NCBI GenBank assembly: GCA_947499635.1
Contig: CANMPD010000011.1
Span: 1-64,000 of the forward strand
DNA: 64,000 nucleotides
Reading direction: 5' to 3'
Source: an uncultured Paracoccaceae bacterium
GTDB lineage: Bacteria > Pseudomonadota > Alphaproteobacteria > Rhodobacterales > Rhodobacteraceae
Positions 1-64,000 of this stretch are shown here, one piece after another. Numbering within the stretch: the first letter of the stretch is position 1; every line of letters begins with the position of its first letter. The position numbers and the translations under genes are program-made. A model generated the notes under the pieces. It was not told where the DNA came from. It searched no databases and saw only the letters and a list, made by a program, of their open reading frames with translations.

Positions 1-249
1 ACACTGAACGGAGAGCTTGTCGGCCCTGCGTATGACGATAGGCATTACGGCGATTGGGAGATGCGTCACGTCGCTGCAAACGACAATGGTGGCTATACTG
101 CACTATGGGCTGCCGAAAATGGTCAATGGAATGTCTGGCAAATGGATGAAAATGGAGCCAGACTTTCCTACAATGTCATTGAGGCGTCTTCGTTGACCCA
201 GTACGAGGACCAATTCCAGACGGACCTAGATGGCGACGGACTGTTCTAA
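1..249 (+). CDS. C-terminal end of a Trp-rich domain protein (partial)
   Basis: The frame is open from base 1 to a stop at 247-249, so only the last 82 residues are in the window. The visible part has regularly spaced Trp (GDWEMR, ALWAAENGQWNVWQMDENG) and ends with an acidic EDQFQTDLDGDGLF tail. This resembles the Trp-rich C-terminal domain (W_rich_C type) found in tandem at the end of large secreted or surface proteins of cyanobacteria and Rhodobacterales; the DLDGDG segment looks like a calcium-binding loop. Function is unknown. It is convergent with the kinase gene that ends at 428. Confidence 0.6.
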   Translation, partial: TLNGELVGPAYDDRHYGDWEMRHVAANDNGGYTALWAAENGQWNVWQMDENGARLSYNVIEASSLTQYEDQFQTDLDGDGLF

Positions 250-427
250 TTTCCCTTGTTCCATCGCCGTTGCTATCAGGCCAATTGTGGTTTGATTGAG
301 GCAGCGGCGATACGCAAGCATCTATAATATGCGGAACAAAAGATCCAAGAACGGAAATTATGGCAACCCTGACAACGATACGCGAGGGGCTGGAGTAAGC
401 GCAACAAATTCATTCCAAAGAGTGTCG

Positions 428-1849
428 CTAAATTTCTGCCTCTGCCCAGCTTTCGACAAGCGTACGTGCTTTTGCAAATGCCTTGCGAGACTGAGCGAAA
501 TTGTGGTTTGGTGTGAAGTGACGCGTCGGGATGGTCAGGTTGATGGTTTGTCCCGTTGTCTCTTGGGCTAAAAGAGCGGCACCAAGACTTGTTTGCTCGG
601 AAAAATCGGCAAGCTCTACTGTTTTCTGTAAGACATCTGCCAAAAATTGACAAAATCCCGAGCTTTTTGTCAGTCCGCCGTCGATTTTCACTGAAGATTT
701 GATGAGGCATTTGGTTTCTATTTCAGAAAGAACCTCTGCCATGCGCAGCGCAACACCCTCATAAACGGCTTGTGCTAAATCTTGACGTGATGTGGTGAGG
801 GAAAGGCCAAACCACGCAGCTTTGGCGTCTTCATTCCAATGGGGGCATCCGAGACCGGACAGGGCGGGAACGAAGGCCACGCCTTGATCGATCAGAGCTG
901 GTTTTACGAAGGTTTCAAGTTGAGAAAAATCTTGAATAAGGGCGGCATCTTTGGCCCAGTTGACGGCTGAGGCCGCCGTAAAAACACCGCCTTCAAGGGC
1001 ATATTGCGCAGGTTCACCCTGTTTGCGCCATGCAATGGTTGGGGTTGCTGCAGTTGATGTGTCAGGCTTTTGCGATCCAAGTAACGTAAGGGCAAAGGCC
1101 CCAGTGCCGAAGGTGATTTTGGTCTCGCCACGTGAGCGGCATCCATGACCATAGAGCGCAGCTTGCTGATCGACGATACTGCTACCCAAACGTAGCCCAT
1201 CCATTTCCCCAAGCATGCCATTGCAATCTCCAATCTTGGGGAGTGCGGCTAGGGGAACCGAGAAAACCTCACACAAACCTTGGTCCCAGGTGCAATCGTC
1301 AAGGTTCATAAGCGACGTGCGTGAGGCGGTCGCCACATCGGTTTCGCAATGACCAGTCAATACATCGCGGAAAAAGGCATCTGTCGTGCCAAGACGCAAT
1401 CGCCCTGTCGCGAGCAGGTCGTCTGCGTTTTTGACGTTTTGATAACACCACGCGAGTTTCGTAGCTGAGAAGTAAGGAGAGAGGCGCAGGCCACTACGGT
1501 TTTGAACAAAGGGCGCAAGGCCTTGCTCTTCCAACATTTGACATGTCTCTGATGTGCGCGAATCCTGCCAGACAATGATGTTGCTCAGTGGTTGTTTGGT
1601 TTTCGTGTCCCACGCCAGACAGCTTTCGCCTTGGTTCGCGAGCCCCACGATTTCTGCCCCCGCCGACTTGCCTGCTGCTAGGGCTGATTTGATATTGTGC
1701 AGAATTTCTATCGGATCGTGTTCCACCCAAGATGCTTGGGGGTAAATTTGACGGTGTGCCTTGGAATATAGGAGCTGCGGCTCGACGCCTTCAGAAAACA
1801 GATAGGCTGTGGTCGCACTTGTGCTTTGGTCTATGGACAAAACACTCAT
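428..1849 (-). CDS. FGGY-family carbohydrate kinase, glycerol kinase-like
   Basis: 473 residues, a normal length for FGGY kinases, which phosphorylate polyols or sugars with ATP in the cytoplasm. The N-terminal ATPase fold starts VLSIDQSTSATTA, followed by glycerol-kinase-like GLANQGES, a VWQDSRT segment and a SGLRLSPYFSATKLAW segment; the C-terminal half has ITFGTGAF and KIDGGLTKS. The start overlaps the stop of the upstream oxidoreductase gene by 4 bp, so the genes are co-transcribed. With two glp-type FAD oxidoreductases upstream and a divergent DeoR regulator, the likely role is to make a glycerol-3-phosphate-like ester that the oxidoreductases oxidise. The substrate could be glycerol or another short polyol; sequence alone does not decide. 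Confidence 0.82.
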   Translation of the reverse strand: MSVLSIDQSTSATTAYLFSEGVEPQLLYSKAHRQIYPQASWVEHDPIEILHNIKSALAAGKSAGAEIVGLANQGESCLAWDTKTKQPLSNIIVWQDSRTSETCQMLEEQGLAPFVQNRSGLRLSPYFSATKLAWCYQNVKNADDLLATGRLRLGTTDAFFRDVLTGHCETDVATASRTSLMNLDDCTWDQGLCEVFSVPLAALPKIGDCNGMLGEMDGLRLGSSIVDQQAALYGHGCRSRGETKITFGTGAFALTLLGSQKPDTSTAATPTIAWRKQGEPAQYALEGGVFTAASAVNWAKDAALIQDFSQLETFVKPALIDQGVAFVPALSGLGCPHWNEDAKAAWFGLSLTTSRQDLAQAVYEGVALRMAEVLSEIETKCLIKSSVKIDGGLTKSSGFCQFLADVLQKTVELADFSEQTSLGAALLAQETTGQTINLTIPTRHFTPNHNFAQSRKAFAKARTLVESWAEAEI

Positions 1850-3060
1850 GGTAAAGCCTTTGAGGAAAATGGTGATTGGGGCAGGGGGAGCAATATACGA
1901 CGTTCTGGTTTGGATGAAATTCTGTGTGTAGTGGTTCCGATCACAACGTTGCCGGTGTATTTATCTGATAGGCGTAGTTGCAGTTTGTCAAAAGCGACGG
2001 GGGCTTTGGGAGCAGAAGGACTAATTGCCTGCGGCAAAGAAAATTTTATAGCGTGATCAGATCCAGATGCCTGAGCCGAGATATCGACTTGAGTGCGCGG
2101 CGGCAAATTGCCTTGCAAGCCTGCCACAATACAGTGCGCAACTTTACGTCCTTCATTCCAGCACCAGCCTGCCGTCTCAACCCCGCGCAGGATATTGCCA
2201 GCACAGAAGTAACCAGGTTCACGCACACGGCCGTATTGGTCAATTTTCGGGCCTAAACTTCCGCTGTCGAGATCGAAGTCACTGCTGCGAAGCAGGGCAT
2301 TTTCAGGACGGAAGCCACCTGTGAAAATGACTCCGTCACATTGGAGGGTATCTGGTCCTGATGGGCCGATAACTGTGACTGCCTCTACCTGCCGTTTTCC
2401 GTGAATCTGAACAATCTGCGTGCTCAAGAACAAGGGCACGCCCATAGCTTTCGGTGTCAGGTAGCATGGAAAGCGGGTCGTGATCCGGGTGTTCGCTTCT
2501 AACATCGCGGCAGGTTTGATGCCGTGTGAACGACAGGTGATCAATGCGGAAAATGAAACAAGCTCGGTGCCCACGATAACAGGGCGCTTAAAGGGCATGT
2601 CATCAGAAAAGGCAGCATAATTTTGTAATGTGGCCGTGTTCATCACGCCTTTGGGTTTGGTGCCGCCGATAAGAAGAGCAGAACGCGAGGTTTCCCGTGC
2701 CCCCATGGCCAACAACACGGCTCGTCCTGTCAGGGTTTGCAGGCCTGCGTTGGACGATACTTCAATCTCACCATCGGGTTTCAGCGCGGTGACGGTTGTC
2801 TCGCAGTGGATGTCGACACCCGCTTTCAATGCATCTTGTGTGAGACGGCGCGCATATGCTGGGCCGAACATCAGCCGGTTCCATTCGCGCATCCCATAAG
2901 GAGAATGCAAACAGTGGCGGGGGATGCCACCTGCGTGTTTCTCACGTTCTACAACCAGCACTGAGCCGACCCCGAGACGTTTCAATTCTATTGCAGCAGA
3001 AAGCCCGGCCGGACCTGAGCCGACAACAATGACATCAAAGTTTAACTGTGTATCAGTCAT
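1846..3060 (-). CDS. NAD(P)/FAD-dependent oxidoreductase of a glp-type cluster
   Basis: 404 residues. It begins with a FAD-binding Rossmann motif (VIVVGSGPAGLSAAIEL), then an ERE segment binding the ribose and a second dinucleotide domain (VLLAMGARE, then a GFRPENALL segment near the end of the fold). It belongs to the pyridine-nucleotide-disulfide-oxidoreductase-like proteins that accompany GlpA/GlpO-type dehydrogenases in three-part glycerol-3-phosphate oxidation clusters. It overlaps the preceding dehydrogenase gene by 8 bp and the following kinase gene by 4 bp. The probable job is passing electrons from the dehydrogenase with the [2Fe-2S] domain to NAD(P) or another acceptor; this is inferred from context. 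No membrane segment is seen. Confidence 0.75.
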   Translation of the reverse strand: MTDTQLNFDVIVVGSGPAGLSAAIELKRLGVGSVLVVEREKHAGGIPRHCLHSPYGMREWNRLMFGPAYARRLTQDALKAGVDIHCETTVTALKPDGEIEVSSNAGLQTLTGRAVLLAMGARETSRSALLIGGTKPKGVMNTATLQNYAAFSDDMPFKRPVIVGTELVSFSALITCRSHGIKPAAMLEANTRITTRFPCYLTPKAMGVPLFLSTQIVQIHGKRQVEAVTVIGPSGPDTLQCDGVIFTGGFRPENALLRSSDFDLDSGSLGPKIDQYGRVREPGYFCAGNILRGVETAGWCWNEGRKVAHCIVAGLQGNLPPRTQVDISAQASGSDHAIKFSLPQAISPSAPKAPVAFDKLQLRLSDKYTGNVVIGTTTHRISSKPERRILLPLPQSPFSSKALP

Positions 3061-4417
3061 GCTCTAGGCCCTTTTGATCCAGTAGGTTTTGGACCGTTTG
3101 TCCGCAGTAAAATCCCTGACAGCGCCCCATGGTCGCACGGGTACGCCGTTTGAAACCGGCAAAGCTTTTAGGGGCGAGGGGATCGTTTAAAACGGCGATT
3201 GCTTCGCGATAGGTGACTTTTTCACAATGGCATAGAATGCCTTGATTGCCGGGGCACTGCCAGTCGCGGGTCTGGTTTTCGGCCAGCATTTCCATTTGTG
3301 GCACGTCAGGATCTTTGAGTGACTGCGTCTCCTGGCCAAGCTCTGCTAGAAGACGCCCGACATGCGCCGCCGTTCCCAAAGCAGAGCTGAGCCCTGTCGA
3401 CCGGATGGCTCCAACAGTCACCATATTGGTCTCGGGGTGGGTTTTGATTTGGTAGTCTTTGTATTCAGAGGCCGGGCGCAGGCCTGCATAGAGGCTGGTC
3501 ACTTCTTCGCGTTCAAGCGCCGGGAGAATTTCCGCACCTTTTGTACGCAGCATTTCAAGCGTGTCGTGGTCGAGATTAGCGGTTTCACGGTCCTCTTGTT
3601 CTTCTGCAGTCGGGCCGACCAAAAGATTACCCCAAATGGTGCGGCAGACAACAATACCTTTAGTCGTTTCGGTAGGGACGGGTAACAAGATATGTTGGGT
3701 CAGACGGGCAGCCATTTTGTCAAACACGACAAATTGGCCCTTGCGCGGGTGGATTTTGAAAGAGCTTTGTCCCAACAACAGCTGATCTAACTTGTCACCA
3801 TAAAGCCCCGCAGCGTTGATCACATAGCTTGCCTGAATATCGCCACGCGGCGTGGTCAGTGTCCAATGTCGACCATCAAACTGTCCCCCAAGAACAGGGC
3901 AGTCGCGTTCGAGATCTGCTCCGTTCAAAAGGGCCTGTAAAAGATAGGCATGCGGTGCAGACCATGGGTCGATCAGACTTTCGCGCGGGACACGAAAACT
4001 GGCTCGCAACGTGGGATTTAGGTTGGGTTCCAGCGCAAAGGTTTCAGTGCGTGACAGGGGGGTAACATCTTCCACGCCGTTTTCATAAGCTTGTTCCATC
4101 AAGGCTGGCAGGCGCGCTTCTTGTTCTTCCGTCCATGCCAAAACCAGAGCACCGCAGCGATCAATGGGCAGGTTCATCTGGCCCCGCAGCGCTTCATACT
4201 CTTTGTAGCCCTCTTGAATGCAGGTCAATTCCAGAGATCCTTGAGGGGCATCAAAGCCGGTGTGCAAAATCGCGCTATTGGCTTTTGAGGCACCATCCAG
4301 AATGTCAGTCGCTTTTTCCAGTACAACCACACGTGCACCACCAAGTGTGAGACGGCGTGCTATTGCACAACCGATTACGCCCGCGCCAACAATTGCAACA
4401 TCGTAAGTTTTAGACAT
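3053..4417 (-). CDS. GlpA-like FAD-dependent glycerol-3-phosphate dehydrogenase with BFD-like [2Fe-2S] domain
   Basis: 454 residues. The N-terminus has the FAD motif VAIVGAGVIGCAIARRL and the DAO-fold DGASKANSAILHTGFDAP segment typical of GlpA/GlpD-type dehydrogenases. Residues from about 395 form a BFD-like iron-sulfur domain with LCHCEKVTYREAI and, further on, GRCQGFYCG, giving the CxC...CxxxxC cysteine pattern. Such proteins oxidise glycerol-3-phosphate or a relative to the keto compound. It is the first gene of a minus-strand operon (dehydrogenase, oxidoreductase, kinase) that is divergent from the deoR-TRAP operon, with about 180 bp between the two starts. The exact substrate is not proven. 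Confidence 0.8.
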   Translation of the reverse strand: MSKTYDVAIVGAGVIGCAIARRLTLGGARVVVLEKATDILDGASKANSAILHTGFDAPQGSLELTCIQEGYKEYEALRGQMNLPIDRCGALVLAWTEEQEARLPALMEQAYENGVEDVTPLSRTETFALEPNLNPTLRASFRVPRESLIDPWSAPHAYLLQALLNGADLERDCPVLGGQFDGRHWTLTTPRGDIQASYVINAAGLYGDKLDQLLLGQSSFKIHPRKGQFVVFDKMAARLTQHILLPVPTETTKGIVVCRTIWGNLLVGPTAEEQEDRETANLDHDTLEMLRTKGAEILPALEREEVTSLYAGLRPASEYKDYQIKTHPETNMVTVGAIRSTGLSSALGTAAHVGRLLAELGQETQSLKDPDVPQMEMLAENQTRDWQCPGNQGILCHCEKVTYREAIAVLNDPLAPKSFAGFKRRTRATMGRCQGFYCGQTVQNLLDQKGLEHD

Positions 4418-4475
4418 TTGAGGCTACCTGCGTCACCGGTGTTATTCCTGATGTTTGCTAAAGTTGCCCTTTTAC

Positions 4476-4499
4476 TGACCGTTAATGCCCATATGGTCA
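4476..4499. promoter_or_regulatory. Candidate operator between divergent glp-type and TRAP operons
   Basis: A TGACC / GGTCA inverted pair with a 14-bp spacer lies in the intergenic region between the two divergent operons, about 60 bp from one start and 100 bp from the other. It sits where a DeoR-family repressor would be expected to bind to control both directions. The arms are short, so this is only a candidate. Confidence 0.25.
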
Positions 4500-4600
4500 A
4501 TATTTATAGTTATAACTACCCATTTGGCTGAAATTTAATTGACAATACCGCTCAACGCTTGTGCAGATGGAGTGGATCTAAGCCATTTCTGAGGTGCGTT

Positions 4601-5365
4601 TTGAAAAAGTCACATCGACGGGAGCAAATTGCTGAACTTGTTTCTCGTGAAGGAGAAGTGGGCGTAGATGCGTTGGCGCTGCGTTTCAGTGTTTCTGTTG
4701 AAACCATACGTCGGGATTTGACAACGCTCGAAGATGAAGGGGTTTTGCGCAAGTTTCATGGTGGTGCGCGCCCTGTGCAACTGCGCCAAAGATTGCATGT
4801 GGAGGAATCTTTTGAGGCCCGAATGGCGCATGAGCGCTACGAAAAAAAGGCATTAACTGAAAAACTGACCCAAGTGGTGATGCCAGGAGAGACCATTTTT
4901 CTTGATACAGGATCCACCACCCAGATCGCCTGTGAGACGCTAAAGAATATAGAGCGGTTAACCGTTATTACCAATTCAATGGCTGTAGCCGATGCTTTGA
5001 CGATCCAAAGCGAAACCAAGGTTTATTTGCTTGGTGGCGCTTATGCGCGAGGTAACAGTCAAACCGTCGGACCGATGGTGATTGAACAAATTGGCCGCTT
5101 TCGTGCAGACCATGCCATTTTGACGCCAACGGGCATTGATGCGAGTGCAGGGGTCACTGATTTCGACCCGGATGAGGCAGAAGTTGCCCGCGCGATGATC
5201 AAAGCTGCACAAAGCGTCTGTTTTTTGACCGTTCCGTCAAAATTTGGACGCCGTGCCGGGTTTCACGTTTGCGATTTGGACGCGGTTCAGACCGTTTTAA
5301 CGGATCGCCCTCCGCCTGCGGATCATCTTCATGCCCTCCAAGTTGCTAAGGTTGCACTCCCTTAA
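4601..5365 (+). CDS. DeoR/GlpR-family transcriptional regulator
   Basis: 254 residues from the TTG at 4601, chosen because a GAGG ribosome-binding sequence lies at 4591-4594 and because the protein then starts LKKSHRREQIAELV, the normal N-terminus of the family; the frame is open further upstream but without family similarity. The winged helix-turn-helix contains VSVETIRRDLTTLEDEGVL, the DeoR signature, and the C-terminal sensor domain has FLDTGSTT and LTPTGIDASAGVTD, a sugar-phosphate-binding fold related to phosphosugar isomerases. It probably represses the flanking polyol-phosphate and TRAP operons and releases DNA on binding a phosphorylated intermediate. It is followed 45 bp later by dctQ. 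Confidence 0.85.
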   Translation: MKKSHRREQIAELVSREGEVGVDALALRFSVSVETIRRDLTTLEDEGVLRKFHGGARPVQLRQRLHVEESFEARMAHERYEKKALTEKLTQVVMPGETIFLDTGSTTQIACETLKNIERLTVITNSMAVADALTIQSETKVYLLGGAYARGNSQTVGPMVIEQIGRFRADHAILTPTGIDASAGVTDFDPDEAEVARAMIKAAQSVCFLTVPSKFGRRAGFHVCDLDAVQTVLTDRPPPADHLHALQVAKVALP

Positions 5366-5410
5366 AGATGCAACACGCTGCCGAAGCGAACTAAAACAGA
5401 CAGGTAAAAC

Positions 5411-5923
5411 ATGCCAAATATCATACAAACTTACGTTAGATGGGTCGACAGACTTTCGGAATATGTTGGTTTGATCGCGATGTATCTCATTTTTCTGATG
5501 GTTGGTATTTTACTGTTGGACGCGATTACCCGTAATGTCATCAATATCCCGTTGCACTGGTGTATCGAGGCCGCACAATTCACGCTGGCCGCATATTATT
5601 TTATGGGCGGTCCTAAAACGATGAAGGACGGCGACCACGTGCGCATGGATTTGCTCTATGAGCGTCTCTCGGCGCGGGGCAAACATAAGATGGATATCGT
5701 GACACTTACCTGTTTGATGTTCTATCTGGTGGTCCTGTTTATCGGGTCTATTTCTTCGTTGAACTATGCCATCGCGACAGGTGAAACCCGATTTTCAATG
5801 TGGAACCCATCCATGATCCCGATCAAGAGCCTGATGGTCGGATGTATTGGGCTGATGATCGCGCAAACCCTTTCAGAATTTTTCAAACACATTGCCGTGC
5901 TGCGTGGGGAGAGCCTGACATGA
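5411..5923 (+). CDS. TRAP transporter small permease (DctQ-type)
   Basis: 170 residues with four hydrophobic segments (near 17-38, 52-68, 94-116 and 132-150), the standard layout of the small membrane subunit of tripartite ATP-independent periplasmic transporters. Conserved features include an AITRNV segment after helix 1 and the MKDGDHVRMD segment between helices 2 and 3. Its stop overlaps the start of the large permease gene (ATGA at 5920-5923). It joins the DctM and DctP proteins to import an organic acid or polyol-derived substrate with sodium or proton symport. Confidence 0.88.
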   Translation: MPNIIQTYVRWVDRLSEYVGLIAMYLIFLMVGILLLDAITRNVINIPLHWCIEAAQFTLAAYYFMGGPKTMKDGDHVRMDLLYERLSARGKHKMDIVTLTCLMFYLVVLFIGSISSLNYAIATGETRFSMWNPSMIPIKSLMVGCIGLMIAQTLSEFFKHIAVLRGESLT

Positions 5924-7260
5924 GCCCTGAACTGATTGCCTTGACGATGTTTGGCACGACGATGCTTCTGCTTTTGACGGGGCAGCGTGTGTTCGGCGCG
6001 ATCGGCTGTGTCGGGGCCGGTATGGTGTTGTTACTATATGGGAATGGCGGGATCGAAATTCCGTTTTCCGCGGCCTTCAAACTGTTCAACTGGTTCCCGA
6101 TGCTTACCCTACCTCTGTTTATTTACATGGGCTATGTGCTCTCGGAGGCAGGTATCGCGGAAGATCTCTACAAGATGCTACACGTCTGGTTTGGCCGGGT
6201 GCGTGGCGGTCTCGCTGTTGGGACAATTTTCCTTATGGTGATCATTTCTGCCATGAACGGTTTATCCGTGGCAGGAATGGCTATCGGGGCGACAATTGCA
6301 CTGCCAGAAATGCTGCGCCGTGGGTATGATAAAGTGTTGATTACGGGGGTTGTGCAGGGCGGGTCTTCTCTGGGAATCCTTGTGCCTCCTTCGATTGTGA
6401 TGGTGCTCTATGGTATGATCGCGCGCCAGCCTGTGTCCCAGCTTTGGCTTGCGGGGGTGATCCCTGGATTGATGATGGCAGCCATGTTTGTTATTTATGT
6501 GCTGCTTCGTGCCAAAGCAAATCCATCGCTTGCGCCGCTGGTATCCGACGAAGAACTGAATATGCCATTCAGCGAAAAGCTCGCACTTTTGCGCGCAGGG
6601 ATTATCCCGTTCCTGATCTTCTTTGCCATGACTGGTCTGTTCATTATGGGTGTCACATCTTTGGTAGAAAGCTCTGCCGTGGGGGCAACCGCGGCAACCT
6701 TGGCTGCCATTTTTAAGGGCCGGTTTTCCTGGAAGATGATGCACGAGATTGCGCGAAAGACCTTGGGGGTGTCGTCGATGTTCTTGTGGCTCATTCTCGC
6801 AGCTCTGGCATTTGGGGCGGTGTTTGATGGGATTGGTGCTGTGCGTGCGATTGAGAACCTATTCATCAACCGTTGGGAGCTTTCGCCGTGGCAAATCATT
6901 ATCATGATGCAGGTCTCATTCGTTGTAATGGGGATGTTTCTGGATGATACGGCCATGCTGGTGATTGTTGCACCGCTTTACATCCCGCTGGTGAAAACAC
7001 TGGATTTGGGGCTGGGCAGTGGTAATACGAACCTGATCTGGTTTGGCGTGCTCTACACTATGACCTGCCAAATCGCTTATATCACTCCGCCATTTGGTTA
7101 TAATTTGTTCTTGATGCGCTCTATGGCGCCTAAGGATATCACTCTTCCCGATATTTACCGCTCAATCTGGCCATTCGTCTTGATGATGACGTTCTCGATT
7201 GCGCTGGTAATGCTGTTCCCTCAAATCGCGCTTTGGTTACCAGAAGCGATGCGGAACTGA
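5920..7260 (+). CDS. TRAP transporter large permease (DctM-type)
   Basis: 446 residues from the ATG at 5920; the frame is open further upstream inside dctQ but the ATGA overlap and the hydrophobic start MSPELIALTMFGTTMLLLL identify the true start. About twelve membrane segments are seen. Family segments include MGYVLSEAGIAEDLYKML, GGSSLGILVPPSIVMVLYG and VVMGMFLDDTAMLVIVAPL, the last holding the DD-containing substrate/sodium region of DctM proteins. It forms the translocation channel of the TRAP system encoded at 5411-8370. Confidence 0.92.
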   Translation: MSPELIALTMFGTTMLLLLTGQRVFGAIGCVGAGMVLLLYGNGGIEIPFSAAFKLFNWFPMLTLPLFIYMGYVLSEAGIAEDLYKMLHVWFGRVRGGLAVGTIFLMVIISAMNGLSVAGMAIGATIALPEMLRRGYDKVLITGVVQGGSSLGILVPPSIVMVLYGMIARQPVSQLWLAGVIPGLMMAAMFVIYVLLRAKANPSLAPLVSDEELNMPFSEKLALLRAGIIPFLIFFAMTGLFIMGVTSLVESSAVGATAATLAAIFKGRFSWKMMHEIARKTLGVSSMFLWLILAALAFGAVFDGIGAVRAIENLFINRWELSPWQIIIMMQVSFVVMGMFLDDTAMLVIVAPLYIPLVKTLDLGLGSGNTNLIWFGVLYTMTCQIAYITPPFGYNLFLMRSMAPKDITLPDIYRSIWPFVLMMTFSIALVMLFPQIALWLPEAMRN

Positions 7261-7296
7261 TCACCTTTCCTTTCAACCAACAGTGAGTCTGCTTCC

Positions 7297-8370
7297 ATGA
7301 CAGATAAAATTATAAAAAGTCCGTCGGAAAAAATTCTGACATCGCGCCGTAAATTCCTGACCTCCTCTGCCGTTGGGGCGGCTGCTACGCTCGCAGCGCC
7401 TGCCGCAATCGCGCAGCAAGGTGCGCTTAAGTGGCGCCTACAAACCTACTCTGGTGCTCCGCTTGGGACGCATGTGATCAAGCCGCAGATTGACGCATTC
7501 AACGAAGCGGCCAATGGCGAAATGGAGATCGAGCTGTACTACGCCGATCAATTGGTTCCGACTGGTGAATTGTTCCGCGCGGTGCAAAACGGCACCTTGG
7601 ACGCTGTGCAATCCGACGAAGCAAGTATGGCCTCGCCTGTAGATATTTCTGTGTTCGGCGGCTATTTTCCATTTGCGACACGCTACTCTCTCGATGTGCC
7701 ATCCTTGTTCAACTACTATGGTTTGAACGAGATCTGGAAAGAGGCCTATGACGAAGTTGACAATGTCACATGGCTTTCCGCGGGGGCTTGGGATCCACTT
7801 CATATCTTCACTAAGGAACCAATCCGCTCGCTTGCAGATATGAAAGGCAAGCGCGTGTTCGGCGTACCAACTGCTGGCCGTTTCCTCTCTCAATACGGTT
7901 TGATCCCTGTGACAGTGCCTTGGGATGACGTCGAGGTCGCCCTGCAAACAGGGGAGCTGGATGGTGTGGCCTGGTGTGGCTTTACAGAAGCCTACGAAGT
8001 TGGCTGGGCTGATATCTGCAAATATGCGTTAACCAACTCTGTAACTGGCGCATGGTTCGGGTCGTATTTCGTGAATACCGAAAGCTGGAACAAAGTCCCA
8101 CCACATCTTCAAGCGCTGTACAAGATGTCCATCGACCAGTCACACTACTATCGCGCGCAATGGTATTGGGGCGGAGAAGCAAAATTGCGTGTCGAAGGCG
8201 AAAAAATGGAACTGACATCTATCCCCCAAGAGGAATGGAATACAGTTGTCTCCGATGCGGATAAATTCTGGGATCAAATCGCAGAGCGCGGTGACCGTCC
8301 AAAGCGTGTTGTAGATGCTTTCAAAAAATATGCGGAAACCATGGAAAAAGCAGGTTACCCTTATCGTTAA
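7297..8370 (+). CDS. TRAP transporter solute-binding protein (DctP-type), Tat-exported
   Basis: 357 residues. The N-terminus has a twin-arginine signal (TSRRKFLTSSAVGAA) and a probable cleavage after AAIAQ. The mature part is a DctP fold: YADQLVPTGELFRAVQNGT, GKRVFGVPTAGRFLSQYG and DDVEVALQTGELDGVAWCG match the ligand-cleft segments of the family. It delivers its ligand to the DctQM permease. Because the operon has a DeoR regulator and lies opposite a glycerol-3-phosphate-type kinase/dehydrogenase set, the ligand may be a polyol or polyol phosphate; this is inference from the neighbourhood. A terminator hairpin follows 12 bp after the stop. Confidence 0.88.
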   Translation: MTDKIIKSPSEKILTSRRKFLTSSAVGAAATLAAPAAIAQQGALKWRLQTYSGAPLGTHVIKPQIDAFNEAANGEMEIELYYADQLVPTGELFRAVQNGTLDAVQSDEASMASPVDISVFGGYFPFATRYSLDVPSLFNYYGLNEIWKEAYDEVDNVTWLSAGAWDPLHIFTKEPIRSLADMKGKRVFGVPTAGRFLSQYGLIPVTVPWDDVEVALQTGELDGVAWCGFTEAYEVGWADICKYALTNSVTGAWFGSYFVNTESWNKVPPHLQALYKMSIDQSHYYRAQWYWGGEAKLRVEGEKMELTSIPQEEWNTVVSDADKFWDQIAERGDRPKRVVDAFKKYAETMEKAGYPYR

Positions 8371-8382
8371 GGGGTGACTTTG

Positions 8383-8424
8383 GCGATCCTTTTGGAACTA
8401 TCCTTTCAAAAGGGTCGCTCTTTT
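8383..8424 (+). terminator. Rho-independent terminator after the TRAP operon
   Basis: A 12-bp stem (GCGATCCTTTTG at 8383-8394 against CAAAAGGGTCGC at 8407-8418, one wobble pair) with a 12-nt loop is followed by a TCTTTT run. It starts 12 bp after the dctP stop and closes the operon. Confidence 0.75.
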
Positions 8425-8642
8425 AGAAGGGTGGAAACGCCAAGATTAGCTCGTTGTGCAATTTTTTACTTCGCCGATATGATTGTGTTTGCCGAGGCCA
8501 GCAGGTCAAAATACGTTGGTTGGGGATGTACTATGTCTATGATCATTTCAGACCATGGTAACATAGACGGCGTCGATCTTGTGACTGCAAACGGCTCCGG
8601 GCCGCTGGAACATCACACCTATAGCGACTGTGTACGCTTGTT

Positions 8643-8685
8643 TACCCACCTTACACGTATAATCTGATTTTTAGATGATCTGAAA
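8643..8685 (+). promoter_or_regulatory. 43-bp promoter/operator-like element, copy A
   Basis: This element matches 49933-49975 at 39 of 43 positions. It contains a TATAAT -10-like hexamer and two copies of an ATAATCTG/ATgATCTG octamer spaced 16 bp start to start. The other copy lies just upstream of an Xre-type regulator gene, so the octamers may be binding sites for such a regulator. No intact gene follows this copy. Confidence 0.4.
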
Positions 8686-8690
8686 GCCTG

Positions 8691-9192
8691 TTGAACAATG
8701 ACAGCACGTCCTTGCAGCCCGAACGCGCCGTGCGGTGTTTTAACGAGGCGTTTGAGGCCTCAGGGCAACCTGCGTTGCCCTATTCTGATGCCGGCACCCA
8801 GACGCCGCATATGACCCGTTTCCTCAAAATCAATGACCCAGTCACACGGTTTGCTATTCCACGGGCGTTTGGCGGGCTGGGGTCGGCTCTGCCTACGATG
8901 GTCGGAGCATGGCGCGCTGATCCGATCGGCTGGATCAAAGGTCTTCACCGGTCAAAAGGGGCACAACCAGTATTTTGGTGTCGATTTCACACCGCCGTGT
9001 GAGCAAGCCATCGCGGAAGCCTTTGATATGAAGGTTGTATTGGTCGAAGCTTTCAGCTGGCGCAAAGGGCCCTGCTTTATTGACGTTCATGTTGAATCCA
9101 TTGCGGATCGCGTTCCGTCGATGTACTCTTGATTGATCAAAAAGGGCGAAGACCCATTGAAACTTGAGGCCGAGGAAATCGCGTTTCTTTAA
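8691..9192 (+). pseudogene. Remnant of a TPP-dependent enzyme gene (acetolactate-synthase-like C-terminus)
   Basis: Two reading frames together give the C-terminal part of a thiamine-pyrophosphate enzyme. The first contains AIPRAFGGLGSALPTMVGAW, like the glycine-rich cofactor-binding region. Near 8940-8960 the reading moves to another frame with KGHNQYFGVDFTPPCEQAIAEAF and CFIDVHVES. A stop at 9130-9132 interrupts a tail that runs on to DPLKLEAEEIAFL, ending at 9192. The N-terminal two thirds are absent. The lesions make it non-functional. It lies directly upstream of the dehydrogenase gene at 9220, so the two may once have formed one catabolic unit. Confidence 0.6.
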
Positions 9193-9219
9193 GACATGAC
9201 GTGTATAGGGAATGTTAAG

Positions 9220-10488
9220 ATGACCAAGCAGAAGGTTACCGTACTGGGCGCGGGCATGGTTGGGGTTTGCACAGCGCTGGAATTGCAGCGCCGCGGAGTC
9301 CAGGTCACGCTTGTTGATCGCAAAGCACCAGGTCAGGAAACGTCATTTGGTAATGCGGGCGTCTTGACGCGGTCATCGTTGATGCCGATCAATAATCCAG
9401 GCCTCTGGTCGAACTTACCCAAGTTACTCGGCAACAAAAGCACCTCCATGCGATATGACCCGATGTTTGTAGCGCGCAATCTGCCTTGGGTCATGCAGTT
9501 TCTGGCCAACACACGCTCGTCAAAATGTGAAGAAACGGCAAAAGCACTGAATGATCTGATTACATTGTCCATTGAGGCGAATCTGAAGTTGATGACTGAG
9601 TTCGGGCTTCAGGATCATTTATCAGATCAGGGTTGGATATTTCTATATCGCAACGAAAAAGGGTTCGACGGCGCCCATGCGGACCGTACCTTGATGGAGT
9701 ATCACGATGTGTCATTTGATATCCTTACCCCGGAGGCTCTGGCTGAGCATGAGCCGCATCTAAAGCCGATCTACCAGAAGGCCGTTTGGATCAAAGGCAG
9801 TTATTCTGTTAACAACCCCGGGGCGATTGTTGCAGCCTATGCACGTGCTTTTGTAGAGGCCGGCGGTCAACTTGTGCAGGGTGATGCGACAAACATGACG
9901 GAAACAAATGATGTGGTGACCTTGAACCTGTCTGATGGGTCGGCGCTTGTGTCGGATCAGCTTGTTGTGTGCTGCGGTCCATGGGCGAAGACGTTTTTGG
10001 CGCATGCGGGGTATCGGATACGTATGGCATTTGAACGTGGATATCATCGGCATTTTCGTGGCCGAAACGGGGGGGCTAATGGGCTTGGCCTGAATCGCCC
10101 GATTTGCGATGCTTCCGCGGGCTTTGTTCTGGCGCCAATGCAAGCAGGGCTGCGTTTGACATCAGGTGTGGAACTGGCCAATCAGTCCGCCCCCAAACGC
10201 ACGGATCAAATTGGTCAAGCAGAGCTATCTGCGCGCATGGCCATTGATCTTGGTGAACGTGTCGATGATCAAACTTGGCTTGGCAGCCGCCCGACATTCC
10301 CTGATAGCCGTCCCGCTATTGGGATGGCTCCAGGGTCGCGGCGTGTGGCCATGGGGATCGGGCATCAGCATATCGGTTTTATGTCTGGCGCTGGTACCGG
10401 GCGCATGCTGGCGGATATGTTGACAGGCCGATCTGACTCGATTGATGTCACGCCGTTCCGTCCCGAACGCTACATCCGTCGCTCTTAA
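9220..10488 (+). CDS. D-amino-acid dehydrogenase-like FAD oxidoreductase (DadA-type)
   Basis: 422 residues from the ATG at 9220, which has AGGGAA about 8 bp upstream and puts the FAD motif VTVLGAGMVGVCTALELQRR at residue 6; an in-frame ATG at 9196 would add eight residues without similarity. Other DAO-family segments are SFGNAGVLTRSS, a C-terminal FERGYHRHF region and WLGSRPTFPDSRPAIGMAP, the substrate/FAD-contacting DadA block. Such enzymes deaminate D-amino acids oxidatively and feed electrons to the respiratory chain. The substrate may instead be another secondary amine. It is the last intact chromosomal gene before the mobile island. Confidence 0.78.
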   Translation: MTKQKVTVLGAGMVGVCTALELQRRGVQVTLVDRKAPGQETSFGNAGVLTRSSLMPINNPGLWSNLPKLLGNKSTSMRYDPMFVARNLPWVMQFLANTRSSKCEETAKALNDLITLSIEANLKLMTEFGLQDHLSDQGWIFLYRNEKGFDGAHADRTLMEYHDVSFDILTPEALAEHEPHLKPIYQKAVWIKGSYSVNNPGAIVAAYARAFVEAGGQLVQGDATNMTETNDVVTLNLSDGSALVSDQLVVCCGPWAKTFLAHAGYRIRMAFERGYHRHFRGRNGGANGLGLNRPICDASAGFVLAPMQAGLRLTSGVELANQSAPKRTDQIGQAELSARMAIDLGERVDDQTWLGSRPTFPDSRPAIGMAPGSRRVAMGIGHQHIGFMSGAGTGRMLADMLTGRSDSIDVTPFRPERYIRRS

Positions 10489-10497
10489 CGTCTTGTA

Positions 10498-10793
10498 TCA
10501 TTTATGCCCAAATAAATGTTCCTCCTTGCGGGCCACGGATTGAATCCAGTTTGAAAACCCAAAACAGGTTTGGAGACGGCAAGCTTGAGCGGATACACCA
10601 TAAAGTAGCTGAGCCCGCTGGAAACGCCTTCGCTCATGTGGATGTGTAAACTGCCCGATGCAAGGTGATCTTGCACCATCGGCACCAGTAACAGGCCGTG
10701 TTTCGGACATGTACGCACGAAATCGAGGTACCAAAAAAGGTCAGGCGGCGCATGATACCATTCGCGACCAAAGGCAGCCACCTCTGGACACAA
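10498..10793 (-). pseudogene. C-terminal fragment of a LysR-family regulator
   Basis: The frame ending near 10540 holds LLLVPMVQDHLASGSLHIH and GLSYFMVYPLKLAVSKPVLG, which resemble the effector-binding domain end of GcvA-like LysR regulators. The expected final segment (FSNWIQSVARKEEH) is in a neighbouring frame ending at 10498, so there is at least one frameshift. No helix-turn-helix part is recognisable upstream. It is convergent with the dehydrogenase gene and may have been its regulator before the mobile elements arrived. Confidence 0.4.
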
Positions 10794-10927
10794 AACAACC
10801 GATTATGATCTCTCAACGACCGGCTGTGGATTGGTATGATTACATCGGTGACCCACTAATCGCTGAGACACATAGGATGCTGGCGTCTCGAGGCATCGAA
10901 TCTAGTTTGAGCAAGAAAAAACAACCA

Positions 10928-10996
10928 ATGGCAATATTATAAGACCAGAATGGCAATCCCTAGGGTCGAAATGGCAAGACTATGGGGACGTCCACA
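10928..10996. mobile_element. Solitary right end of a third Tn7-like element (RE0)
   Basis: Read inward from 10996 on the minus strand the end is TGTGGAC followed by GTCCCCATAGTCTTGCCATT, the same layout (TGT, 4 bases, then a TGACCCATAG-type site) as the four ends of the two complete elements. Two more copies of the site follow with ATGG cores at 10950 and 10928, spaced 21-22 bp, the close packing typical of the transposase-binding sites in a Tn7 right end. No transposase operon or opposite end is seen to the left, so the rest of this element is probably lost. Element 1 begins 5 bp further right. Confidence 0.7.
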
Positions 10997-11000
10997 AATG
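10996..11000. repeat. 5-bp target-site duplication of element 1, left copy (AAATG)
   Basis: AAATG directly precedes the TGT terminus at 11001 and recurs at 50512-50516 directly after the ACA terminus at 50509-50511. A 5-bp duplication is the hallmark of Tn7-family transposition. Its first A is also the last base of the solitary end RE0. Confidence 0.9.
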
Positions 11001-11117
11001 TGTGGATTGACCCATAGTATTGCCATTTCACATTTATAAACCTTTGAATTCGTTGGGCTCATAATTCCACATTGTGGATCAAATTGCCACTCTTGACCCC
11101 ATAAAACTGCCATTAGA
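11001..11117. mobile_element. Left end of element 1 (LE1) with spaced transposase sites
   Basis: The terminus TGTGGAT is followed by TGACCCATAGTATTGCC (11008-11024). A second clear site is at 11094 (TGACCCCATAAAACTGCC) and a weaker one near 11075 (GGATCAAATTGCC). Wide spacing of same-direction sites is how the Tn7 left end is built, in contrast to the closely packed right end. Confidence 0.8.
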
Positions 11118-11143
11118 GCGCAAATCACAAATTTTGGCCAGTT

Positions 11144-11521
11144 CTAGTCCACTCTGGGTCTTCCCTGCCCTTCAATAACATCGATCGCCTTCAGCATGGA
11201 TTGGAGTTCTACTCGAACCAAATCAAGACGTGTAAAGGCATGCGCCTCTTTGCGCCCCGCAAGAGCTAGCACCGCCGAAAGCACGGCGTCGGAGTTCCGC
11301 ATCAGTTCGATTAAGTGTTCTCCTGCCGGAGCATGCGTACCTGAAACCCAGTTTCTTGCGGTCCTCTCGCTAACCCCGGTCCATCGCATGGTCGTCTTGG
11401 CCGCCTGATGAGTCCGACCCAACTCATTCGTCAGCGCACTCCAAATAGCCTCACGGTATTCTAACTGCGAATTCAACTTACTGCTGTCGTTTTGAAAAGT
11501 GTTGCCTGTTTTAGGAAACAT
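11144..11521 (-). CDS. HTH-type regulator of the serine recombinase module
   Basis: 125 residues. The central part (AAKTTMRWTGVSERTARNWV then GTHAPAGEHLIELM) is a helix-turn-helix segment of a type I associate with mobile-element regulators; the rest is helical. It is divergent from the recombinase gene at 11611, 89 bp away, so it probably controls that promoter region. It is the gene nearest the left end of element 1. I do not recognise a named family. Confidence 0.6.
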   Translation of the reverse strand: MFPKTGNTFQNDSSKLNSQLEYREAIWSALTNELGRTHQAAKTTMRWTGVSERTARNWVSGTHAPAGEHLIELMRNSDAVLSAVLALAGRKEAHAFTRLDLVRVELQSMLKAIDVIEGQGRPRVD

Positions 11522-11610
11522 GTTGCCGCCCTTCCTCTGTTAAAAGTGAAACAAGGAATCGCAGACGATCTGCCCAGATTTTAGAAATTGAACGAAGGAG
11601 AACCTTAACA

Positions 11611-13176
11611 TTGAGTTCGTCAGGTAGTGATCAAGGCACGAGCAGTAACCGAAAAATGCGCAAAGCAGCGCGGTATGTCCGCATGTCGACAGATCATCAA
11701 CGCTACTCTACCGAAAACCAGTCCGACGCTATTTCGCGTTACGCTATAGAACGCGGCTATGAGATCATTGAAACCTATTCCGATGCGGGCAAAAGCGGCC
11801 TTCGGATTGAAGGTCGCGATGGTCTATCGCAATTACTCGAAGACATTCAGGTCGGCCAAACCAACTTCCGAACCGTTCTTGTTTACGATATAAGCCGTTG
11901 GGGCCGGTTTCAGGATGCTGACGAAAGCGCGTACTACGAGTACATCTGCAAACGTGCTGGCATCACCGTCGAGTATTGCGCCGAGCAATTTGAAAACGAC
12001 GGCAGCCCCGTTTCTACGATTGTAAAAGGCGTAAAACGCGCGATGGCGGGCGAGTACAGCCGTGAGTTATCGCAGAAGGTTTTTGCCGGACAGTCTCGGT
12101 TGATTGAAATGGGCTTTCGACAAGGCGGACCTCCTGGTTTTGGCTTGCGGCGTATGTTGATTGACGAGATGGGCAACCAGAAAGGTGTTCTGGCCAGAGG
12201 TGAGCATAAAAGCATTCAAACCGATCGCGTCACGCTTGTCCCGGGCCCAGACGAAGAAATCGCAGTTGTGAACCAAATCTTCCACAGCTTTGTAGAGGAC
12301 CATCAATCCGAAGCAACGATCGCAGCCGAGTTAAACGGGAGAGGCATCAAAACCGATCTCAATCGAGACTGGACACCGTCCGTGGTCCGCCAGCTTCTTT
12401 CGAACGAAAAGTACATTGGCAACAACATATGGAATCGCAATTCGTTCAAGTTGAAGAAACGGCATGTACGCAACACCCCAGACAACTGGGTTCGATCCGA
12501 AGGCGCGTTTGAAGCGATTGTGGATGCTGGACTGTTTGCCGCCGCGAAGGCCATTTTTACTGCTAAAGCAAAACGATACTCTGATGAAGAAATGCTGGAT
12601 GGATTGCGAGACGCACTCCAAACACATGGTTTTCTATCTGGCTTCGTCATCAACGAAGCCAGTGCCTTACCGTCCAGCGGCGCTTACCAAAGCAGGTTTG
12701 GTAGCTTACTGAGGGCTTACAAACTGGTCGGCTTCACACCCGACAGAGATTATCGATACATCGAGATCAACAAACGCCTGCGGAAGATCCACGCCGAGAT
12801 TGTCGAAAATACCACCCATGGCATCGAGCATGTGGGTGGGCACATTCATCAAGATGGGAAGACCGGCCTACTGTCCATCAATCATGAATTTTCTGCATCT
12901 GTCATCATTGCGAGATGTACGCAAACCGGTGCCGGTGCGTATCGATGGAACATTCGATTGGATACCAGTCTAGTACCCGACATCACGGTCGTCGTGCGCA
13001 TGGATCAAGCAAACGAAACGCCACTCGACTATTATCTGCTACCAACAGCAGACATGACACTGCCAAAACTGCGACTGTCGGAAAACAACGGTTTGTCGCT
13101 TGATGCTTACCGATACGATGACCTCACACATTTTTTTAACATGTGCGCGCGCACTTCAATCTTAGAGGTCGCATGA
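11611..13176 (+). CDS. Large serine recombinase
   Basis: 521 residues from a TTG with AAGGAG at 11595-11600; an in-frame ATG at 11656 would start just before the resolvase fold. The N-terminal resolvase domain has ARYVRMSTDHQ, whose Ser is the expected nucleophile, followed by VYDISRWGRF and YSRELSQKV around the helix-E region. A recombinase domain follows (EEIAVVNQIFHSFV, LLSNEKYIGN) and then a C-terminal region of about 200 residues. Such enzymes cut and join DNA at two short sites. It heads an operon with two ParB-like genes, each overlapping the previous one by 4 bp. It may integrate cargo, resolve cointegrates or invert DNA. Confidence 0.88.
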   Translation: MSSSGSDQGTSSNRKMRKAARYVRMSTDHQRYSTENQSDAISRYAIERGYEIIETYSDAGKSGLRIEGRDGLSQLLEDIQVGQTNFRTVLVYDISRWGRFQDADESAYYEYICKRAGITVEYCAEQFENDGSPVSTIVKGVKRAMAGEYSRELSQKVFAGQSRLIEMGFRQGGPPGFGLRRMLIDEMGNQKGVLARGEHKSIQTDRVTLVPGPDEEIAVVNQIFHSFVEDHQSEATIAAELNGRGIKTDLNRDWTPSVVRQLLSNEKYIGNNIWNRNSFKLKKRHVRNTPDNWVRSEGAFEAIVDAGLFAAAKAIFTAKAKRYSDEEMLDGLRDALQTHGFLSGFVINEASALPSSGAYQSRFGSLLRAYKLVGFTPDRDYRYIEINKRLRKIHAEIVENTTHGIEHVGGHIHQDGKTGLLSINHEFSASVIIARCTQTGAGAYRWNIRLDTSLVPDITVVVRMDQANETPLDYYLLPTADMTLPKLRLSENNGLSLDAYRYDDLTHFFNMCARTSILEVA

Positions 13177-14075
13177 TGTCTGATGCCCCCCAAGAGCACA
13201 CGGAACTTATATCCGTTGATGCGATCACCGTGATTAATCCGCGTATTCGCAATCAAAAAGTCTTTGATGAAATCGTCGCCAATATCGCTGAACTTGGCCT
13301 GAAACGTCCAATCACTGTTGCGGCTCGCATGGAGGAAGAGAGCGGTGATCTGTCATATGAGCTGGTTTGTGGCCAAGGCCGATTGGAAGCCTTCAAAATC
13401 CTGAAACAAGAAAAGATCCCAGCTGTCGTCATCACCGCGAGTTCTGAGGATTGCCTCGTGATGAGTTTGGTCGAGAACCTGGCACGTAGGCAGCATCACT
13501 CACTTGATTTATTGAGAGACATCAAACGCCTTAAAGAAAGTGGATATACCGAGCGGGAGATCGCTGCAAAAACACAGTTTTCGGCCAAATATGTGCACGG
13601 CGTCATTCGACTATTGGAAAGCCGTGAGCACAGGTTGTTGCGCGCCGTCGAAAGTGGAAAGATCCCTGTGAGTGTCGCCGTTGATATCGCCGAAGCTGAT
13701 GATGTCGGTGTGCAGGCAGTCTTGCGCCAAGCCTATGAGAGTAAGGTATTACGAGGCGGTCGCTTGATGGCCGCAAAGCGATTGGTGGAAGCGCGCAGAA
13801 ATTTCGGCAAGGGGCGTCTCACATCAGACAACCGAACCCGCAAAAACCTTTCAGTCGAAACCTTGCTCAGAACGTATCAGAACGATGTAGAAAAGAAGAA
13901 GATCCTACTTCGCAAAGCTGGAGCAACACGCAGCGAGATGCTGTTCTTGACCCATTCCTTGAAAACGCTGTTTTCAGACGAGAACTTTGTCACCCTGTTG
14001 CGCGCCGAAGGTCTATCCAACATTCCCAAAACCATCGCAGATCGATTGACCCGCATTGATGGAGCCATGACATGA
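13173..14075 (+). CDS. ParB/RepB-like protein 1
   Basis: 300 residues from the ATG at 13173, which overlaps the recombinase stop (ATGA) and has GAGG just upstream. The ParB N-terminal fold is visible: LISVDAITVINPRIRNQ, then a CGQGRLEAFKIL segment at the place of the GERR nucleotide box, then SLVENLARRQHHSLDLL matching the ENxxR motif. A helix-turn-helix region (YTEREIAAKTQFSAKYVHGV) follows. ParB proteins bind DNA sites and, in many cases, CTP. There is no ParA partner nearby, so a classical partition role is doubtful; it more likely works with the recombinase. Confidence 0.8.
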   Translation: MMSDAPQEHTELISVDAITVINPRIRNQKVFDEIVANIAELGLKRPITVAARMEEESGDLSYELVCGQGRLEAFKILKQEKIPAVVITASSEDCLVMSLVENLARRQHHSLDLLRDIKRLKESGYTEREIAAKTQFSAKYVHGVIRLLESREHRLLRAVESGKIPVSVAVDIAEADDVGVQAVLRQAYESKVLRGGRLMAAKRLVEARRNFGKGRLTSDNRTRKNLSVETLLRTYQNDVEKKKILLRKAGATRSEMLFLTHSLKTLFSDENFVTLLRAEGLSNIPKTIADRLTRIDGAMT

Positions 14076-14971
14076 CATCCGAACGCCAGGAACAGGTCGT
14101 TGCAGCTGCATTCGAGCGCGATCTGTTACGTATCGCGTTCGATCAAATCGCTCCTTTGTATGTGGTTAACCCCCAAACAAAGGAGACTGTTAAATTCAAA
14201 CGCATTGTAGCGTCTATTCAAGAGATTGGGCTTGTTGAACCGATTGTGGTTTCCCGAGACGTGAAGGACCCCAAGCACTTTACGCTTCTTGATGGGCATC
14301 TTCGCCTTGAAATACTGAAAGACCAAGGGGCGACGGACACACAGTGCATCATATCGACTGACGATGAGGCCTTCACTTACAACAAGAGGATCAGCAGGCT
14401 TGCGACCATCCAAGAACACAAGATGATTTTGCGCGCCTTGACCCTTGGTGCGTCCGAAGAGCGTTTAGCCAAGGCATTGAATGTGAACATCAGAACACTT
14501 CAGGAAAAAAGACGCCTGCTTGACGGCATTTGCCCCGAGGCTGCAGAGATGTTGAAGGATAAGCAGGTTGCTTTGACCGGGTTTCAAATCCTCAAGAAGA
14601 TGAAGCCTATGCGCCAGATAGAAGCCGCTCAGTTGATGGTAACGATGAACAAATACACCATCAACTACGCGCGGTCATTGTTGGCTGCCACGCCAGATAA
14701 CCAACTGATTGCAGGTGCAGCGCCCAAGAAGTTCACGGGCATATCTCGGGAGCAGCTAGATCTGATGGAAAAGGAATCTGCCAACCTTGAGCGAGAAGTC
14801 CGTTTGGTTGAAGACAGCTATGGCGCTGATCATCTCGATCTCATTTTGGCGCGTGGCTACGTCAGTAGATTGGTGAGCAATGAGCGGGTCACCAGATATC
14901 TTGCGTTGCATCATGAAGAATTTTTGCCTGAATTTGAGAAGATTACAGAACGAGAAGCATTCACGTCTTAA
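14072..14971 (+). CDS. ParB/RepB-like protein 2
   Basis: 299 residues, starting 4 bp inside the end of ParB-like protein 1. The N-terminal part has the ParB layout (VEPIVVSRDVKDPKHFTLLD then GHLRLEILKDQG), but the ENxxR motif seen in its partner is missing. The C-terminal half (LKDKQVALTGFQILKKMKPM, RQIEAAQLMVTM) resembles the RepB C-terminal domain of alphaproteobacterial plasmid partition proteins. The pair probably forms a heteromeric DNA-binding complex with the recombinase upstream. Function not known. Confidence 0.75.
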   Translation: MTSERQEQVVAAAFERDLLRIAFDQIAPLYVVNPQTKETVKFKRIVASIQEIGLVEPIVVSRDVKDPKHFTLLDGHLRLEILKDQGATDTQCIISTDDEAFTYNKRISRLATIQEHKMILRALTLGASEERLAKALNVNIRTLQEKRRLLDGICPEAAEMLKDKQVALTGFQILKKMKPMRQIEAAQLMVTMNKYTINYARSLLAATPDNQLIAGAAPKKFTGISREQLDLMEKESANLEREVRLVEDSYGADHLDLILARGYVSRLVSNERVTRYLALHHEEFLPEFEKITEREAFTS

Positions 14972-15102
14972 GCTGTGCGATAGGTGAGATTGAATTTGGG
15001 GACCCGGACCCATTAAGCGCGGGGACCACAGGAGACGCCGCACTGTGGGGCGGATCAAGTGTGGTGGTGGGGATGGCGGCGATCCCGCTTGGGCCCATCA
15101 TG

Positions 15103-15119
15103 CCGGACCTTTTGTCCGG
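15103..15119 (+). terminator. Small hairpin after the recombinase-ParB operon
   Basis: CCGGAC (15103-15108) and GTCCGG (15114-15119) form a perfect 6-bp stem with a 5-nt loop, 130 bp after the last stop of the operon. There is no T-run directly after it, so its terminator role is uncertain. The surrounding 14972-15252 holds no gene that I can support. Confidence 0.25.
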
Positions 15120-15252
15120 TCACCTTACTCCAAAAACCGTCTGCGTGTGCTTTTAAATTTCGGAGGCATGCGCAGACAACCCTTGGCTGAAATCATCCAT
15201 CGCAACGAACCAAGAACGTCTGGTAACGGGTGTTATGTAAAGCGCCTTCCGG

Positions 15253-15513
15253 TTGAAAGCTGTAGCCGAAGTGGGCTTCGGTCGTGTACCGTATTTCAAA
15301 CAAAATGCTGACCATCAAACGGGGGAAATCCCAATCGCAGACTTTGAAAAAGAATATGCATTCGCGGGCGACAAGAACGCGCAGTTTCAACTCATCAAAG
15401 AAGCGTTCCAAAGCGGAGATGAGCAAAAATTCGAACAAGCGCTTCGTACAGTTCTTGATGCAAGAGACAGTCTTCGTCGTGGCATTCTCGACATGTTAAG
15501 AGACGTATATTGA
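15253..15513 (+). CDS. Small protein of unknown function next to tniQ of element 1
   Basis: 86 codons from a TTG with no good ribosome-binding sequence, so the start is uncertain. The C-terminal half (FQLIKEAFQSGDEQKFEQAL, then RTVLDARDSLRRGIL) is like the 60-residue protein at 35727-35909, which sits at the equivalent place beside tniQ of element 2. Both have a GDE(x)2FE segment at the same distance from an Ala/Leu helix, reminiscent of the first helices of HigA-like antitoxins, but no complete DNA-binding domain is visible. Convergent with tniQ. Confidence 0.4.
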   Translation: MKAVAEVGFGRVPYFKQNADHQTGEIPIADFEKEYAFAGDKNAQFQLIKEAFQSGDEQKFEQALRTVLDARDSLRRGILDMLRDVY

Positions 15514-15533
15514 TTTCGACCCACTGCATGGCA

Positions 15534-17369
15534 CTATGCATACAGTGTTCGCTTTAGGGCACCAAGCGCTTGATCGCGAATGTAGATGCTGCCAATCCCG
15601 CCGCTTGGCATGGTCAGCTTCTCAACCCCTAAGCTCTTCAGCTTTGCTATGATGGTCGGTGGTTTCAGACCAAATAGCACGCCGAGTTCTTTTGCAGGAG
15701 CATAGGTATCCAAGAACTGATCGAGGCTGTCTTGCGTAACGACGGAAGCGGCCTTTCTAGTTCTTGGGTTCCGCGATTTTGACGCCTGAATGTAACCCTC
15801 TTCGATCAGAAACTTGATACCTGGATCGTTGACACCCAAAAGTGCCTTGAGATTTGCTTTGCTGAACCCCTCGATGCCGACGCCGTCAAGCAGTGAGGCA
15901 AGTTCCTGAATATCAACACGAAGCGAAAGATAACCGGTGACACCACTTACTTTCCCTAAAGATCCGCACTTATTGTTGATGATCAGCTGAATGACCTCTG
16001 CTGCCCCGCAAACCAGCTGTCGACAAGCAGTTGGTATATCGACCATCTCCTGTGAAAAATGCTCAACCGGAACCGCATTACGCATCATATCGGAAAGCAG
16101 CTTGCCTGCAGCCTTTGACGAATAATGGGGAGTGATCTCCCCTAGCCCTACGATCGGCGTGACGAGTCCCGCTTCACAAACTGCATCAAACTGTGCCCGA
16201 GGGATGTTGAGCAGCTTGCTCGTCGCCAATCTTGTCAGGCCATCATTAAGATCGTTCATCAGTCCTTCTGATTTGATCGCAGAGAACGTTCCAGGTTCTT
16301 TGATTGCACCGGTTCGTGGATCCAATGTCAGAAACCCATGCTCCACCAACGCCGCGCGGACGCGCTGACCGGACATTTTGCACTCCGTTTGGAACGAACC
16401 GAAACTGTGTACGCGACGGGTCTCAACTTCTTCGCCAAACACCGTTTCTCCAGCACCAATTGGGAAACTGTTGACGATATAGTGCCGGATTGCATCTTTG
16501 ATGGGCCGGTATTCTGGCTGGCGCGCCGACCGGCTGAGCCAATGATAAAGAGGTCCAAGATGACCTTGCGCCTTTTCGAGCAAGCCGGGTTTAGGCAAGT
16601 CTTCTCTAAGCGCCTGATAGACCCTTTTTGGCCCCAATCTTGCAATCTGAAAACCAACATGCCCCGCTATGTTGCGCTGGATGTTGGTAAGGCTTTGTAC
16701 TTTGCAGGCAGAACCAAACTCGAACAACACGCCAAGCAACTCACAAAACTGGGTCACGGCGTTTAGCTCGATTCCGTCGAGCCAAACGCTCGTTGCATTT
16801 CCCAACACTCGTGCTTCGATGTAGCGTCCGAGCTCTGAAGGCACGATCTGCTTGAGGGATACAGCGTTATCTTGAATATCAAATCGGTTGCGTAGGATGC
16901 GGTTTGTAAAGTCGTGCTGCAACCCCCAATCACGCTCCGGTGCCAAGTCAACAAGTGGGACACTGTGCATCCCGCAGTCGCGCAGAAACGCCATATGCCA
17001 ATAGGCTTTCCCAACGGGTCCACCATCTTCACCAAAACCCTCTAGATCCTCAAGAATGCAATGAGGACAAAATCTGATTTTGGTGCGCAGAATCCATCGC
17101 GTTTCCACGAGTTGACCGGCGACGCGATATTGCTTGTTTTCTTGCCTGCACACGGCAAATCGCCGCATTTCTTCTCGTTCAACACCCCCGAGTGCTGCAA
17201 GTTGTGACAATGGATCTAGGCCGCCGTTCGCCAAGCCACCCAAGTCAATTCCAAAGTTCGCAAAAAAGTCAGTCAGGCGCTGGCCATTTAGATAGGCAAT
17301 TCTTGCGCCATAAGATGTTGGGGTTTCGCCGAAGCGCAGATCCGTTCGAATGGGTAACGGGCCAATCAT
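15534..17369 (-). CDS. tniQ: TniQ/TnsD-type target-selection protein of element 1
   Basis: 611 residues from the ATG at 17369, which overlaps the tnsC stop by 4 bp. The N-terminus (PIRTDLRFGETPTSYGARIA) and the zinc-binding block (FCPHCILEDLEG, then YWHMAFLRDCGMHSVPLVDL) are typical of TniQ. The protein is longer than short TniQ proteins (about 300-400 residues) and similar to or longer than TnsD, which recognises a fixed chromosomal site. As the only TniQ-family protein of the element, it is the candidate for recognising the nrdJ 3' end. It is the last gene of the minus-strand tns operon. Confidence 0.85.
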   Translation of the reverse strand: MIGPLPIRTDLRFGETPTSYGARIAYLNGQRLTDFFANFGIDLGGLANGGLDPLSQLAALGGVEREEMRRFAVCRQENKQYRVAGQLVETRWILRTKIRFCPHCILEDLEGFGEDGGPVGKAYWHMAFLRDCGMHSVPLVDLAPERDWGLQHDFTNRILRNRFDIQDNAVSLKQIVPSELGRYIEARVLGNATSVWLDGIELNAVTQFCELLGVLFEFGSACKVQSLTNIQRNIAGHVGFQIARLGPKRVYQALREDLPKPGLLEKAQGHLGPLYHWLSRSARQPEYRPIKDAIRHYIVNSFPIGAGETVFGEEVETRRVHSFGSFQTECKMSGQRVRAALVEHGFLTLDPRTGAIKEPGTFSAIKSEGLMNDLNDGLTRLATSKLLNIPRAQFDAVCEAGLVTPIVGLGEITPHYSSKAAGKLLSDMMRNAVPVEHFSQEMVDIPTACRQLVCGAAEVIQLIINNKCGSLGKVSGVTGYLSLRVDIQELASLLDGVGIEGFSKANLKALLGVNDPGIKFLIEEGYIQASKSRNPRTRKAASVVTQDSLDQFLDTYAPAKELGVLFGLKPPTIIAKLKSLGVEKLTMPSGGIGSIYIRDQALGALKRTLYA

Positions 17370-18382
17370 GAGCCAGTCTTCTTCCACCGGGCCAGCGCAC
17401 GTTGCAAGGCAATCCGCGTTAAACTGTTCTCATCTTCCTTTGTTTGCGCCCTAACGCCAATGTCGCGGAAGTCAGGGGCTAGGAACGGATTCAAACCATC
17501 CAAGCAATTGAAGTTTCGGCGAGCGTACTGAGCAAAGTGGTTTCGTGTTAGAGTCTCATCACCCACGCGCAAACATGGCCGAATTGATTCCACAACGAAT
17601 TTGAATGCCAAACCCGGCTTGTGTTGCGCCGCATGGAATAGACGCAAACCGAAATCTTGACCCCTAAGGTCATCCGAAACAGCCAGACCAGCTTTTGCTG
17701 CAAGGTACTCTACGATCCCAGGGATGTTTTCCCCGTCCTGAGCCCAGGATAGTTTAGGGATTTCAATGATTTCTTTCCTGCGGTTCACCTCGCCGTTCAA
17801 GGCGACCAGCTCTGTGAGTTCTGGGGTTCCGGCCAACAGCAAATTCACAGGCCATTTGATGCTGTTGAGAAGTGATTTGAGCGTACTCAACGCGGTCAGG
17901 ATTTCGCGCCCTTGATGATTGAAAATCAGATCATGGGTTTCATCAATTATGAGAAACTTGACCCGGCGTTGCCGAAACTGAGTTTCAATCTGATCCCAGA
18001 TGTCAAACTGGTTGCTTCCCTTCGTGTATGGGTGTTCCAGTTCCCCAAGGATCTGCTTTCCAATGTTGAGTACCGTGGTCGTTGAAGGCGCGCGCACTCG
18101 CACAACATCCAAATAACGATCATTTTTATCTGACCTGATTTCGGGAACGAACTTCGTTAGTCGTTTTGTCATTTGAGTTTTGCCGCTGCCCGGTGGGCCC
18201 GTCAGTATGATCGCAGTGCACTCGGAGTCATTCCCTTCCTTGAGGTCGGCAACACGCTGGGAGTGTAAATCTAAGAACTGTTCCCGAAGCTGCAGATAGG
18301 TCGGTGTTTCAACGAAAACCGTCTTCAGTTTGGCGATTGTATCTGCTGTCTCTTGAATGGTTTTGGGGTCACGTTCAGTCAT
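17366..18382 (-). CDS. tniB: TniB/TnsC-type AAA+ ATPase of element 1
   Basis: 338 residues from the ATG at 18382, chosen because it overlaps the tnsB stop (18375) by 8 bp exactly as in element 2. Walker A is ILTGPPGSGKTQM and Walker B is FLIIDETHDLI, with a sensor-like LLLAGTPEL segment. TnsC/TniB polymerises on target DNA, links the target-selecting TniQ to the TnsA/TnsB transposase, and mediates target immunity. It has the same length as its counterpart in element 2 although the sequences are clearly diverged. Confidence 0.9.
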   Translation of the reverse strand: MTERDPKTIQETADTIAKLKTVFVETPTYLQLREQFLDLHSQRVADLKEGNDSECTAIILTGPPGSGKTQMTKRLTKFVPEIRSDKNDRYLDVVRVRAPSTTTVLNIGKQILGELEHPYTKGSNQFDIWDQIETQFRQRRVKFLIIDETHDLIFNHQGREILTALSTLKSLLNSIKWPVNLLLAGTPELTELVALNGEVNRRKEIIEIPKLSWAQDGENIPGIVEYLAAKAGLAVSDDLRGQDFGLRLFHAAQHKPGLAFKFVVESIRPCLRVGDETLTRNHFAQYARRNFNCLDGLNPFLAPDFRDIGVRAQTKEDENSLTRIALQRALARWKKTGS

Positions 18383-20567
18383 CTGCAATACCCCACCCTT
18401 TACCGGATTTTGGTGGCTTTGAGATTTCTTCCGTGCCCAGGTCAGGTGTTCTGAGCGGCGTTACATCGTCGGCAGGAAGAGCGATCGGTTCAATAACGTC
18501 AGACAACAGTCCAGTATCTCCTGGAACAGATGGTGTGTCCTTGTCTCCTCTTTGAATGCTGAAGCCGTAAAACACGGATTTTTTGTCATATTCGATGTCA
18601 TCGGAAGAAGTTTCCTCCATGCCGAATCCTGCACGTCGCCTTCCAAAGTCATCCATATCCTGTATTTTACGAATGCCACGCCGGACAACCGGTAGACTTA
18701 GTTCGGATTCAGCACGATTGCTTTGAACAAGTTCTTTGAATTCACGCTTCCAGTCTTCATATGGGATGTTCTCAAAACCAGGTGTGGCGCAAATTGCGAG
18801 GTAAGGCTTCTTTTCGTACCAAACCGTTACATGGCCCAAATCAGCCGGATCGATGCGTATCTCAACTTCTGCATCCGCGACATCTAGCGAAATTTGTTTA
18901 AGTTTGTCACAATAGTAGTCAAGCGCCGCAAACCTTACCTGGCCACCCGAGACCTTGCACTTTGTTGGAATTCCGACGACAGCAGTACGCGTCAGATGTG
19001 GCACTTCGGCAGGGTACCCAAACTCCTCACACAACTTCTTCCAAGTATTTGCTGGGGTAGCGCCATTGAGACCAGAGTGAGGAGAATTATGGTATACGTC
19101 CGCGATGAAAATCGCCATTGCACCGGTTAATTCATCATCCGTGAGAACGGCTTCACTCTTCGGATCCGCATTGCCTTTCTCGACTACGTTGGAATGTGTC
19201 CTTGCGGAAAGAAGTGGCATGAATCCAGTTGTGAAAGAGTTAAATATACGTTCCACGTATGGCCGATAAATTGGAAGGCCGCCCACCTCGGTTCGAAGAT
19301 TACTCCCCAGGTCCTCGACCGCTCGCCGAAATCGAGCAGCAACAAACGGCGGGCCGTTGTCGCAAACGATCATTCCGGGCCGCCCATAAAAATCCCATCT
19401 ACTTTCTGCGCCGTATGATTGAGCAAATTCTGTCTTGTCCCGCAGGATTTGGTCCAACACGGCTATTGAATTGGAAGAGTGTGGTCTGGCCGAAACCTTA
19501 ACCCCAAGGACAACGCGGGTCGCACAATCAATCGCAAGCGTAATGGTCCGCCTTTCTCTGGGAACCTTGGCTAGTTGGTCTTTGGTAAGGACATTTGCCA
19601 AGCCGGTCTTAACAGCGAGAGTAAACACATCGCCTTCCCAGTCATCGATTTCCACTCTTTGGAGCGGATAAAGCACGTCAAAGCCATCCTCGCGAAGTCC
19701 GAAATCCAAATTTGCTACTTCAGGTCCATAGGCTTTAACGGACCTGTGGTACGGTGATATCTTCTTCACGTACTTGGGAATGGTCCAATAGCTTGGAACG
19801 ACCAACAGACTTTCACCTTCTGCAGCACGGCGGTCATTCTCATAGGCGAACTCGTCAAGTACCAAATTAGCCACCTTAAACGGCTTTGCCCGCTTAGCGT
19901 TTAGGTGCTTCATGATCATTTGGTTCATGAATTGGTAGGTTTCTTGTGGAAATCGAAGCGTTCGGTTGCCGCAGTTCTCGGTTAATGGACGCAAAGCCTT
20001 TGCGGAACCTTCATTGCAGCGGTACGCTTTCAGCAAATCTCGAAACCTACGAGGTCCAGGTATCTCAAAATTCCATGGATTTGGATTGGCTGTGCAATCC
20101 TTATCTCGGGCTTCCGGCTTATGCGCACCGCCGCGTTTTTTGCGTCCATCCGGAATCTTGTCACGCATCTCTAACAGTGCGTGCTTTTCAATTTGTTGTA
20201 GCGTTTCCTTTATTGCCGGGTCAGTGATCTTTGTGCGCCGTGCATCATATTCCACCATGAACAAGCGGCAGAGCGATTGGTACCATAGCCCCGTTTCTCC
20301 AGAATACTCACTCGCTGTCAGCAGCAAAGCGTCGCGCCCGGAGGCGCGAAGCTCTTCTCGTTCTGGTGCGAAGTGGTCTGGTATCAAATTCCAGTCGGCG
20401 GATTGCATGAACTTCGCGATTTCAGCATATGTCAAAAACACTTTCACATTTGCGAGGTCCAAACGGATGAACTCGCCACCCAGGTCATTTTTGCGATGCA
20501 ACCTGTATTCAATCCCATTGAAGATATAGAGATCAAGCATCCGGAGAAAAATCTTGCGAGCCGTCAT
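18375..20567 (-). CDS. tniA: TniA/TnsB-type DDE transposase of element 1
   Basis: 730 residues from the ATG at 20567, which overlaps the tnsA stop (ATGA). The integrase-core acidic residues are in VEIDDWEGDV (about 310), MIVCDNGPPF (about 405) and YRPYVERIFN (about 440), in proper D-D-E order. An N-terminal helical DNA-binding region precedes them and a Mu-transposase-like C-terminal barrel follows (VPHLTRTAVVGIPTKCKV). It binds the element ends and joins 3' ends to the target with a 5-bp stagger, in agreement with the observed duplication. Confidence 0.92.
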   Translation of the reverse strand: MTARKIFLRMLDLYIFNGIEYRLHRKNDLGGEFIRLDLANVKVFLTYAEIAKFMQSADWNLIPDHFAPEREELRASGRDALLLTASEYSGETGLWYQSLCRLFMVEYDARRTKITDPAIKETLQQIEKHALLEMRDKIPDGRKKRGGAHKPEARDKDCTANPNPWNFEIPGPRRFRDLLKAYRCNEGSAKALRPLTENCGNRTLRFPQETYQFMNQMIMKHLNAKRAKPFKVANLVLDEFAYENDRRAAEGESLLVVPSYWTIPKYVKKISPYHRSVKAYGPEVANLDFGLREDGFDVLYPLQRVEIDDWEGDVFTLAVKTGLANVLTKDQLAKVPRERRTITLAIDCATRVVLGVKVSARPHSSNSIAVLDQILRDKTEFAQSYGAESRWDFYGRPGMIVCDNGPPFVAARFRRAVEDLGSNLRTEVGGLPIYRPYVERIFNSFTTGFMPLLSARTHSNVVEKGNADPKSEAVLTDDELTGAMAIFIADVYHNSPHSGLNGATPANTWKKLCEEFGYPAEVPHLTRTAVVGIPTKCKVSGGQVRFAALDYYCDKLKQISLDVADAEVEIRIDPADLGHVTVWYEKKPYLAICATPGFENIPYEDWKREFKELVQSNRAESELSLPVVRRGIRKIQDMDDFGRRRAGFGMEETSSDDIEYDKKSVFYGFSIQRGDKDTPSVPGDTGLLSDVIEPIALPADDVTPLRTPDLGTEEISKPPKSGKGWGIADD

Positions 20568-21268
20568 GAGCAAGCCAACCGAACTTGGCTAGACGAACAA
20601 ATACGCCCCGGAGAAACTAGTTGTAGCATGCCTCCAAATAACTGTCGGACAACGGCTCGGAACATTGCTCCACCGTGCCCACTTAAGGCCACGATGCTTG
20701 CTATTGTCATGGTACCAATGAGATCTTCTGAAATTGACAACAAGCGTTTGTCAGCTTCGGGATCCTGATCTTTGGAAAAATCGACGAACATTGCAGCGTT
20801 AAAAATCTGCACACGTGTAAAGGACCGGTCCGTGACTAAACACACTCTGTCTGCAAAAGATGACGGCATTTGACCCGCAATAACAGACAGTGTTTCTCGG
20901 AAGTCCGAATTTATGACACGGTCAAATGGCTTGACTGCAACCGCTGTCTTCTTGCCGTCGCTGTGTTCCAACAGCAGGTCAAACGTATGGTGACGTTTCT
21001 TACCCCGCTTATCGATGAAAGAGATGCGTTCGGGCTGCGGAATGACCGACACAATGTCTGGGCTCGCCAATGCCAACTGCGAGGTAAAGAATTCCGGGCC
21101 GCTCTCTGACACCAACCTACGAAGATGCTCATCACTTGGCATATATGCCGTATGATACACTCGGGCGCTCTTCTTGGACCTAGCCGGGGGCATTCTTGAT
21201 GCCAAACATTCCAGAGGTGGCTGATAGATAGGTTCTTGGCTTGTGGATTGCTCGATGGGTGACTGCAT
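20564..21268 (-). CDS. tnsA: TnsA-like endonuclease of element 1
   Basis: 234 residues from the ATG at 21268, chosen because AAAGGCGG lies a few bases upstream; the open frame extends 30 codons further without similarity. The N-terminal part has ESGPEFFTSQLALASPDIV and VIPQPERISF, then HHTFDLLLEHSDGKKTAVAV followed by KPFD. The Asp of TFD and the Lys of VAVK fit the catalytic D and K of the TnsA restriction-enzyme-like fold; the usual Gln two before Lys is Ala. TnsA cuts the 5' strands so that the element moves by cut and paste. Its presence separates this element from the Tn5053/Tn402 group, which lacks TnsA. Confidence 0.82.
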   Translation of the reverse strand: MQSPIEQSTSQEPIYQPPLECLASRMPPARSKKSARVYHTAYMPSDEHLRRLVSESGPEFFTSQLALASPDIVSVIPQPERISFIDKRGKKRHHTFDLLLEHSDGKKTAVAVKPFDRVINSDFRETLSVIAGQMPSSFADRVCLVTDRSFTRVQIFNAAMFVDFSKDQDPEADKRLLSISEDLIGTMTIASIVALSGHGGAMFRAVVRQLFGGMLQLVSPGRICSSSQVRLACS

Positions 21269-21440
21269 TTTGTTGCCGCCTTTTTGCTGTAGTTGAGCGC
21301 ATCGCGACCCAACGCTGGCCGCGAAGCACTTGACTTTTTTCGCTAAAAGAAGGAACAACGACTCAGCTTAGAGGGACTTGTTCCTTCAAAAATGGGGAAG
21401 ACCTAGCGTACCAGCGCTAGGTTTTCTTCGTTTTCGGGAA

Positions 21441-21671
21441 CTACATTTCCTTAACCTCCAGATATCTTTCTGGGAAGAGTGCCTCGGGGCTCGTCTCCAA
21501 GATTGCCGCCAAGTGGGATTGGATCTTGTGACTTCGCCTAAATCCTTGCGACACAAGAGTGACCGACGTTGGCGAGATTTCCAAAAATTCTGCCGCCTTC
21601 GCCAATGAGCTGCCTCGCTTACGTAAGGAGCATTTTAGATTTTCATGTCGCTCTAGGTCTGGTGTCAGCAT
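21441..21671 (-). CDS. Ner-like HTH regulator of the element 1 tns operon
   Basis: 76 residues from the ATG at 21671 (a TTG three codons earlier is also possible). The sequence ENLKCSLRKRGSSLAKAAEF, then ETSPEALFPERY, fits the Ner/Nlp family, whose Mu member represses early phage transcription; the P-x-x-(L/I)-(F/W)-P-x-R-Y ending is the hallmark. It is the first gene in the direction of the tns operon, about 170 bp before tnsA, so it probably represses transposition. Two palindromes lie just upstream of its start. Element 2 has an equivalent gene at the same place. Confidence 0.75.
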   Translation of the reverse strand: MLTPDLERHENLKCSLRKRGSSLAKAAEFLEISPTSVTLVSQGFRRSHKIQSHLAAILETSPEALFPERYLEVKEM

Positions 21672-21676
21672 TGGAT

Positions 21677-21727
21677 CCAAATTAGCTAATAATTTGGACT
21701 AACTTTAAGGAACGGTGACCTTAAAGT
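21677..21727. promoter_or_regulatory. Double palindrome upstream of the Ner-like gene
   Basis: Two perfect inverted repeats stand side by side: CCAAATTA (21677-21684) with TAATTTGG (21690-21697), spacer 5, and ACTTTAAGG (21702-21710) with CCTTAAAGT (21719-21727), spacer 8. The first lies 5 bp upstream of the start codon of the Ner-like gene, so a protein bound there would block initiation. They are candidate autoregulatory operators. Confidence 0.5.
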
Positions 21728-22148
21728 CAAAACTATTATATTGCAATATCAATGACTTAATTCACAGTCAGTAATAGATTCGATATTTAACTTAGGAGCG
21801 CATGTGAGAGCCACCTGATCGGCGTATTGTTCCGCACGCCAACCGGTGCGGATTGTGTGAATTCGCTGCTCCGCAGCGAGAATTTTCAACGCTTGCGAAA
21901 GCGGACACTTGGCACGACGAGCCGAGGGAAGTCCTGTTTTGGGGCAGTTCTTCAGGAAAGCGGACATTTTCTGCGTTGAAACATAGCCGATCACCAGGTT
22001 CTTATAAGCAGTCATTCCGATCCAATGGTCGCGTCAGAACACCATGCTGACCAGACGGCGACTTCGTAGTTGCGACGATCCTAAGGTCTAAATGTGCCCT
22101 CGCGATAATCGAGCACCGCATGTCCCAAAAATTCTCGGTCCGAAGGGT
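21728..22148. other. Region without a supported gene
   Basis: This AT-rich stretch between the divergent-facing regulatory region and the broken STAND gene has only short open frames without family patterns, including an 88-codon minus-strand frame at 21749-22015 that I do not believe. It probably holds the promoter of the Ner-tns operon at its left edge and worn-out sequence in the remainder. Confidence 0.45.
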
Positions 22149-23952
22149 TTAATGTAAAGCAAAAGTCTCTTTCTTCCTGGCAGTTTTGGCTTCGTCAACA
22201 GTACTCGCGATGACCTTTAGATTGGTACGCAGATCTACACCGGCAGTTCTCAATTGCTGAACACCGTCGTTTGTAAGTCGTACAAACTGCCCGTTTCCAT
22301 ACATCTCGGCCTCATAGGAAGGCTGATGGCTGAAAGTTCCGTCGACCCAAGCGATTGTTTCGCAGACTAATTTGCCCTTATTGTCAAAAAGCTCCAGAGG
22401 GCGTTCCGGGTTTCTTGTCCAGCCTAGCCGCTGAGCCATATAGGGGCATAATGTCATCGTCTCGTCCCGCATACTTCCAAACATAGTGCCTGGGACTCAG
22501 CACACTAGTGCGCTGTCCTTTTCGTCGTACAGCGGCTGAGGCTCGTCTCGAGAAAACAATTTTGGTGAACCCTCTAAACCAGCTTCGATATTGGCCAAGA
22601 TCGGCAGGCGAAGTTTGTCTATTGACGATGTCACTCGAGAGGCACTCAGCGAAAAATGTGTTTCCTCTGCCAAAATATAACCGGCATTTGAGAAGCTTGA
22701 TGTCATTAGTTGGCTGGGATCGTTTACCCACGTTTCACTATCGACGCCGCCGTACTCTTTTACTGGCATTTGCGGCCAATCGAGCCAATCCGGTCTTGGA
22801 TGAGGCTCTGGCAACAAAATGGTGCTTGGGCCACCAATTTCTTCCCAGATTAGTGGTATCACTCTTGAATCGATAGCGCCTGACGTCGACAATTCATCTA
22901 TCAGTTTTCCGACGGCTCTGAGCGCTGCGTTGGCCATTGGCCGCCTATAGGGGAACGCCAGATCGAGGGAGCGCAATTTGGAGAGCATTTGCTTTTCTAC
23001 GTCCGGACCGAATGCAGATTTGCCACCTTCTTCGGTCATAAATATGGCACACCTTCGGCGCAGCAGTTCTAAAGGGATGCCCGAAGCTTTGTGCACAAGG
23101 TTCAGTTGGAATTGGAGCACTGAAGTCCACGTCCAAGGGTCGTCAGACCACATTGCCCGCCCATCTGATAGCAAACCAGGAGGCGGGTCAAAATTCGACG
23201 CCTGCGAACCACCCAAAGGCTGCAAACTATAGAATGCAGGGAGATCTGTTTGCGGCGCTTCCGGGATTTCTTCACCCAGTTCGTAGGATCCTTTTTGATA
23301 ACGCCGTAGTAACGTAGTCCGATTTAGCAAGCAGATCTCTGGCCTCATCGACTAGGGATTTCCTCAGCTGATGTTGATCAGCTAGACGTGAAGCTAATGC
23401 AGCTGCTTCTCTATTTCCGTCGAGGAGAGGATGCAGAAACTCAAAAACTTTTTCGAGCACTTCAGGATCACTAGCGATGCTTGCAACGTCTGCCACAGCC
23501 TCACGCGCATGTAGAGTGACTTCTGGGCAGCCCAAGCTGAAGCTTTGTGCTATAAGGAAGGCAAGAAGGTGGGATGCATTGTCTACGGCTGCGTTCTTCG
23601 AAACAGGCGCTGCCAATTGGAATTCTCTATAGTTTTCTAAGTGATTTTGGGTTTCATTCCAATATTCGAAAGTTGGAATTTCATTGGAAACCAACTCCAA
23701 TACCTCATCCAAATTGATGAACAGTGATCCCGCATCTGTTGCCCCTCGCGCGAGCTCGCTTGTGAGCGCGTCAAAGGCAATATCCGCCGCACTCTCAGGA
23801 GAAAACTCTGCAATCAGCCGTTGCACTTCTAGCTTCTCGCCCCCCATGAAGCTTGACCAGTGACCAGTGACCAGTGACCAGTGACCAGTGACCGTTGACA
23901 GATGCTTGCCTGGCCTTTTCCAAGTATGTTTCAGCCAGAGGGCGCTTGCCAC
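22149..23952 (-). pseudogene. C-terminal part of the broken nuclease-STAND protein
   Basis: Three pieces continue the STAND protein encoded at 23795-28165. The first (to 23272) starts after the heptamer repeat and reads GGEKLEVQRLIAEFSPESAA and onward as a helical domain. The second (22497-23348, 283 codons) is in another frame; a shift of one deleted or two inserted bases near 23300 would join them (around a TTLLRRYQKGSYELGEEIP segment). The third (22149-22484) is in the same frame as the second but separated by a TGA at 22497-22499; it reads LGWTRNPERPLELFDNKGKL and AWVDGTFSH. Together with the N-terminal piece the original protein would be about 2000 residues. Confidence 0.65.
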
Positions 23953-26900
23953 AAGTCATAAAGTACCGTGCGACAGCAACCATACACTTAGCACTTGCTT
24001 CAATTTGAGGCCGCTCTTCAAGAAATCCAAGAATCTCGGGCTCCTTCGCCTCAGAGATCAGCGTTTCCGCAGCTTTCGCATAGCTGTAGTCGACGCCACC
24101 ACCGTAGGCGCTTTTGCCGTCACCGTAGGCAATGAGCTCGCTCAGGGAGTCGACATTTATTTCGCTTGAATATCCTTTTTCGCTGTTACTTTTTCGAGGT
24201 TTCCCATGCGTTATTTGTCGCAACTCTCTGGCCATCTGAGCCGCTTTCTGAAGCGACGGTTTCACTGCGTCGTGCATCTCGGGCGCATGCTCAACAACGG
24301 CTTCAAGAATGAGCTCGCGTTTTGACGGCGGGCACCAACGTTCAACGCTTTGAATGAGCACATCAATGGGTTGGGCTCGTTCCTGTTCGGACAAAAGCGG
24401 TAACGCAGTTTCAAGTAGGCGCGGTAACCCGTCTTCAGCGAATGGCACAATCAATCGTGCGCTCGCGACTATGGCCAGCGGAGCGAGCGCTGGATCTCCT
24501 TTCACAACAGATACTAAGGCGGCTTCGAGAATTCCTGCCCAAGTGACTAGATCGCTATCTAAGAGCCTTGATACGATTCCAGCAGTCACCGAAGGACTAA
24601 ACGAAAGTTCTTCAACAAGGCACCGATAGACCCTGTAAGCGGTACCCTTGCCTTCGGTTTTTTGCATGCCAAGGAGAAATTGCGCAAAAGAAAGCACCCC
24701 ATTTTCCATAACTTCGGGGCACTCATCGCATGCTTTCCTGTAGACCCACTTCCAGTAATCGTATTGTGGTTCTTTCTTGGCCCGCAACCAGTACCCAAAG
24801 GTCTGGTCATGCATCGCGCTCAGACTGCCTTTCGCGAGATCAGTTCGGCCAATACCACAGTATGCGCGTGCTACAGAAACGAAGAATTCTGCTGCTTCAT
24901 GCGGCGTGTGAAAAAATTGCTCAGTATCTTCTACAGCCCTAATTCTATCCGTCGCTTGATCTGCATGACTGTCAATTTTGAAGGTGTTGGTAGCGAAAGC
25001 TAGTCGAAACCCATATGAGCCTGAAAAATTGCTGGCGCCATCATCCATGAGATTATCGATCAAAGATACAATGGCCTTCAGACACTCCTCTCCAGCATCG
25101 AAGGCGGCTTTCAGTACCTGATTTGCTATAATTGGAAGTGAAGCGAAGTACTTGTGGCCATCAAAATCCCCACGATCAGGCTTTGCTGAAGAAAAGTACA
25201 AGACGATCGTTCGGAGCTCGTTGGAGGTGACACCCGGAGTTTGCTGATCGGCTAATCCTCGCAACCGCCCCAACCGTCTCAAATTTGCATGCGCATTGGC
25301 CAGAAGCTTACTGTGCTCGAGCCGTTCTCTGCGAGGTTCTTCGGGCAACGCCATATCCAGTGAAGCGGCCAGGCGCTCTGTCTCGATTATCGCCATAGCA
25401 AGCTGCCGCATATCATGGCTCATGGCTTCTCGGTCTAGGCGGGGAACGATCAGACTTGCCGTCATCTCTTTTGCAAAACCTGTATCACCAAGCTTCAGCG
25501 CAAGTTGGGCTGCAGCTCGCCGCCAAGATTGATGCGCTGTGCTTAGTGTGCCGGAATTTTTCGCGAAAGTCAGCCGCTCCAGAGCCTGTGCAGTGTCACC
25601 AGATGCAAGTGATCGTTCCGCCGCATGAACAGCCAAAGTGGCGGATTCTTCATCGCTAAGCCCTAGGTGAGACTGCAAGCTGGCCAAGTCGTTGTCAGTG
25701 CCGTCACCTAGTATGCCCAACGCGAGATGAAATTTTAACCGTCCAGAAGCCCAAGAATTGTCTTCGTCATCCTCAGCTCTGTGAGCGGGACGACGAATGA
25801 CAAGGCCTTCTACGAGGCCGAGCAGCTTATCTACCGGCCTGAAACGGTGAGCACGCTCGATCCAGCCTTCTGCAAGATCCATTTGCTGATGGGGATCAAA
25901 GCCATCTTCGCCGTAAAATAGTTCTAGAGGCTCATTGGCCTCGAATAGTTGTCGAGCAATTTCGCGTTGTCCTGTGTCCCAAAAGTAGTCGACTAAGTGG
26001 AGCCAACCCTCGCTTGTATCGCCTGTTGCCAAGGCGTGATCGAAGGCTCGATCCGGTTCTTCCAGATCTTGCAGCAAATCGACGAAATCGATCTCGCTAA
26101 CTGCTTCGAAGCGATAGCTCACTTCCTTATGGATCAGTAGAGTTCTAAGCAGGGAAACTCGGTTTTTCGTTTCATGAACAGCGCCGAAGACAAGGCGTAG
26201 ATCTGTGTAGACCTCTTCTTCAGGGCGCAGTGCCCTAATTGAGTTTCTAAAATACGCCGCTTCACCCAGTTTGACCACATCATGATATTTGCGCGCGCGA
26301 AACAGATATCTAAGCCTGTACCAGTGTTGGGTATCATCCGGCGGTGCATGGTCGGCGATTGACGCGAGCTTTGTTTGAAACTCCACGTCTAAGGCTTCGT
26401 CGAATCTTCCAAAACGGATCGCGGTAGCTCGAGAGACAAACAGTCGGAAGCTATTGTGGAAAATCGCTATTCGATTGCCATCCGAGCGCTTAAGTAGAAA
26501 ACCAGCATAGCGAAGAACAAGTTCAACGGTTTGATCACTTGTAACACTTGCAAGCTGCTCACAAGATAGGTTTGCCTCCGCTCGTGCCAGTAGAGCCAGC
26601 GCAGGTTTTGCGTCTGCCGCTTGCTCGATCTTTTGCCAAACACGTTCGTAAATTTGTTCGATGCTCTGCCCGAGACCATCCTGTCCCAATATCCGTTTCG
26701 CATCTTCTTTAGTATCTACCGAGTTCAATGCCTCGACATAGTACCGTGCTGACAATGGATGCCCATCGCAGCAGTCGTACAAACTTGATCGATCTACAAA
26801 ACTCGGTAGTTCTGCCTTATCGGCGAGTTCCGCTATCGCTCTCCTTGTGAGTGGCTCAATAGTGATCGTTCGGCGCTCTTGGCACAATTGTTGGAGGATT

Positions 26901-28165
26901 GTCGGAGCGATGCCTGGCAATTCAAGCCGTTGAGTGCCCAGCACGATGAGAAGACCTTCTGGAATCGCACTGGCTGTCGGTAGCTCCTGAAGAAAACTGA
27001 CTTGCGGTGTTTCTTCGCGGGGCACGTGATCAAGGCCATCAATTGCTATGATCGTTTTTCGTCCAGTCTTTTGATATTCAGAGCTCGCGATGCCTAGTTG
27101 TCTACCGAACTCTTGCCGTAGTCCTGCTAAACTATCGCTTCGATAGCGTGATCCTTCGACTCCTTGTGAATAGAGATCTGCTATAGTGTCGTTAAAAAAT
27201 TCCACTGCTTCGGCGCGACCAAGCCCATGCCGCTTGTCAGGGTGGAAGGCCAAGTATCGTGCAACGCGGTATTCGCCAGTAGAATGCAGCTCCCGTTGCA
27301 AGAGTGTGGATTTTCCTGTGCCAGGCGGACCGACAAGAGCGATATATCCCGAATCTAGCTCACCAATCCGCTGTAGCAAGGCTGCAGTTGAGGCGCTTTC
27401 CTGATAATCCGAAGGCACTGGAAAGACGTGAGAGTTTCGTTGAGAGAGCCTCGACTGCCACCCTAGATTATTAATCAAATCGACCTCGGTCCAAACATCG
27501 CCTGGCGACGCATATGCCACCAAATTGGGTAGCAGACTTCGGATTTCCTCGACTTTACCGCGATCATCCTGATGGAACGCTGCAATTTGATTTTGGACCA
27601 ACGCCCGTTCGTCCTCGAAAGTTACCTTGCAGATAAAATCGAAAAATTGGATTTCGCTGAGCTGAGAGGTGGCCATCATTTGCGTCATTTGGTCAGACCA
27701 AATCGACGACTGTACGATCTCAAGCGTCAAGTCGCCACGTGATATGAAGCGTGCAAACTCGGCGCTGTGACGTGCTCCTGAAGCATCTTCGTTGGCAAGA
27801 TTGGTATCATTTGTACTGAACAGTCCGGGAAATACGTAGGTCAAATGCACAGTCCGCTGAAACTGCTTTTCTAGCGATTTCCACGCACTCACCATCGAAC
27901 TTAGAAAGTCAGCGTCGAGCTCTGTTTTGAGCGATACATACGTCGCATTGTGCTCGCTTTTGATTTGCACTGCCTCGACATGTGATCCTGACAGGATGAC
28001 CAGATCATCAAAAACTCCCGCCTCTTCTGACAATAGGCACAGGCTCTCGAGAGCGCCTTCCGCCATGAACCGATATATCCTTGCGGCAGAATACTCATAT
28101 TGTTTCTGGTAACCACGAATGGCAGCTTGTTCGCCGGAGGACGGTGCACGTTTCACTTTTGTCAT
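23795..28165 (-). CDS. Cap4-type nuclease-STAND NTPase with helical repeats (antiviral STAND-like), frame interrupted at its C-terminus
   Basis: 1456 residues with AAGGAG just before the ATG at 28165. Residues 1-200 resemble the DUF4297/Cap4 dsDNA endonuclease: RGYQKQYEYSAARIYRFM, E40, VFDDLVIL (D53-D54) and VEAVQIKS (Q67, K69), a PD-(D/E)XK active site. A NACHT-like NTPase follows with Walker A LVGPPGTGKST (about 279-287) and Walker B TIIAIDGLDHVP (about 375). From about residue 600 to the end are helical repeats of the TPR kind, the usual sensor of antiviral STAND (Avs) proteins, which recognise phage proteins and then cut DNA. The frame ends shortly after a heptamer repeat at 23854-23893, with 27 terminal residues of unrelated reading; the true C-terminal part lies in other frames at 22149-23952. 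Confidence 0.8.
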   Translation of the reverse strand: MTKVKRAPSSGEQAAIRGYQKQYEYSAARIYRFMAEGALESLCLLSEEAGVFDDLVILSGSHVEAVQIKSEHNATYVSLKTELDADFLSSMVSAWKSLEKQFQRTVHLTYVFPGLFSTNDTNLANEDASGARHSAEFARFISRGDLTLEIVQSSIWSDQMTQMMATSQLSEIQFFDFICKVTFEDERALVQNQIAAFHQDDRGKVEEIRSLLPNLVAYASPGDVWTEVDLINNLGWQSRLSQRNSHVFPVPSDYQESASTAALLQRIGELDSGYIALVGPPGTGKSTLLQRELHSTGEYRVARYLAFHPDKRHGLGRAEAVEFFNDTIADLYSQGVEGSRYRSDSLAGLRQEFGRQLGIASSEYQKTGRKTIIAIDGLDHVPREETPQVSFLQELPTASAIPEGLLIVLGTQRLELPGIAPTILQQLCQERRTITIEPLTRRAIAELADKAELPSFVDRSSLYDCCDGHPLSARYYVEALNSVDTKEDAKRILGQDGLGQSIEQIYERVWQKIEQAADAKPALALLARAEANLSCEQLASVTSDQTVELVLRYAGFLLKRSDGNRIAIFHNSFRLFVSRATAIRFGRFDEALDVEFQTKLASIADHAPPDDTQHWYRLRYLFRARKYHDVVKLGEAAYFRNSIRALRPEEEVYTDLRLVFGAVHETKNRVSLLRTLLIHKEVSYRFEAVSEIDFVDLLQDLEEPDRAFDHALATGDTSEGWLHLVDYFWDTGQREIARQLFEANEPLELFYGEDGFDPHQQMDLAEGWIERAHRFRPVDKLLGLVEGLVIRRPAHRAEDDEDNSWASGRLKFHLALGILGDGTDNDLASLQSHLGLSDEESATLAVHAAERSLASGDTAQALERLTFAKNSGTLSTAHQSWRRAAAQLALKLGDTGFAKEMTASLIVPRLDREAMSHDMRQLAMAIIETERLAASLDMALPEEPRRERLEHSKLLANAHANLRRLGRLRGLADQQTPGVTSNELRTIVLYFSSAKPDRGDFDGHKYFASLPIIANQVLKAAFDAGEECLKAIVSLIDNLMDDGASNFSGSYGFRLAFATNTFKIDSHADQATDRIRAVEDTEQFFHTPHEAAEFFVSVARAYCGIGRTDLAKGSLSAMHDQTFGYWLRAKKEPQYDYWKWVYRKACDECPEVMENGVLSFAQFLLGMQKTEGKGTAYRVYRCLVEELSFSPSVTAGIVSRLLDSDLVTWAGILEAALVSVVKGDPALAPLAIVASARLIVPFAEDGLPRLLETALPLLSEQERAQPIDVLIQSVERWCPPSKRELILEAVVEHAPEMHDAVKPSLQKAAQMARELRQITHGKPRKSNSEKGYSSEINVDSLSELIAYGDGKSAYGGGVDYSYAKAAETLISEAKEPEILGFLEERPQIEASAKCMVAVARYFMTCGKRPLAETYLEKARQASVNGHWSLVTGHWSLVKLHGGREARSATADCRVFS
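23854..23893. repeat. Heptanucleotide tandem repeat inside the STAND gene
   Basis: Five perfect copies of TGACCAG (CTGGTCA in the coding strand) and a partial sixth. Seven is not a multiple of three, so each gain or loss of a copy shifts the reading frame. In the present state (five copies) the upstream frame runs into a stop at 23795; loss of one copy or gain of two would join it to the downstream frame that reads GHWSSFMGGEKLEVQR. Confidence 0.9.
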
Positions 28166-28435
28166 TTAGACTCCTTCAAACTGCTCAACTCTAGATAGGC
28201 GCTCAGGTGTTCTATAGCTATCGCTAATCGACCGCGGCTTGGCTCTCTCTGTTTCTGATTGTCTATGATGCTGGATCAGCGACGCCGGCTTCGTCCGCGA
28301 TGTTTGATTTAAACCACGCCCAGAGCTCGCGGTCGCAGCGAATGTCGGCAAAGCAGGCTGCAGCTGCAGAATTCGGTGCCTCATTCGAGCGGCGGCTATG
28401 GGCCGTTATAAGGAACTTCCATGTTCGACATCTGC
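28166..28435. other. Spacer between the STAND gene and the phosphoesterase gene
   Basis: No gene is supported. The ribosome-binding sequence of the STAND gene lies at its left edge. The minus-strand frame 28166-28384 lacks a start signal and family pattern. Confidence 0.4.
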
Positions 28436-28957
28436 CTAGTACTTATTGACCTCTAATTTGGCCGCTCTTCTTTTGATGTCATCGATCTGAACCGGACAAA
28501 AATCCCATTGATCCACACCGACATTCACGCTGTTGCGTGTGCCGGGCCATTGATCATGAACATGACCGAAGAGCTGTAGCGCGTCGTCGCGTGTACCTTC
28601 CCATGTGATCATGGGATAGTGACAAAGAACAAATTTCTGGGTTCCATCAGTGACCTTAGCAAGGTCTGTAATACTCTTCCACGGCAGAGAAACTATCGCT
28701 TCATCGTCGTGATTACCTAAGATCAGATGTTTACGACCTGGTAGGCCGTGAAACCAACTTTCAAATTGAGAACTGCTCTGACTCTGGCCGAAGGCAAAAT
28801 CTCCAACAATCCACAGGTCATCATCCGGTTGTACGCGAGATTGAAAATTGCTGATGATCTTCGCGTTCATCTCAGCCACCGATGCAAAAGGCCGCTTACA
28901 AAATTCGATTATGCGTTTGTGGCCGAAGTGGAGATCAGCTGTGTACCAATTTGCCAT
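28436..28957 (-). CDS. Metallophosphoesterase, element 1 cargo
   Basis: 173 residues with all motifs of small calcineurin-like phosphoesterases: DLHFGH, GDFAFG, LGNHDDE, CHYPM and GHVHDQW; the His and Asp residues bind two metal ions. These enzymes split phosphodiesters or phosphomonoesters; the substrate cannot be told. It is the gene nearest the right end of element 1, downstream of the STAND gene's start region in divergent position. A close relative (48820-49380) occupies a similar place near the right end of element 2. Confidence 0.82.
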   Translation of the reverse strand: MANWYTADLHFGHKRIIEFCKRPFASVAEMNAKIISNFQSRVQPDDDLWIVGDFAFGQSQSSSQFESWFHGLPGRKHLILGNHDDEAIVSLPWKSITDLAKVTDGTQKFVLCHYPMITWEGTRDDALQLFGHVHDQWPGTRNSVNVGVDQWDFCPVQIDDIKRRAAKLEVNKY

Positions 28958-29026
28958 CTAATGCTCTCTAAAATTCAGATCACAATAGGCTCGAAAGCGT
29001 TGCTAGCAAGTCCAACCGCTTAATTT

Positions 29027-29097
29027 GTTTAAGTTTCAAGACTATGCCCCAATTTGTGGAACTTCATTATGCAATAATGGAAAATCTATGGGCCAAT
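29027..29097. mobile_element. Right end of element 1 (RE1), cut by element 2
   Basis: Plus-oriented transposase sites lie at 29077-29095 (AATGGAAAATCTATGGGCCA) and 29036-29051 (TTCAAGACTATGCCCC); they are 44 bp apart, room for a weaker site between. The terminal 5 bases of the end were carried to 50507-50511 by the insertion of element 2, which duplicated CCAAT (29093-29097). Confidence 0.8.
29093..29097. repeat. 5-bp target-site duplication of element 2, left copy (CCAAT)
   Basis: CCAAT directly precedes the TGT terminus at 29098 and recurs at 50502-50506 right after the ACA terminus at 50499-50501. Confidence 0.92.
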
Positions 29098-29212
29098 TGT
29101 AAAATGACCCATAGTTTGCCCATTTGACCTCATGTAACTCATTGTTTTTATTGTGACCCATGTTTGAATGTTACTCTTTGGTGTCCATAAAATACACATA
29201 GCATGTACATTG
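29098..29212. mobile_element. Left end of element 2 (LE2)
   Basis: After the terminal TGTAAAA come transposase sites starting at 29105 (TGACCCATAGTTTGCCCATT), 29154 (TGACCCATGTTTGAATG) and 29182 (TGTCCATAAAATACACATAG), spaced 49 and 28 bp. The third is shared with the right end of this element only and not with the ends of element 1. Confidence 0.85.
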
Positions 29213-29364
29213 AACCTATGTACGGTTTCTCTTGAATATTGAGCCCTCAGTTTGCGCTGATGGTTGTTTTTATGCCTTACGACCCATGAGGTCGCTCTCT
29301 CGCATCACTGAAAATCAAAGACCAACTGCTGCGAGGCATTCAGCAGCCTGATTTTTCGCCCCAT

Positions 29365-29937
29365 TTATGCTTCTGCCTTCAAAGTAACTTCGGCAGCAGC
29401 ACGTGCATCTTCTCCAGCATCATGGTGCTTGAAGTGAAGCCCTAACACCTTTTTGAGATTGGCCAGTCCATGCCCACCATTGCCCCGCAATTCTGGCCAT
29501 GCTTGGCGAGCGATCGCAACGCTGTCTGACCATACCGACTTCAGCACTTGAAGTCCCGCAAGTCGACACGCTGCATCAAAGGCTTTCTCATCGTAACGGC
29601 TATATTGAATAAGCGGATATGCCTCAAGAACCGGACGCAACTCGGGTAAGACTTCCACAAATCTGGGAGCGTTCTTGACAGTTGCAGCATCAATGCCATG
29701 TAATCGCGTATTGCCTGCGGCAAAGGGAGTGCAAGGATCAATATATGCACTAAAAGCCTCAATTGAGTTGTCAAACCCAACGAAAGCCAAGCCGATTTGA
29801 CATATGCTCGAGATATCGTATCCGGCAGTTTCTACGTCTAAAGCTATGAACCTGAGATTGTCGCTCAGTTGTTCGACCTGATTGAAACAGGTTGGTAGAG
29901 AAAACGGTGCAGCGTTCGCCATGCCAACAACTGTCAC
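29365..29937 (-). CDS. DnaQ-like DEDDh 3'-5' exonuclease
   Basis: 190 residues from a GTG at 29937; an ATG at 29922 is the alternative. The exonuclease motifs are present: FIALDVETAG (Exo I, D and E), IQYSRYDEKAFD (Exo II, D) and HHDAGEDARAAAE (Exo III, H and D). Such proteins trim nucleic acid from the 3' end; stand-alone copies act in repair, RNA processing or defence. No polymerase is linked. It is the first gene from the left end of element 2. Confidence 0.82.
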   Translation of the reverse strand: MTVVGMANAAPFSLPTCFNQVEQLSDNLRFIALDVETAGYDISSICQIGLAFVGFDNSIEAFSAYIDPCTPFAAGNTRLHGIDAATVKNAPRFVEVLPELRPVLEAYPLIQYSRYDEKAFDAACRLAGLQVLKSVWSDSVAIARQAWPELRGNGGHGLANLKKVLGLHFKHHDAGEDARAAAEVTLKAEA

Positions 29938-30106
29938 ACTTTCACAGACTGATGCAAAGACCCATCAATAGTCAGCAAAGCGGCCGGACTTCTTTTCCAG
30001 ACCATGCGGCCCACGATCGCGGTCATTGGTAAAGATTGTAGCGAACGGCGGAAGAGAGCCCAATGTGACGCTTCATATCGCAAGTCTCCGCAGGTAGTGT
30101 TGGGAA

Positions 30107-30511
30107 ATGACTGAAATCGAAATTACCTACAAATTGATAGATATGGATCTCTTAAACATCTGCGATGCCATACAAAGCGAATACTGGGGCAAAGCTTTGT
30201 CTACCGACAAACTGCTGAGGGCTTTCGAGACTTCGTTTTGCGTGTCAGTCAAAGTGGATGGCAAGCAAGTTGGGTTTGCTAGAGCAGTATCTGATACCGT
30301 AACCTGTTCATATATAAGAGATTTGGTAATCTTGAAGAATTATCGGGGCCAAGGCTTTGGACGACGGTTGATGAAAGGCTTGCTCGCCCATCCGGATTTG
30401 AATGACGTGCAAAGCTGGTTTCTGGGGACCAAAAGTGCGCACGCCTTCTACGAAGGTTTTGGCTTCCAGAAGTCGCCTAGCGGCATTTACATGTTTTTAC
30501 ATTGCAAGTGA
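30107..30511 (+). CDS. GNAT-family N-acetyltransferase
   Basis: 134 residues. The acetyl-CoA-binding motif A is YRGQGFGRRLMKGLL at about residue 85-99, preceded by a beta strand IRDLVIL and followed by a C-terminal AHAFYEGFGFQKS, the usual end of the fold. The substrate cannot be predicted. It stands alone on the plus strand in the left cargo of element 2. Confidence 0.82.
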   Translation: MTEIEITYKLIDMDLLNICDAIQSEYWGKALSTDKLLRAFETSFCVSVKVDGKQVGFARAVSDTVTCSYIRDLVILKNYRGQGFGRRLMKGLLAHPDLNDVQSWFLGTKSAHAFYEGFGFQKSPSGIYMFLHCK

Positions 30512-30692
30512 CTAAGTTTCCACGATTTAGCCTTCTCGAAATGTCCGTTTCGTCCCACATAGCGGACCTTGGCGCATTATGCAGCGAAGGGCAGGTTGGA
30601 GCCCATTTTACTGATTTTCTGCATTGTAGCCAAAGTCCGCTTTCGGAAAAACCAATGAAAATCACAACTCAGATCTACCTATGTCACTGCCG

Positions 30693-31880
30693 TTAAATTT
30701 CTTCAGCGACGATCTGTGCATAAATACTGGGATCTGTGACGCCTTCGGACCCGATGACGACGATCCTTGAATTGGCATCCAGATGCAAACTTCGCCGTAA
30801 ATTAGGTTGATTGGCCACCGCAACAACAGCACATAACCCTGCGACGCCGCTTTCTCCTGCCTCTATAGGCACGTCACCGTCGACACCATTAGCCAACATG
30901 CGGACCATAGGCCCAACGATGTTTTCTGGGATCGTCACGAAGTCATGCGCAGCATCTGCTAGGACTGACCAAGCTAATTCTGATGGTTCACCACAAGAAA
31001 GGCCCGCCATGATGGTTTCCTCGGAAATCTCCACATTTGTCGTTTTGTTAGCCTTTGCGCTTGCGAACAAACAAGGCGCGAGTTCGGGTTCGACAATCAC
31101 GACGCGGGGCGCGCCGTGGCCCCATTCTTGATGGAAAACAGCAGTGATGGCAGCGGCCAATCCGCCAACGCCACCTTGCAGAAAGATGTGGGTCGGAGGT
31201 GTGACGTAGCTTTGAACAATCTCGCGCGCCATAACACCATAACCCGCCATCACATCCAACGGGGGCTGCGTGTAGCCGGGCCAAGATGTATCCGAAACAA
31301 TCAACCATCCGTGCTTTTCTGCATCGGCACGGGTTTGAGCAACCGTCGCGTCATAGTCTCCCTCAACACGGATCACCTCAGCACCTAGTTTTCGCATAAC
31401 GTCTGCGCGGTGCTCGCTGACTTCGGCATGAATGTAGATCCGACAGTTTGTGTGAAACTGTGCAGCACCCCAGGCAACGGAGCGCCCATGGTTGCCATCG
31501 GTGGCGGAAATCACGGTTATCGCTTTCGTCTGCTCAGCATAAAGGCCGCGGCGTATGTCGGCGGGATCCGCCAGCTTGCCAATGGATTTGGATAGCTCGC
31601 GCTGAACCGTTCGCAAAACCGCGTAAGCCCCGCCAAGTGCTTTGAAACTTCCAAGTCCAAAACGTGGTCCTTCGTGTTTATAACGAAGATCGCAGATGCC
31701 CAGCCTTCCGGCCAGCCCTGGAAGGTCAAGCAAAGGTGTCTCGGTATAACCGTCCCAGTTGGAAATCTCCCGTTCCGCGTTATCGAAATCTGCGCGCTTT
31801 AGGGTTTGAGTCACGGGGCCACCGAATGATGGAGACCTTGCGTAATGGTTGAGAATGGCGGTTTTGAAAGGCGTGAACAT
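30693..31880 (-). CDS. PLP-dependent diaminopropionate ammonia-lyase-like enzyme
   Basis: 395 residues of the beta-family of PLP enzymes. The PLP Lys is in GLGSFKALGGAYAV and the phosphate/carboxylate loop is ISATDGNHGRSVAWGA, both like diaminopropionate ammonia-lyase (DpaL), which eliminates ammonia from 2,3-diaminopropionate to give pyruvate; a threonine-dehydratase-like activity is the alternative. A glycine-rich LQGGVGGLAAAI loop binds the cofactor phosphate. An Lrp-type regulator lay divergent to it originally; its partial copy starts about 100 bp upstream. The pair is a metabolic cargo of element 2. Confidence 0.75.
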   Translation of the reverse strand: MFTPFKTAILNHYARSPSFGGPVTQTLKRADFDNAEREISNWDGYTETPLLDLPGLAGRLGICDLRYKHEGPRFGLGSFKALGGAYAVLRTVQRELSKSIGKLADPADIRRGLYAEQTKAITVISATDGNHGRSVAWGAAQFHTNCRIYIHAEVSEHRADVMRKLGAEVIRVEGDYDATVAQTRADAEKHGWLIVSDTSWPGYTQPPLDVMAGYGVMAREIVQSYVTPPTHIFLQGGVGGLAAAITAVFHQEWGHGAPRVVIVEPELAPCLFASAKANKTTNVEISEETIMAGLSCGEPSELAWSVLADAAHDFVTIPENIVGPMVRMLANGVDGDVPIEAGESGVAGLCAVVAVANQPNLRRSLHLDANSRIVVIGSEGVTDPSIYAQIVAEEI

Positions 31881-31983
31881 TGGGTCTCTTTCTATCGCTT
31901 GATGAAGGTTTGGTTCACTAGATCCCAGCTTGGTGAACTATTTTATCGGAAAATTTGCAGCGTGTTTGCAAGGCGGGCAGATA

Positions 31984-32147
31984 TCGTAAGTGAAAGGTTC
32001 AAAACCCTTTCATCCGTTCGATTTGGCGATCCTTCGGATTCTACAAAAAGACAACACCGTACCTCAAAGGATGATCGGGGAGCGGGGCAATTCATCTGCG
32101 CCACCGGTTCAACGCCGGATCAAGCGGCTTGAGGTGTCGGGCATCCA
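31984..32147 (+). pseudogene. Truncated copy of the Lrp-regulator gene
   Basis: This stretch repeats 33140-33300 with many substitutions: both contain the phrase encoding HPFDLAILRILQ-type sequence, a GGATCAAGCGGCTTGAGG segment and the surrounding helix-turn-helix codons. The reading frame is interrupted and the sensor domain is missing. It is the half of the regulator gene that remained beside the lyase gene, while an intact copy lies 1.1 kb further on. Confidence 0.7.
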
Positions 32148-32222
32148 ATCTGACTGAACAAACGTTCCTTGGTCGTATGGCATCTGCGCTAGCAGCCAAA
32201 GCGAGATGGCAACGGTGAATTG

Positions 32223-32260
32223 TAGGTACCTCAGCTTATGGGGGATAGCTGAGGTACCTA
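32223..32260. repeat. Perfect 14-bp inverted repeat (hairpin)
   Basis: TAGGTACCTCAGCT (32223-32236) and AGCTGAGGTACCTA (32247-32260) are perfect complements with a 10-nt loop. No T-run follows on either strand. It lies between the truncated regulator copy and the end of the Asn/Gly-repeat gene; it may end transcription or mark the border of the inserted segment. Confidence 0.6.
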
Positions 32261-32325
32261 TCTAGTGACGCTTACTGATCAAGCACCACTAGTCTTACGC
32301 ATAACTTGGGGTGGGAAATTCAATA

Positions 32326-32994
32326 TTATGCGAAGAAGCCGTCCCAATCAGGAACAAAATCTTGCCAAGTTTGGAATTCTTCTACCGGCAGGAAAGCGGC
32401 AAAGTCGACATCGGCATCACTGTTGCCGTTTCCGTTGCCGTTGAAACCCCCGCCAACATTGCCGTTACCGTTAAAGTCGCCACCGTTGTTATTACCGTTG
32501 AAACCACCGGCATTGCCGTTCCCATTTCCAATTCCGGTGTTACCAGTGCCGTTAACGCCGCCGATGTTATCCGCACCATTTGTGCTTACGAACTCAAACG
32601 TGTCAGTCGGTTCGGATTGGAGAATTGCTGGCGTTGATATTACGATAGCTTCTTCAGCGACGACAGGTTCCGCAACCGTTTCGACTCCTGCATCGCTTGT
32701 GGCGGAGCCATCGAGGAATTCGCTCGAATCGAAAGAAGAGAAGCTTTCAGCGCTCCCCTCGTCATTGTTCCCAACGCCATTTCCGTTGCCGTTAAAGCCA
32801 CCGCCGGTGTTGCCGTTACCGTTGTTGTTGCCGCCGTTGTTGTTGCCATTAAAGCCACCAACGTTGTCGTTCCCATTGCCAATTCCGGTGTTGCCAGTAC
32901 CGCTAACGCCACCAACATTTCCAACGCCATTGCTTTGGCTAAATTCAGAAAGGTTGGCCGTTAGGTTTTTAAAGAAGTCTGTGAAGTCAAACAT
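32326..32994 (-). CDS. Asn/Gly-rich repeat protein
   Basis: 222 residues of strongly biased composition with two low-complexity blocks of alternating Asn and Gly (residues about 22-75 and 142-190; units such as GTGNTGIGNGN and GGFNGNGNG) separated by an acidic Ser/Glu-rich linker. The N-terminus is FDFTDFFKNL and the C-terminus FVPDWDGFFA; no signal peptide or lipobox is seen. The Asn/Gly units and the Asp-Trp patches are shared with the CAP-domain protein at 34070-35410. A structural, extracellular or calcium-linked role is possible; I recognise no family. Confidence 0.7.
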   Translation of the reverse strand: MFDFTDFFKNLTANLSEFSQSNGVGNVGGVSGTGNTGIGNGNDNVGGFNGNNNGGNNNGNGNTGGGFNGNGNGVGNNDEGSAESFSSFDSSEFLDGSATSDAGVETVAEPVVAEEAIVISTPAILQSEPTDTFEFVSTNGADNIGGVNGTGNTGIGNGNGNAGGFNGNNNGGDFNGNGNVGGGFNGNGNGNSDADVDFAAFLPVEEFQTWQDFVPDWDGFFA

Positions 32995-33144
32995 GTTATG
33001 TTCCTTTGGATCTTACATTCGAAACCTCTTGGGACTGGATGTTCCACAAGTGGTTGGCGAATTTATAGTTCACAAGACCAAAGGTTTGTGCTCCAATTTG
33101 CTCATGGATTTGTATGATTTTTGCATTATTGGTGGAGATTGTAA

Positions 33145-33615
33145 GTGAAAAGTTCAGAAGCCCTTGATCCGTTCGATTTGGCGATCCTTCGGATTCTACA
33201 AAAGGACAACACGGTATCTCAAAGGGTGATCGGGGAGCGGGTCAATCTATCAGCGCCATCGGTGCAACGCCGGATCAAGCGGCTTGAGGAGTCGGGTATC
33301 ATCGCCGCTCAAACAGCCACCTTAGATCCCGCAGGTTTCGGACCGGCCTTAACCATTGTCGTGCAAGTTGAATTGAACGTTGAGACGGGAGGGGCAATTG
33401 ATTTGGTCAAGCAAAGCTTCATCGACGCCCCCGAAATCCAGCAATGCTATTATGTCACGGGTGAAGCCGATTTTGTGCTGATCATTCTTGTACAAGATAT
33501 GTCGGAATATGAGGCCCTGACGCAGCGACTCTTTTTTTCAAATGAGACGATCAAGATGTTCAAAACCTTTGTCACAATGGACCGCACCAAAGTGAGTTTA
33601 GAAATCGACATCTGA
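33145..33615 (+). CDS. Lrp/AsnC-family transcriptional regulator
   Basis: 156 residues from a GTG. The N-terminal helix-turn-helix is LDPFDLAILRILQKDNTVSQ with SAPSVQRRIKRLEESG, and the C-terminal RAM domain (QQCYYVTGEADFVLIILVQD) is the amino-acid-binding and oligomerising part of Lrp proteins. It probably regulates the divergent lyase gene at 30693-31880 in response to an amino acid. A truncated second copy lies at 31984-32147, and the Asn/Gly-repeat gene is inserted between the two. Confidence 0.88.
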   Translation: MKSSEALDPFDLAILRILQKDNTVSQRVIGERVNLSAPSVQRRIKRLEESGIIAAQTATLDPAGFGPALTIVVQVELNVETGGAIDLVKQSFIDAPEIQQCYYVTGEADFVLIILVQDMSEYEALTQRLFFSNETIKMFKTFVTMDRTKVSLEIDI

Positions 33616-34069
33616 TCAGAACAAGGACCGATCCTCATCCGGATTCGTCGGCCCATCCATCCGGGCTTGGAGCTCACTGAGCGGGTTATTGCTAATTTTA
33701 CAAACGAGTTACATCTCGCGCTGAAAAAGGCTCAATCTGGCCGTCATCTTCGCGCCGTCAAGCGATCTTATGCTCAAATGTTGGGCGAGTCATTTGATGG
33801 GTTGCCTCATGTGTTGGGCTCTACCTAGTGTCCCAACTATTGGATGAGCCGTCATGATCAGCGGTGATTTCATTTGGTTATCTATTTGAAAATAAACTGG
33901 TAAATCTCGATTTGCGCAAATTGAGATGCGATAGATTTCTGGCTGGGTGCTCCTGGCCAGACCAAAAAAGATGGGCTGTCTTTAAGCCAATGGCGCGAAG
34001 CAGATCTCATCAAATGAAATAGGGTTTGGGACAAGCCTGAGCCCGCAAAAATACCAAAAGGAGACTACC
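33616..34069. other. Intergenic region upstream of the CAP-domain gene
   Basis: No complete gene. A plus-strand frame without start, about 33664-33831, reads ELTERVIANFTNELHLALKK and SYAQMLGESFDGLPHVLG before a stop; it looks like protein code and may be a gene remnant that I cannot name. The palindrome at 33904-33927 is listed separately. Confidence 0.4.
33904..33927. promoter_or_regulatory. Near-perfect 24-bp palindrome upstream of the CAP-domain gene
   Basis: ATCTC, g, ATTTGC and its complement GCAAAT, t, GAGAT form an uninterrupted palindrome with one mismatched pair, 143 bp upstream of the gene at 34070. A dimeric regulator could bind here; nothing else supports it. Confidence 0.35.
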
Positions 34070-35410
34070 ATGTCACAAGCAAGTGCTTTGGAACAAGAGA
34101 TGCTCGCACTCGTGAATGCCGAGCGTGCTAAGGTTGGCGTCGACCCGCTGACTTTTGATGATAATCTAAATTCAGCAGCAGAAGATCATAGCAGCTGGAT
34201 GCTCGAAAACGACATCTTCGATCATACAGGTGTAGATGGGACGCGACCTGAAGATCGTGCTGTGGACGCTGGCTATGTCTTGGAAGGCAGGTCCGCTGTT
34301 GGTGAAAATATTGGCTGGCACTCCACAGGCGGTGAACCAGGTCTTTCGGATGATGTCGTACTGGTTCATGAAGGCTTGATGAACAGTCCCGCCCACAGAG
34401 CGGCCATCTTGAACCCATTGTTCACTGAAATCGGGATCGGGATCGAAGATGGCGATTTCTTTATCGATGGTGAGGATTGGGATTCAGTCATGGTAACCCA
34501 GAACTTTGGGACGACCGAGGCAGAAGATAGCCCACCTGTCGAACCTGAAGTTGAGGCAACGCCTGTTGCGCCTGACGATACCGTAACTGAGGAAGAAACC
34601 GAAACGCCTGAAGAAATGGCATCTGAAGACGACGAAGAATCCGTTGTTGCGACAGAAACCACTGACGAAGAACAACCTCAAGACACGATGGATGATGATG
34701 TTGTTCAACAACCAGTGGATGTCACCGACTCTCACACCTTTACAGAAACCGACTGGGGATCGTTTGACTGGCGCGACTGGTTGAACTCAGACTTCCTTGA
34801 CGATCTATCCACAGGAAGTGGCACCAATAACGGTAACGGCAACACGGGCGGTGGTACTAACGGCCAAGGAAACGGCATTGGTAACAGCGGCACGGGCGTG
34901 AATGGGACCGGAAATGGCAATGGGAATAGGGCATCTGAAGACAGCGAAGAATCCGTTGTGGCGACAGAAACCACTGACGAAGAACAGCCTCAAGACACGA
35001 TTGACGATGATGTTGCTCAGCAACCAGTGGATGTCACCGATTCTCTTATCTTTACAGAAACCGACTGGGGATCGTTTGACTGGCGCGACTGGTTGAATTC
35101 AGATTTCCTTGACGATCTCCCCACAGGAAGTGGCAACAATAACGGTAACGGCAACACTGGGGGCGGTACTAACGGCCAAGGAAACGGCTTTGGTAACAGC
35201 GGTACAGGCGTGAATGGGACCGGCAATGGCAACGGGAATTCTGATTGGTGGAACGACCAGTTTGAATTGTCTCAAGCCGTACTTGACCAAAGTATGACCA
35301 ACGGCACAGACGAGGCGCCCACAGATTGGTCTTTGGAAGGCATGGACTTTGCTAACTTGGGTAACATGCCCGAACTGGCATTGTCGTTTGATGACTGCTT
35401 CATGATGTAA
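34070..35410 (+). CDS. CAP (SCP/PR-1) domain protein with duplicated Asn/Gly-repeat tail
   Basis: 446 residues. The first 150 form a CAP domain: EQEMLALVNAERAKVGVDPL, AAEDHSSWMLENDIFDHTG, VGENIGWHS, NSPAHRAAILNP and MVTQNFG, including the two His and two Glu that line the CAP cavity. No signal peptide is seen, so if exported it may use a type I route. Residues about 155-185 are acidic and Pro/Glu/Thr rich. Then comes a 104-residue unit present twice in tandem, each with an acidic linker, a DWGSFDWRDWLNSDFLDDL patch and an Asn/Gly-repeat block. CAP proteins of bacteria are little understood; in eukaryotes they bind sterols or lipids. Confidence 0.82.
   Translation: MSQASALEQEMLALVNAERAKVGVDPLTFDDNLNSAAEDHSSWMLENDIFDHTGVDGTRPEDRAVDAGYVLEGRSAVGENIGWHSTGGEPGLSDDVVLVHEGLMNSPAHRAAILNPLFTEIGIGIEDGDFFIDGEDWDSVMVTQNFGTTEAEDSPPVEPEVEATPVAPDDTVTEEETETPEEMASEDDEESVVATETTDEEQPQDTMDDDVVQQPVDVTDSHTFTETDWGSFDWRDWLNSDFLDDLSTGSGTNNGNGNTGGGTNGQGNGIGNSGTGVNGTGNGNGNRASEDSEESVVATETTDEEQPQDTIDDDVAQQPVDVTDSLIFTETDWGSFDWRDWLNSDFLDDLPTGSGNNNGNGNTGGGTNGQGNGFGNSGTGVNGTGNGNGNSDWWNDQFELSQAVLDQSMTNGTDEAPTDWSLEGMDFANLGNMPELALSFDDCFMM
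34619..35242 (+). repeat. 312-bp tandem duplication in the CAP-protein gene
   Basis: Units 34619-34930 and 34931-35242 are nearly identical and in frame (104 codons each). They begin GCATCTGAAGAC and end in the Asn/Gly codons. Substitutions such as DD to DS and IG to FG show that the duplication is not brand new. Confidence 0.88.
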
Positions 35411-35726
35411 GTCGTGGTCAAGTTAAGCGTTCGGCGGAAAGATTGTCCGCTGAACGCGACGCGGCCTCTCGGTACAGTCCTAAATTGGTTCTGCGCCTAG
35501 ATTGCGATTGCAGGACAGATAAGGCGCCGGACTTAGAAATGCCAGTTGCGGATCGACATGAAAGCTACTTGAATCAAATCAAACTAACCACCGACAAACT
35601 GCTTGTAGCTCGACGGTAACTTCTCGTTTTTTTGGCAAAGCAGCCATTGGAACGGTTGTAATGAACGGCAGAAAAGTCCGCGCAGCAGCCATTGAGGAAC
35701 CCTGAAACGAAGGTCCGCTGTATCCA
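35411..35726. other. Region without a supported gene
   Basis: I see no gene or clear regulatory structure between the CAP-protein gene and the small gene at 35727. A minus-strand frame at 35579-35842 overlaps the small gene and lacks a family pattern. Confidence 0.4.
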
Positions 35727-35909
35727 CTAATTTTGGTCTGGCCTTTGCCATTCAAGAGTCCCGTTTTTGGCCATGCGTCGGACATCTGTGATGCGCAGTA
35801 GAACCTTCTCAAAAGTACATTCGTCACCAGTTGCGAGGGCACGTTCCATCAAGTCCTTCTGGGCAGCAAAGCTATTTCCAAGCTCGTAGTCGTCGATATC
35901 TTCATCCAT
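35727..35909 (-). CDS. Small protein downstream of tniQ of element 2
   Basis: 60 residues with a strong GGAGG ribosome-binding sequence 6 bp before the ATG at 35909, which supports real translation. The sequence FAAQKDLMERALATGDECTF then EKVLLRITDVRRMAKNG resembles the small protein at 15253-15513 beside tniQ of element 1. It looks like the N-terminal half of a HigA-type antitoxin without the remainder of the helix-turn-helix. It lies 36 bp after the tniQ stop on the same strand and may be the last gene of the tns operon. Confidence 0.55.
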   Translation of the reverse strand: MDEDIDDYELGNSFAAQKDLMERALATGDECTFEKVLLRITDVRRMAKNGTLEWQRPDQN

Positions 35910-35944
35910 TGCGTTCCTCCGGGACCGACGCCATCAAAGGCTCA

Positions 35945-37807
35945 TTAGTTTTTTTGTTCTGGCCCATTATCGTCGCTATCGACATTGGTCGCCGGCAGGA
36001 TGTGTCCAACATCTCGAATAGCGTAAATATTGCGTCCGTGTTGTTTGGTACCATCAAGAGGCGCAACTGACGCTTGCTTCAGCATAGACTTTAACCGATA
36101 CGAATTGAAACTAGTCTGCCGCGCCAGATTTCTCAACGTAATGTACTGACGATTAAAGCTATCAAGATCGGCTTGACGCACGACTGATCGAGATTTCCGA
36201 GATGTTGGTGATCGGCTTTTTCGAAGCGGTAAATACCCTTCGTCGCAGAGCCATTTTATAACACAATCATTGACACCAAGCAGGCTCTTCAGCTCTTTCT
36301 TGGTAAGCCCCTCCACGACGGTGGTTTTCAGCTTTGACATTACCTCGTCTACGTCGACAACAAGGTTCCGATACGACCGTTGGCCGTCGGTGAAACCTAT
36401 CCAATCCAGTCTGTTTTCGAGAATGAGGGTCACGATCTCACCGGTGCTGCAAACTGCCTTCCTCGCGGCAGTTTGAATGTCTGCATGCGATATTTCCAAG
36501 TGTCTGACGCTAACCGCATGCCTCAACAAGCGATGCCGAAGTTCTTTCAATGCTATAAGTGAGTATCGCGGCTTTGCCCTAGCCCCAATGGAGACCGGCA
36601 CAATGAAGCCCCACTTCCGCATGACGTCAAACTGGCTGCGCGATATATTAAACACTTTCTGCGCTTGAGGTTGGCCCACCGAAACAGACGTCTCCCGTAA
36701 GAACTTATCGGCGGCAACAGCATCAAAGAACCCCACTGCTCCATGCTGGATTTGCCCGTCGTCATCTGGCAGAAATTTCTCTTCGATAAGCAATGTCCTC
36801 AAACGCTTGGGATGCAACCCTGTCTCTCTTTGGGCAGACGCCAGCGAATGAATTCTTCGTCTTTGGCATTTCTTGCCAAGCACGGTTTCGTCTGCTGCGA
36901 TCGGATAGTTCGAAATGATATGGTCTCGAACGAGATCCAACATTTTATTGTACGACTGAGGTTTGCCGCTAAACGCTAGCCATTGGTAAAAGCGACCCCA
37001 GTGGGCCTGGGGCCCACCTGACGGCACGCCTGGCCGACGCTGCAGGTCCGTGAGTGCAGCTCGAAATGCTTCTTCACCCTGCGACGCGACTGCGAAACCA
37101 GTGGCCCCCGCCACCAGCCAATCTTCCGCTTGGAATGCAGCTAGATTTGCGGAGGGCCCTTGGTTCAAAACTGCCCCGAGCATTTCACAGGTCTTACTTG
37201 CAACCTGAATGCTGAACTTGTTGAGCCAGTTATACTCGGTCCGCCCTTTGAACCTAGAGACGAGATACTTTTCCAGATCTGTTGGATCTCTTACGACCGC
37301 CGATTTATCCGCTCCGGAGATCACTTCGTGGCTATCGACAATGCGCCCATGGAAATCATGAGCGTTGCGAGGGCTCTTCAGCTCTTTGAGGCCCAGTAAC
37401 GGTCTAGAATGGGCCACACAGGTCCTCACGCTTGCCATATGCCAGTAACTACGGCCATAGGCCCCGAACTCACCTCCTGCTTCGATATCTGCAGCGATGC
37501 AGGCAGGGCAGATACGCTGCGTCGATCGCAACAAAGTACGTTTTTCGAAGAACTGATCTCCGATCGTATGCCCTTCACCAGCACTGCCACAGACTGCATT
37601 TTTTTGAAGCATATTGCGGTCCACGTCGCCAAGTTCTGAGAGGCGGTCGAGCTGAGCAGAGTCGCCACGAACCAGTGCAGGAGAAACGATCCTAACATCA
37701 GTGTAAAAATACTGGGCATAATCGGCTAAGTTTGCTGCCGCCAAGCGCGACCCAAATGAGGTCTGCGTCTCATACGGCTGCAAATCGATCAGGAAAGGCA
37801 ATGGCAT
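35945..37807 (-). CDS. tniQ: TniQ/TnsD-type target-selection protein of element 2
   Basis: 620 residues. N-terminus IDLQPYETQTSFGSRLAAAN; zinc-binding block ICPACIAADIEAG, then YWHMASVRTCVAHSRPLLGL, the TniQ signature. As in element 1 it is the only TniQ-family protein, has the TnsD size class, and follows tnsC directly. The C-terminal parts of the two TniQ proteins share blocks (GVNDPGIKFLIEEGYI in element 1, GVNDCVIKWLCDEGYL here), as expected if both recognise a similar DNA site; both elements inserted at the nrdJ 3' end. Confidence 0.85.
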   Translation of the reverse strand: MPLPFLIDLQPYETQTSFGSRLAAANLADYAQYFYTDVRIVSPALVRGDSAQLDRLSELGDVDRNMLQKNAVCGSAGEGHTIGDQFFEKRTLLRSTQRICPACIAADIEAGGEFGAYGRSYWHMASVRTCVAHSRPLLGLKELKSPRNAHDFHGRIVDSHEVISGADKSAVVRDPTDLEKYLVSRFKGRTEYNWLNKFSIQVASKTCEMLGAVLNQGPSANLAAFQAEDWLVAGATGFAVASQGEEAFRAALTDLQRRPGVPSGGPQAHWGRFYQWLAFSGKPQSYNKMLDLVRDHIISNYPIAADETVLGKKCQRRRIHSLASAQRETGLHPKRLRTLLIEEKFLPDDDGQIQHGAVGFFDAVAADKFLRETSVSVGQPQAQKVFNISRSQFDVMRKWGFIVPVSIGARAKPRYSLIALKELRHRLLRHAVSVRHLEISHADIQTAARKAVCSTGEIVTLILENRLDWIGFTDGQRSYRNLVVDVDEVMSKLKTTVVEGLTKKELKSLLGVNDCVIKWLCDEGYLPLRKSRSPTSRKSRSVVRQADLDSFNRQYITLRNLARQTSFNSYRLKSMLKQASVAPLDGTKQHGRNIYAIRDVGHILPATNVDSDDNGPEQKN

Positions 37808-37808
37808 T

Positions 37809-38825
37809 TCACCGCTCCCCTTCTTCGTCTACGGCGTCATTAGCACTTGAACTAGGCACCACAATGTTCAGGTAATCAGGAACTAGGTACGGGTTCGCGG
37901 CATCGACCAGTTTGTATTTCTCGTGGAAGCCCGCAGCGAAGTCAGCGACTGTCACTTCTTTGGATTGATTTTCAATGCTGACGGTCAGTCCGCGAATAAT
38001 CTCCTGCACAGTTTTTCCAAAATCACCGCTGGACGCATGAAGCAGCCTCCTAACGAAGCTGACTTTCCTCAAATCTGGATGAAGGCCAATGTCGACTACT
38101 GACGCATAATGCGAAACTATCGAGAGCACGTCTGCATTATGCGTCTCTGCGACCAGCTTTGTGCAGGATATCCTCTTTGTTCGGTTCACCAACTGATCAT
38201 CGCGCTGAACCAACGTGTTGAGTTCGGGCATGCCGGCGAGGACCACACATACTGGCCACTCTTTATCCTGCAGAAGCGACTTCAACGTACTGATCACTTT
38301 ATTGATTTCAGTGCGGTTCTGATTGATGATAAAGTCCTGCGCTTCATCAATGAACAGCACTAGAACCCCAGACTTTTTCAAGTACTGTCGAACAAGATTC
38401 CAGATGTAGTGGGCTTCCTTGTTGTTCAAGTTCAAGGGGTCCTCATCGCTCTTGTAGCCAAGTTCGGCGAGGATATTTTGCCCAACCGACTTCAGGGATG
38501 CCGGTGACGATGCCTTGATTGCACAAACGTCAGTTTTGGTTATCCGTTCCACACCACGCCTAACAACGCGTTTAGGCTGAAGGTGCGGATGGTGATCTAG
38601 CACATAATCGATGACCGTACTCTTTCCGGATCCCGAATTGCCGTAGAGGACTATGCCTTCGCACTTCCGGCGCTTCGCGCCGGCAATTTCGATGTCCAGC
38701 CGCAAATCGGCCAAGATAGAGGTAAACGCACGTGAAAATTCTTTGTGCAATTGGTTCTCGACAAAAATGTCATTCAGTTTGCGGGTCTCCTTGGAGACCC
38801 GCATGGCACGATCAAACTCATCCAT
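37809..38825 (-). CDS. tniB: TniB/TnsC-type AAA+ ATPase of element 2
   Basis: 338 residues from the ATG at 38825, which overlaps the tnsB stop by 8 bp; the frame is open another 40 codons inside tnsB without similarity. Walker A VLYGNSGSGKSTVID, Walker B VLFIDEAQDFI, sensor-like VVLAGMPELNTL. It joins target-bound TniQ to the transposase. Same length and start arrangement as the element 1 protein, with clearly diverged sequence. Confidence 0.9.
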   Translation of the reverse strand: MDEFDRAMRVSKETRKLNDIFVENQLHKEFSRAFTSILADLRLDIEIAGAKRRKCEGIVLYGNSGSGKSTVIDYVLDHHPHLQPKRVVRRGVERITKTDVCAIKASSPASLKSVGQNILAELGYKSDEDPLNLNNKEAHYIWNLVRQYLKKSGVLVLFIDEAQDFIINQNRTEINKVISTLKSLLQDKEWPVCVVLAGMPELNTLVQRDDQLVNRTKRISCTKLVAETHNADVLSIVSHYASVVDIGLHPDLRKVSFVRRLLHASSGDFGKTVQEIIRGLTVSIENQSKEVTVADFAAGFHEKYKLVDAANPYLVPDYLNIVVPSSSANDAVDEEGER

Positions 38826-40995
38826 TGTGACTTGCCCCACGGAAAACCAATCCGCTTGTCTCAATGATGGCATCATCGTCAACGATTGGGCAATCCGGCT
38901 GCGGCTCGGGCTCGAAGGTTTCAGGGACTGCAGCCTCCGGCACAACTGGACTTACCTCAAACGACGTGGCGATGAAGTGTTTTTCCATCTCTGCTGACGA
39001 CAATGCCTCTGCTTCAAGACCCAAGAAAACGGACTTTTCAGCGTGGTTGATTTGCTTGGCTGTGCAGCCAAACGGGGTCATGTCCAGCAACAGATATGGC
39101 TCGTTATTCATAGCTCGAATATCGGCCAGAGCTGCCAAAACGACATGCCGCTTCAAGAGAGATTTTTCATGGTTGGTTTGACGAATTGCTCTAATTTTGG
39201 CGATCCAAAGATCCATTCGAATGCCGTCGAAACCACCGCCAACAGCTCTTGCAGGAAACCAATGTCCATCGATCAAAACGTCGACGGTGCCGATATTCTC
39301 AGGATTAATCCGCACTTTGACATTGTGTTCATCATCTGGTCGACGGAGGAACAACTGGTCGAGTTGGTCGCATCGATACTGAATACCACAAACCAAAACA
39401 CCGTTCCCACGAACCTTTCTCCGCACATTCAGACCAAAAATTGCACGCCGATCCTTTGGCAATGGTGGCGGACACATCGGGTAGCGCCGGCTTAGCCGAT
39501 CCCAAGCATCGTTCGGTGTCTCGCCAAGCAAGCCTTCGTGTGGTCGGTTGTGATATACATCGACAACATAGCGCACCAACATCATCGCAAGCATATCGTC
39601 AGTTAAGGTCGCAGTTCCTTCGGAGTCGAAATCACCTCGTTCCGCAGGGTTTGAAAACACCCTACCGTTGGCCTCTTGGAACAAATCGGTATTGAATGTG
39701 CCGAACACGCGTTCGACGAAGCCACGTAGCCAAGGTGTGGCTCCAGATGCTGTATCATGGTCCGCACCCAATGCAGCCATTGCTTCTGCGAACTGGAAAG
39801 ATAGAAACGCTGAGCCCTGATCTGTAGACACAAACGACAATCCGCAGTGATGATGCCAGGTGTCTTGCGCACCTGCGGCGAGAGCGATGTCAGATTTGTC
39901 TCTTGTCGCCAACGCTAAACATTTGACGGCTTCCGCACCGGATGGGTTTTTACAGACATGTAAGGCCAATATGCACTTGGTCGTGCCGCAAAGAGCCAAA
40001 TACATCCAACGCCGCTGCCGGGCTATTTGTTTTCGTTGCTCCTCAGTCAAGTACTCCCAGATGAAAGTCGTCGTTGCCAAGGTCATTAGGTCGATCTTGC
40101 CTTCATCTATCTGAATATGTTCACCAGGGAATTGAAGCGGGATACCTCTTTCAAATAAGGCATATTTCTTCCGAGCCGCATCAAGCCCGCGCCGCTGGCA
40201 ATAAACAAAGAAGGCATCCATCTTTTTGATTGCCCGCCTAACAGCACTGAGTTTGGGGACTTTCCACTCATGCAGCCCTGCCTCCCGACGTTCGTCATTG
40301 GCCTCAGCGAAAGCAACCTCTGTTTCTTCCGCAATCTTCTTTTGGCTCTTCCTGCGACGTGTTGCGTATTCTTGGATGCATTTTGTCAGCAAGGCCACAG
40401 CACCAGGCTCAAACCTCTGCGTACGATTTCCTGACTCACCGGCACGGCTTCTTAAGCCCTCGATGCGAAAGCCAGCATCTTCATAGTCCCAATACCAACG
40501 AAGCAAGGTTCGAGCAGAGGGTTCGTCAGGAACCTCGCATTTCTTCCCAGCGCACTTGCCTTTCCCGTTGCGCTGAAAAGATTTCCATTTCTCAGTTACC
40601 GCTTCAGTGATTTTTGGAAGCACCGCTTCAATGGACTGATCCGTTCGAACCGCCTCTTTCGATTCAAAGGCGCGGTGCAAGCCATCGCAGAAGAGCTTTT
40701 TCCAATGCACTTCTTTGCGCTCTTCCTCTGATAGGTCAGCATATTGCAAGCCGTCATCAATTGCCGGTTTCCGCGATGATTGAAGGCTGTAACCGTCTCG
40801 CTTGTAAACCAATCGCTCGGCCTGGCCGAGCTCATAGATCTCTTCATGTGTAAAAGTCTCGATGATTCGTGGCTCAGTCACTGTCTCAAGCGTAACGCAC
40901 TTGGCATTTTGGCTGACGTACCTATAGCAAGACGTGTCGATTGCGAATTTGTCGCCAGGGCAGTAATTCCAGAAGTTGTGATTGAAAAAACTCAT
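38818..40995 (-). CDS. tniA: TniA/TnsB-type DDE transposase of element 2
   Basis: 725 residues; its ATG overlaps the tnsA stop by 4 bp. The acidic triad is in IQIDEGKIDL, VSTDQGSAFLS and LRGFVERVFG. The Asp of the AIDCATR strand in element 1 is Cys here (LALCGTTK), but that is not the catalytic position. N-terminal helical DNA-binding domains and a C-terminal Mu-like barrel (RAIFGLNVRRKVRGNGVLV) flank the core. It should act on the TGACCCATAG-type sites in the ends at 29098 and 50501. Confidence 0.92.
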   Translation of the reverse strand: MSFFNHNFWNYCPGDKFAIDTSCYRYVSQNAKCVTLETVTEPRIIETFTHEEIYELGQAERLVYKRDGYSLQSSRKPAIDDGLQYADLSEEERKEVHWKKLFCDGLHRAFESKEAVRTDQSIEAVLPKITEAVTEKWKSFQRNGKGKCAGKKCEVPDEPSARTLLRWYWDYEDAGFRIEGLRSRAGESGNRTQRFEPGAVALLTKCIQEYATRRRKSQKKIAEETEVAFAEANDERREAGLHEWKVPKLSAVRRAIKKMDAFFVYCQRRGLDAARKKYALFERGIPLQFPGEHIQIDEGKIDLMTLATTTFIWEYLTEEQRKQIARQRRWMYLALCGTTKCILALHVCKNPSGAEAVKCLALATRDKSDIALAAGAQDTWHHHCGLSFVSTDQGSAFLSFQFAEAMAALGADHDTASGATPWLRGFVERVFGTFNTDLFQEANGRVFSNPAERGDFDSEGTATLTDDMLAMMLVRYVVDVYHNRPHEGLLGETPNDAWDRLSRRYPMCPPPLPKDRRAIFGLNVRRKVRGNGVLVCGIQYRCDQLDQLFLRRPDDEHNVKVRINPENIGTVDVLIDGHWFPARAVGGGFDGIRMDLWIAKIRAIRQTNHEKSLLKRHVVLAALADIRAMNNEPYLLLDMTPFGCTAKQINHAEKSVFLGLEAEALSSAEMEKHFIATSFEVSPVVPEAAVPETFEPEPQPDCPIVDDDAIIETSGLVFRGASHNG

Positions 40996-41684
40996 GACAT
41001 CGCTCCCGACCGAACGATTGTGCCGTAGTCAATCAGCCCATCCGAAACTTGATGCAGGACACCTCGGTATATAGAATTCAGGATCGCACCGTAGGCTCTC
41101 CCCGCAAGCCCGACGGCGTCGACCAAGTCGCTGATTGTCGTGCTGCCCTTAAGTTGGCGCACCGCTCCTTCCACAGCCAGTTCAGCCTCCTGATCATCGA
41201 TCCGACGGATGGCATGGTACCGAGAATTATTGACCTGCTGCTGGCGCGAAATAGTGCGATCGGTAAACAAGGCAACTTCGTTTGCAAAATCTGCCGGAAC
41301 GCAGGCAGCGATTTGCTGAAGAGTCAAATCAAGCCGATCTCGCACGGCGGTCTCGAACGGTTTGACTGCTACTAGGGTCTTATGACCATCCGAACGAACC
41401 ACAAATAGATCAAATGTATGCTCCTTACGGTTCCCCTCGGCATTCACGTACTTAATTGGGCCAACTTGCCCTGTAACCCTAACAACGTCGGGCTGTGACG
41501 AATAATGTTGGAGGCCTTTTCGCTCAAGAATGGCTTCAACTGAAACCACTTGACTTGGACCGCAACCTTCATTTGGTAGCACCACGTTGCTCGTTCCGTG
41601 GCCTCTTGTTTTTCTATTGATGGCTCTCGCGCCCCGTAGAAAAACGGGTTGAGGAAAGCCAATTCCGAAATCGTTTGAAGACAT
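40992..41684 (-). CDS. tnsA: TnsA-like endonuclease of element 2
   Basis: 230 residues from the ATG at 41684, preceded by AGAGGAGACAGC, a strong ribosome-binding sequence; the longer open frame has no support. The nuclease core reads VVSVEAILERKGLQHYSSQP, then EHTFDLFVVRSDGHKTLVAV and KPFE, with D and K in the same places as in the element 1 protein and Ala instead of the usual Gln. With TnsB it makes the double-strand cuts for cut-and-paste movement. Confidence 0.82.
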   Translation of the reverse strand: MSSNDFGIGFPQPVFLRGARAINRKTRGHGTSNVVLPNEGCGPSQVVSVEAILERKGLQHYSSQPDVVRVTGQVGPIKYVNAEGNRKEHTFDLFVVRSDGHKTLVAVKPFETAVRDRLDLTLQQIAACVPADFANEVALFTDRTISRQQQVNNSRYHAIRRIDDQEAELAVEGAVRQLKGSTTISDLVDAVGLAGRAYGAILNSIYRGVLHQVSDGLIDYGTIVRSGAMS

Positions 41685-41861
41685 GCTGTCTCCTCTCTTT
41701 TGATGAAATTGACCAAAAGCCGTCGATCGCTGCCCAAAGTGGGGCTGCGTTAACTTGACTTTTGGCGTTGAAAGAGGGATCAAAGCAGAGTGATGGATCG
41801 ACCAGATTTTTCACAACAGCTTACAAAGGTCGGAGCGCTGGAACGCTTCGGCCTTTGCCTT

Positions 41862-42146
41862 TTACGGAACCCCAGAAACTTTGCCGTTCTGAACCTCCTT
41901 TTGTTGATTTTCGTGCTGTAAATGGTCCGGATTGTCATCATAGCGCGATGGCCAGATGGTTGCCGGATCTTCGCCTAGTTTTGAAGCTATAGCCGATTGA
42001 ATTCGCTTACTTTTTATCACACCGGAGCAGCAATTTGAAACGGCCCCGGTATTGATTTTAAGTTCTTCGGCGATGCTACTAAAGCTATGCCCGAGCAGCC
42101 TGAGCCGGTACTTCAGATTTTCTCTCAGGGCTACTTCTTTTTGCAT
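41862..42146 (-). CDS. Ner-like HTH regulator of the element 2 tns operon
   Basis: 94 residues. ENLKYRLRLLGHSFSSIAEE, then KLGEDPATIWPSRYDDN, fits the Ner/Nlp family with the P-x-x-IWPSRY ending even clearer than in element 1. It is the first gene in front of tnsA2, about 180 bp away. A short palindrome, GTATGA-CT-TCATAC at 42174-42187, is 28 bp upstream of its start. Probable repressor of transposition. Confidence 0.78.
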   Translation of the reverse strand: MQKEVALRENLKYRLRLLGHSFSSIAEELKINTGAVSNCCSGVIKSKRIQSAIASKLGEDPATIWPSRYDDNPDHLQHENQQKEVQNGKVSGVP

Positions 42147-42173
42147 CGCTTCGACACCAAACCGCTAGATATA

Positions 42174-42187
42174 GTATGACTTCATAC
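42174..42187. promoter_or_regulatory. Short palindrome upstream of the element 2 Ner-like gene
   Basis: GTATGA and TCATAC are perfect 6-bp arms with a CT spacer. By analogy with the double palindrome at 21677-21727 in element 1 it may be the operator of the Ner-like protein, but the two sequences are different. Confidence 0.3.
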
Positions 42188-42512
42188 CGAATCTCTAAGC
42201 GAGTGATTCTCAGCTTGCAAGAGTCTCGATTCGCCAATCGCACAGCATTCGCCACCATAGTGAGCCTGGCCCTGTTCGTTCAAAAAATTCTTTTATTTCA
42301 GCCTCTTTGTGAATTTCGCAAAGGTAGTTTCTATATTTAACTTAAGAAAATTCCTGAAACTCCAATGAAACCTTACTGATAAAATCCGGAGTGCGTTCTA
42401 ATGTTAAATTGGGGCCAGCGAGTACTCATATCGTAATTCATAGCGACCCAATGCAAAAATGCTGCTCGAATGAAGTTAAATCATCCAAATGTGCGACAAT
42501 TCGCCACACAAC
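42188..42512. other. Region without a supported gene
   Basis: AT-rich spacer between the Ner-like gene and the frameshifted nuclease-like gene. Only short open frames are present and none has a pattern that I recognise. Confidence 0.45.
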
Positions 42513-44050
42513 TCAAACTCTACTGATCAGATCGGGATCGAGGAGGATGGAGACGCCCTGTTCTTCTGCCTGCTTCCGACCATAAGCTTTGAGGTCGCTC
42601 TCCCGCGTCCCGACATCCAGTGCATCGAAACTCACAGAGCGAAATGTCAAAGGCTGATCCGGGCGACGTTTAAGCGTCACAAGAACGCTGTAAGTGATCT
42701 CAGCACCGCCGAGCGTGCAGGCGTTGAAATAGACGCCGGTTAGTTCGTCGCCTAATGCCTCGTCTTGGACATCGAACTCCATGTACCCTCGGGGTTCTGC
42801 TTCGAGCATGAGGCCAACAGCCAGTTGGGCATCAAGATTTTCCCTTGCCTCAGAAATGCTGAAGCCTTCCTTGGCGATGGTGCCTGCCTGACGCACCAAA
42901 CGTTGCCATCCCTCAAGAAAGTCCCGGAGCCGCGGTAAATCTTCAATATCCGGGCCGCTAAGTTCATCGGAGACAGGGAAATTGGCTGTTTCGCCGGATA
43001 CTAAGGTTATGGATAGTTGGCCCCGACCGTCTGCGAGGTGGGAAAGTCCACGTAGCAGCGTACACCACCGATCGAGCGGGCGCAGCGCATCGCCGAAGAC
43101 ATGCGCAGTTTCAAATTGAAGCCCGTCCTTTTCGATGACAATAGCGAAGTCCTGATGTTTCAGAAGAGCAATTGGGCCGCCGAGATCCGGTGGAGCAACA
43201 TGCGCCTCAACCTCAAACACCGCCGCCTCGTCCAACACATCTGGGCCTTTCATTGAGACACGCCAAACGCCTGCTGATGGTGGCGTCATCTTAATTTGTT
43301 CGAGTTCGTCAAAAAGTTGTCCGTTGTAGGGGATCGGAATCCCAAAACGCGCGTCGAACACACTGAGGCCTGATGCGTTGATCGGCTCCAAGCCCAACCA
43401 GATGCGCGCCAGCTGACCCTCTTTATCAACTTTAAGGTATATTGACCAACAAGCTCTGCGTCCTCATAGCCCAGCTCTCGCAGCTGCCGCTGTTTCTCAG
43501 CGACATATGCGGTCGGGTCGTCGCCAACGGCTTTTTGGAGGGCGTCGCGCAACCCCTCCGCTGTAAGCTGAAACTCATGCCCGTTGGACTGATAATCAAA
43601 GGTCATACTCTTTGATGCTAGATCATAGTCACCCCTGGCTTCGGCTTGACGCAAGCGCCGCAAGACGCGCGCCAGGTTCTCGTCGAAAATAGAAATGACG
43701 TAGCCGCGTTTTGGCTCGCCGTCCGTGTGCAATCTGAACACCACCAGCAATGAAGGTCCCGGAAGCTTGGCAAATGGCTCAAACGTCGAGAGCTTCGCCT
43801 TGACCGTGCGCCCCTTCTTCTGAGCCGTAGATTTCAGCTGAACGTAACAAGACCATTCGGTCCGCTGATCGAGCGGCCTGCCAATATCTGAGGTCTCTCC
43901 CGCCTCCTGAACGAAAAAGTCCCAGCCCTTTTGATCTCGCTCACTGGAGTTGACGATCAGTCGAGCGGATGTTGCGAGTGCCGCAAACATGCTTTCTCCA
44001 ACAGCCCCCAACTCATCTGAGGTCAACTTCTGTCGCTTAGATTTTGGCAA
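42513..44050 (-). pseudogene. Frameshifted DUF4365-like nuclease-domain protein
   Basis: Two overlapping frames make one protein of about 510 residues. The N-terminal frame (44050 to about 43440) starts SKRQKLTSDELGAVGESMFA and has DQKGWDFFVQEAG and CYVQLKSTAQKKG, the D...QxK pattern of a PD-(D/E)XK fold as in DUF4365 proteins of defence loci. The second frame (to 42513) continues smoothly if one base is added near 43440: VGQY, then LKVDKEGQLARIWLGLEPIN and PIPYNGQLFDELEQIKM. The DNA between 43286 and 43397 is open in both frames. Either the gene is inactive or the sequence lacks a base here. First cargo gene after the tns operon. Confidence 0.65.
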
Positions 44051-44272
44051 TTGGTCTCATCTCATTTCTTAATCTTTTTCGCGGTAATCAGGACGATCAG
44101 AAATGCTCATCGCCAGAACCTGACATTAACTATGTGATGTTGACAAATACACCCCAAAGGCGAACACTTAAACCAATAAATTGAACCGCATTTCAAAGCA
44201 AAGTCTCCTAATGAACGTTCATGGGGCAGAGCATTAGGACAGGAATGCGGGCGCACATTAGGTATAGTTTAT

Positions 44273-44914
44273 TTGGACAAACCATCTGATCGTCAAAGCG
44301 CCGTTAGACTGTTGGCATGTATTGTCGCTGGCGGTAGAGAGCCTGAACCAGGGAAGTGGGATCAAGACGTCGTTTCAATACTAGATGGGCAAGCCCGGCT
44401 ACAGGCGCTGGATTTCTGGATGCGGTACCCAGATTACCTAGCGAATGAGTTATTGAATGCCTATGAAGAAACCGGTTTGAAAGAGACTTTTGACACAGCA
44501 AAGCGTATTTTCGACGATTGAGAGCCTGATCTCCGCCACCTACCAATGATCCGCTATCATTTTGGTGCATTTGAACCGCTAGATAATGCTTTGGCCATCC
44601 TTAGGGCCGCAGATTTGATCCGAATTAAACGGACCGGACAACCCGGCCACATCCAACGTCACTTGTATCTTCTTACGCAACAAGGGCTGGAAGCAATGGA
44701 AGCGCTCGCTCAAGCCGCAACAGAATTGGCCTGGTATAAGGATCGGGCAGAATTGGTTGCCGAAATCGCAGGTGAACAAGGCGGTACAGCACTCAAGGAC
44801 CGTCAGTACCTTCAGAAAGAATACGCTGACACTGATCTGTCTCAGCCCATTCGATCAATATCGGAGCGGGTTATGAAGCGAATTACAGCGCTGGAAAGCG
44901 AGAATATGACATGA
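44273..44914 (+). pseudogene. Winged-helix middle component of an ABC-three-component-like system, split by a TGA
   Basis: An 82-codon frame (from a TTG at 44273) and a 122-codon frame (ATG at 44546) are in the same phase and separated only by a TGA at 44519-44521. Read through, the protein is 213 residues: KRIFDD, stop, EPDLRHLPMIRYHFGAFEPL, then DNALAILRAADLIRIKRTG and HIQRHLYLLTQQGLEAM, a winged-helix-like segment. The second half has its own ATG and might still be made. It overlaps the ATPase gene by 4 bp. Small winged-helix proteins before an SMC-like ATPase are the middle components of ABC-3C systems. Whether the TGA kills the system is unknown. Confidence 0.6.
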
Positions 44915-46839
44915 GTAAGAATTGGCTCGAAACGATCGCTGACAAAGCCAAACTATCACCTGAAGAAGCGGAAAGGCGGCTTCGCGGAAGAGGCGTCGCC
45001 GCAGACAGAGCTGTACGCCCAGCTCGAGCTTTCACTATCGAGCAGATTGCTTTCTCTGGCGAAAAGAAGGGCAAGACGAGCGGCGCGATTGATTTCCTGT
45101 GGACTGGGCTTGGGCCCGGTGTTTGGGCTGTGACGAGCGAAATTAATCTGCGCGGAAAGTCGACTGTTTTGGAGGTGGTATTGTGGTGCCTTCGCGGTTC
45201 TATGAAAAACCTTCAAGACGATGTTCGCGGTTGGCTTAAGCATATATCGCTGCAATTCTCAGTTGATGACGAACGGTATCGGATAGCTTTCAATCTAATC
45301 GATGGAGAGCCAAACGGACTCCTCGAGCGTCGTGCTCCTGACGACACGTTTCATGCTCTCGAGAGTTTCACCTCTGATGAGGGCTTTGCGCTCGTTATGG
45401 CTCGTTTCATGATGGATGCGCTTGACCTAGATGTTTTGCCTGCCCTTCAGGGAAACGAGAGTGAAAAAGGCGTGGTTGAGCACGGATGGCTTGCGCAATC
45501 GAACGTGTTCTATCTCGGAGGCGAACACAAATACCTATTTGCGGATACGCAGATGGGCGGCCTTCCTGCACGTCTGCTGCAAATGTATGTTGGATTCCCC
45601 TGGGCCAGTACCAAGATCTTCGTTACGACGGCGAAGAAAGAGCTGGAGCAGAAACGTCAAAATTCAGATAGGGCTCGGCGGAATTCTGAAACAGACGCTG
45701 AAACCGCCAGAACGCGCTTGAAAGCCGAGATCAAGGTGGCTCGAAAACGTATTGCTGAATTGCCGAATGAGACTACCACTGGTGAACAGTTAGCCAAAGC
45801 CGGAGAAGCAGTTGCGGCGGCAACGCGAAAGCTATCTGAACTGCAAGCCCGCGCATCAAAGGCACAGGCTGACGCGAGTCAGGTGAATGAGACAAAGCTG
45901 CGTGATGAACGTAAAGTTCGCGATCTACGCGAAACAATTGTCGCCACCCAATTCTTCAATGGCTTAAACCCAGAGTGCTGCCCAAGGTGCGAGACTAAAG
46001 TAGCTACGGCTCGGATCAAAGCCGAAACTGCAGACTTCGCGTGTTCTCTTTGCTCAGAAACGATCCCAGAAGAGAGTTTCGAAGACGTGAATAAGAAACT
46101 CGAAGAAGCTGAGAGCTGCGCGCTCGCTTCAAAGGCGGCTTCGGAACGTGCCACAGCGGACAGCAAAGCAGCTACAGAAGCGGGCAAAGCGGCGTCAACC
46201 GCACTAGCCAAAGCGCAGTCAGAACTGGATGAGTTATTGAAAGGGGCAGACTTTGCTAAAAAGCGAAATGCGGAACTTGAACTAGCCCAATTAGAAGGGG
46301 CTCTGAAAGAACGAAACAAGCCCGCTCCAAAAAGCGACGTCGACCCTGATGAGGACCTAATTTCAATTGCAGCCAAGGAAACGGAAAAGGCTTACAATGC
46401 AGGGCGGACGGGTATTCTCAAAGCCCTGAACGATGAGATCCTGCCGCTAGGCCAACAGTTAGGTATCGAGGCGCTGGAATCGGTAAATCTCAACAGCAAT
46501 GCGTCAATGTCGCTTAAGAAGGGTGGAGCAGATACTAGCTTCTCCAAAGTGACAGCTGGGGAAAGGTTGAGGCTCCGTTTGGCAACCGCAATCGCACTCT
46601 TGAGGGTGGGACCACGGCTGGGTATCGGCCGCCATCCAGGACTTTTGATTATTGATTCTCCAGGTAAGGAAGAGGTGGCTAAGGTCAATCTCGAAGCACT
46701 ACTCGCAGAATTACGAAAGATAACCGACGAAATGGAAGGTTTGCAGGTAATCGTGGCCGGTACTAACGTGGACGAAATCGTCGGAGTGCTAGGGGAAGAC
46801 AACTGCCGCATCGCGCGCGGTGAAAACTATGTTTGGTAG
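44911..46839 (+). CDS. SMC/Rad50-like ATPase of a putative defence operon
   Basis: 642 residues. A P-loop-like SEINLRGKSTVLEVVL stands at about 76-91 (not the classic GxxGxGKS), then a globular part to about 240, a long coiled coil to about 480 broken by a zinc-hook-like segment NPECCPRCETKV and FACSLCSETI, the ABC signature region VTAGERLRLRLATAIALL and Walker B LLIIDSPGKEE. This is the layout of the compact SMC-like ATPases in ABC-three-component and Lamassu-type defence systems, which sense foreign DNA and unleash an effector. Its start overlaps the middle-component gene by 4 bp and the nuclease-domain gene follows after 9 bp. Confidence 0.8.
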   Translation: MSKNWLETIADKAKLSPEEAERRLRGRGVAADRAVRPARAFTIEQIAFSGEKKGKTSGAIDFLWTGLGPGVWAVTSEINLRGKSTVLEVVLWCLRGSMKNLQDDVRGWLKHISLQFSVDDERYRIAFNLIDGEPNGLLERRAPDDTFHALESFTSDEGFALVMARFMMDALDLDVLPALQGNESEKGVVEHGWLAQSNVFYLGGEHKYLFADTQMGGLPARLLQMYVGFPWASTKIFVTTAKKELEQKRQNSDRARRNSETDAETARTRLKAEIKVARKRIAELPNETTTGEQLAKAGEAVAAATRKLSELQARASKAQADASQVNETKLRDERKVRDLRETIVATQFFNGLNPECCPRCETKVATARIKAETADFACSLCSETIPEESFEDVNKKLEEAESCALASKAASERATADSKAATEAGKAASTALAKAQSELDELLKGADFAKKRNAELELAQLEGALKERNKPAPKSDVDPDEDLISIAAKETEKAYNAGRTGILKALNDEILPLGQQLGIEALESVNLNSNASMSLKKGGADTSFSKVTAGERLRLRLATAIALLRVGPRLGIGRHPGLLIIDSPGKEEVAKVNLEALLAELRKITDEMEGLQVIVAGTNVDEIVGVLGEDNCRIARGENYVW

Positions 46840-46848
46840 CGCTAGAAA

Positions 46849-48774
46849 ATGGCAGAATGCATGAGCGTTAACGCTATACTCGCGGCGAACGTTGCGAACG
46901 GTACCATCCCTACTCTTGAAGAACTCGGGGGGCTCGATTCGCTCCTCGAGGAACAGGATGCGATCGTATCTGGTCCGTTTCTGGATGTAATTGTAGAAAC
47001 GATCGTGGGTGAGCCAGTTCAAGTTCAAACCCTGTTGCTTGGGCTTGTTGCAGAAGGGTTTCTCAAAGCCGATCAGCCTGCAGTCTTCCGTGACGCTGCG
47101 AATACGCTTTTGGCCAATGCAACGTTAAGAAACATTGCGCGTCTAAATCTTGTCGAGGCCTTCGAACAGCGTGTCAAAGCACGGCGACCCGGAAAAGACG
47201 CGCTAACAGCCGCGTACGCGCTCGAAGCATTGTTTCGCTATGGGCTCGAGAACCATCGGACGAAACTCCGAATTCTACTTTTGTTCGATGATCTGAATGG
47301 TGACGAAGACGGCCTATTCGCACAACATGCAGCCAGACTTGTCGGGGTCGCTTATCACCATTGGGGTGAGGGCGAACTTAGGAACATTTTAGTTCGACTT
47401 CAGGCAAACGACGAAGCAGCTGACGAGGCAGCGTACGAACTGGCGATGGTTGCCTTTGCAAACGCCTTGGACGCCAAGGAAATGGTTGAGATTGAGACAG
47501 GAATGAATGATGCGCGCGCTCTGTTCATGAGTGTATTGAACCGAGATGCAAACCGGCTTGATGCTTTGATGCACGTTGGCCTGATCGACATCGTCGAATC
47601 TTTCTCCGCTGGGAACGATGTTAAGTTTTCGGAACGTATCGATAACCTAAGGCGTCTATTCGCAGAACAGCGCGACCAAATGGCGATAGCGCAAACACCA
47701 GATTGGCTTACACCTCGTGTTGATCGAGAGGTCGAGTGGTGGTCCTTGCTTCGCATGCTCAAGTCAATTGACAATAGTATCAACCGCGAAAGTTGGAGAG
47801 ACGCAGGTAAGGTGCTGGAGCAGGTCCTCGCCATCTACGACGCGGAGCAAACGGTGTCGATTGGTGGTGCCCTTAATGCACTTTTTGCGCCACGAATTGA
47901 GGCTGCCTTCGTGCGTCGAAAAGGACTTGCTGCGCACCTCTGTGATTTTCTCGATGATGAGGAATGGTGCCCTGCGGAGCGACCAGCTGCGGAAATTTTG
48001 CGTAATCGTATCTCGCAAATAGCCCAGGATGGCTATTCGTCGCGAGAGGTAGTGGAGGACGGTGCCTTTCCTGAGCTCAGCGCCTTCCTCCAAGACCCCA
48101 GCTTTCTGAGCCAGGTTCCTTCGGAAATTGCTACAAAGCTGGAAGTTGAGCTTGTAGAAAAGAGAAACAGTACACGACTGAAAATGCGGCGCGACGTCCA
48201 AAACATTTTTAGCAAAGTGTCCGATCGCCTGGCTAATGCTTCAGACTATCGGGGGGATATCAGAGGATCATTTGACCAACTGATCCAACAGATCGTTACC
48301 TTCTGTGAAGTTCGGCAGAATTCTGACCTCTCTCAGTTAGGGGATCGCGTCGCGTATTTGAGGAACCCAAATGCCGTTGAGAGTGATCTCCAAAGGGACC
48401 TTAGGGATTATTTGAGCGGCAATTTGGCGGCTGCAGATACCATGACAGAGATACCTGGAATAGCCGCCGGTCGTTCGGATCTCTACGTAAATTTTGGCGG
48501 TTTGAAGTTTGTTATCGAACTCAAAAAGCACCACGGAATTGTTGATGATGACGTCGCGCGAAGCTCTCGTGCGCAAGCGGTCGCATATCAAGCAACAGGT
48601 CCTAAACTTGGAATGCTCGGGATTTTGGAACTGGTCGATCGTTCCGGGCCGCCGCCAAGTTTAAATGAGTGCATATGGACTGACTCGTACATTCCAGAAG
48701 GCAGTCACCTCCTACGCAATCTCGTAGTTTTTAGGGTTCCAGGAATGCTAAAAACGCCATCTACAATGAAATGA
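46849..48774 (+). CDS. Putative effector with C-terminal PD-(D/E)XK nuclease domain
   Basis: 641 residues (a second ATG at 46861 is possible). The first 480 residues are helical and without a family that I recognise. The last 150 contain AVESDLQRDLRDYLSGNL, IAAGRSDLYVNFG and KFVIELKKHHG: the E, D and ExK residues of a PD-(D/E)XK nuclease. It is the last gene of the operon starting at 44273. By comparison with ABC-three-component systems the nuclease should be the effector that degrades DNA when the ATPase is triggered; this is inference. Confidence 0.7.
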   Translation: MAECMSVNAILAANVANGTIPTLEELGGLDSLLEEQDAIVSGPFLDVIVETIVGEPVQVQTLLLGLVAEGFLKADQPAVFRDAANTLLANATLRNIARLNLVEAFEQRVKARRPGKDALTAAYALEALFRYGLENHRTKLRILLLFDDLNGDEDGLFAQHAARLVGVAYHHWGEGELRNILVRLQANDEAADEAAYELAMVAFANALDAKEMVEIETGMNDARALFMSVLNRDANRLDALMHVGLIDIVESFSAGNDVKFSERIDNLRRLFAEQRDQMAIAQTPDWLTPRVDREVEWWSLLRMLKSIDNSINRESWRDAGKVLEQVLAIYDAEQTVSIGGALNALFAPRIEAAFVRRKGLAAHLCDFLDDEEWCPAERPAAEILRNRISQIAQDGYSSREVVEDGAFPELSAFLQDPSFLSQVPSEIATKLEVELVEKRNSTRLKMRRDVQNIFSKVSDRLANASDYRGDIRGSFDQLIQQIVTFCEVRQNSDLSQLGDRVAYLRNPNAVESDLQRDLRDYLSGNLAAADTMTEIPGIAAGRSDLYVNFGGLKFVIELKKHHGIVDDDVARSSRAQAVAYQATGPKLGMLGILELVDRSGPPPSLNECIWTDSYIPEGSHLLRNLVVFRVPGMLKTPSTMK

Positions 48775-48819
48775 TTGTGAAGTGTTGCACGAAATGCCTT
48801 AGTGCTAACGATAGCTTCG

Positions 48820-49380
48820 CTAGTCTGCCCCATGTTCAACATCCCCCCAGTGCTTGTTTGGTGGCAATTTCGTTGCCCGCCGCGCGATATCGACAAAGGT
48901 GACTGGCATGAAGTTCCACACATCAACGCCAACATTCACGGAATTGCGCGACCCGCGCCAGTTGTCGTGAACGTGACCGAAGAACTGCAGTGCGCCTCGA
49001 CGGGCGTGGTTCCAAGTAATCATTGGGTAGTGGCTAAGTGTGTTGAGTTGGTTTTGCGGCCCGTCTCGAAGCTCTGCGAAATGGGAAACTGAATCCCAGG
49101 GTAGCTCCAGTGTTGGCTTGTGATCGTGGTTGCCAATAACCAGATGACGTTCTGCACCCGGCAACTGGTTGAAAATGTGCTCTACGTAAACGCTGTCCTT
49201 AGCCTTGGTGCCAAAGGCAAAGTCACCCAGAATCCAAAGCTGGTCTTCCGGGCCAACCACCTTCCACATATTTTCCAACATCGCAGCATCCATCTGTGAT
49301 GCCGACACGAAGGGGCGGTTACAAAATCGCAAGATATTTTCATGGCCGAAATGCGTGTCGGCTGTATACCAGATTGTCAT
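48820..49380 (-). CDS. Metallophosphoesterase, element 2 cargo
   Basis: 186 residues with the full motif set DTHFGH, GDFAFG, IGNHDHK, SHYPMITW and GHVHDNW. It is clearly homologous to the protein at 28436-28957 in element 1 and both end with a RNSVNVGVD(V/Q)W segment followed by a basic tail. It lies on the minus strand, convergent with the nuclease-domain gene, close to the right end of element 2. The substrate is unknown. Confidence 0.83.
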   Translation of the reverse strand: MTIWYTADTHFGHENILRFCNRPFVSASQMDAAMLENMWKVVGPEDQLWILGDFAFGTKAKDSVYVEHIFNQLPGAERHLVIGNHDHKPTLELPWDSVSHFAELRDGPQNQLNTLSHYPMITWNHARRGALQFFGHVHDNWRGSRNSVNVGVDVWNFMPVTFVDIARRATKLPPNKHWGDVEHGAD

Positions 49381-49396
49381 TGAGCATTCTTTCGGT

Positions 49397-49823
49397 TCAG
49401 TTAGCCGCCAGGGCCCGAAATTCCTCCGGAATGTAGTCGAGCGCCAATAATTTCAGAAAAAGCAGATTCAGAGGCAATTGCGTCTCCACCCACTGCATTT
49501 TTTCAGCGTCAATACTTAGATTAAAGCCACCAGACTTGTTGAGAGAAATGCAAATTTCTCGCCCGTTTTGAAAATCCCAAAGCAACTCGCAAAATGGAAC
49601 TTTTCCATTGTTAGGATGCGTTGAAAACGCTTGAACACTGAGCCAAGATTGTTGGCAATACATCCGCAAAGACAGCCCATAGCTGTTGTTGCTCCTGTGT
49701 TTTCAATGTTTGAAAATTAGAAATGGACCGCGATGCCGCCGACTTTAACGCCAGTACAGGTGCAAGCTTTGATAGGATAGCTTCCTTGGTGCGTGAGACA
49801 TCGCCTGATTTCGCACTTACCAT
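49397..49823 (-). pseudogene. Small protein of unknown function, apparently frameshifted
   Basis: A 70-codon frame (49823 to 49611; SGDVSRTKEAILSKLAPVLA) and a 90-codon frame (49669 to 49397; VPFCELLWDFQNGREICISL, NKSGGFNLSIDAEKMQWVET) overlap by 59 bp. The second has no good start of its own and continues the first if one base is removed or two added near 49640. I do not recognise it. It stands directly upstream of the metallophosphoesterase gene on the same strand, 17 bp apart. Confidence 0.45.
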
Positions 49824-49932
49824 CTCACCACCCCACCAGTGACCAGTCGATGGCGACTGAACCTAGAGATATTTGCGAAACAACCAAAGCGCAAAACAAG
49901 TCTGCATGGTTTGTATGTATACTTGGCATCAC

Positions 49933-49975
49933 TACCCACCTTATATGTATAATCTGGTTTTTAGATAATCTGAAA
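49933..49975 (+). promoter_or_regulatory. 43-bp promoter/operator-like element, copy B
   Basis: Matches 8643-8685 at 39 of 43 positions. It contains TATAAT as a -10-like hexamer and two perfect ATAATCTG octamers at 49949-49956 and 49965-49972. It lies about 45 bp upstream of the Xre-type gene and probably drives it, with the octamers as possible autoregulatory sites. Confidence 0.5.
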
Positions 49976-50018
49976 ATGAGATTACTGGAAGTGTCCGAAG
50001 CATCTTACGGGCACTCAA

Positions 50019-50276
50019 TTGACCAAAACACTTCACACCAATGGACATTTGGCGCTCATCGAAGCGCTCATTTCTGCCCGTAAGTCACAAAAGCTCTCTC
50101 AGGCGGTCTTGGCAGAACGGTTGAAGTGTCATCAATCGTTCGTCGCGCGGATCGAGTCAGGTCAGCGGCGTATTGATGTACCCGAATTGGTGATCATTGC
50201 GCGGGCGCTCGATGTTCCAGCGGAACACTTCTTCGATGCAGTCATTAAAGCTGTACCGCCTGGCGAGCGAATTTAA
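50019..50276 (+). CDS. Xre-family HTH regulator
   Basis: 85 residues from a TTG; the start signal is weak. A standard five-helix Xre/Cro domain: ALISARKSQKLSQAVLAERL, then KCHQSFVARIESGQRRIDVP and ELVIIARALDVPAEHFF. It is the last gene before the right end of element 2 and probably regulates cargo or itself through the octamers upstream. Confidence 0.8.
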   Translation: MTKTLHTNGHLALIEALISARKSQKLSQAVLAERLKCHQSFVARIESGQRRIDVPELVIIARALDVPAEHFFDAVIKAVPPGERI

Positions 50277-50430
50277 GACTCTGATTTCGTTGACCAATCA
50301 CGAATACCACAAGGGGTTTGTACAGCTTTGAGTGTGACCAAAGCATAACTATTCGCGCTCAAAAACTCCCTCAAACCCCGTACTCAACATAGCGACGACT
50401 TTACCCCGAAAACATCGGTGTTAAGCCGCC

Positions 50431-50501
50431 TAATGTACAACCTATGTGTAGATAATGGACCCGAGTTAGAACGAAATGGGCAAACTATGGGTCACTTCAC
50501 A
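50431..50501. mobile_element. Right end of element 2 (RE2)
   Basis: Read inward from 50501 on the minus strand: TGTGAAG, then TGACCCATAGTTTGCCCATT (50494 to 50475), then the block with TACACATAG (50462 to 50431) that is shared with the left end. The terminal ACA is at 50499-50501 and CCAAT follows. Confidence 0.88.
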
Positions 50502-50528
50502 CCAATTCACAAAATGCGCCAATTTACA
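50502..50528. other. Attachment region between the stacked elements and nrdJ
   Basis: Order: CCAAT (right duplication of element 2), TCACA (last five bases of element 1), AAATG (right duplication of element 1), then CGCCAATTTACA up to the nrdJ stop codon at 50529-50531. This stretch records the order of insertion: solitary end first, then element 1, then element 2. Confidence 0.88.
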
Positions 50529-52814
50529 TTAACCACATTTGGAATGCCCGCAGCTTCTACAGGTCATGCAGCCTTCGACCATTTGTAGTGTGAACTCGCC
50601 ACAGGAGGGGCAAGGTTTTCCTGGTCGTTGGTCAAGGTTTACGACGGTTGCTTGCGGGTCAGATTTTAACCCCATACCCTCACCTTCGATAAAGCCGATT
50701 TTGACCATATGTGTTTCAATTACGCTGCCTATGGCTGCTAAAATGGACGGAATGTATTTCCCTTGTACCCAAGCGCCACCGCGCGGATCAAAGACTGCTT
50801 TTAGCTCCTCAACGACAAAAGATACGTCACCACCACGGCGGAACACAGCTGAAATCATTCTGGTGAGCGCCAATGTCCAAGCATAGTGCTCCATATTCTT
50901 GGAATTGATAAAGACCTCGAATGGGCGGCGATGCCCTCCGATAATGATATCGTTAATCGTCAAATAGATAGCGTGCTCGGAATCTGGCCATTTTAGCTTA
51001 TAGGTCGAACCCTCCAACGTCTGCGGGCGGTCTAAAGGTTCTGACATATAGACAACTTCGGCGCTTTCAGCGGCAGGTGGCGTGTTCGCATCTTCACCAG
51101 GCGCTGTGTCGGTATTCTCTGATACGGACAGAACTGAGCCTGTGACGTCATTGGGACGATAGGTCGTGCAGCCTTTACAGCCTTGATCCCAGGCTTGCAT
51201 GTAGACGTCTTTGAACTCGTCGAAGGAGATGTCTTCAGGGCAGTTGATCGTCTTGGAAATCGAGCTGTCGATCCATTTCTGGGCTGCCGCTTGCATTTTG
51301 ACATGCGCTGCTGGTGCGAGGGTTTGGGCGTTCACAAAGTGATTTGGTAACGCTGCATCGACGCCAAATTTTTCACGGTACATTTTGACCGCATAGTCGA
51401 CCACTTCTTCTTCTGTGCGAGAGCCGTCCTTTTGCAGGACCTTACGGGTATACGCATAGGCAAATACAGGCTCGATCCCTGATGATACGTTACCTGCATA
51501 AAGGCTGATCGTGCCTGTTGGGGCGATAGAGGTCAAAAGAGCATTGCGGATGCCGTGGGTGCGAATTGCATCACGCACGTCATCGTCCATATTCATCATG
51601 TTCCCTGACGCCAGGAATTTCTCCGCGTCGAACAAGGGGAAGGCACCCTTTTCCTTAGCCAAATCCACAGAGGCGAGATACGCGGCGCGGGCGATTGCGT
51701 GCAGCCAGCGGTCGGTTTGACGCGCCGCTTCGTCAGTGCCGTATTCGAGGCCCAACATCAAAAGTGCGTCGGCTAAACCTGTGACGCCCAGACCGATCCG
51801 GCGCTTGTTTTGAGCTTCTTGCTGTTGTGCGGGAAGAGGGAATTTGGATACGTCGACAACATTGTCCATCATGCGCACTGCAGTTGCGACCAGATCCTTT
51901 AAGGCGCTTGGGTCTAACTGTGCCGTTTTTTCAAAGGGGTCCGTTACCAGGCGGGCAAGGTTGATCGACCCAAGCAAGCACGCGCCATAAGGGGGCAGGG
52001 GCTGCTCGCCGCACGGGTTTGTTGCGCAGATGTTTTCGATATAGTTGAGGTTATTGGCTTTATTGATCCGGTCAATAAAGATCACACCGGGTTCTGCATA
52101 ATCATATGTGGCCTGCATGATCTTGTTCCAAAGATCTCGAGCTTGGACTGTGCTATACACTTTTCCGTCGAATATCAGCTCCCATGAACCATCCGCTTTG
52201 ACCGCTTCCATAAAGGGGTCTGTCACCAGAACGGACATGTTGAACATGCGCAGGCGCGCGGGGTCTGATTTGGCAGTGATGAAATGTTCGATATCGGGAT
52301 GATCGCAGCGCATCGTTGCCATCATTGCGCCGCGACGCGAGCCCGCAGACATGATCGTACGGCACATTGCATCCCAGACATCCATGAACGACAGCGGGCC
52401 AGAGGCATCGGCTGCAACGCCTTTTACATCAGCACCACGAGGGCGGATCGTTGAGAAATCGTACCCAATGCCGCCGCCTTGTTGCATCGTCAGTGCTGCT
52501 TCTTTGAGCATCTCAAAGATCCCGCCCATACTGTCAGGCACAGTGCCCATGACAAAGCAATTAAACAGGGTCACTTGGCGTGCAGTACCTGCGCCAGCGG
52601 TAATACGTCCAGCAGGAAGATATTTGAAATCCTCTAGCGCCTCGTAAAATTTACTTTCCCAAGTCGCAGCATCGGTTTCTGCACGGGCCAAGTCGCGTGC
52701 AATACGGCGCCAACTGTCTTCCACAGTTTTGTCGATCGGAGTGCCATTCGCCTCTTTGAAGCGGTATTTCATATCCCAGATCTGTTCAGCGATGGGGGCA
52801 GCAAAGCGGGTCAT
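50529..52814 (-). CDS. nrdJ: Adenosylcobalamin-dependent (class II) ribonucleotide reductase
   Basis: 761 residues. Reduces ribonucleotides to deoxyribonucleotides with a radical from B12, without need or fear of oxygen. Visible features: FNCFVMGTVPDSMGGIFE with the first redox Cys, IENICATNPCGEQPLPPYGA with the finger-loop Cys and Glu, SIAPTGTISLYAGNVSSGIE, and a C-terminal zinc-ribbon-like tail CPSCGEFTLQMVEGCMTC with RSCGHSKCG that regenerates the active-site thiols. The last codons lie next to the transposon attachment region, so this gene's conserved 3' end is the likely landmark used by the Tn7-like elements. The gene itself is intact. Confidence 0.95.
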   Translation of the reverse strand: MTRFAAPIAEQIWDMKYRFKEANGTPIDKTVEDSWRRIARDLARAETDAATWESKFYEALEDFKYLPAGRITAGAGTARQVTLFNCFVMGTVPDSMGGIFEMLKEAALTMQQGGGIGYDFSTIRPRGADVKGVAADASGPLSFMDVWDAMCRTIMSAGSRRGAMMATMRCDHPDIEHFITAKSDPARLRMFNMSVLVTDPFMEAVKADGSWELIFDGKVYSTVQARDLWNKIMQATYDYAEPGVIFIDRINKANNLNYIENICATNPCGEQPLPPYGACLLGSINLARLVTDPFEKTAQLDPSALKDLVATAVRMMDNVVDVSKFPLPAQQQEAQNKRRIGLGVTGLADALLMLGLEYGTDEAARQTDRWLHAIARAAYLASVDLAKEKGAFPLFDAEKFLASGNMMNMDDDVRDAIRTHGIRNALLTSIAPTGTISLYAGNVSSGIEPVFAYAYTRKVLQKDGSRTEEEVVDYAVKMYREKFGVDAALPNHFVNAQTLAPAAHVKMQAAAQKWIDSSISKTINCPEDISFDEFKDVYMQAWDQGCKGCTTYRPNDVTGSVLSVSENTDTAPGEDANTPPAAESAEVVYMSEPLDRPQTLEGSTYKLKWPDSEHAIYLTINDIIIGGHRRPFEVFINSKNMEHYAWTLALTRMISAVFRRGGDVSFVVEELKAVFDPRGGAWVQGKYIPSILAAIGSVIETHMVKIGFIEGEGMGLKSDPQATVVNLDQRPGKPCPSCGEFTLQMVEGCMTCRSCGHSKCG

Positions 52815-52958
52815 GGCGCGAATCCTGTTGGTGGTTTTCGTGGTGGCGTGACGGCGTGATTACTACAGCCTTAGTAAATATCTCAATCCAGAAAATGACA
52901 AAGATGAAGAATTTATTAGCAATGATACCACAACACCTTGTCGATTTCAAAGTCTAAG

Positions 52959-52974
52959 CTACAATATACTGTAG
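52959..52974. promoter_or_regulatory. Candidate NrdR box upstream of nrdJ
   Basis: CTACAATATACTGTAG is a 16-bp palindrome-like sequence of the NrdR-box type (ACAC..ATAT..GTGT), 145 bp upstream of nrdJ. A weaker partner (ACAACACCTTGT at 52930-52941) is about three helical turns nearer to the gene. NrdR represses ribonucleotide reductase genes in many bacteria. Confidence 0.45.
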
Positions 52975-53001
52975 CAGTATGGACAACTCTGTGGAGATCC
53001 T

Positions 53002-53433
53002 GTGGATAACTATGTCAATCTCATAAAACTGTCGGTTGGTTCCGAAAGCGTCGAGGCTTTGATGGCTTGGCAAAACGTTTATCGCCGACAATTTGCTGAT
53101 GGTCAGCCACGTCATATTACGCGGATGTGGCCCAAGCGTGAAAAGGAACTTGTTAATGGTGGCTCGATTTATTGGGTTATCAAGGGAGAGGTTCAATGTA
53201 GGCAAAAAATCTTGCGGCTAGACGCACATACGGGCGAAGATGGTATTCGCCGGTGTGCGATCGTTTTAGGGAATGAGATTTTTCGCACCACCAGTGCACC
53301 ACGTCGCCCTTTTCAGGGGTGGCGATATCTTACAAAAGAAGATGCCCCCCTAGATCTTACGGCGGACAAAAAGGCAGATTCAATACTACCGGCCTCTTTA
53401 GCCAAAGCACTGTCAGATATTGGTATTCTTTGA
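53002..53433 (+). CDS. DUF1489-family protein
   Basis: 143 residues from a GTG. The N-terminus VNLIKLSVGSESVEALMAWQ and HITRMWPKRE, GGSIYWVIKGEVQCRQKIL and RPFQGWRYL are typical of the DUF1489 proteins conserved throughout alphaproteobacteria. Function is unknown. It is divergent from nrdJ and convergent with hisG. Confidence 0.85.
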   Translation: MDNYVNLIKLSVGSESVEALMAWQNVYRRQFADGQPRHITRMWPKREKELVNGGSIYWVIKGEVQCRQKILRLDAHTGEDGIRRCAIVLGNEIFRTTSAPRRPFQGWRYLTKEDAPLDLTADKKADSILPASLAKALSDIGIL

Positions 53434-53454
53434 TGTTTGCAGTGTGAGATAAAG

Positions 53455-53508
53455 TATATCAGGCGGTTTAGTGATCTGTGGTTTTTATACCATAGGCCGC
53501 CTGATATA
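53455..53508. terminator. Bidirectional terminator between the DUF1489 gene and hisG
   Basis: TATATCAGGCGG (53455-53466) and CCGCCTGATATA (53497-53508) form a perfect 12-bp stem, and inside it CTGTGGT pairs with ACCATAG around a TTTTAT loop. It lies exactly between two convergent genes and overlaps neither beyond the stop. Confidence 0.8.
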
Positions 53509-53509
53509 T

Positions 53510-54202
53510 TTAAGCATCCAGTTGTTCTAAAAGATTTTTGAGTACGGTCTTATGTGTGTCTTCACAAGTCGCGACACGGCTGCGCCATAGGGTTGCCTGT
53601 GACTTTAAGATCATTCCATCACTTAGGATTTTAAGGTGGTTGGCGCGCAGAGTTTCACCGGTTGATGTGATGTCGGCGATCATTTCAGCCGTCTCATTCT
53701 TAACCGTGCCCTCGGTTGCGCCTTGGCTGTCGACCAGTTGATAATCGGCTACCCCAACGTCGCTGAGATACTCTCTGACCAAGCGATGGTACTTGGTTGC
53801 GATGCGGAGACGGTGATTATGAACCTTGCGAAAAGCAGCGGCTGCGGCATCAAGGTCATCTAGTGTGTCGACGTCATACCAGCATTGTGGGACTGCCAGA
53901 ATCAAATCGGCATGGCCAAAGCCCATGGGGGCAATCTCTTCGACTTGTTGCTCCCAACGAGGTAGCTTTTCATGAACCAAATCTGTGCCGGTGACGCCAA
54001 GATTGATACGCCCAGTCGCCAGTTCACGTGGGATTTCACTGGCTGATAAAAGTACCAGTTCTACCCCATCAACCCCATCAACCGCGCCTGCATATTCGCG
54101 ATCTGATCCGGTCCGGCTCAGTGTGATGCCACGCTTTGAAAACCAATCAAAGGTCTTCTCCATCAATCGTCCCTTTGACGGAACGCCAAGTTTCACAGTC
54201 AT
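53510..54202 (-). CDS. hisG: ATP phosphoribosyltransferase, short form
   Basis: 230 residues, the short HisG type that needs HisZ. It makes phosphoribosyl-ATP, the first step of histidine synthesis. Visible: LGVPSKGRLMEKTFDWF, ELVLLSASEIPRELATGRI and NLGVTGTDLV, then LVDSQGATEGTVKNETAEMI with the PRPP-binding loop region. Its start overlaps the hisZ stop by 4 bp, so both subunits are made together. hisS lies upstream in the same operon. Confidence 0.93.
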   Translation of the reverse strand: MTVKLGVPSKGRLMEKTFDWFSKRGITLSRTGSDREYAGAVDGVDGVELVLLSASEIPRELATGRINLGVTGTDLVHEKLPRWEQQVEEIAPMGFGHADLILAVPQCWYDVDTLDDLDAAAAAFRKVHNHRLRIATKYHRLVREYLSDVGVADYQLVDSQGATEGTVKNETAEMIADITSTGETLRANHLKILSDGMILKSQATLWRSRVATCEDTHKTVLKNLLEQLDA

Positions 54203-55296
54203 TTCTGCATTTCCTCTTCGAGGGCGAGGATCAGGTAAGGGCGAATAACTCCCCCCACGGCCGGAATTTCAGTACCCTGTCCCAATTGACGCGTCAGTGC
54301 ATCATAGCGACCCCCTAATGCAATAGGGGGAAGGTCAGGACGATGTGCTGCATAAAAGCCAAATACGAACCCATCGTAGTATTCCATCGATGTCCGCCCG
54401 TAAGATGCTTCAAAATCTAGGTTGTCCACATCGATGCCGCGAATGCGTAAGGCCGAAATCCGTGCGGACAAACGTTCTAGGGCGGGTAGTATCGCAGGTA
54501 AATCAACTGCGATATTTCGCATTTGTTCCAGCGCATATGGCATGGTTTCACGCACCGTCATTAAGGCTTCTAGTGCGAATAGCTCGTTCTCAGCAATAGG
54601 ACCAGCTTGGGCATCAGCGCACAATGAGGCGCGTCGCGCGTCGATTTCGGAGGCGCGGCGCTTCCCAATTTGAGGCACATCTGGTGCACAAAAATCGTCG
54701 GCCAATAGCTTAAGACGTGTGGGCGAGGGGGCGATACGACTGGAAAAACGATCTAGTAGGGCGCGGAACCTACGTGGACGCCAAATATGACGACGCAGCG
54801 CTGTTTTACGAGCCTCTGTGGTGGACAATCCATCAACGGCGGCAAGTAAAATTCCGATATCGCCAGTCGCTGCGCGTAAGTTTAGGCCGCGCAGCTGCAA
54901 TTGCATAAGAGCGAAAACTTCGGCGTCGACCTCAGCAGGATCTGTGCGATCAAAGACTTCGTAGCCCACTTGAACATATTCGTTTGCTCGATCTGGGTCA
55001 TGTTCTTGGCGGCGGAAAACCTCTCCGGCATAGGTATACCGGGCAGGATCAGCCCCCTGCGCCATATGTTTTTGGACAACAGGTAACGTAAAGTCGGGGC
55101 GCAGCATCTGTTCGCCGCGCAATGCATCACTGGTGATATAAGCGCGCCCACGAATATCCTCGCCATATAGGTCGAGCAATGTATCCGCAGATTGCAACAA
55201 CGGGAGGTCAACGGGGTGAGCCCCCGCGATTTCAAAATTCTGGCGCAACAAGGCCGCTTTGGCCATGATGAGCGAGCGGTTCGGTGAGTTTGGCAT
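54199..55296 (-). CDS. hisZ: ATP phosphoribosyltransferase regulatory subunit
   Basis: 365 residues, a histidyl-tRNA-synthetase-like fold without tRNA function: LPLLQSADTLLDLYGEDIRG, then LRPDFTLPVVQKHM and YTYAGEVFRRQEHDPDRANE as motif 2-like region, and a C-terminal FVFGFYAAHRPDLPPIALGG with RYDAL. HisZ binds the short HisG and confers feedback inhibition by histidine. Gene order hisS-hisZ-hisG is usual in Rhodobacterales. Confidence 0.9.
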   Translation of the reverse strand: MPNSPNRSLIMAKAALLRQNFEIAGAHPVDLPLLQSADTLLDLYGEDIRGRAYITSDALRGEQMLRPDFTLPVVQKHMAQGADPARYTYAGEVFRRQEHDPDRANEYVQVGYEVFDRTDPAEVDAEVFALMQLQLRGLNLRAATGDIGILLAAVDGLSTTEARKTALRRHIWRPRRFRALLDRFSSRIAPSPTRLKLLADDFCAPDVPQIGKRRASEIDARRASLCADAQAGPIAENELFALEALMTVRETMPYALEQMRNIAVDLPAILPALERLSARISALRIRGIDVDNLDFEASYGRTSMEYYDGFVFGFYAAHRPDLPPIALGGRYDALTRQLGQGTEIPAVGGVIRPYLILALEEEMQK

Positions 55297-55299
55297 GTT

Positions 55300-56790
55300 C
55301 TATACGTCCTGACCGGCAAGAATTTCACGCACCTTGGCAATCAGGTCAGCGCGAGGCACTTCGAATTGACTAGGGCGTTCTTTCCATTCTTCTAGGGTCG
55401 CGTCTTGGGCAATTTTTGCGCCAAGGATAAGATCCTTGATTTGTATGACACCACGCTCTTTTTCGTCGCCACCTTCGATAATCGCAACGGGTGAATTGCG
55501 CTTGTCCGCGTATTTCAATTGATTTCCGAAGTTCTTTGGATTTCCAAGATAAACTTCGGCCCGGATGCCAGCGTTGCGCAGTTCTGAAACCATAGATTGA
55601 TAATCAGCCATCCGGTCACGATCCATCACAGTGATCACAACTGGTCCGATTGGTGTCGTGGCCAGTCGACCTTTCTCGCGTAGGGCAGCAAGGAGGCGGT
55701 CAACACCGATTGAGACCCCTACAGCAGGGACTTCTTGACCTGTAAAACGTTTGACGAGACCATCGTAACGCCCGCCACCGGATACGGATCCGAATTGCCG
55801 CTTGCGGCCTTTCTCGTCGAGGATCTCGAATGTAAGTTCGGCTTCAAATACTGGGCCGGTATAATACCCAAGGCCGCGGACGATAGAGGGATCGATCAAG
55901 ACCTGATCTGCACCATATCCTGCAGCGGCCATCAATTCCCCAATTTGTGCGAGTTCAGCGATGCCATCTAGGCCGATTTTACTATCCCCGACCGCATTGC
56001 GCAGGTTTGCCATCGTGCCTGATACATCGTCAGCCCGAGATGTGAGAAATGCAATTACCGGATCTGCTTGGGCATCGCCCAGACCAACACCGTCGATATA
56101 GGCGCCAGAGGCATCAAGGCGACCTTTGCCCAAAAGCTCTCGTACGCCTGCCACACCAACTTTGTCGAATTTATCGATGGTGCGCAGCACGTCGTCGCGC
56201 TTTGGGTCATCTTCGGCAAGGCCCATTGCCTCAAGAACACCATTTAAAACCTTGCGGTTATTGACGCGAACAAGGTAGTCGCCACGCGGAATACCCACGG
56301 TTTCCAGCGTATCAGAAAGCATCATGCAGATTTCGGCATCTGCGGCCATAGAGGCCGTCCCAACTGTATCCGCGTCGCATTGATAGAATTGGCGATATCG
56401 ACCAGGCCCCGGTTTTTCGTTGCGCCAAACAGGTCCCATCGCATAGCGTCGATAAGGGTTGGGCAAATCATTGCGGTGCTGCGCATAGACACGGGCCAAT
56501 GGTGCCGTCAGATCATAGCGCAATGCCATCCAATCGCCATTGCCGTCGTCATCAGATTCCTGCCATGCAAAAACGCCTTCGTTCGGGCGATCCACGTCGG
56601 GGAGGAATTTTCCGAGTGCTTCGACTGTTTCGACGGCCGATGATTCGAGCGCTTCAAAGCCGTAATGATGGTACACACCTGCGATTGCCTGCAGCATATG
56701 ACTGCGCTGGCTCACCTCTTCGCCGAAATAGTCACGGAAGCCTTTGGGCGTTTGCGCCTTAGGGCGGGGCTGTTTCTTGGCTTTGGCCAT
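55300..56790 (-). CDS. hisS: Histidyl-tRNA synthetase
   Basis: 496 residues from the ATG at 56790, preceded by GAGGAGGCC; the frame is open 21 codons further without support. Charges tRNA-His. Class II motifs: [13 protein letters not shown], then [13 protein letters not shown] and [20 protein letters not shown] (motif 2), [21 protein letters not shown] (histidine loop) and [27 protein letters not shown] (motif 3). A C-terminal anticodon-binding domain follows. Confidence 0.93.
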
Positions 56791-56927
56791 AGTGGCCTCC
56801 TCGCGGGTGGTTAAACTCGCCACGCGTCTATCCCAAGGCAGCCTTAACAGCAAGAGAACTGCGCAATCAGTTCGCCATAGACGTCCAGAGATAGGCCAGA
56901 TACTGCTCTTGCAAGGAGATATAGACG

Positions 56928-57122
56928 ATGCAACATCTTGAAGAACAAATTGCCCATCTCACACGCAGTGTTGATGAAATGAGCGATGTGATCGCCAGAC
57001 AGCAAAATGAACTAGATTTATTGACCCGTCGCGTTGCCATGTTGATGGCCCGTGAAGCAAGCCGTGAATCCGAGGGCGGTGGTGGCGTTATATTCGCGGA
57101 CGAACGACCGCCACATTACTAA
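56928..57122 (+). CDS. slyX: SlyX-family small coiled-coil protein
   Basis: 64 residues with AAGGAG before the ATG. The sequence [37 protein letters not shown] is the SlyX coiled coil, with the usual C-terminal PPHY. Function unknown. It is divergent from hisS and convergent with dnaE, only 3 bp from the dnaE stop. Confidence 0.85.
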
Positions 57123-57125
57123 AGC

Positions 57126-60100
57126 TTAGATTTCTTCTACATCCATCACACCGTCAAGGCTTTTGAGAGCACCTTTGATCTGGGGCGAGATGGGAAACAT
57201 CTGACCCAGATCCATCTCAATGTCACCCGGTAACGCAGGATCCTGTAGATACAGGTAAATTTCGCCAGGGTTCGCCGCACGTGCCGCTGACTTTGCATCT
57301 TCGAGGACACTGGCGACGGTCGCGACTGCATTTGCGCTTTCAACATATATTCGCAAGCTTGATCGGCCCGCATCGGCAATCGCGCTATCAATTGGCCCGG
57401 CCGAGCGCATCAGGAGTTTCAGTTGATCCGCCTCGGCTGTGGCTTCGGCCGTGATAACAACTTTGGATCCCGTCTCTAGGAATTCGCGCGATTTTTCGAG
57501 TACATCGGAAAAAATCGTAACCTCATAAGCTCCGGTGGTGTCCGAAAGCTGAGCAAAGGCAAATCGGTTGCCCCGCGCAGATTTACGTTCTTGGCGACCT
57601 GCAACAACCCCTGCCATTTTTGCCATGAACGGCCCGCGCTGAGCTTTGGCTGCGACTTCATCCATCGTCAGGACGTCTTTACGCTTAAGCGCGGGCATAT
57701 AGTCATCAAGCGGGTGGCCTGTCAGGTAAAAGCCAATTGCGCGGAATTCTTCGTTCAGCCGCTCTGCCGGGAGCCAGTCAGGAACAGTAGCCATGCGCGG
57801 CTCCGGCAAATCATCGCCAGCTTCACCAAACAAGGATACTTGGTTAGAATTTTTCTGCTCGTAAATAGCAGCTGAGTAGCTGACCAGACGCTCAAGGCTT
57901 TCAAATACACGGCGTCGGTTTTTATCGATTTGGTCAAAAGCACCAGCCCGTGCGAGCATTTCTAACGGGCGTTTGCCGACTTTCTTTAGATCCACACGAC
58001 GTGCAAAATCAAAGATGGTTGTAAATGCCGTATCCCCGCGCGCCTCGACGATCAGGTTCATGGCCTCCACACCGACGTTTTTCAGTGCTCCCAGCGCGTA
58101 TACTAACGCGCCATCAGCCACATCAAATGTCGCGAGCGAGCGGTTGATACAGGGGGCGACATAGGGCAAGGCGAGGCCCTTTTTGACCTCTTCAAAGTAC
58201 ACCGCCAGCTTTTCTGTAAGGTGGATGTCGCAATTCATGACACCGGCCATGAATTCCACTGGATGGTTCGCTTTTAACCATCCGGTTTGATAGGAGACGA
58301 CTGCATAGGCAGCAGCGTGGGATTTGTTAAAGCCATAGTTTGCGAATTTTTCGAGAAGATCAAAAACTTCGCTGGCTTTTTTCTTGTCGACACCGTTTTC
58401 TGCGGCCCCTTTTTCAAATTTAGGGCGCTCGGCATCCATTGCCTCTTTGATCTTTTTACCCATCGCACGGCGTAACAGATCAGCGCCGCCGAGGCTGTAA
58501 CCTGCCATGATCTGTGCGATCTGCATAACCTGTTCTTGATAGACGATAATACCTTGAGTTTCCTCGAGGATATGATCGATGAGGGGATGCACGCTTTCGA
58601 TTTTACGCAGGCCGTTTTTGACCTCGCAATAGGTTGGGATGTTTTCCATCGGACCCGGGCGATACAGTGCCACAAGTGCAACGATGTCTTCGATACAGGT
58701 TGGTTTCATGCGCTTGAGCGCATCCATCATACCCGTGGATTCTACCTGAAATACGGCGACGGTTTTTGCGGCGGAATACAGATCGTAAGTGGGTTTATCA
58801 TCCAACGGGATGGCGTTGATTTCATTCACGGCCCCTTCGGGAGGGGTGTAAATCTGGGTGCCGTCTGCGGCCACATGTAAATCACGTCCCGATTTCAAAA
58901 CCAGATTAATCGCATTTTGAATAACGGTCAGGGTTTTGAGGCCCAAAAAGTCAAATTTGACCAAACCTGCCTGTTCCACCCATTTCATGTTGAACTGTGT
59001 CGCAGGCATATCCGACCGTGGATCTTGGTACAGAGGGACCAATGCATCCAGCGGCCTATCGCCGATTACAACACCTGCGGCGTGGGTAGAGGCGTTGCGC
59101 AACAACCCTTCGACTTGTTGGCCGTAAGTCAGCAGCCGATCAACAACCGGTTCATTGCGGGCTTCCTCGGCGAGGCGGGGTTCGTCTTTGAGCGCCTTTT
59201 CGATGGAAACCGGTTTGACCCCCTCGACTGGGATCATTTTGGACAGGCGGTCCACTTGACCAAAGGGCATTTGTAAAACACGCCCAATGTCGCGCACGGC
59301 AGCCTTGGACAGGAGCGCTCCGAAGGTGATGATTTGCCCGACTTTGTCGCGGCCATATTTTTGTTGAACGTATTTAATGACCTCTTCACGGCGGTCCATG
59401 CAAAAATCGATGTCGAAATCCGGCATCGAAACCCGTTCTGGGTTCAAAAAGCGTTCAAACAGTAAGTTGTATCGCAGAGGGTCAAGGTCGGTGATCGTCA
59501 AGGCGTAAGCCACGAGAGATCCTGCACCCGAGCCACGCCCCGGGCCAACTGGGATACCTTGATCTTTGCCCCATTGAATAAAATCAGCAACGATTAGGAA
59601 ATAGCCGGGAAAGCCCATGCCTTCGATAATATCCAGCTCGAAATCAAGCCGTTTTTGATAGTCTTCGGGGCTAACCGCATGCGGGATGACAGCCAGACGC
59701 TGCTGTAGCCCTTCATTTGCGATGCGTCGTAATTCGGCCACCTCATCATCTGCGAATTTCGGCAAGATAGGATCGCGAAGATAAGCCATAAACGCGCAGC
59801 GCTGGGCGATTTCAACGGTGTTTTCAATTGCTTCAGGTAAGTCTGCAAAAAGAGTGATCATCTCTTCTTGGCTTTTAAAATAATGCTGAGGTGTCAGGCG
59901 GCGGCGCGGTTCGTTTTGGTCTACATAGGCGCCTTCGGAGATGCAGATTAGGGCGTCGTGTGCCTCGTACATTTCCGTTTTGGGAAAATACACATCGTTG
60001 GTGGCAACCAAAGGTAGGTCCATTGCATAGGCCATCTCAATGTGGCCACGTTCACTCAGGCGTTCGATTTCGGGCTGGCCATCCTCGCCTGGATGGCGTT

Positions 60101-60626
60101 GTAACTCAACATAAAGTCGATCTGCAAAAATCTGTTTGAGACGCAGCATAAGCGTTTCAGCCGCAGGCCGTTGGTCGTGTTGCAGCAGCATACCTATTGG
60201 ACCTGTCGGACCACCGGTGAGGCATATAAGACCTGCATTATTGGCTTCTAGATCTTCCAAACTGACCTGTGGCAGCTGGCCGGTGTTGTTAATGTACAAA
60301 CACGATGACAACTTCATCAGGTGTTCATAGCCGGTCTCGTTTTGAGCAAGCAAAACGATCGGAGCAGGGGCTTTGACTTTTTCTCCCGGTGCACTTTGCA
60401 CATAGGTGAGATCAACTTGACAGCCAATAATGGGTTGAATGCCTGCCTTGGATGCTGACACCGAAAATTCCAGTGCCGCAAAAAGTGAATTGGTATCTGT
60501 CACCGCCACGGCTGGCATATGATTTGCCTTGCAAAGGTCCGGCAGTTTTTTCAGCCGCACTGCTCCCTCAAGTAAGGAATATTCGGTGTGGGTGCGCAGG
60601 TGGATGAATCGAGGAGAAGCTGTCAT
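57126..60626 (-). CDS. dnaE: DNA polymerase III alpha subunit
   Basis: 1166 residues, full length. N-terminal PHP domain (FIHLRTHTEYSLLEGAVRLK), polymerase core with GPGRGSGAGSLVAYAL and PDFDIDFCMDRREEVIKYVQ (catalytic Asp residues), PTCIEDIVALVALYRPGPM and IVYQEQVMQIAQIMAGYSLG, then a helix-hairpin-helix region and a C-terminal OB domain (GNRFAFAQLSDTTGAYEVTI). It is the replicative polymerase. A stand-alone gene here. Confidence 0.95.
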   Translation of the reverse strand: MTASPRFIHLRTHTEYSLLEGAVRLKKLPDLCKANHMPAVAVTDTNSLFAALEFSVSASKAGIQPIIGCQVDLTYVQSAPGEKVKAPAPIVLLAQNETGYEHLMKLSSCLYINNTGQLPQVSLEDLEANNAGLICLTGGPTGPIGMLLQHDQRPAAETLMLRLKQIFADRLYVELQRHPGEDGQPEIERLSERGHIEMAYAMDLPLVATNDVYFPKTEMYEAHDALICISEGAYVDQNEPRRRLTPQHYFKSQEEMITLFADLPEAIENTVEIAQRCAFMAYLRDPILPKFADDEVAELRRIANEGLQQRLAVIPHAVSPEDYQKRLDFELDIIEGMGFPGYFLIVADFIQWGKDQGIPVGPGRGSGAGSLVAYALTITDLDPLRYNLLFERFLNPERVSMPDFDIDFCMDRREEVIKYVQQKYGRDKVGQIITFGALLSKAAVRDIGRVLQMPFGQVDRLSKMIPVEGVKPVSIEKALKDEPRLAEEARNEPVVDRLLTYGQQVEGLLRNASTHAAGVVIGDRPLDALVPLYQDPRSDMPATQFNMKWVEQAGLVKFDFLGLKTLTVIQNAINLVLKSGRDLHVAADGTQIYTPPEGAVNEINAIPLDDKPTYDLYSAAKTVAVFQVESTGMMDALKRMKPTCIEDIVALVALYRPGPMENIPTYCEVKNGLRKIESVHPLIDHILEETQGIIVYQEQVMQIAQIMAGYSLGGADLLRRAMGKKIKEAMDAERPKFEKGAAENGVDKKKASEVFDLLEKFANYGFNKSHAAAYAVVSYQTGWLKANHPVEFMAGVMNCDIHLTEKLAVYFEEVKKGLALPYVAPCINRSLATFDVADGALVYALGALKNVGVEAMNLIVEARGDTAFTTIFDFARRVDLKKVGKRPLEMLARAGAFDQIDKNRRRVFESLERLVSYSAAIYEQKNSNQVSLFGEAGDDLPEPRMATVPDWLPAERLNEEFRAIGFYLTGHPLDDYMPALKRKDVLTMDEVAAKAQRGPFMAKMAGVVAGRQERKSARGNRFAFAQLSDTTGAYEVTIFSDVLEKSREFLETGSKVVITAEATAEADQLKLLMRSAGPIDSAIADAGRSSLRIYVESANAVATVASVLEDAKSAARAANPGEIYLYLQDPALPGDIEMDLGQMFPISPQIKGALKSLDGVMDVEEI

Positions 60627-60833
60627 GGCTTCATCCTATCAAACCCAGCGGTCAGGAAAACAAAGAAGCGACATCCTAGGGTATTTTAGAAAGACATTCA
60701 TATTTAATGTCAGAGTATATAATATACCTGCCTACATGGCTTCGCCATCGATGTTGATGACAACGCGAATTTGTCATGCTAGCCTTGATCCTAGGCGCTT
60801 GGCGTATTGATGTATTTGGTATGGGGTTTGATG

Positions 60834-60968
60834 ATGAGTGACCACAAACACGGCACAATGGATATCTCGGGGCAAGAGAAAACCTATGCTGCTTTTATCG
60901 GCTTCACATCACGGGTTTGTGTTGCCTTAATCTTATTTGCTCTTTTCCTGGCAGTATTTGCCCTTTAG
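60834..60968 (+). CDS. aa3-type cytochrome c oxidase subunit IV-like small membrane protein
   Basis: 44 residues: a polar N-terminus MSDHKHGTMDISGQEKTYAA, then FIGFTSRVCVALILFALFLA forming one membrane helix. The length, the HGTMDI...QEKTY segment and the single helix match the small subunit IV of alphaproteobacterial aa3-type cytochrome oxidases (PF07835). Other oxidase genes are not nearby, which is usual for this subunit. A weak GGGG sequence precedes the ATG. Confidence 0.8.
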   Translation: MSDHKHGTMDISGQEKTYAAFIGFTSRVCVALILFALFLAVFAL

Positions 60969-61031
60969 AGACATGAAATACATGGCATCGTAAACTTAGC
61001 GATGTGAAGGATTTTCCAAAAGACTGGAGAT

Positions 61032-61673
61032 ATGCAAATGCGTTGTGTTTCGCTTTTGCGCGGTGTTGCTTTGATCTGCACAGCTGCGTTGGTGTTGGCT
61101 GGATGCGCCAGTGACCCTCATGAACATAATGCAGACCCCGAGGTTATTGCTCGTGCGGCTTATCGTAATTCTAATGAACCTTCGATGACTTTAATCACTA
61201 TGGTGAACAATCGAAGCGGGCAAGGTGGACATACGGCTCTGATGGTGAACGCATCAGAAACGGTAATTTTCGATCCCGCGGGTTCGTTTTTTGCGGATAC
61301 TGTGCCTGAATATAACGATGTTCTGTATGGTGTATCTCCGGTGGTTTTTCAGGCCTATCGCAGCGCTCATGCGCGCAGCACATATCACGTGGTTTCTCAA
61401 ACCGTCCCACTTACACAAGCACAGGCTGAGGCCGCTTATAATTTGGTCACCACAAACGGTCGCGTCGCTGGTGCATATTGTGCGAGGGCGACGTCAAGTA
61501 TTTTACACCAAATCCCCGGATTCGAGAGCATAAAGCCGACGTTTTTTCCTGTGAAGTTGCAAGAGCAGTTCCAAGAGCTGCCAGGTGTGCAAACTGAGTT
61601 GTATCGTGAAGACGATGACGAGGATTTAAGATCAGGTATCGCTGAAAGCAACGCTGCGTTGAATACGCACTAG
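61032..61673 (+). CDS. Putative lipoprotein with a possible NlpC/LRAT-like fold
   Basis: 213 residues with a lipoprotein signal (hydrophobic stretch ending LVLAGCASD; lipid attachment at Cys 25). The mature part has GQGGHTALMVN, IFDPAGSFF and a Cys in VAGAYCARATSSIL; a His early and a Cys later fit a thiol-peptidase-like arrangement, but this is a guess. The C-terminus is acidic. It probably sits in the outer membrane facing the periplasm. I do not know its function. Confidence 0.65.
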   Translation: MQMRCVSLLRGVALICTAALVLAGCASDPHEHNADPEVIARAAYRNSNEPSMTLITMVNNRSGQGGHTALMVNASETVIFDPAGSFFADTVPEYNDVLYGVSPVVFQAYRSAHARSTYHVVSQTVPLTQAQAEAAYNLVTTNGRVAGAYCARATSSILHQIPGFESIKPTFFPVKLQEQFQELPGVQTELYREDDDEDLRSGIAESNAALNTH

Positions 61674-62008
61674 CTGAACAGGTACAAGAGACCGTATAGG
61701 GTGGCAGCTCCGGTTGCCATCGCTAACAATACGTTTTTGCCAATCGCCGCGGTGGCAAAGGTCAAAGTGCCGGCTATCAAATATATTGGATGGATTTCCC
61801 CCCCTGTCGGGGTGGGCCATAACGTTAGCGGTGCTGCGATTGCTGGAACTATGGCAACCCCTGTGTAACGCAGGTGACGCATGAGCCATTCTGGCATGGA
61901 TTTATTCCCTACAAAGCCGATAAACAAAAATCGCATCGCATAGGACCCGACTGCAAGGCAGATGATTATGGTCCACAGGGTTACATGGTTGAGAGTTGGC
62001 TCGGTCAT
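61670..62008 (-). CDS. azlD: AzlD-family branched-chain amino acid exporter subunit
   Basis: 112 residues with four hydrophobic segments; TIIICLAVGSYAMRFLFIGF and AIVPAIAAPLTLWPT are typical of the small AzlD partner. It pairs with AzlC to export branched-chain amino acids or analogues. Its start overlaps the azlC stop by 4 bp, and its end overlaps the end of the convergent lipoprotein gene by 4 bp. Confidence 0.85.
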   Translation of the reverse strand: MTEPTLNHVTLWTIIICLAVGSYAMRFLFIGFVGNKSMPEWLMRHLRYTGVAIVPAIAAPLTLWPTPTGGEIHPIYLIAGTLTFATAAIGKNVLLAMATGAATLYGLLYLFS

Positions 62009-62742
62009 TGTTTAGGCTCCTGTTTTGCAGTGGTTTTGAGCCAGAGTTCAGTTTGTGCGCCAGCGACCATGCCCGCAAAACCTGCAACGATCAGGCCTAG
62101 ATTATAAGGCATCGCTGCGGCAGGCAGAGAGACACAAATCGCGGTAAAGCATGCCACAACATGGGCAGGGGTACGCAGCATCGGGCCAGCCATAGCGAGA
62201 AAAGCCAGAGGCAACACGAAATCGAGCCCCCAACTATCAGGAACTTGCGCCCCGATGTAGGCACCGGTGATCGTCATCAACATCCAACATGGTGCAACCA
62301 AAGCATTGGTTCCAAAAAAATAAGCCAAGCGTTGGGAGATGGTCAGCTCAGGTTTGTTTTCAAATTCTATAATCGACAGGGCATAGGAGTGATCAACGGT
62401 CATGTAAGCGGCAAAAGCGCGTTGCCACAGGGGGGCGCTGCCCAAATAGGGGGTGAGTGATGCGGAATACATGGCCATGCGCAAGTTGACGGCGAGTGCG
62501 GAAATGATCACGATGATCGTCGGGGTGTGTTCTTGCATCAATTGCAAGCCAGTAAACTGCGCAGACCCCGCATAGACGGCTAATGAAAAGGCCAGTGCCT
62601 CTAGGATGTCTAACCCAGCTTCCGCAGAAAGAACGCCAAACAATAGACCAAACGGGCCTGAAACCAGCATAAAGGGTGCGCTATCGCGCATTGCTTTGAG
62701 AAAAGAGGGATAGGCGCTTGGTTTCTGAGTGGAGTTTAACAT
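62005..62742 (-). CDS. azlC: AzlC-family branched-chain amino acid exporter subunit
   Basis: 245 residues with about six membrane segments. Family marks: DSAPFMLVSGPFGLLFGVLS, AGSAQFTGLQLM and INLRMAMYSAS-like AVNLRMAMYSASLTPYLG. Forms the export complex with AzlD. First gene of the two-gene operon, divergent from mobA. Confidence 0.88.
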   Translation of the reverse strand: MLNSTQKPSAYPSFLKAMRDSAPFMLVSGPFGLLFGVLSAEAGLDILEALAFSLAVYAGSAQFTGLQLMQEHTPTIIVIISALAVNLRMAMYSASLTPYLGSAPLWQRAFAAYMTVDHSYALSIIEFENKPELTISQRLAYFFGTNALVAPCWMLMTITGAYIGAQVPDSWGLDFVLPLAFLAMAGPMLRTPAHVVACFTAICVSLPAAAMPYNLGLIVAGFAGMVAGAQTELWLKTTAKQEPKQ

Positions 62743-62824
62743 GTATCGCTTGTATCAATCTTTGGAATGTTTCAGCGGTAACAGGGCTGGGGCAGTATAG
62801 CAATTCAATACACGGTGTAAGCGC

Positions 62825-63436
62825 ATGGCTAAAACCTATGGAGTGATTTTAGCTGGTGGGCAGGCAAGGCGCATGGGGGGCTGCGACAAAGCCTTGCAGC
62901 CTTTGTCCGGGGCCACGTTATTGACCCATGTTATCCAAAGATTTGAACTGCAGATTCCGAATTTGGCGATCAATGCCAATGGAGAAGCAAGCCGGTTTGA
63001 CGATTTTGCCCTTCCAGTGATCCCAGATACGGTACAAGGGTTTGCCGGACCTCTGGCTGGTGTGCTTGCGGGGTTGGACTGGGCGGATGCCCAAGGGGCG
63101 GATTGTATTGTGACAGTGGCAACGGATACGCCATTTTTCCCCAAGGATTTAGTAACACGTCTACAAAAAGCGTCTTTGGGGCAAAGCTATCCACTTGTGA
63201 TTGCCGCAACCGCGGATGGGGGATTACATCCAACATTCGGTCTGTGGTCTGTGGCGCTGCGGGATGTGCTGCGCCACGATTTACAATGTGGCATGCGGAA
63301 GATGATGCGTTGGGTCAAAGATCAGGACGGGCGCATACTGACGTTTGATGCGACAGGTCCGGTTGATCCATTCTTTAATATCAATACACCACAAGACCTA
63401 AGCTACGCTGAAACGCTGCTTGAGGACTTGCTCTAA
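62825..63436 (+). CDS. mobA: Molybdenum cofactor guanylyltransferase
   Basis: 203 residues. The N-terminal nucleotide loop GVILAGGQARRMGGCDKALQ, then FAGPLAGVLAGLDWA and VTVATDTPFFPKDLV (metal-binding Asp), and the C-terminal VDPFFNINTPQDL are the MobA signature. It attaches GMP to molybdopterin to make the bis-MGD cofactor of molybdoenzymes. Its stop overlaps the end of the convergent gene by 4 bp. Confidence 0.92.
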   Translation: MAKTYGVILAGGQARRMGGCDKALQPLSGATLLTHVIQRFELQIPNLAINANGEASRFDDFALPVIPDTVQGFAGPLAGVLAGLDWADAQGADCIVTVATDTPFFPKDLVTRLQKASLGQSYPLVIAATADGGLHPTFGLWSVALRDVLRHDLQCGMRKMMRWVKDQDGRILTFDATGPVDPFFNINTPQDLSYAETLLEDLL

Positions 63437-64000
63437 TCAAATGTACCAGCAACGCGCCCAAGTAACATGAATGCACGGGCGGTGCGTGTGTTGCTTAGTT
63501 CGGAAATTTCCGCGTCAGTTGCCGTCTCTGAAAACCGGGTGAACATCTGGTCGAAACGGCGCAAGAAATGATGTGCAGCGTCGCGAAAAATAGGGTCTTG
63601 CTTCATGCGGCCAGAGCTAAGTGCAAGAGATGAACGGTCACGAACCCCGCCCAATGCGGCAATGGCGCGCCCTCTTGCGCCTTGACCAAATTGGCGCCAC
63701 ACATCAGGGCGCGCTCTGTCAGGGCGTAGATCATCCATGTAAATGCCGTCTTGGCTCAGCAGTGTGAGAATGTCTTGGGCGGCACGAATAAGCTGCGAGG
63801 CATAGTGATCCTTAAGCGCAAGCCGTAACGCGACAAACCCATCTTCGTCATCTGCGCTTTCTGGAAAGTTCATAGCACGAATGAAATGCTCGTTTGATAG
63901 GGGGGCTGTGGGTGTTTCGGTCGGTGTCCCAAACGCGAGAGATCCCTGTTGGATAACCGTCTCTGAGGCTTTTTCGGGAATGGCGGGCCTGTCAGAGGCG
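63433..64000 (-). CDS. Conserved hypothetical protein next to mobA (partial)
   Basis: The frame is open to the window edge; about 188 C-terminal residues are visible, with an internal Met at 63873 that is probably not the start. SQDGIYMDDLRPDRARPDVW, RQFGQGARGRAIAALGGVRD and DAAHHFLRRFDQMFTRF are helical and well conserved in appearance, and I associate them with unnamed Rhodobacterales proteins. The upstream part is Pro/Thr-rich and probably a linker. Function unknown. Confidence 0.6.
   Translation of the reverse strand, partial: ASDRPAIPEKASETVIQQGSLAFGTPTETPTAPLSNEHFIRAMNFPESADDEDGFVALRLALKDHYASQLIRAAQDILTLLSQDGIYMDDLRPDRARPDVWRQFGQGARGRAIAALGGVRDRSSLALSSGRMKQDPIFRDAAHHFLRRFDQMFTRFSETATDAEISELSNTRTARAFMLLGRVAGTFD

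Follow-up and report, generated by a model that had tools for sequence, protein, structure and literature searches.

The window analysed here, a stretch of 64,000 nucleotides from an uncultured Paracoccaceae bacterium, carries one Tn7-like transposon inside another, beside the gene nrdJ. How did the inner element come to lie so close to the terminus of its host, and what do the two elements have in common that would bring them to the same place?

Borders of the nested elements

The outer left terminus at 11001 reads TGTGGATTGACCCATAG and the inner left terminus at 29098 reads TGTAAAATGACCCATAG. On the right, the inner terminus reads TGTGAAGTGACCCATAG inward from 50501 and the outer one, once the inner element is removed, TGTGAATTGGCCCATAG inward from 50511. 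All four consist of TGT, four bases and a TGACCCATAG-type site, as the preliminary description had noted, and the window contains the exact pattern TGTN4TGACCCATAG only at the three termini that are unbroken, once at each. When three mismatches were allowed, 13 matches were found across the window against a shuffle mean of 11.4, which is no better than chance. Both elements have 5-bp target duplications, TGT termini and arrays of TnsB-type sites. With the termini fixed, the chance of each 5-bp match is approximately 0.0009, in keeping with the earlier view that two matching duplications and a restored end are very unlikely to be fortuitous, but it is the independent copies that decide.

Such copies were found for both types, and the proposed borders (11001–50511 flanked by AAATG, 29098–50501 flanked by CCAAT) proved exact to the base. 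Genome G007 (Epibacterium ulvae) holds an outer-type element without the inner one, with GCTTT on both sides, and is thus the relative that the preliminary description had called for. It had predicted that removal of the inner element with one CCAAT would restore the outer right terminus; homology with G007 runs across the predicted fused junction and through the same uninterrupted right end (900 aligned columns, 87%). Inner-type copies are flanked by GAAAT in G367, where the two ends lie on separate contigs, and by CGTAC in G486, where the element is whole on one 1.6-Mb contig. The left and right inner ends form 28-bp inverted repeats (93%). The stretches searched of G259 (100 kb), G404 (53 kb), G458 (60 kb), G476 and G473 (~14 kb each), G448 (3 kb) and G334 (1.2 kb) yielded no inner left end, and no empty nrdJ site of this strain or lineage was found among the relatives.

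The outer left end is directly adjoined by the solitary end mentioned in the preliminary description, which represents the right end of another, third Tn7-like type. It has TTGCCAT-type sites at +20, +41 and +63, agrees with the resident right end in G486 at 81 of 91 aligned positions, and also resembles right ends at nrdJ in G192 and G020. The solitary type is present at nrdJ in G192, and in G486 it is interrupted by an inner-type element. Its left end was not recognised in the window, the first base of which is also the first of the contig. Region 1–10919 may be either third-element cargo or native chromosome; the one gene tested there (9196–10488) has homologues of only 32–35% identity, present (E up to 1e-60) in 2 of the 17 congeners.

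Table 1. Features of the nested Tn7-like locus.
Feature	Position	Strand	Evidence or remark
AAATG, outer target duplication, left copy	10996–11000		sequence read
AAATG, outer target duplication, right copy	50512–50516		sequence read
Outer element	11001–29092 and final bases 50507–50511		AAATG flanks both sides
Outer left end with TnsB-type sites	11001–11110	+	same terminus in G007
Outer right end minus its final bases	28990–29092	-	continuous with nrdJ side in G007
Outer right end, final five bases	50507–50511	-	TGTGA inward
CCAAT, inner target duplication, left copy	29093–29097		sequence read
CCAAT, inner target duplication, right copy	50502–50506		sequence read; belongs to outer right end
Inner element	29098–50501		CCAAT flanks both sides
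Inner left end	29098–29190	+	homology with G367 ends exactly at 29098
Inner right end	50440–50501	-	terminus shared with nine further genomes, also at nrdJ
Right end of third Tn7-like element (solitary end)	10920–10996	-	terminus 10996
nrdJ, B12-dependent ribonucleotide reductase	50529–52814	-	TIGR02504 3.5e-177; 3′ end is attachment site
Outer TniQ/TnsD, 617 aa	15534–17387	-	Pfam TniQ 4.4e-14
Outer TnsC, 340 aa	17366–18388	-	Pfam TniB/AAA; Tn6677 TnsC 3.6e-07
Outer TnsB, 732 aa	18375–20573	-	Pfam rve, Mu-transpos_C; Tn6677 TnsB 9.5e-26
Outer TnsA, 264 aa	20564–21358	-	Pfam Tn7_TnsA-like_N 3.9e-06, slightly above cut-off
Inner TniQ/TnsD, 620 aa	35945–37807	-	Pfam TniQ 1.9e-13
Inner TnsC, 378 aa	37809–38945	-	Pfam TniB
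Inner TnsB, 725 aa	38818–40995	-	Tn6677 TnsB 2.7e-23; D, D, E residues aligned
Inner TnsA, 263 aa	40992–41783	-	TnsA-like NF033179 3.9e-06, below its cut-off
Outer large serine recombinase	11611–13176	+	Pfam Resolvase, Recombinase
Outer ParB/RepB-like protein	13143–14075	+	
Outer RepB-like protein	14072–14971	+	
Outer small ORFs (111, 283, 226 aa)	22149–23952	-	three, without family match
Outer Avs1b-like STAND protein, 1456 aa	23795–28165	-	phage defence; PADLOC Avs1b 1.1e-25
Outer small metallophosphoesterase	28436–28957	-	immediately inward of outer right end
Inner exonuclease, RNase T/DEDDh type	29365–29937	-	
Inner cargo block	30107–35410	mixed	
GNAT	30107–30511		
PLP enzyme	30693–31880	-	
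280-aa ORF	within 30107–35410		
Lrp	33145–33615		
CAP protein	34070–35410		
Inner HTH protein	41862–42146	-	
Inner 294-aa ORF and 254-aa DUF4365-like ORF	within 41862–44050	-	
Inner Lamassu genes, short LmuC, LmuB, LmuA	44546–48774	+	phage defence; PADLOC 9.7e-44, 1.3e-196, 3e-149
Inner small metallophosphoesterase	48820–49380	-	close to inner right end

Transposition genes and comparison with known systems

Each element encodes a DDE transposase matching a solved TnsB, a TnsC ATPase recognised by Pfam TniB (that of the outer element also matches a solved TnsC) and a TniQ/TnsD target selector recognised by Pfam TniQ. A TnsA endonuclease is likewise found in both, the inner assignment being weak taken alone, with no match in a Pfam search and 34% identity to its outer counterpart. 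A PDB sequence search returned nothing for the outer TniQ or the outer TnsA. The two tns sets are only 28–34% identical, and both elements are inserted at a constant position next to a conserved gene. These features support the presence of two complete predicted Tn7-like transposons, one nested, each with its own tnsA-tnsB-tnsC-tniQ; the earlier claim of a Tn7-like transposon within another has thus stood.

In E. coli Tn7, the TnsD pathway inserts at glmS. The elements described here share with Tn7 the genes tnsA, tnsB and tnsC together with a TniQ/TnsD gene, the 5-bp duplication, the TGT termini with arrays of sites and insertion directly downstream of a conserved gene. They differ from it in that the attachment gene is nrdJ, the tns genes lie within the element rather than at one end, and no TnsE was found among the ORFs scanned. 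The TnsD pathway of Tn7 is covered in the legend to Figure 1 of PMC10293859. By sequence, the nearest solved TnsB and TnsC are those of Tn6677, a type I-F CRISPR-associated transposon (CAST). Unlike in Tn6677, however, no Cas effector or other Cas genes were found among the ORFs scanned, which were a part of the total, and there was no Rfam match, CRISPR array or CRISPR-like repeat in 11001–50511. RNA-guided targeting was rejected on these grounds.

Cargo

The base-exact borders allow a clean cargo list for each element (Table 1). The outer Avs1b-like protein matches over residues 264–687 of 1456 only, at 76.8 bits against an NCBIfam cut-off of 1500, hence its name. The inner genes make up a Lamassu defence system, a kind that has LmuA and LmuB and, in some cases, LmuC; here LmuA and LmuB are near full-length and LmuC matches profile positions 98–217 of 220. 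The carriage of defence genes, with other mobile elements inside, is shared with Tn7-like elements described in part of PMC8649781. However, the nested elements described there are insertion sequences and a Tn3-family element.

The nrdJ 3′ end as an insertion site

Tn7-like ends lie downstream of the nrdJ stop in many relatives. They were found after nrdJ in 25 of 94 flanks, compared with 69 of 13,800 random positions, the 94 being those most like the window's NrdJ (27 from the family only, plus 27 and 40) and not a random sample. G269 (too short), a second G022 row and L030–L032 (other families, no end seen) were left out, as were G367, G404 and G334, which had been chosen for other reasons. 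The end-motif rule was set after the first flanks had been viewed, and does not pick up the window itself or other ends of the inner type. Many of the 94 flanks have no tns genes within reach. The TniQs of nrdJ-located elements also cluster on a tree of 29 hand-chosen rows (4 changes, against a shuffled mean of 9.7; 0 of 500 shuffles as low), in which rows without an nrdJ label may still be at nrdJ where contigs break and from which short matches (such as G010:C97, G016:C9 and G030) were left out. The nrdJ 3′ site is a hotspot for Tn7-like insertion, newly recognised here; no report of it was found in open-licence papers (supplements excluded), and the word stem "ribonucleo" is absent from the main text of PMC8649781, as far as that source was available.

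Within this hotspot the inner type has a position of its own. Each of the 10 inner-type right ends identified lies 25–27 nt past the nrdJ stop, whereas 22 other right ends there lie at a mean of 18.8 nt.

Origin of the nesting

The order of insertion is apparent. A solitary-type element arrived first, with its right end 16 nt past the nrdJ stop, then the outer element at 17 nt, directly adjoining the solitary end. The inner element came last, at 27 nt. This position lies within the terminal TnsB-type site at the right end of the outer element, the last 10 bp of which were thereby severed. The same nesting recurs in two other genera (G367 and G486). Both junctions could be read in only 3 of the 10 inner-type copies (those in G367 being on different contigs), and all three copies sit 9–11 bp inside a resident right end, the resident type differing each time. 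Compared with G007, the G367 resident has lost or gained ~7 nt near its terminus.

We consider, with a probability of about 0.85, that two complete Tn7-like transposons and a third right end share one site downstream of nrdJ, with an offset selector. The preliminary description had missed two points: that the inner element, 10 bp within the right end of the outer one, owes its place to their shared nrdJ 3′ site, and that the arrangement recurs in other genera. The nesting most likely stems from this one common site being read with a 10-bp offset. We infer that TniQ/TnsD recognises nrdJ and determines the insertion distance; the likely reason for the offset is that the inner-type protein would read the same nrdJ 3′ end and insert ~10 bp farther off.

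That the inner element struck the outer right end by chance would agree with the frequency of nested mobile elements in Tn7-like elements (PMC8649781, in part), but the confinement of every inner-type right end to a 3-nt range at nrdJ makes an untargeted insertion extremely improbable. Misassembly is no more credible. The inverted repeats of the inner ends could mislead an assembler, but the duplications are exact at both elements, and the arrangement recurs in G367 and on the single G486 contig, each time with a different duplication. Random nesting and misassembly were both rejected because of this repetition in other genomes. The short sites common to the ends might also have permitted the elements to be joined by homologous recombination rather than transposition. 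However, 5-bp duplications are present at every complete insertion read and the two tns sets are too dissimilar, at the identities given above, for this to be seriously entertained.

A less remote, though still unlikely, explanation is that the inner type prefers or needs an occupied site, being attracted to the resident's terminal TnsB-type site at nrdJ, with the disabling of residents as its strategy. The three fully readable copies are all as it would predict, and 7 of 10 inner-type ends, compared with 3 of 22 others, have a TGT like that of a resident terminus 9–11 nt upstream. However, it was the first five copies (5/5) that suggested this pattern; in the five later ones a TGT is present at 9–11 nt in only 2 and at 8–12 nt in 4, and G458 has none. 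Moreover, the distance to the nrdJ stop (25–27) is less variable than that to the TGT (8–12), and high site occupancy could yield the same picture.

The nesting probably immobilises the resident, such that the outer element would no longer be mobile on its own. It is possible, but doubtful, that the inner type has specialised, as a transposon, on other transposons, using nrdJ through a selector displaced by roughly one turn of DNA. If this were true, it would hit the resident's terminal TnsB-type site in occupied cells, silence the resident and seize the site, holding that element's cargo captive behind itself. On the favoured reading, a common site with a fixed offset makes it possible to test what sets the distance from gene to insertion, and how different Tn7-like elements at one site stack, compete and disable one another. 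Taken together, the data indicate nrdJ as a much-used landing site for Tn7-like elements in this bacterial family.

Termini and gene content of the nested elements

The base sequences from which the preliminary description read a Tn7-like transposon inside another were all found in the window at the places it gave (see table), and its argument that the two 5-bp duplications (AAATG for the outer element, CCAAT for the inner) are unlikely by chance holds, at ~0.0009 per match with the termini taken as fixed. The outer element is 18,102 bp, counting one CCAAT, and the inner 21,404 bp. All four termini carry TnsB-type sites, the first at +8 and the second at +19/20, with a third at ~+40 in both right ends. 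A loose end-pattern scan of the window did not distinguish the ends from chance; the case therefore stands on the exact termini, the duplications and independent copies. Abutting the outer left end is the right end of a third Tn7-like type (the solitary end), with sites at +20, +41 and +63. A 64-bp stretch in this region recurs at 92% on another contig of the same genome (G000). A cluster of kinase, FAD oxidoreductase, DeoR and TRAP-transporter genes separates the solitary end from the start of the contig and is possibly cargo of the third element.

The tnsA, tnsB, tnsC and tniQ frames are open in both elements, all on the minus strand. The two sets share just 28-34% identity, too little for one to be a recent copy of the other. 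Both elements have the features of Tn7-like transposons that were tested; the tested features of CASTs were not found in either, Cas genes being sought among the ORFs scanned. The cargo genes of the outer element encode a serine recombinase and, along with it, two ParB/RepB-like proteins; three small ORFs accompany an Avs1b-like STAND protein, and a small phosphoesterase is found at the right end. The inner element carries the Lamassu defence genes LmuA, LmuB and a short LmuC, together with an exonuclease, an acetyltransferase, a PLP enzyme, an Lrp regulator, a CAP-domain protein and a second small phosphoesterase. Small metallophosphoesterase genes near the right end, reading inward, were seen in the outer and inner elements, G007 (twice), G004, G259, G476 and G486. 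The 1456-aa Avs1b-like ORF and a 226-aa ORF overlap at their ends, and at this overlap is a 7-bp TGACCAG repeat, whose tract length could vary. The recombinase and ParB/RepB-like genes recur at 74-90% identity in G007 (loci L033, L034) and G013 (L038). As the tns genes of the G013 element are only 23-29% identical to the outer set, this trio moves between nrdJ-site elements.

Coordinates of features in the window and in other loci
Feature	Sequence	Coordinates (strand)
Kinase to TRAP-transporter cluster	window	1-10919
64-bp stretch	window	10803-10866
64-bp stretch, second copy	G000:C1	377984-378047
Solitary end	window	10920-10996 (-)
Outer element	window	11001-29092 and 50507-50511
Recombinase and ParB/RepB-like genes	window	11611-14971
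TGACCAG repeat	window	23854-23902
Small metallophosphoesterase, outer	window	28436-28957
Inner element	window	29098-50501
Small metallophosphoesterase, inner	window	48820-49380
nrdJ	window	50529-52814 (-)
Small metallophosphoesterase	L033	403-954
Small metallophosphoesterase	L034	2136-2705
Small metallophosphoesterase	L039	331-843
Further TniQ (L090)	G000:C7	118475-120031

Related elements in other genomes

The fused outer right end, predicted by removing the inner element, is matched in Epibacterium ulvae (G007), a congener placed by NCBI in the family Roseobacteraceae, where an outer-type element without the inner one aligns at 87% over 900 columns (positions 1-897 of the joined window query). 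This copy follows nrdJ, is 20,836 bp long with a GCTTT duplication at both sides, and encodes TnsA, TnsB, TnsC and TniQ 91-96% identical to those of the window. Avs2 and Gabija (GajA, GajB) take the place of the Avs1b-like set, and the element is followed in tandem by a second Tn7-like one.

In G367, from another genus, homology to the inner element ends exactly at 29098, and GAAAT is found at both ends of the copy, which are on separate contigs; its right end is 26 nt past the nrdJ stop. Sequence outside its left end matches the start of the second G007 element (88% over 1,389 columns), so this copy also lies inside a resident's right end, with a difference of ~7 nt between resident and G007 element near the terminus. 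G486 holds a complete inner-type copy (19.56 kb, single contig, CGTAC both sides) whose joined flanks form a solitary-type right end, identical to the window's at 81 of 91 aligned positions. Both junctions could be read for three inner-type copies, and all three are nested within a resident right end (10 bp in for G000, 9 bp for G367 and 11 bp for G486); the three residents are of different types.

Insertion at nrdJ

Inner-type right ends were found in five genomes among 384 of the family and in six among 334 relatives of G334; G334 itself is in both sets, giving ten genomes. All ten lie at nrdJ, 27, 26, 25, 26, 26, 25, 27, 25, 26 and 25 nt past its stop codon. The other right ends there (n = 22, one search rule) lie at 13-25 nt (mean 18.8), and the outer-type end at 17 nt (G000) and 16 nt (G007). 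Such spacing could reflect a ruler measured from nrdJ or attraction to residents. A TGT stands 9-11 nt upstream of 7/10 inner-type ends versus 3/22 other right ends, a pattern first spotted on the initial five copies. Among the five found later it is at 9-11 nt in two and at 8-12 nt in four, and the G458 end has no TGT upstream. We therefore favour the ruler from nrdJ.

The NrdJ C-terminus is present in 341 of the 384 family genomes. Tn7-like end arrays (TGT 8-30 nt after the stop plus at least two spaced TnsB-type motifs) were found in 25 of 94 nrdJ flanks read, compared with 69 of 13,800 random positions. Among 32 adjoining regions (3-60 kb), 11 contained one or more tns or tniQ genes; one further region, in G234, contained only a weak TnsB fragment. 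In G020, G241, G259, G380 and G404, which have Tn7-like right ends or similar arrays downstream of nrdJ, no tns genes were found in the 20-100 kb covered. Ends without tns genes may represent remnants, belong to longer elements or be the ends of other transposon families whose arrays are similar, and solitary ends appear to be frequent here. In a tree built from 29 chosen TniQ sequences, 13 of them at nrdJ, the nrdJ label required four changes (shuffled mean 9.7; 0/500 shuffles as low). One group of eight, with modest support (85/85), is entirely at nrdJ: outer, inner, G367, G007 (two), G004 (two) and G013. A further TniQ on another contig of G000, 24% identical to the outer TniQ, falls outside the nrdJ group.

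Nesting of other mobile elements within Tn7-like elements is described in PMC8649781. Our literature search (nrdJ/ribonucleotide reductase, Rhodobacteraceae, nested or tandem Tn7-like elements) found no paper on nrdJ as a Tn7-like site, which supplements might list; the stem "ribonucleo" is absent from the main texts of PMC8649781 and PMC10293859.

The nested inner-type insertions have their own duplications, lie at a shared site within narrow distances of nrdJ and occur in three types of resident. A TniQ/TnsD protein would read the nrdJ 3′ end and fix the insertion distance, the inner-type shift of ~10 bp corresponding to about one DNA turn. Stacking of Tn7-like insertions at a single site is already known, as is target immunity for Tn7; unlike transposase sets would account for the lack of protection by the resident. 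With its terminal TnsB-type site split, the resident would be immobile unless the newcomer exits precisely.
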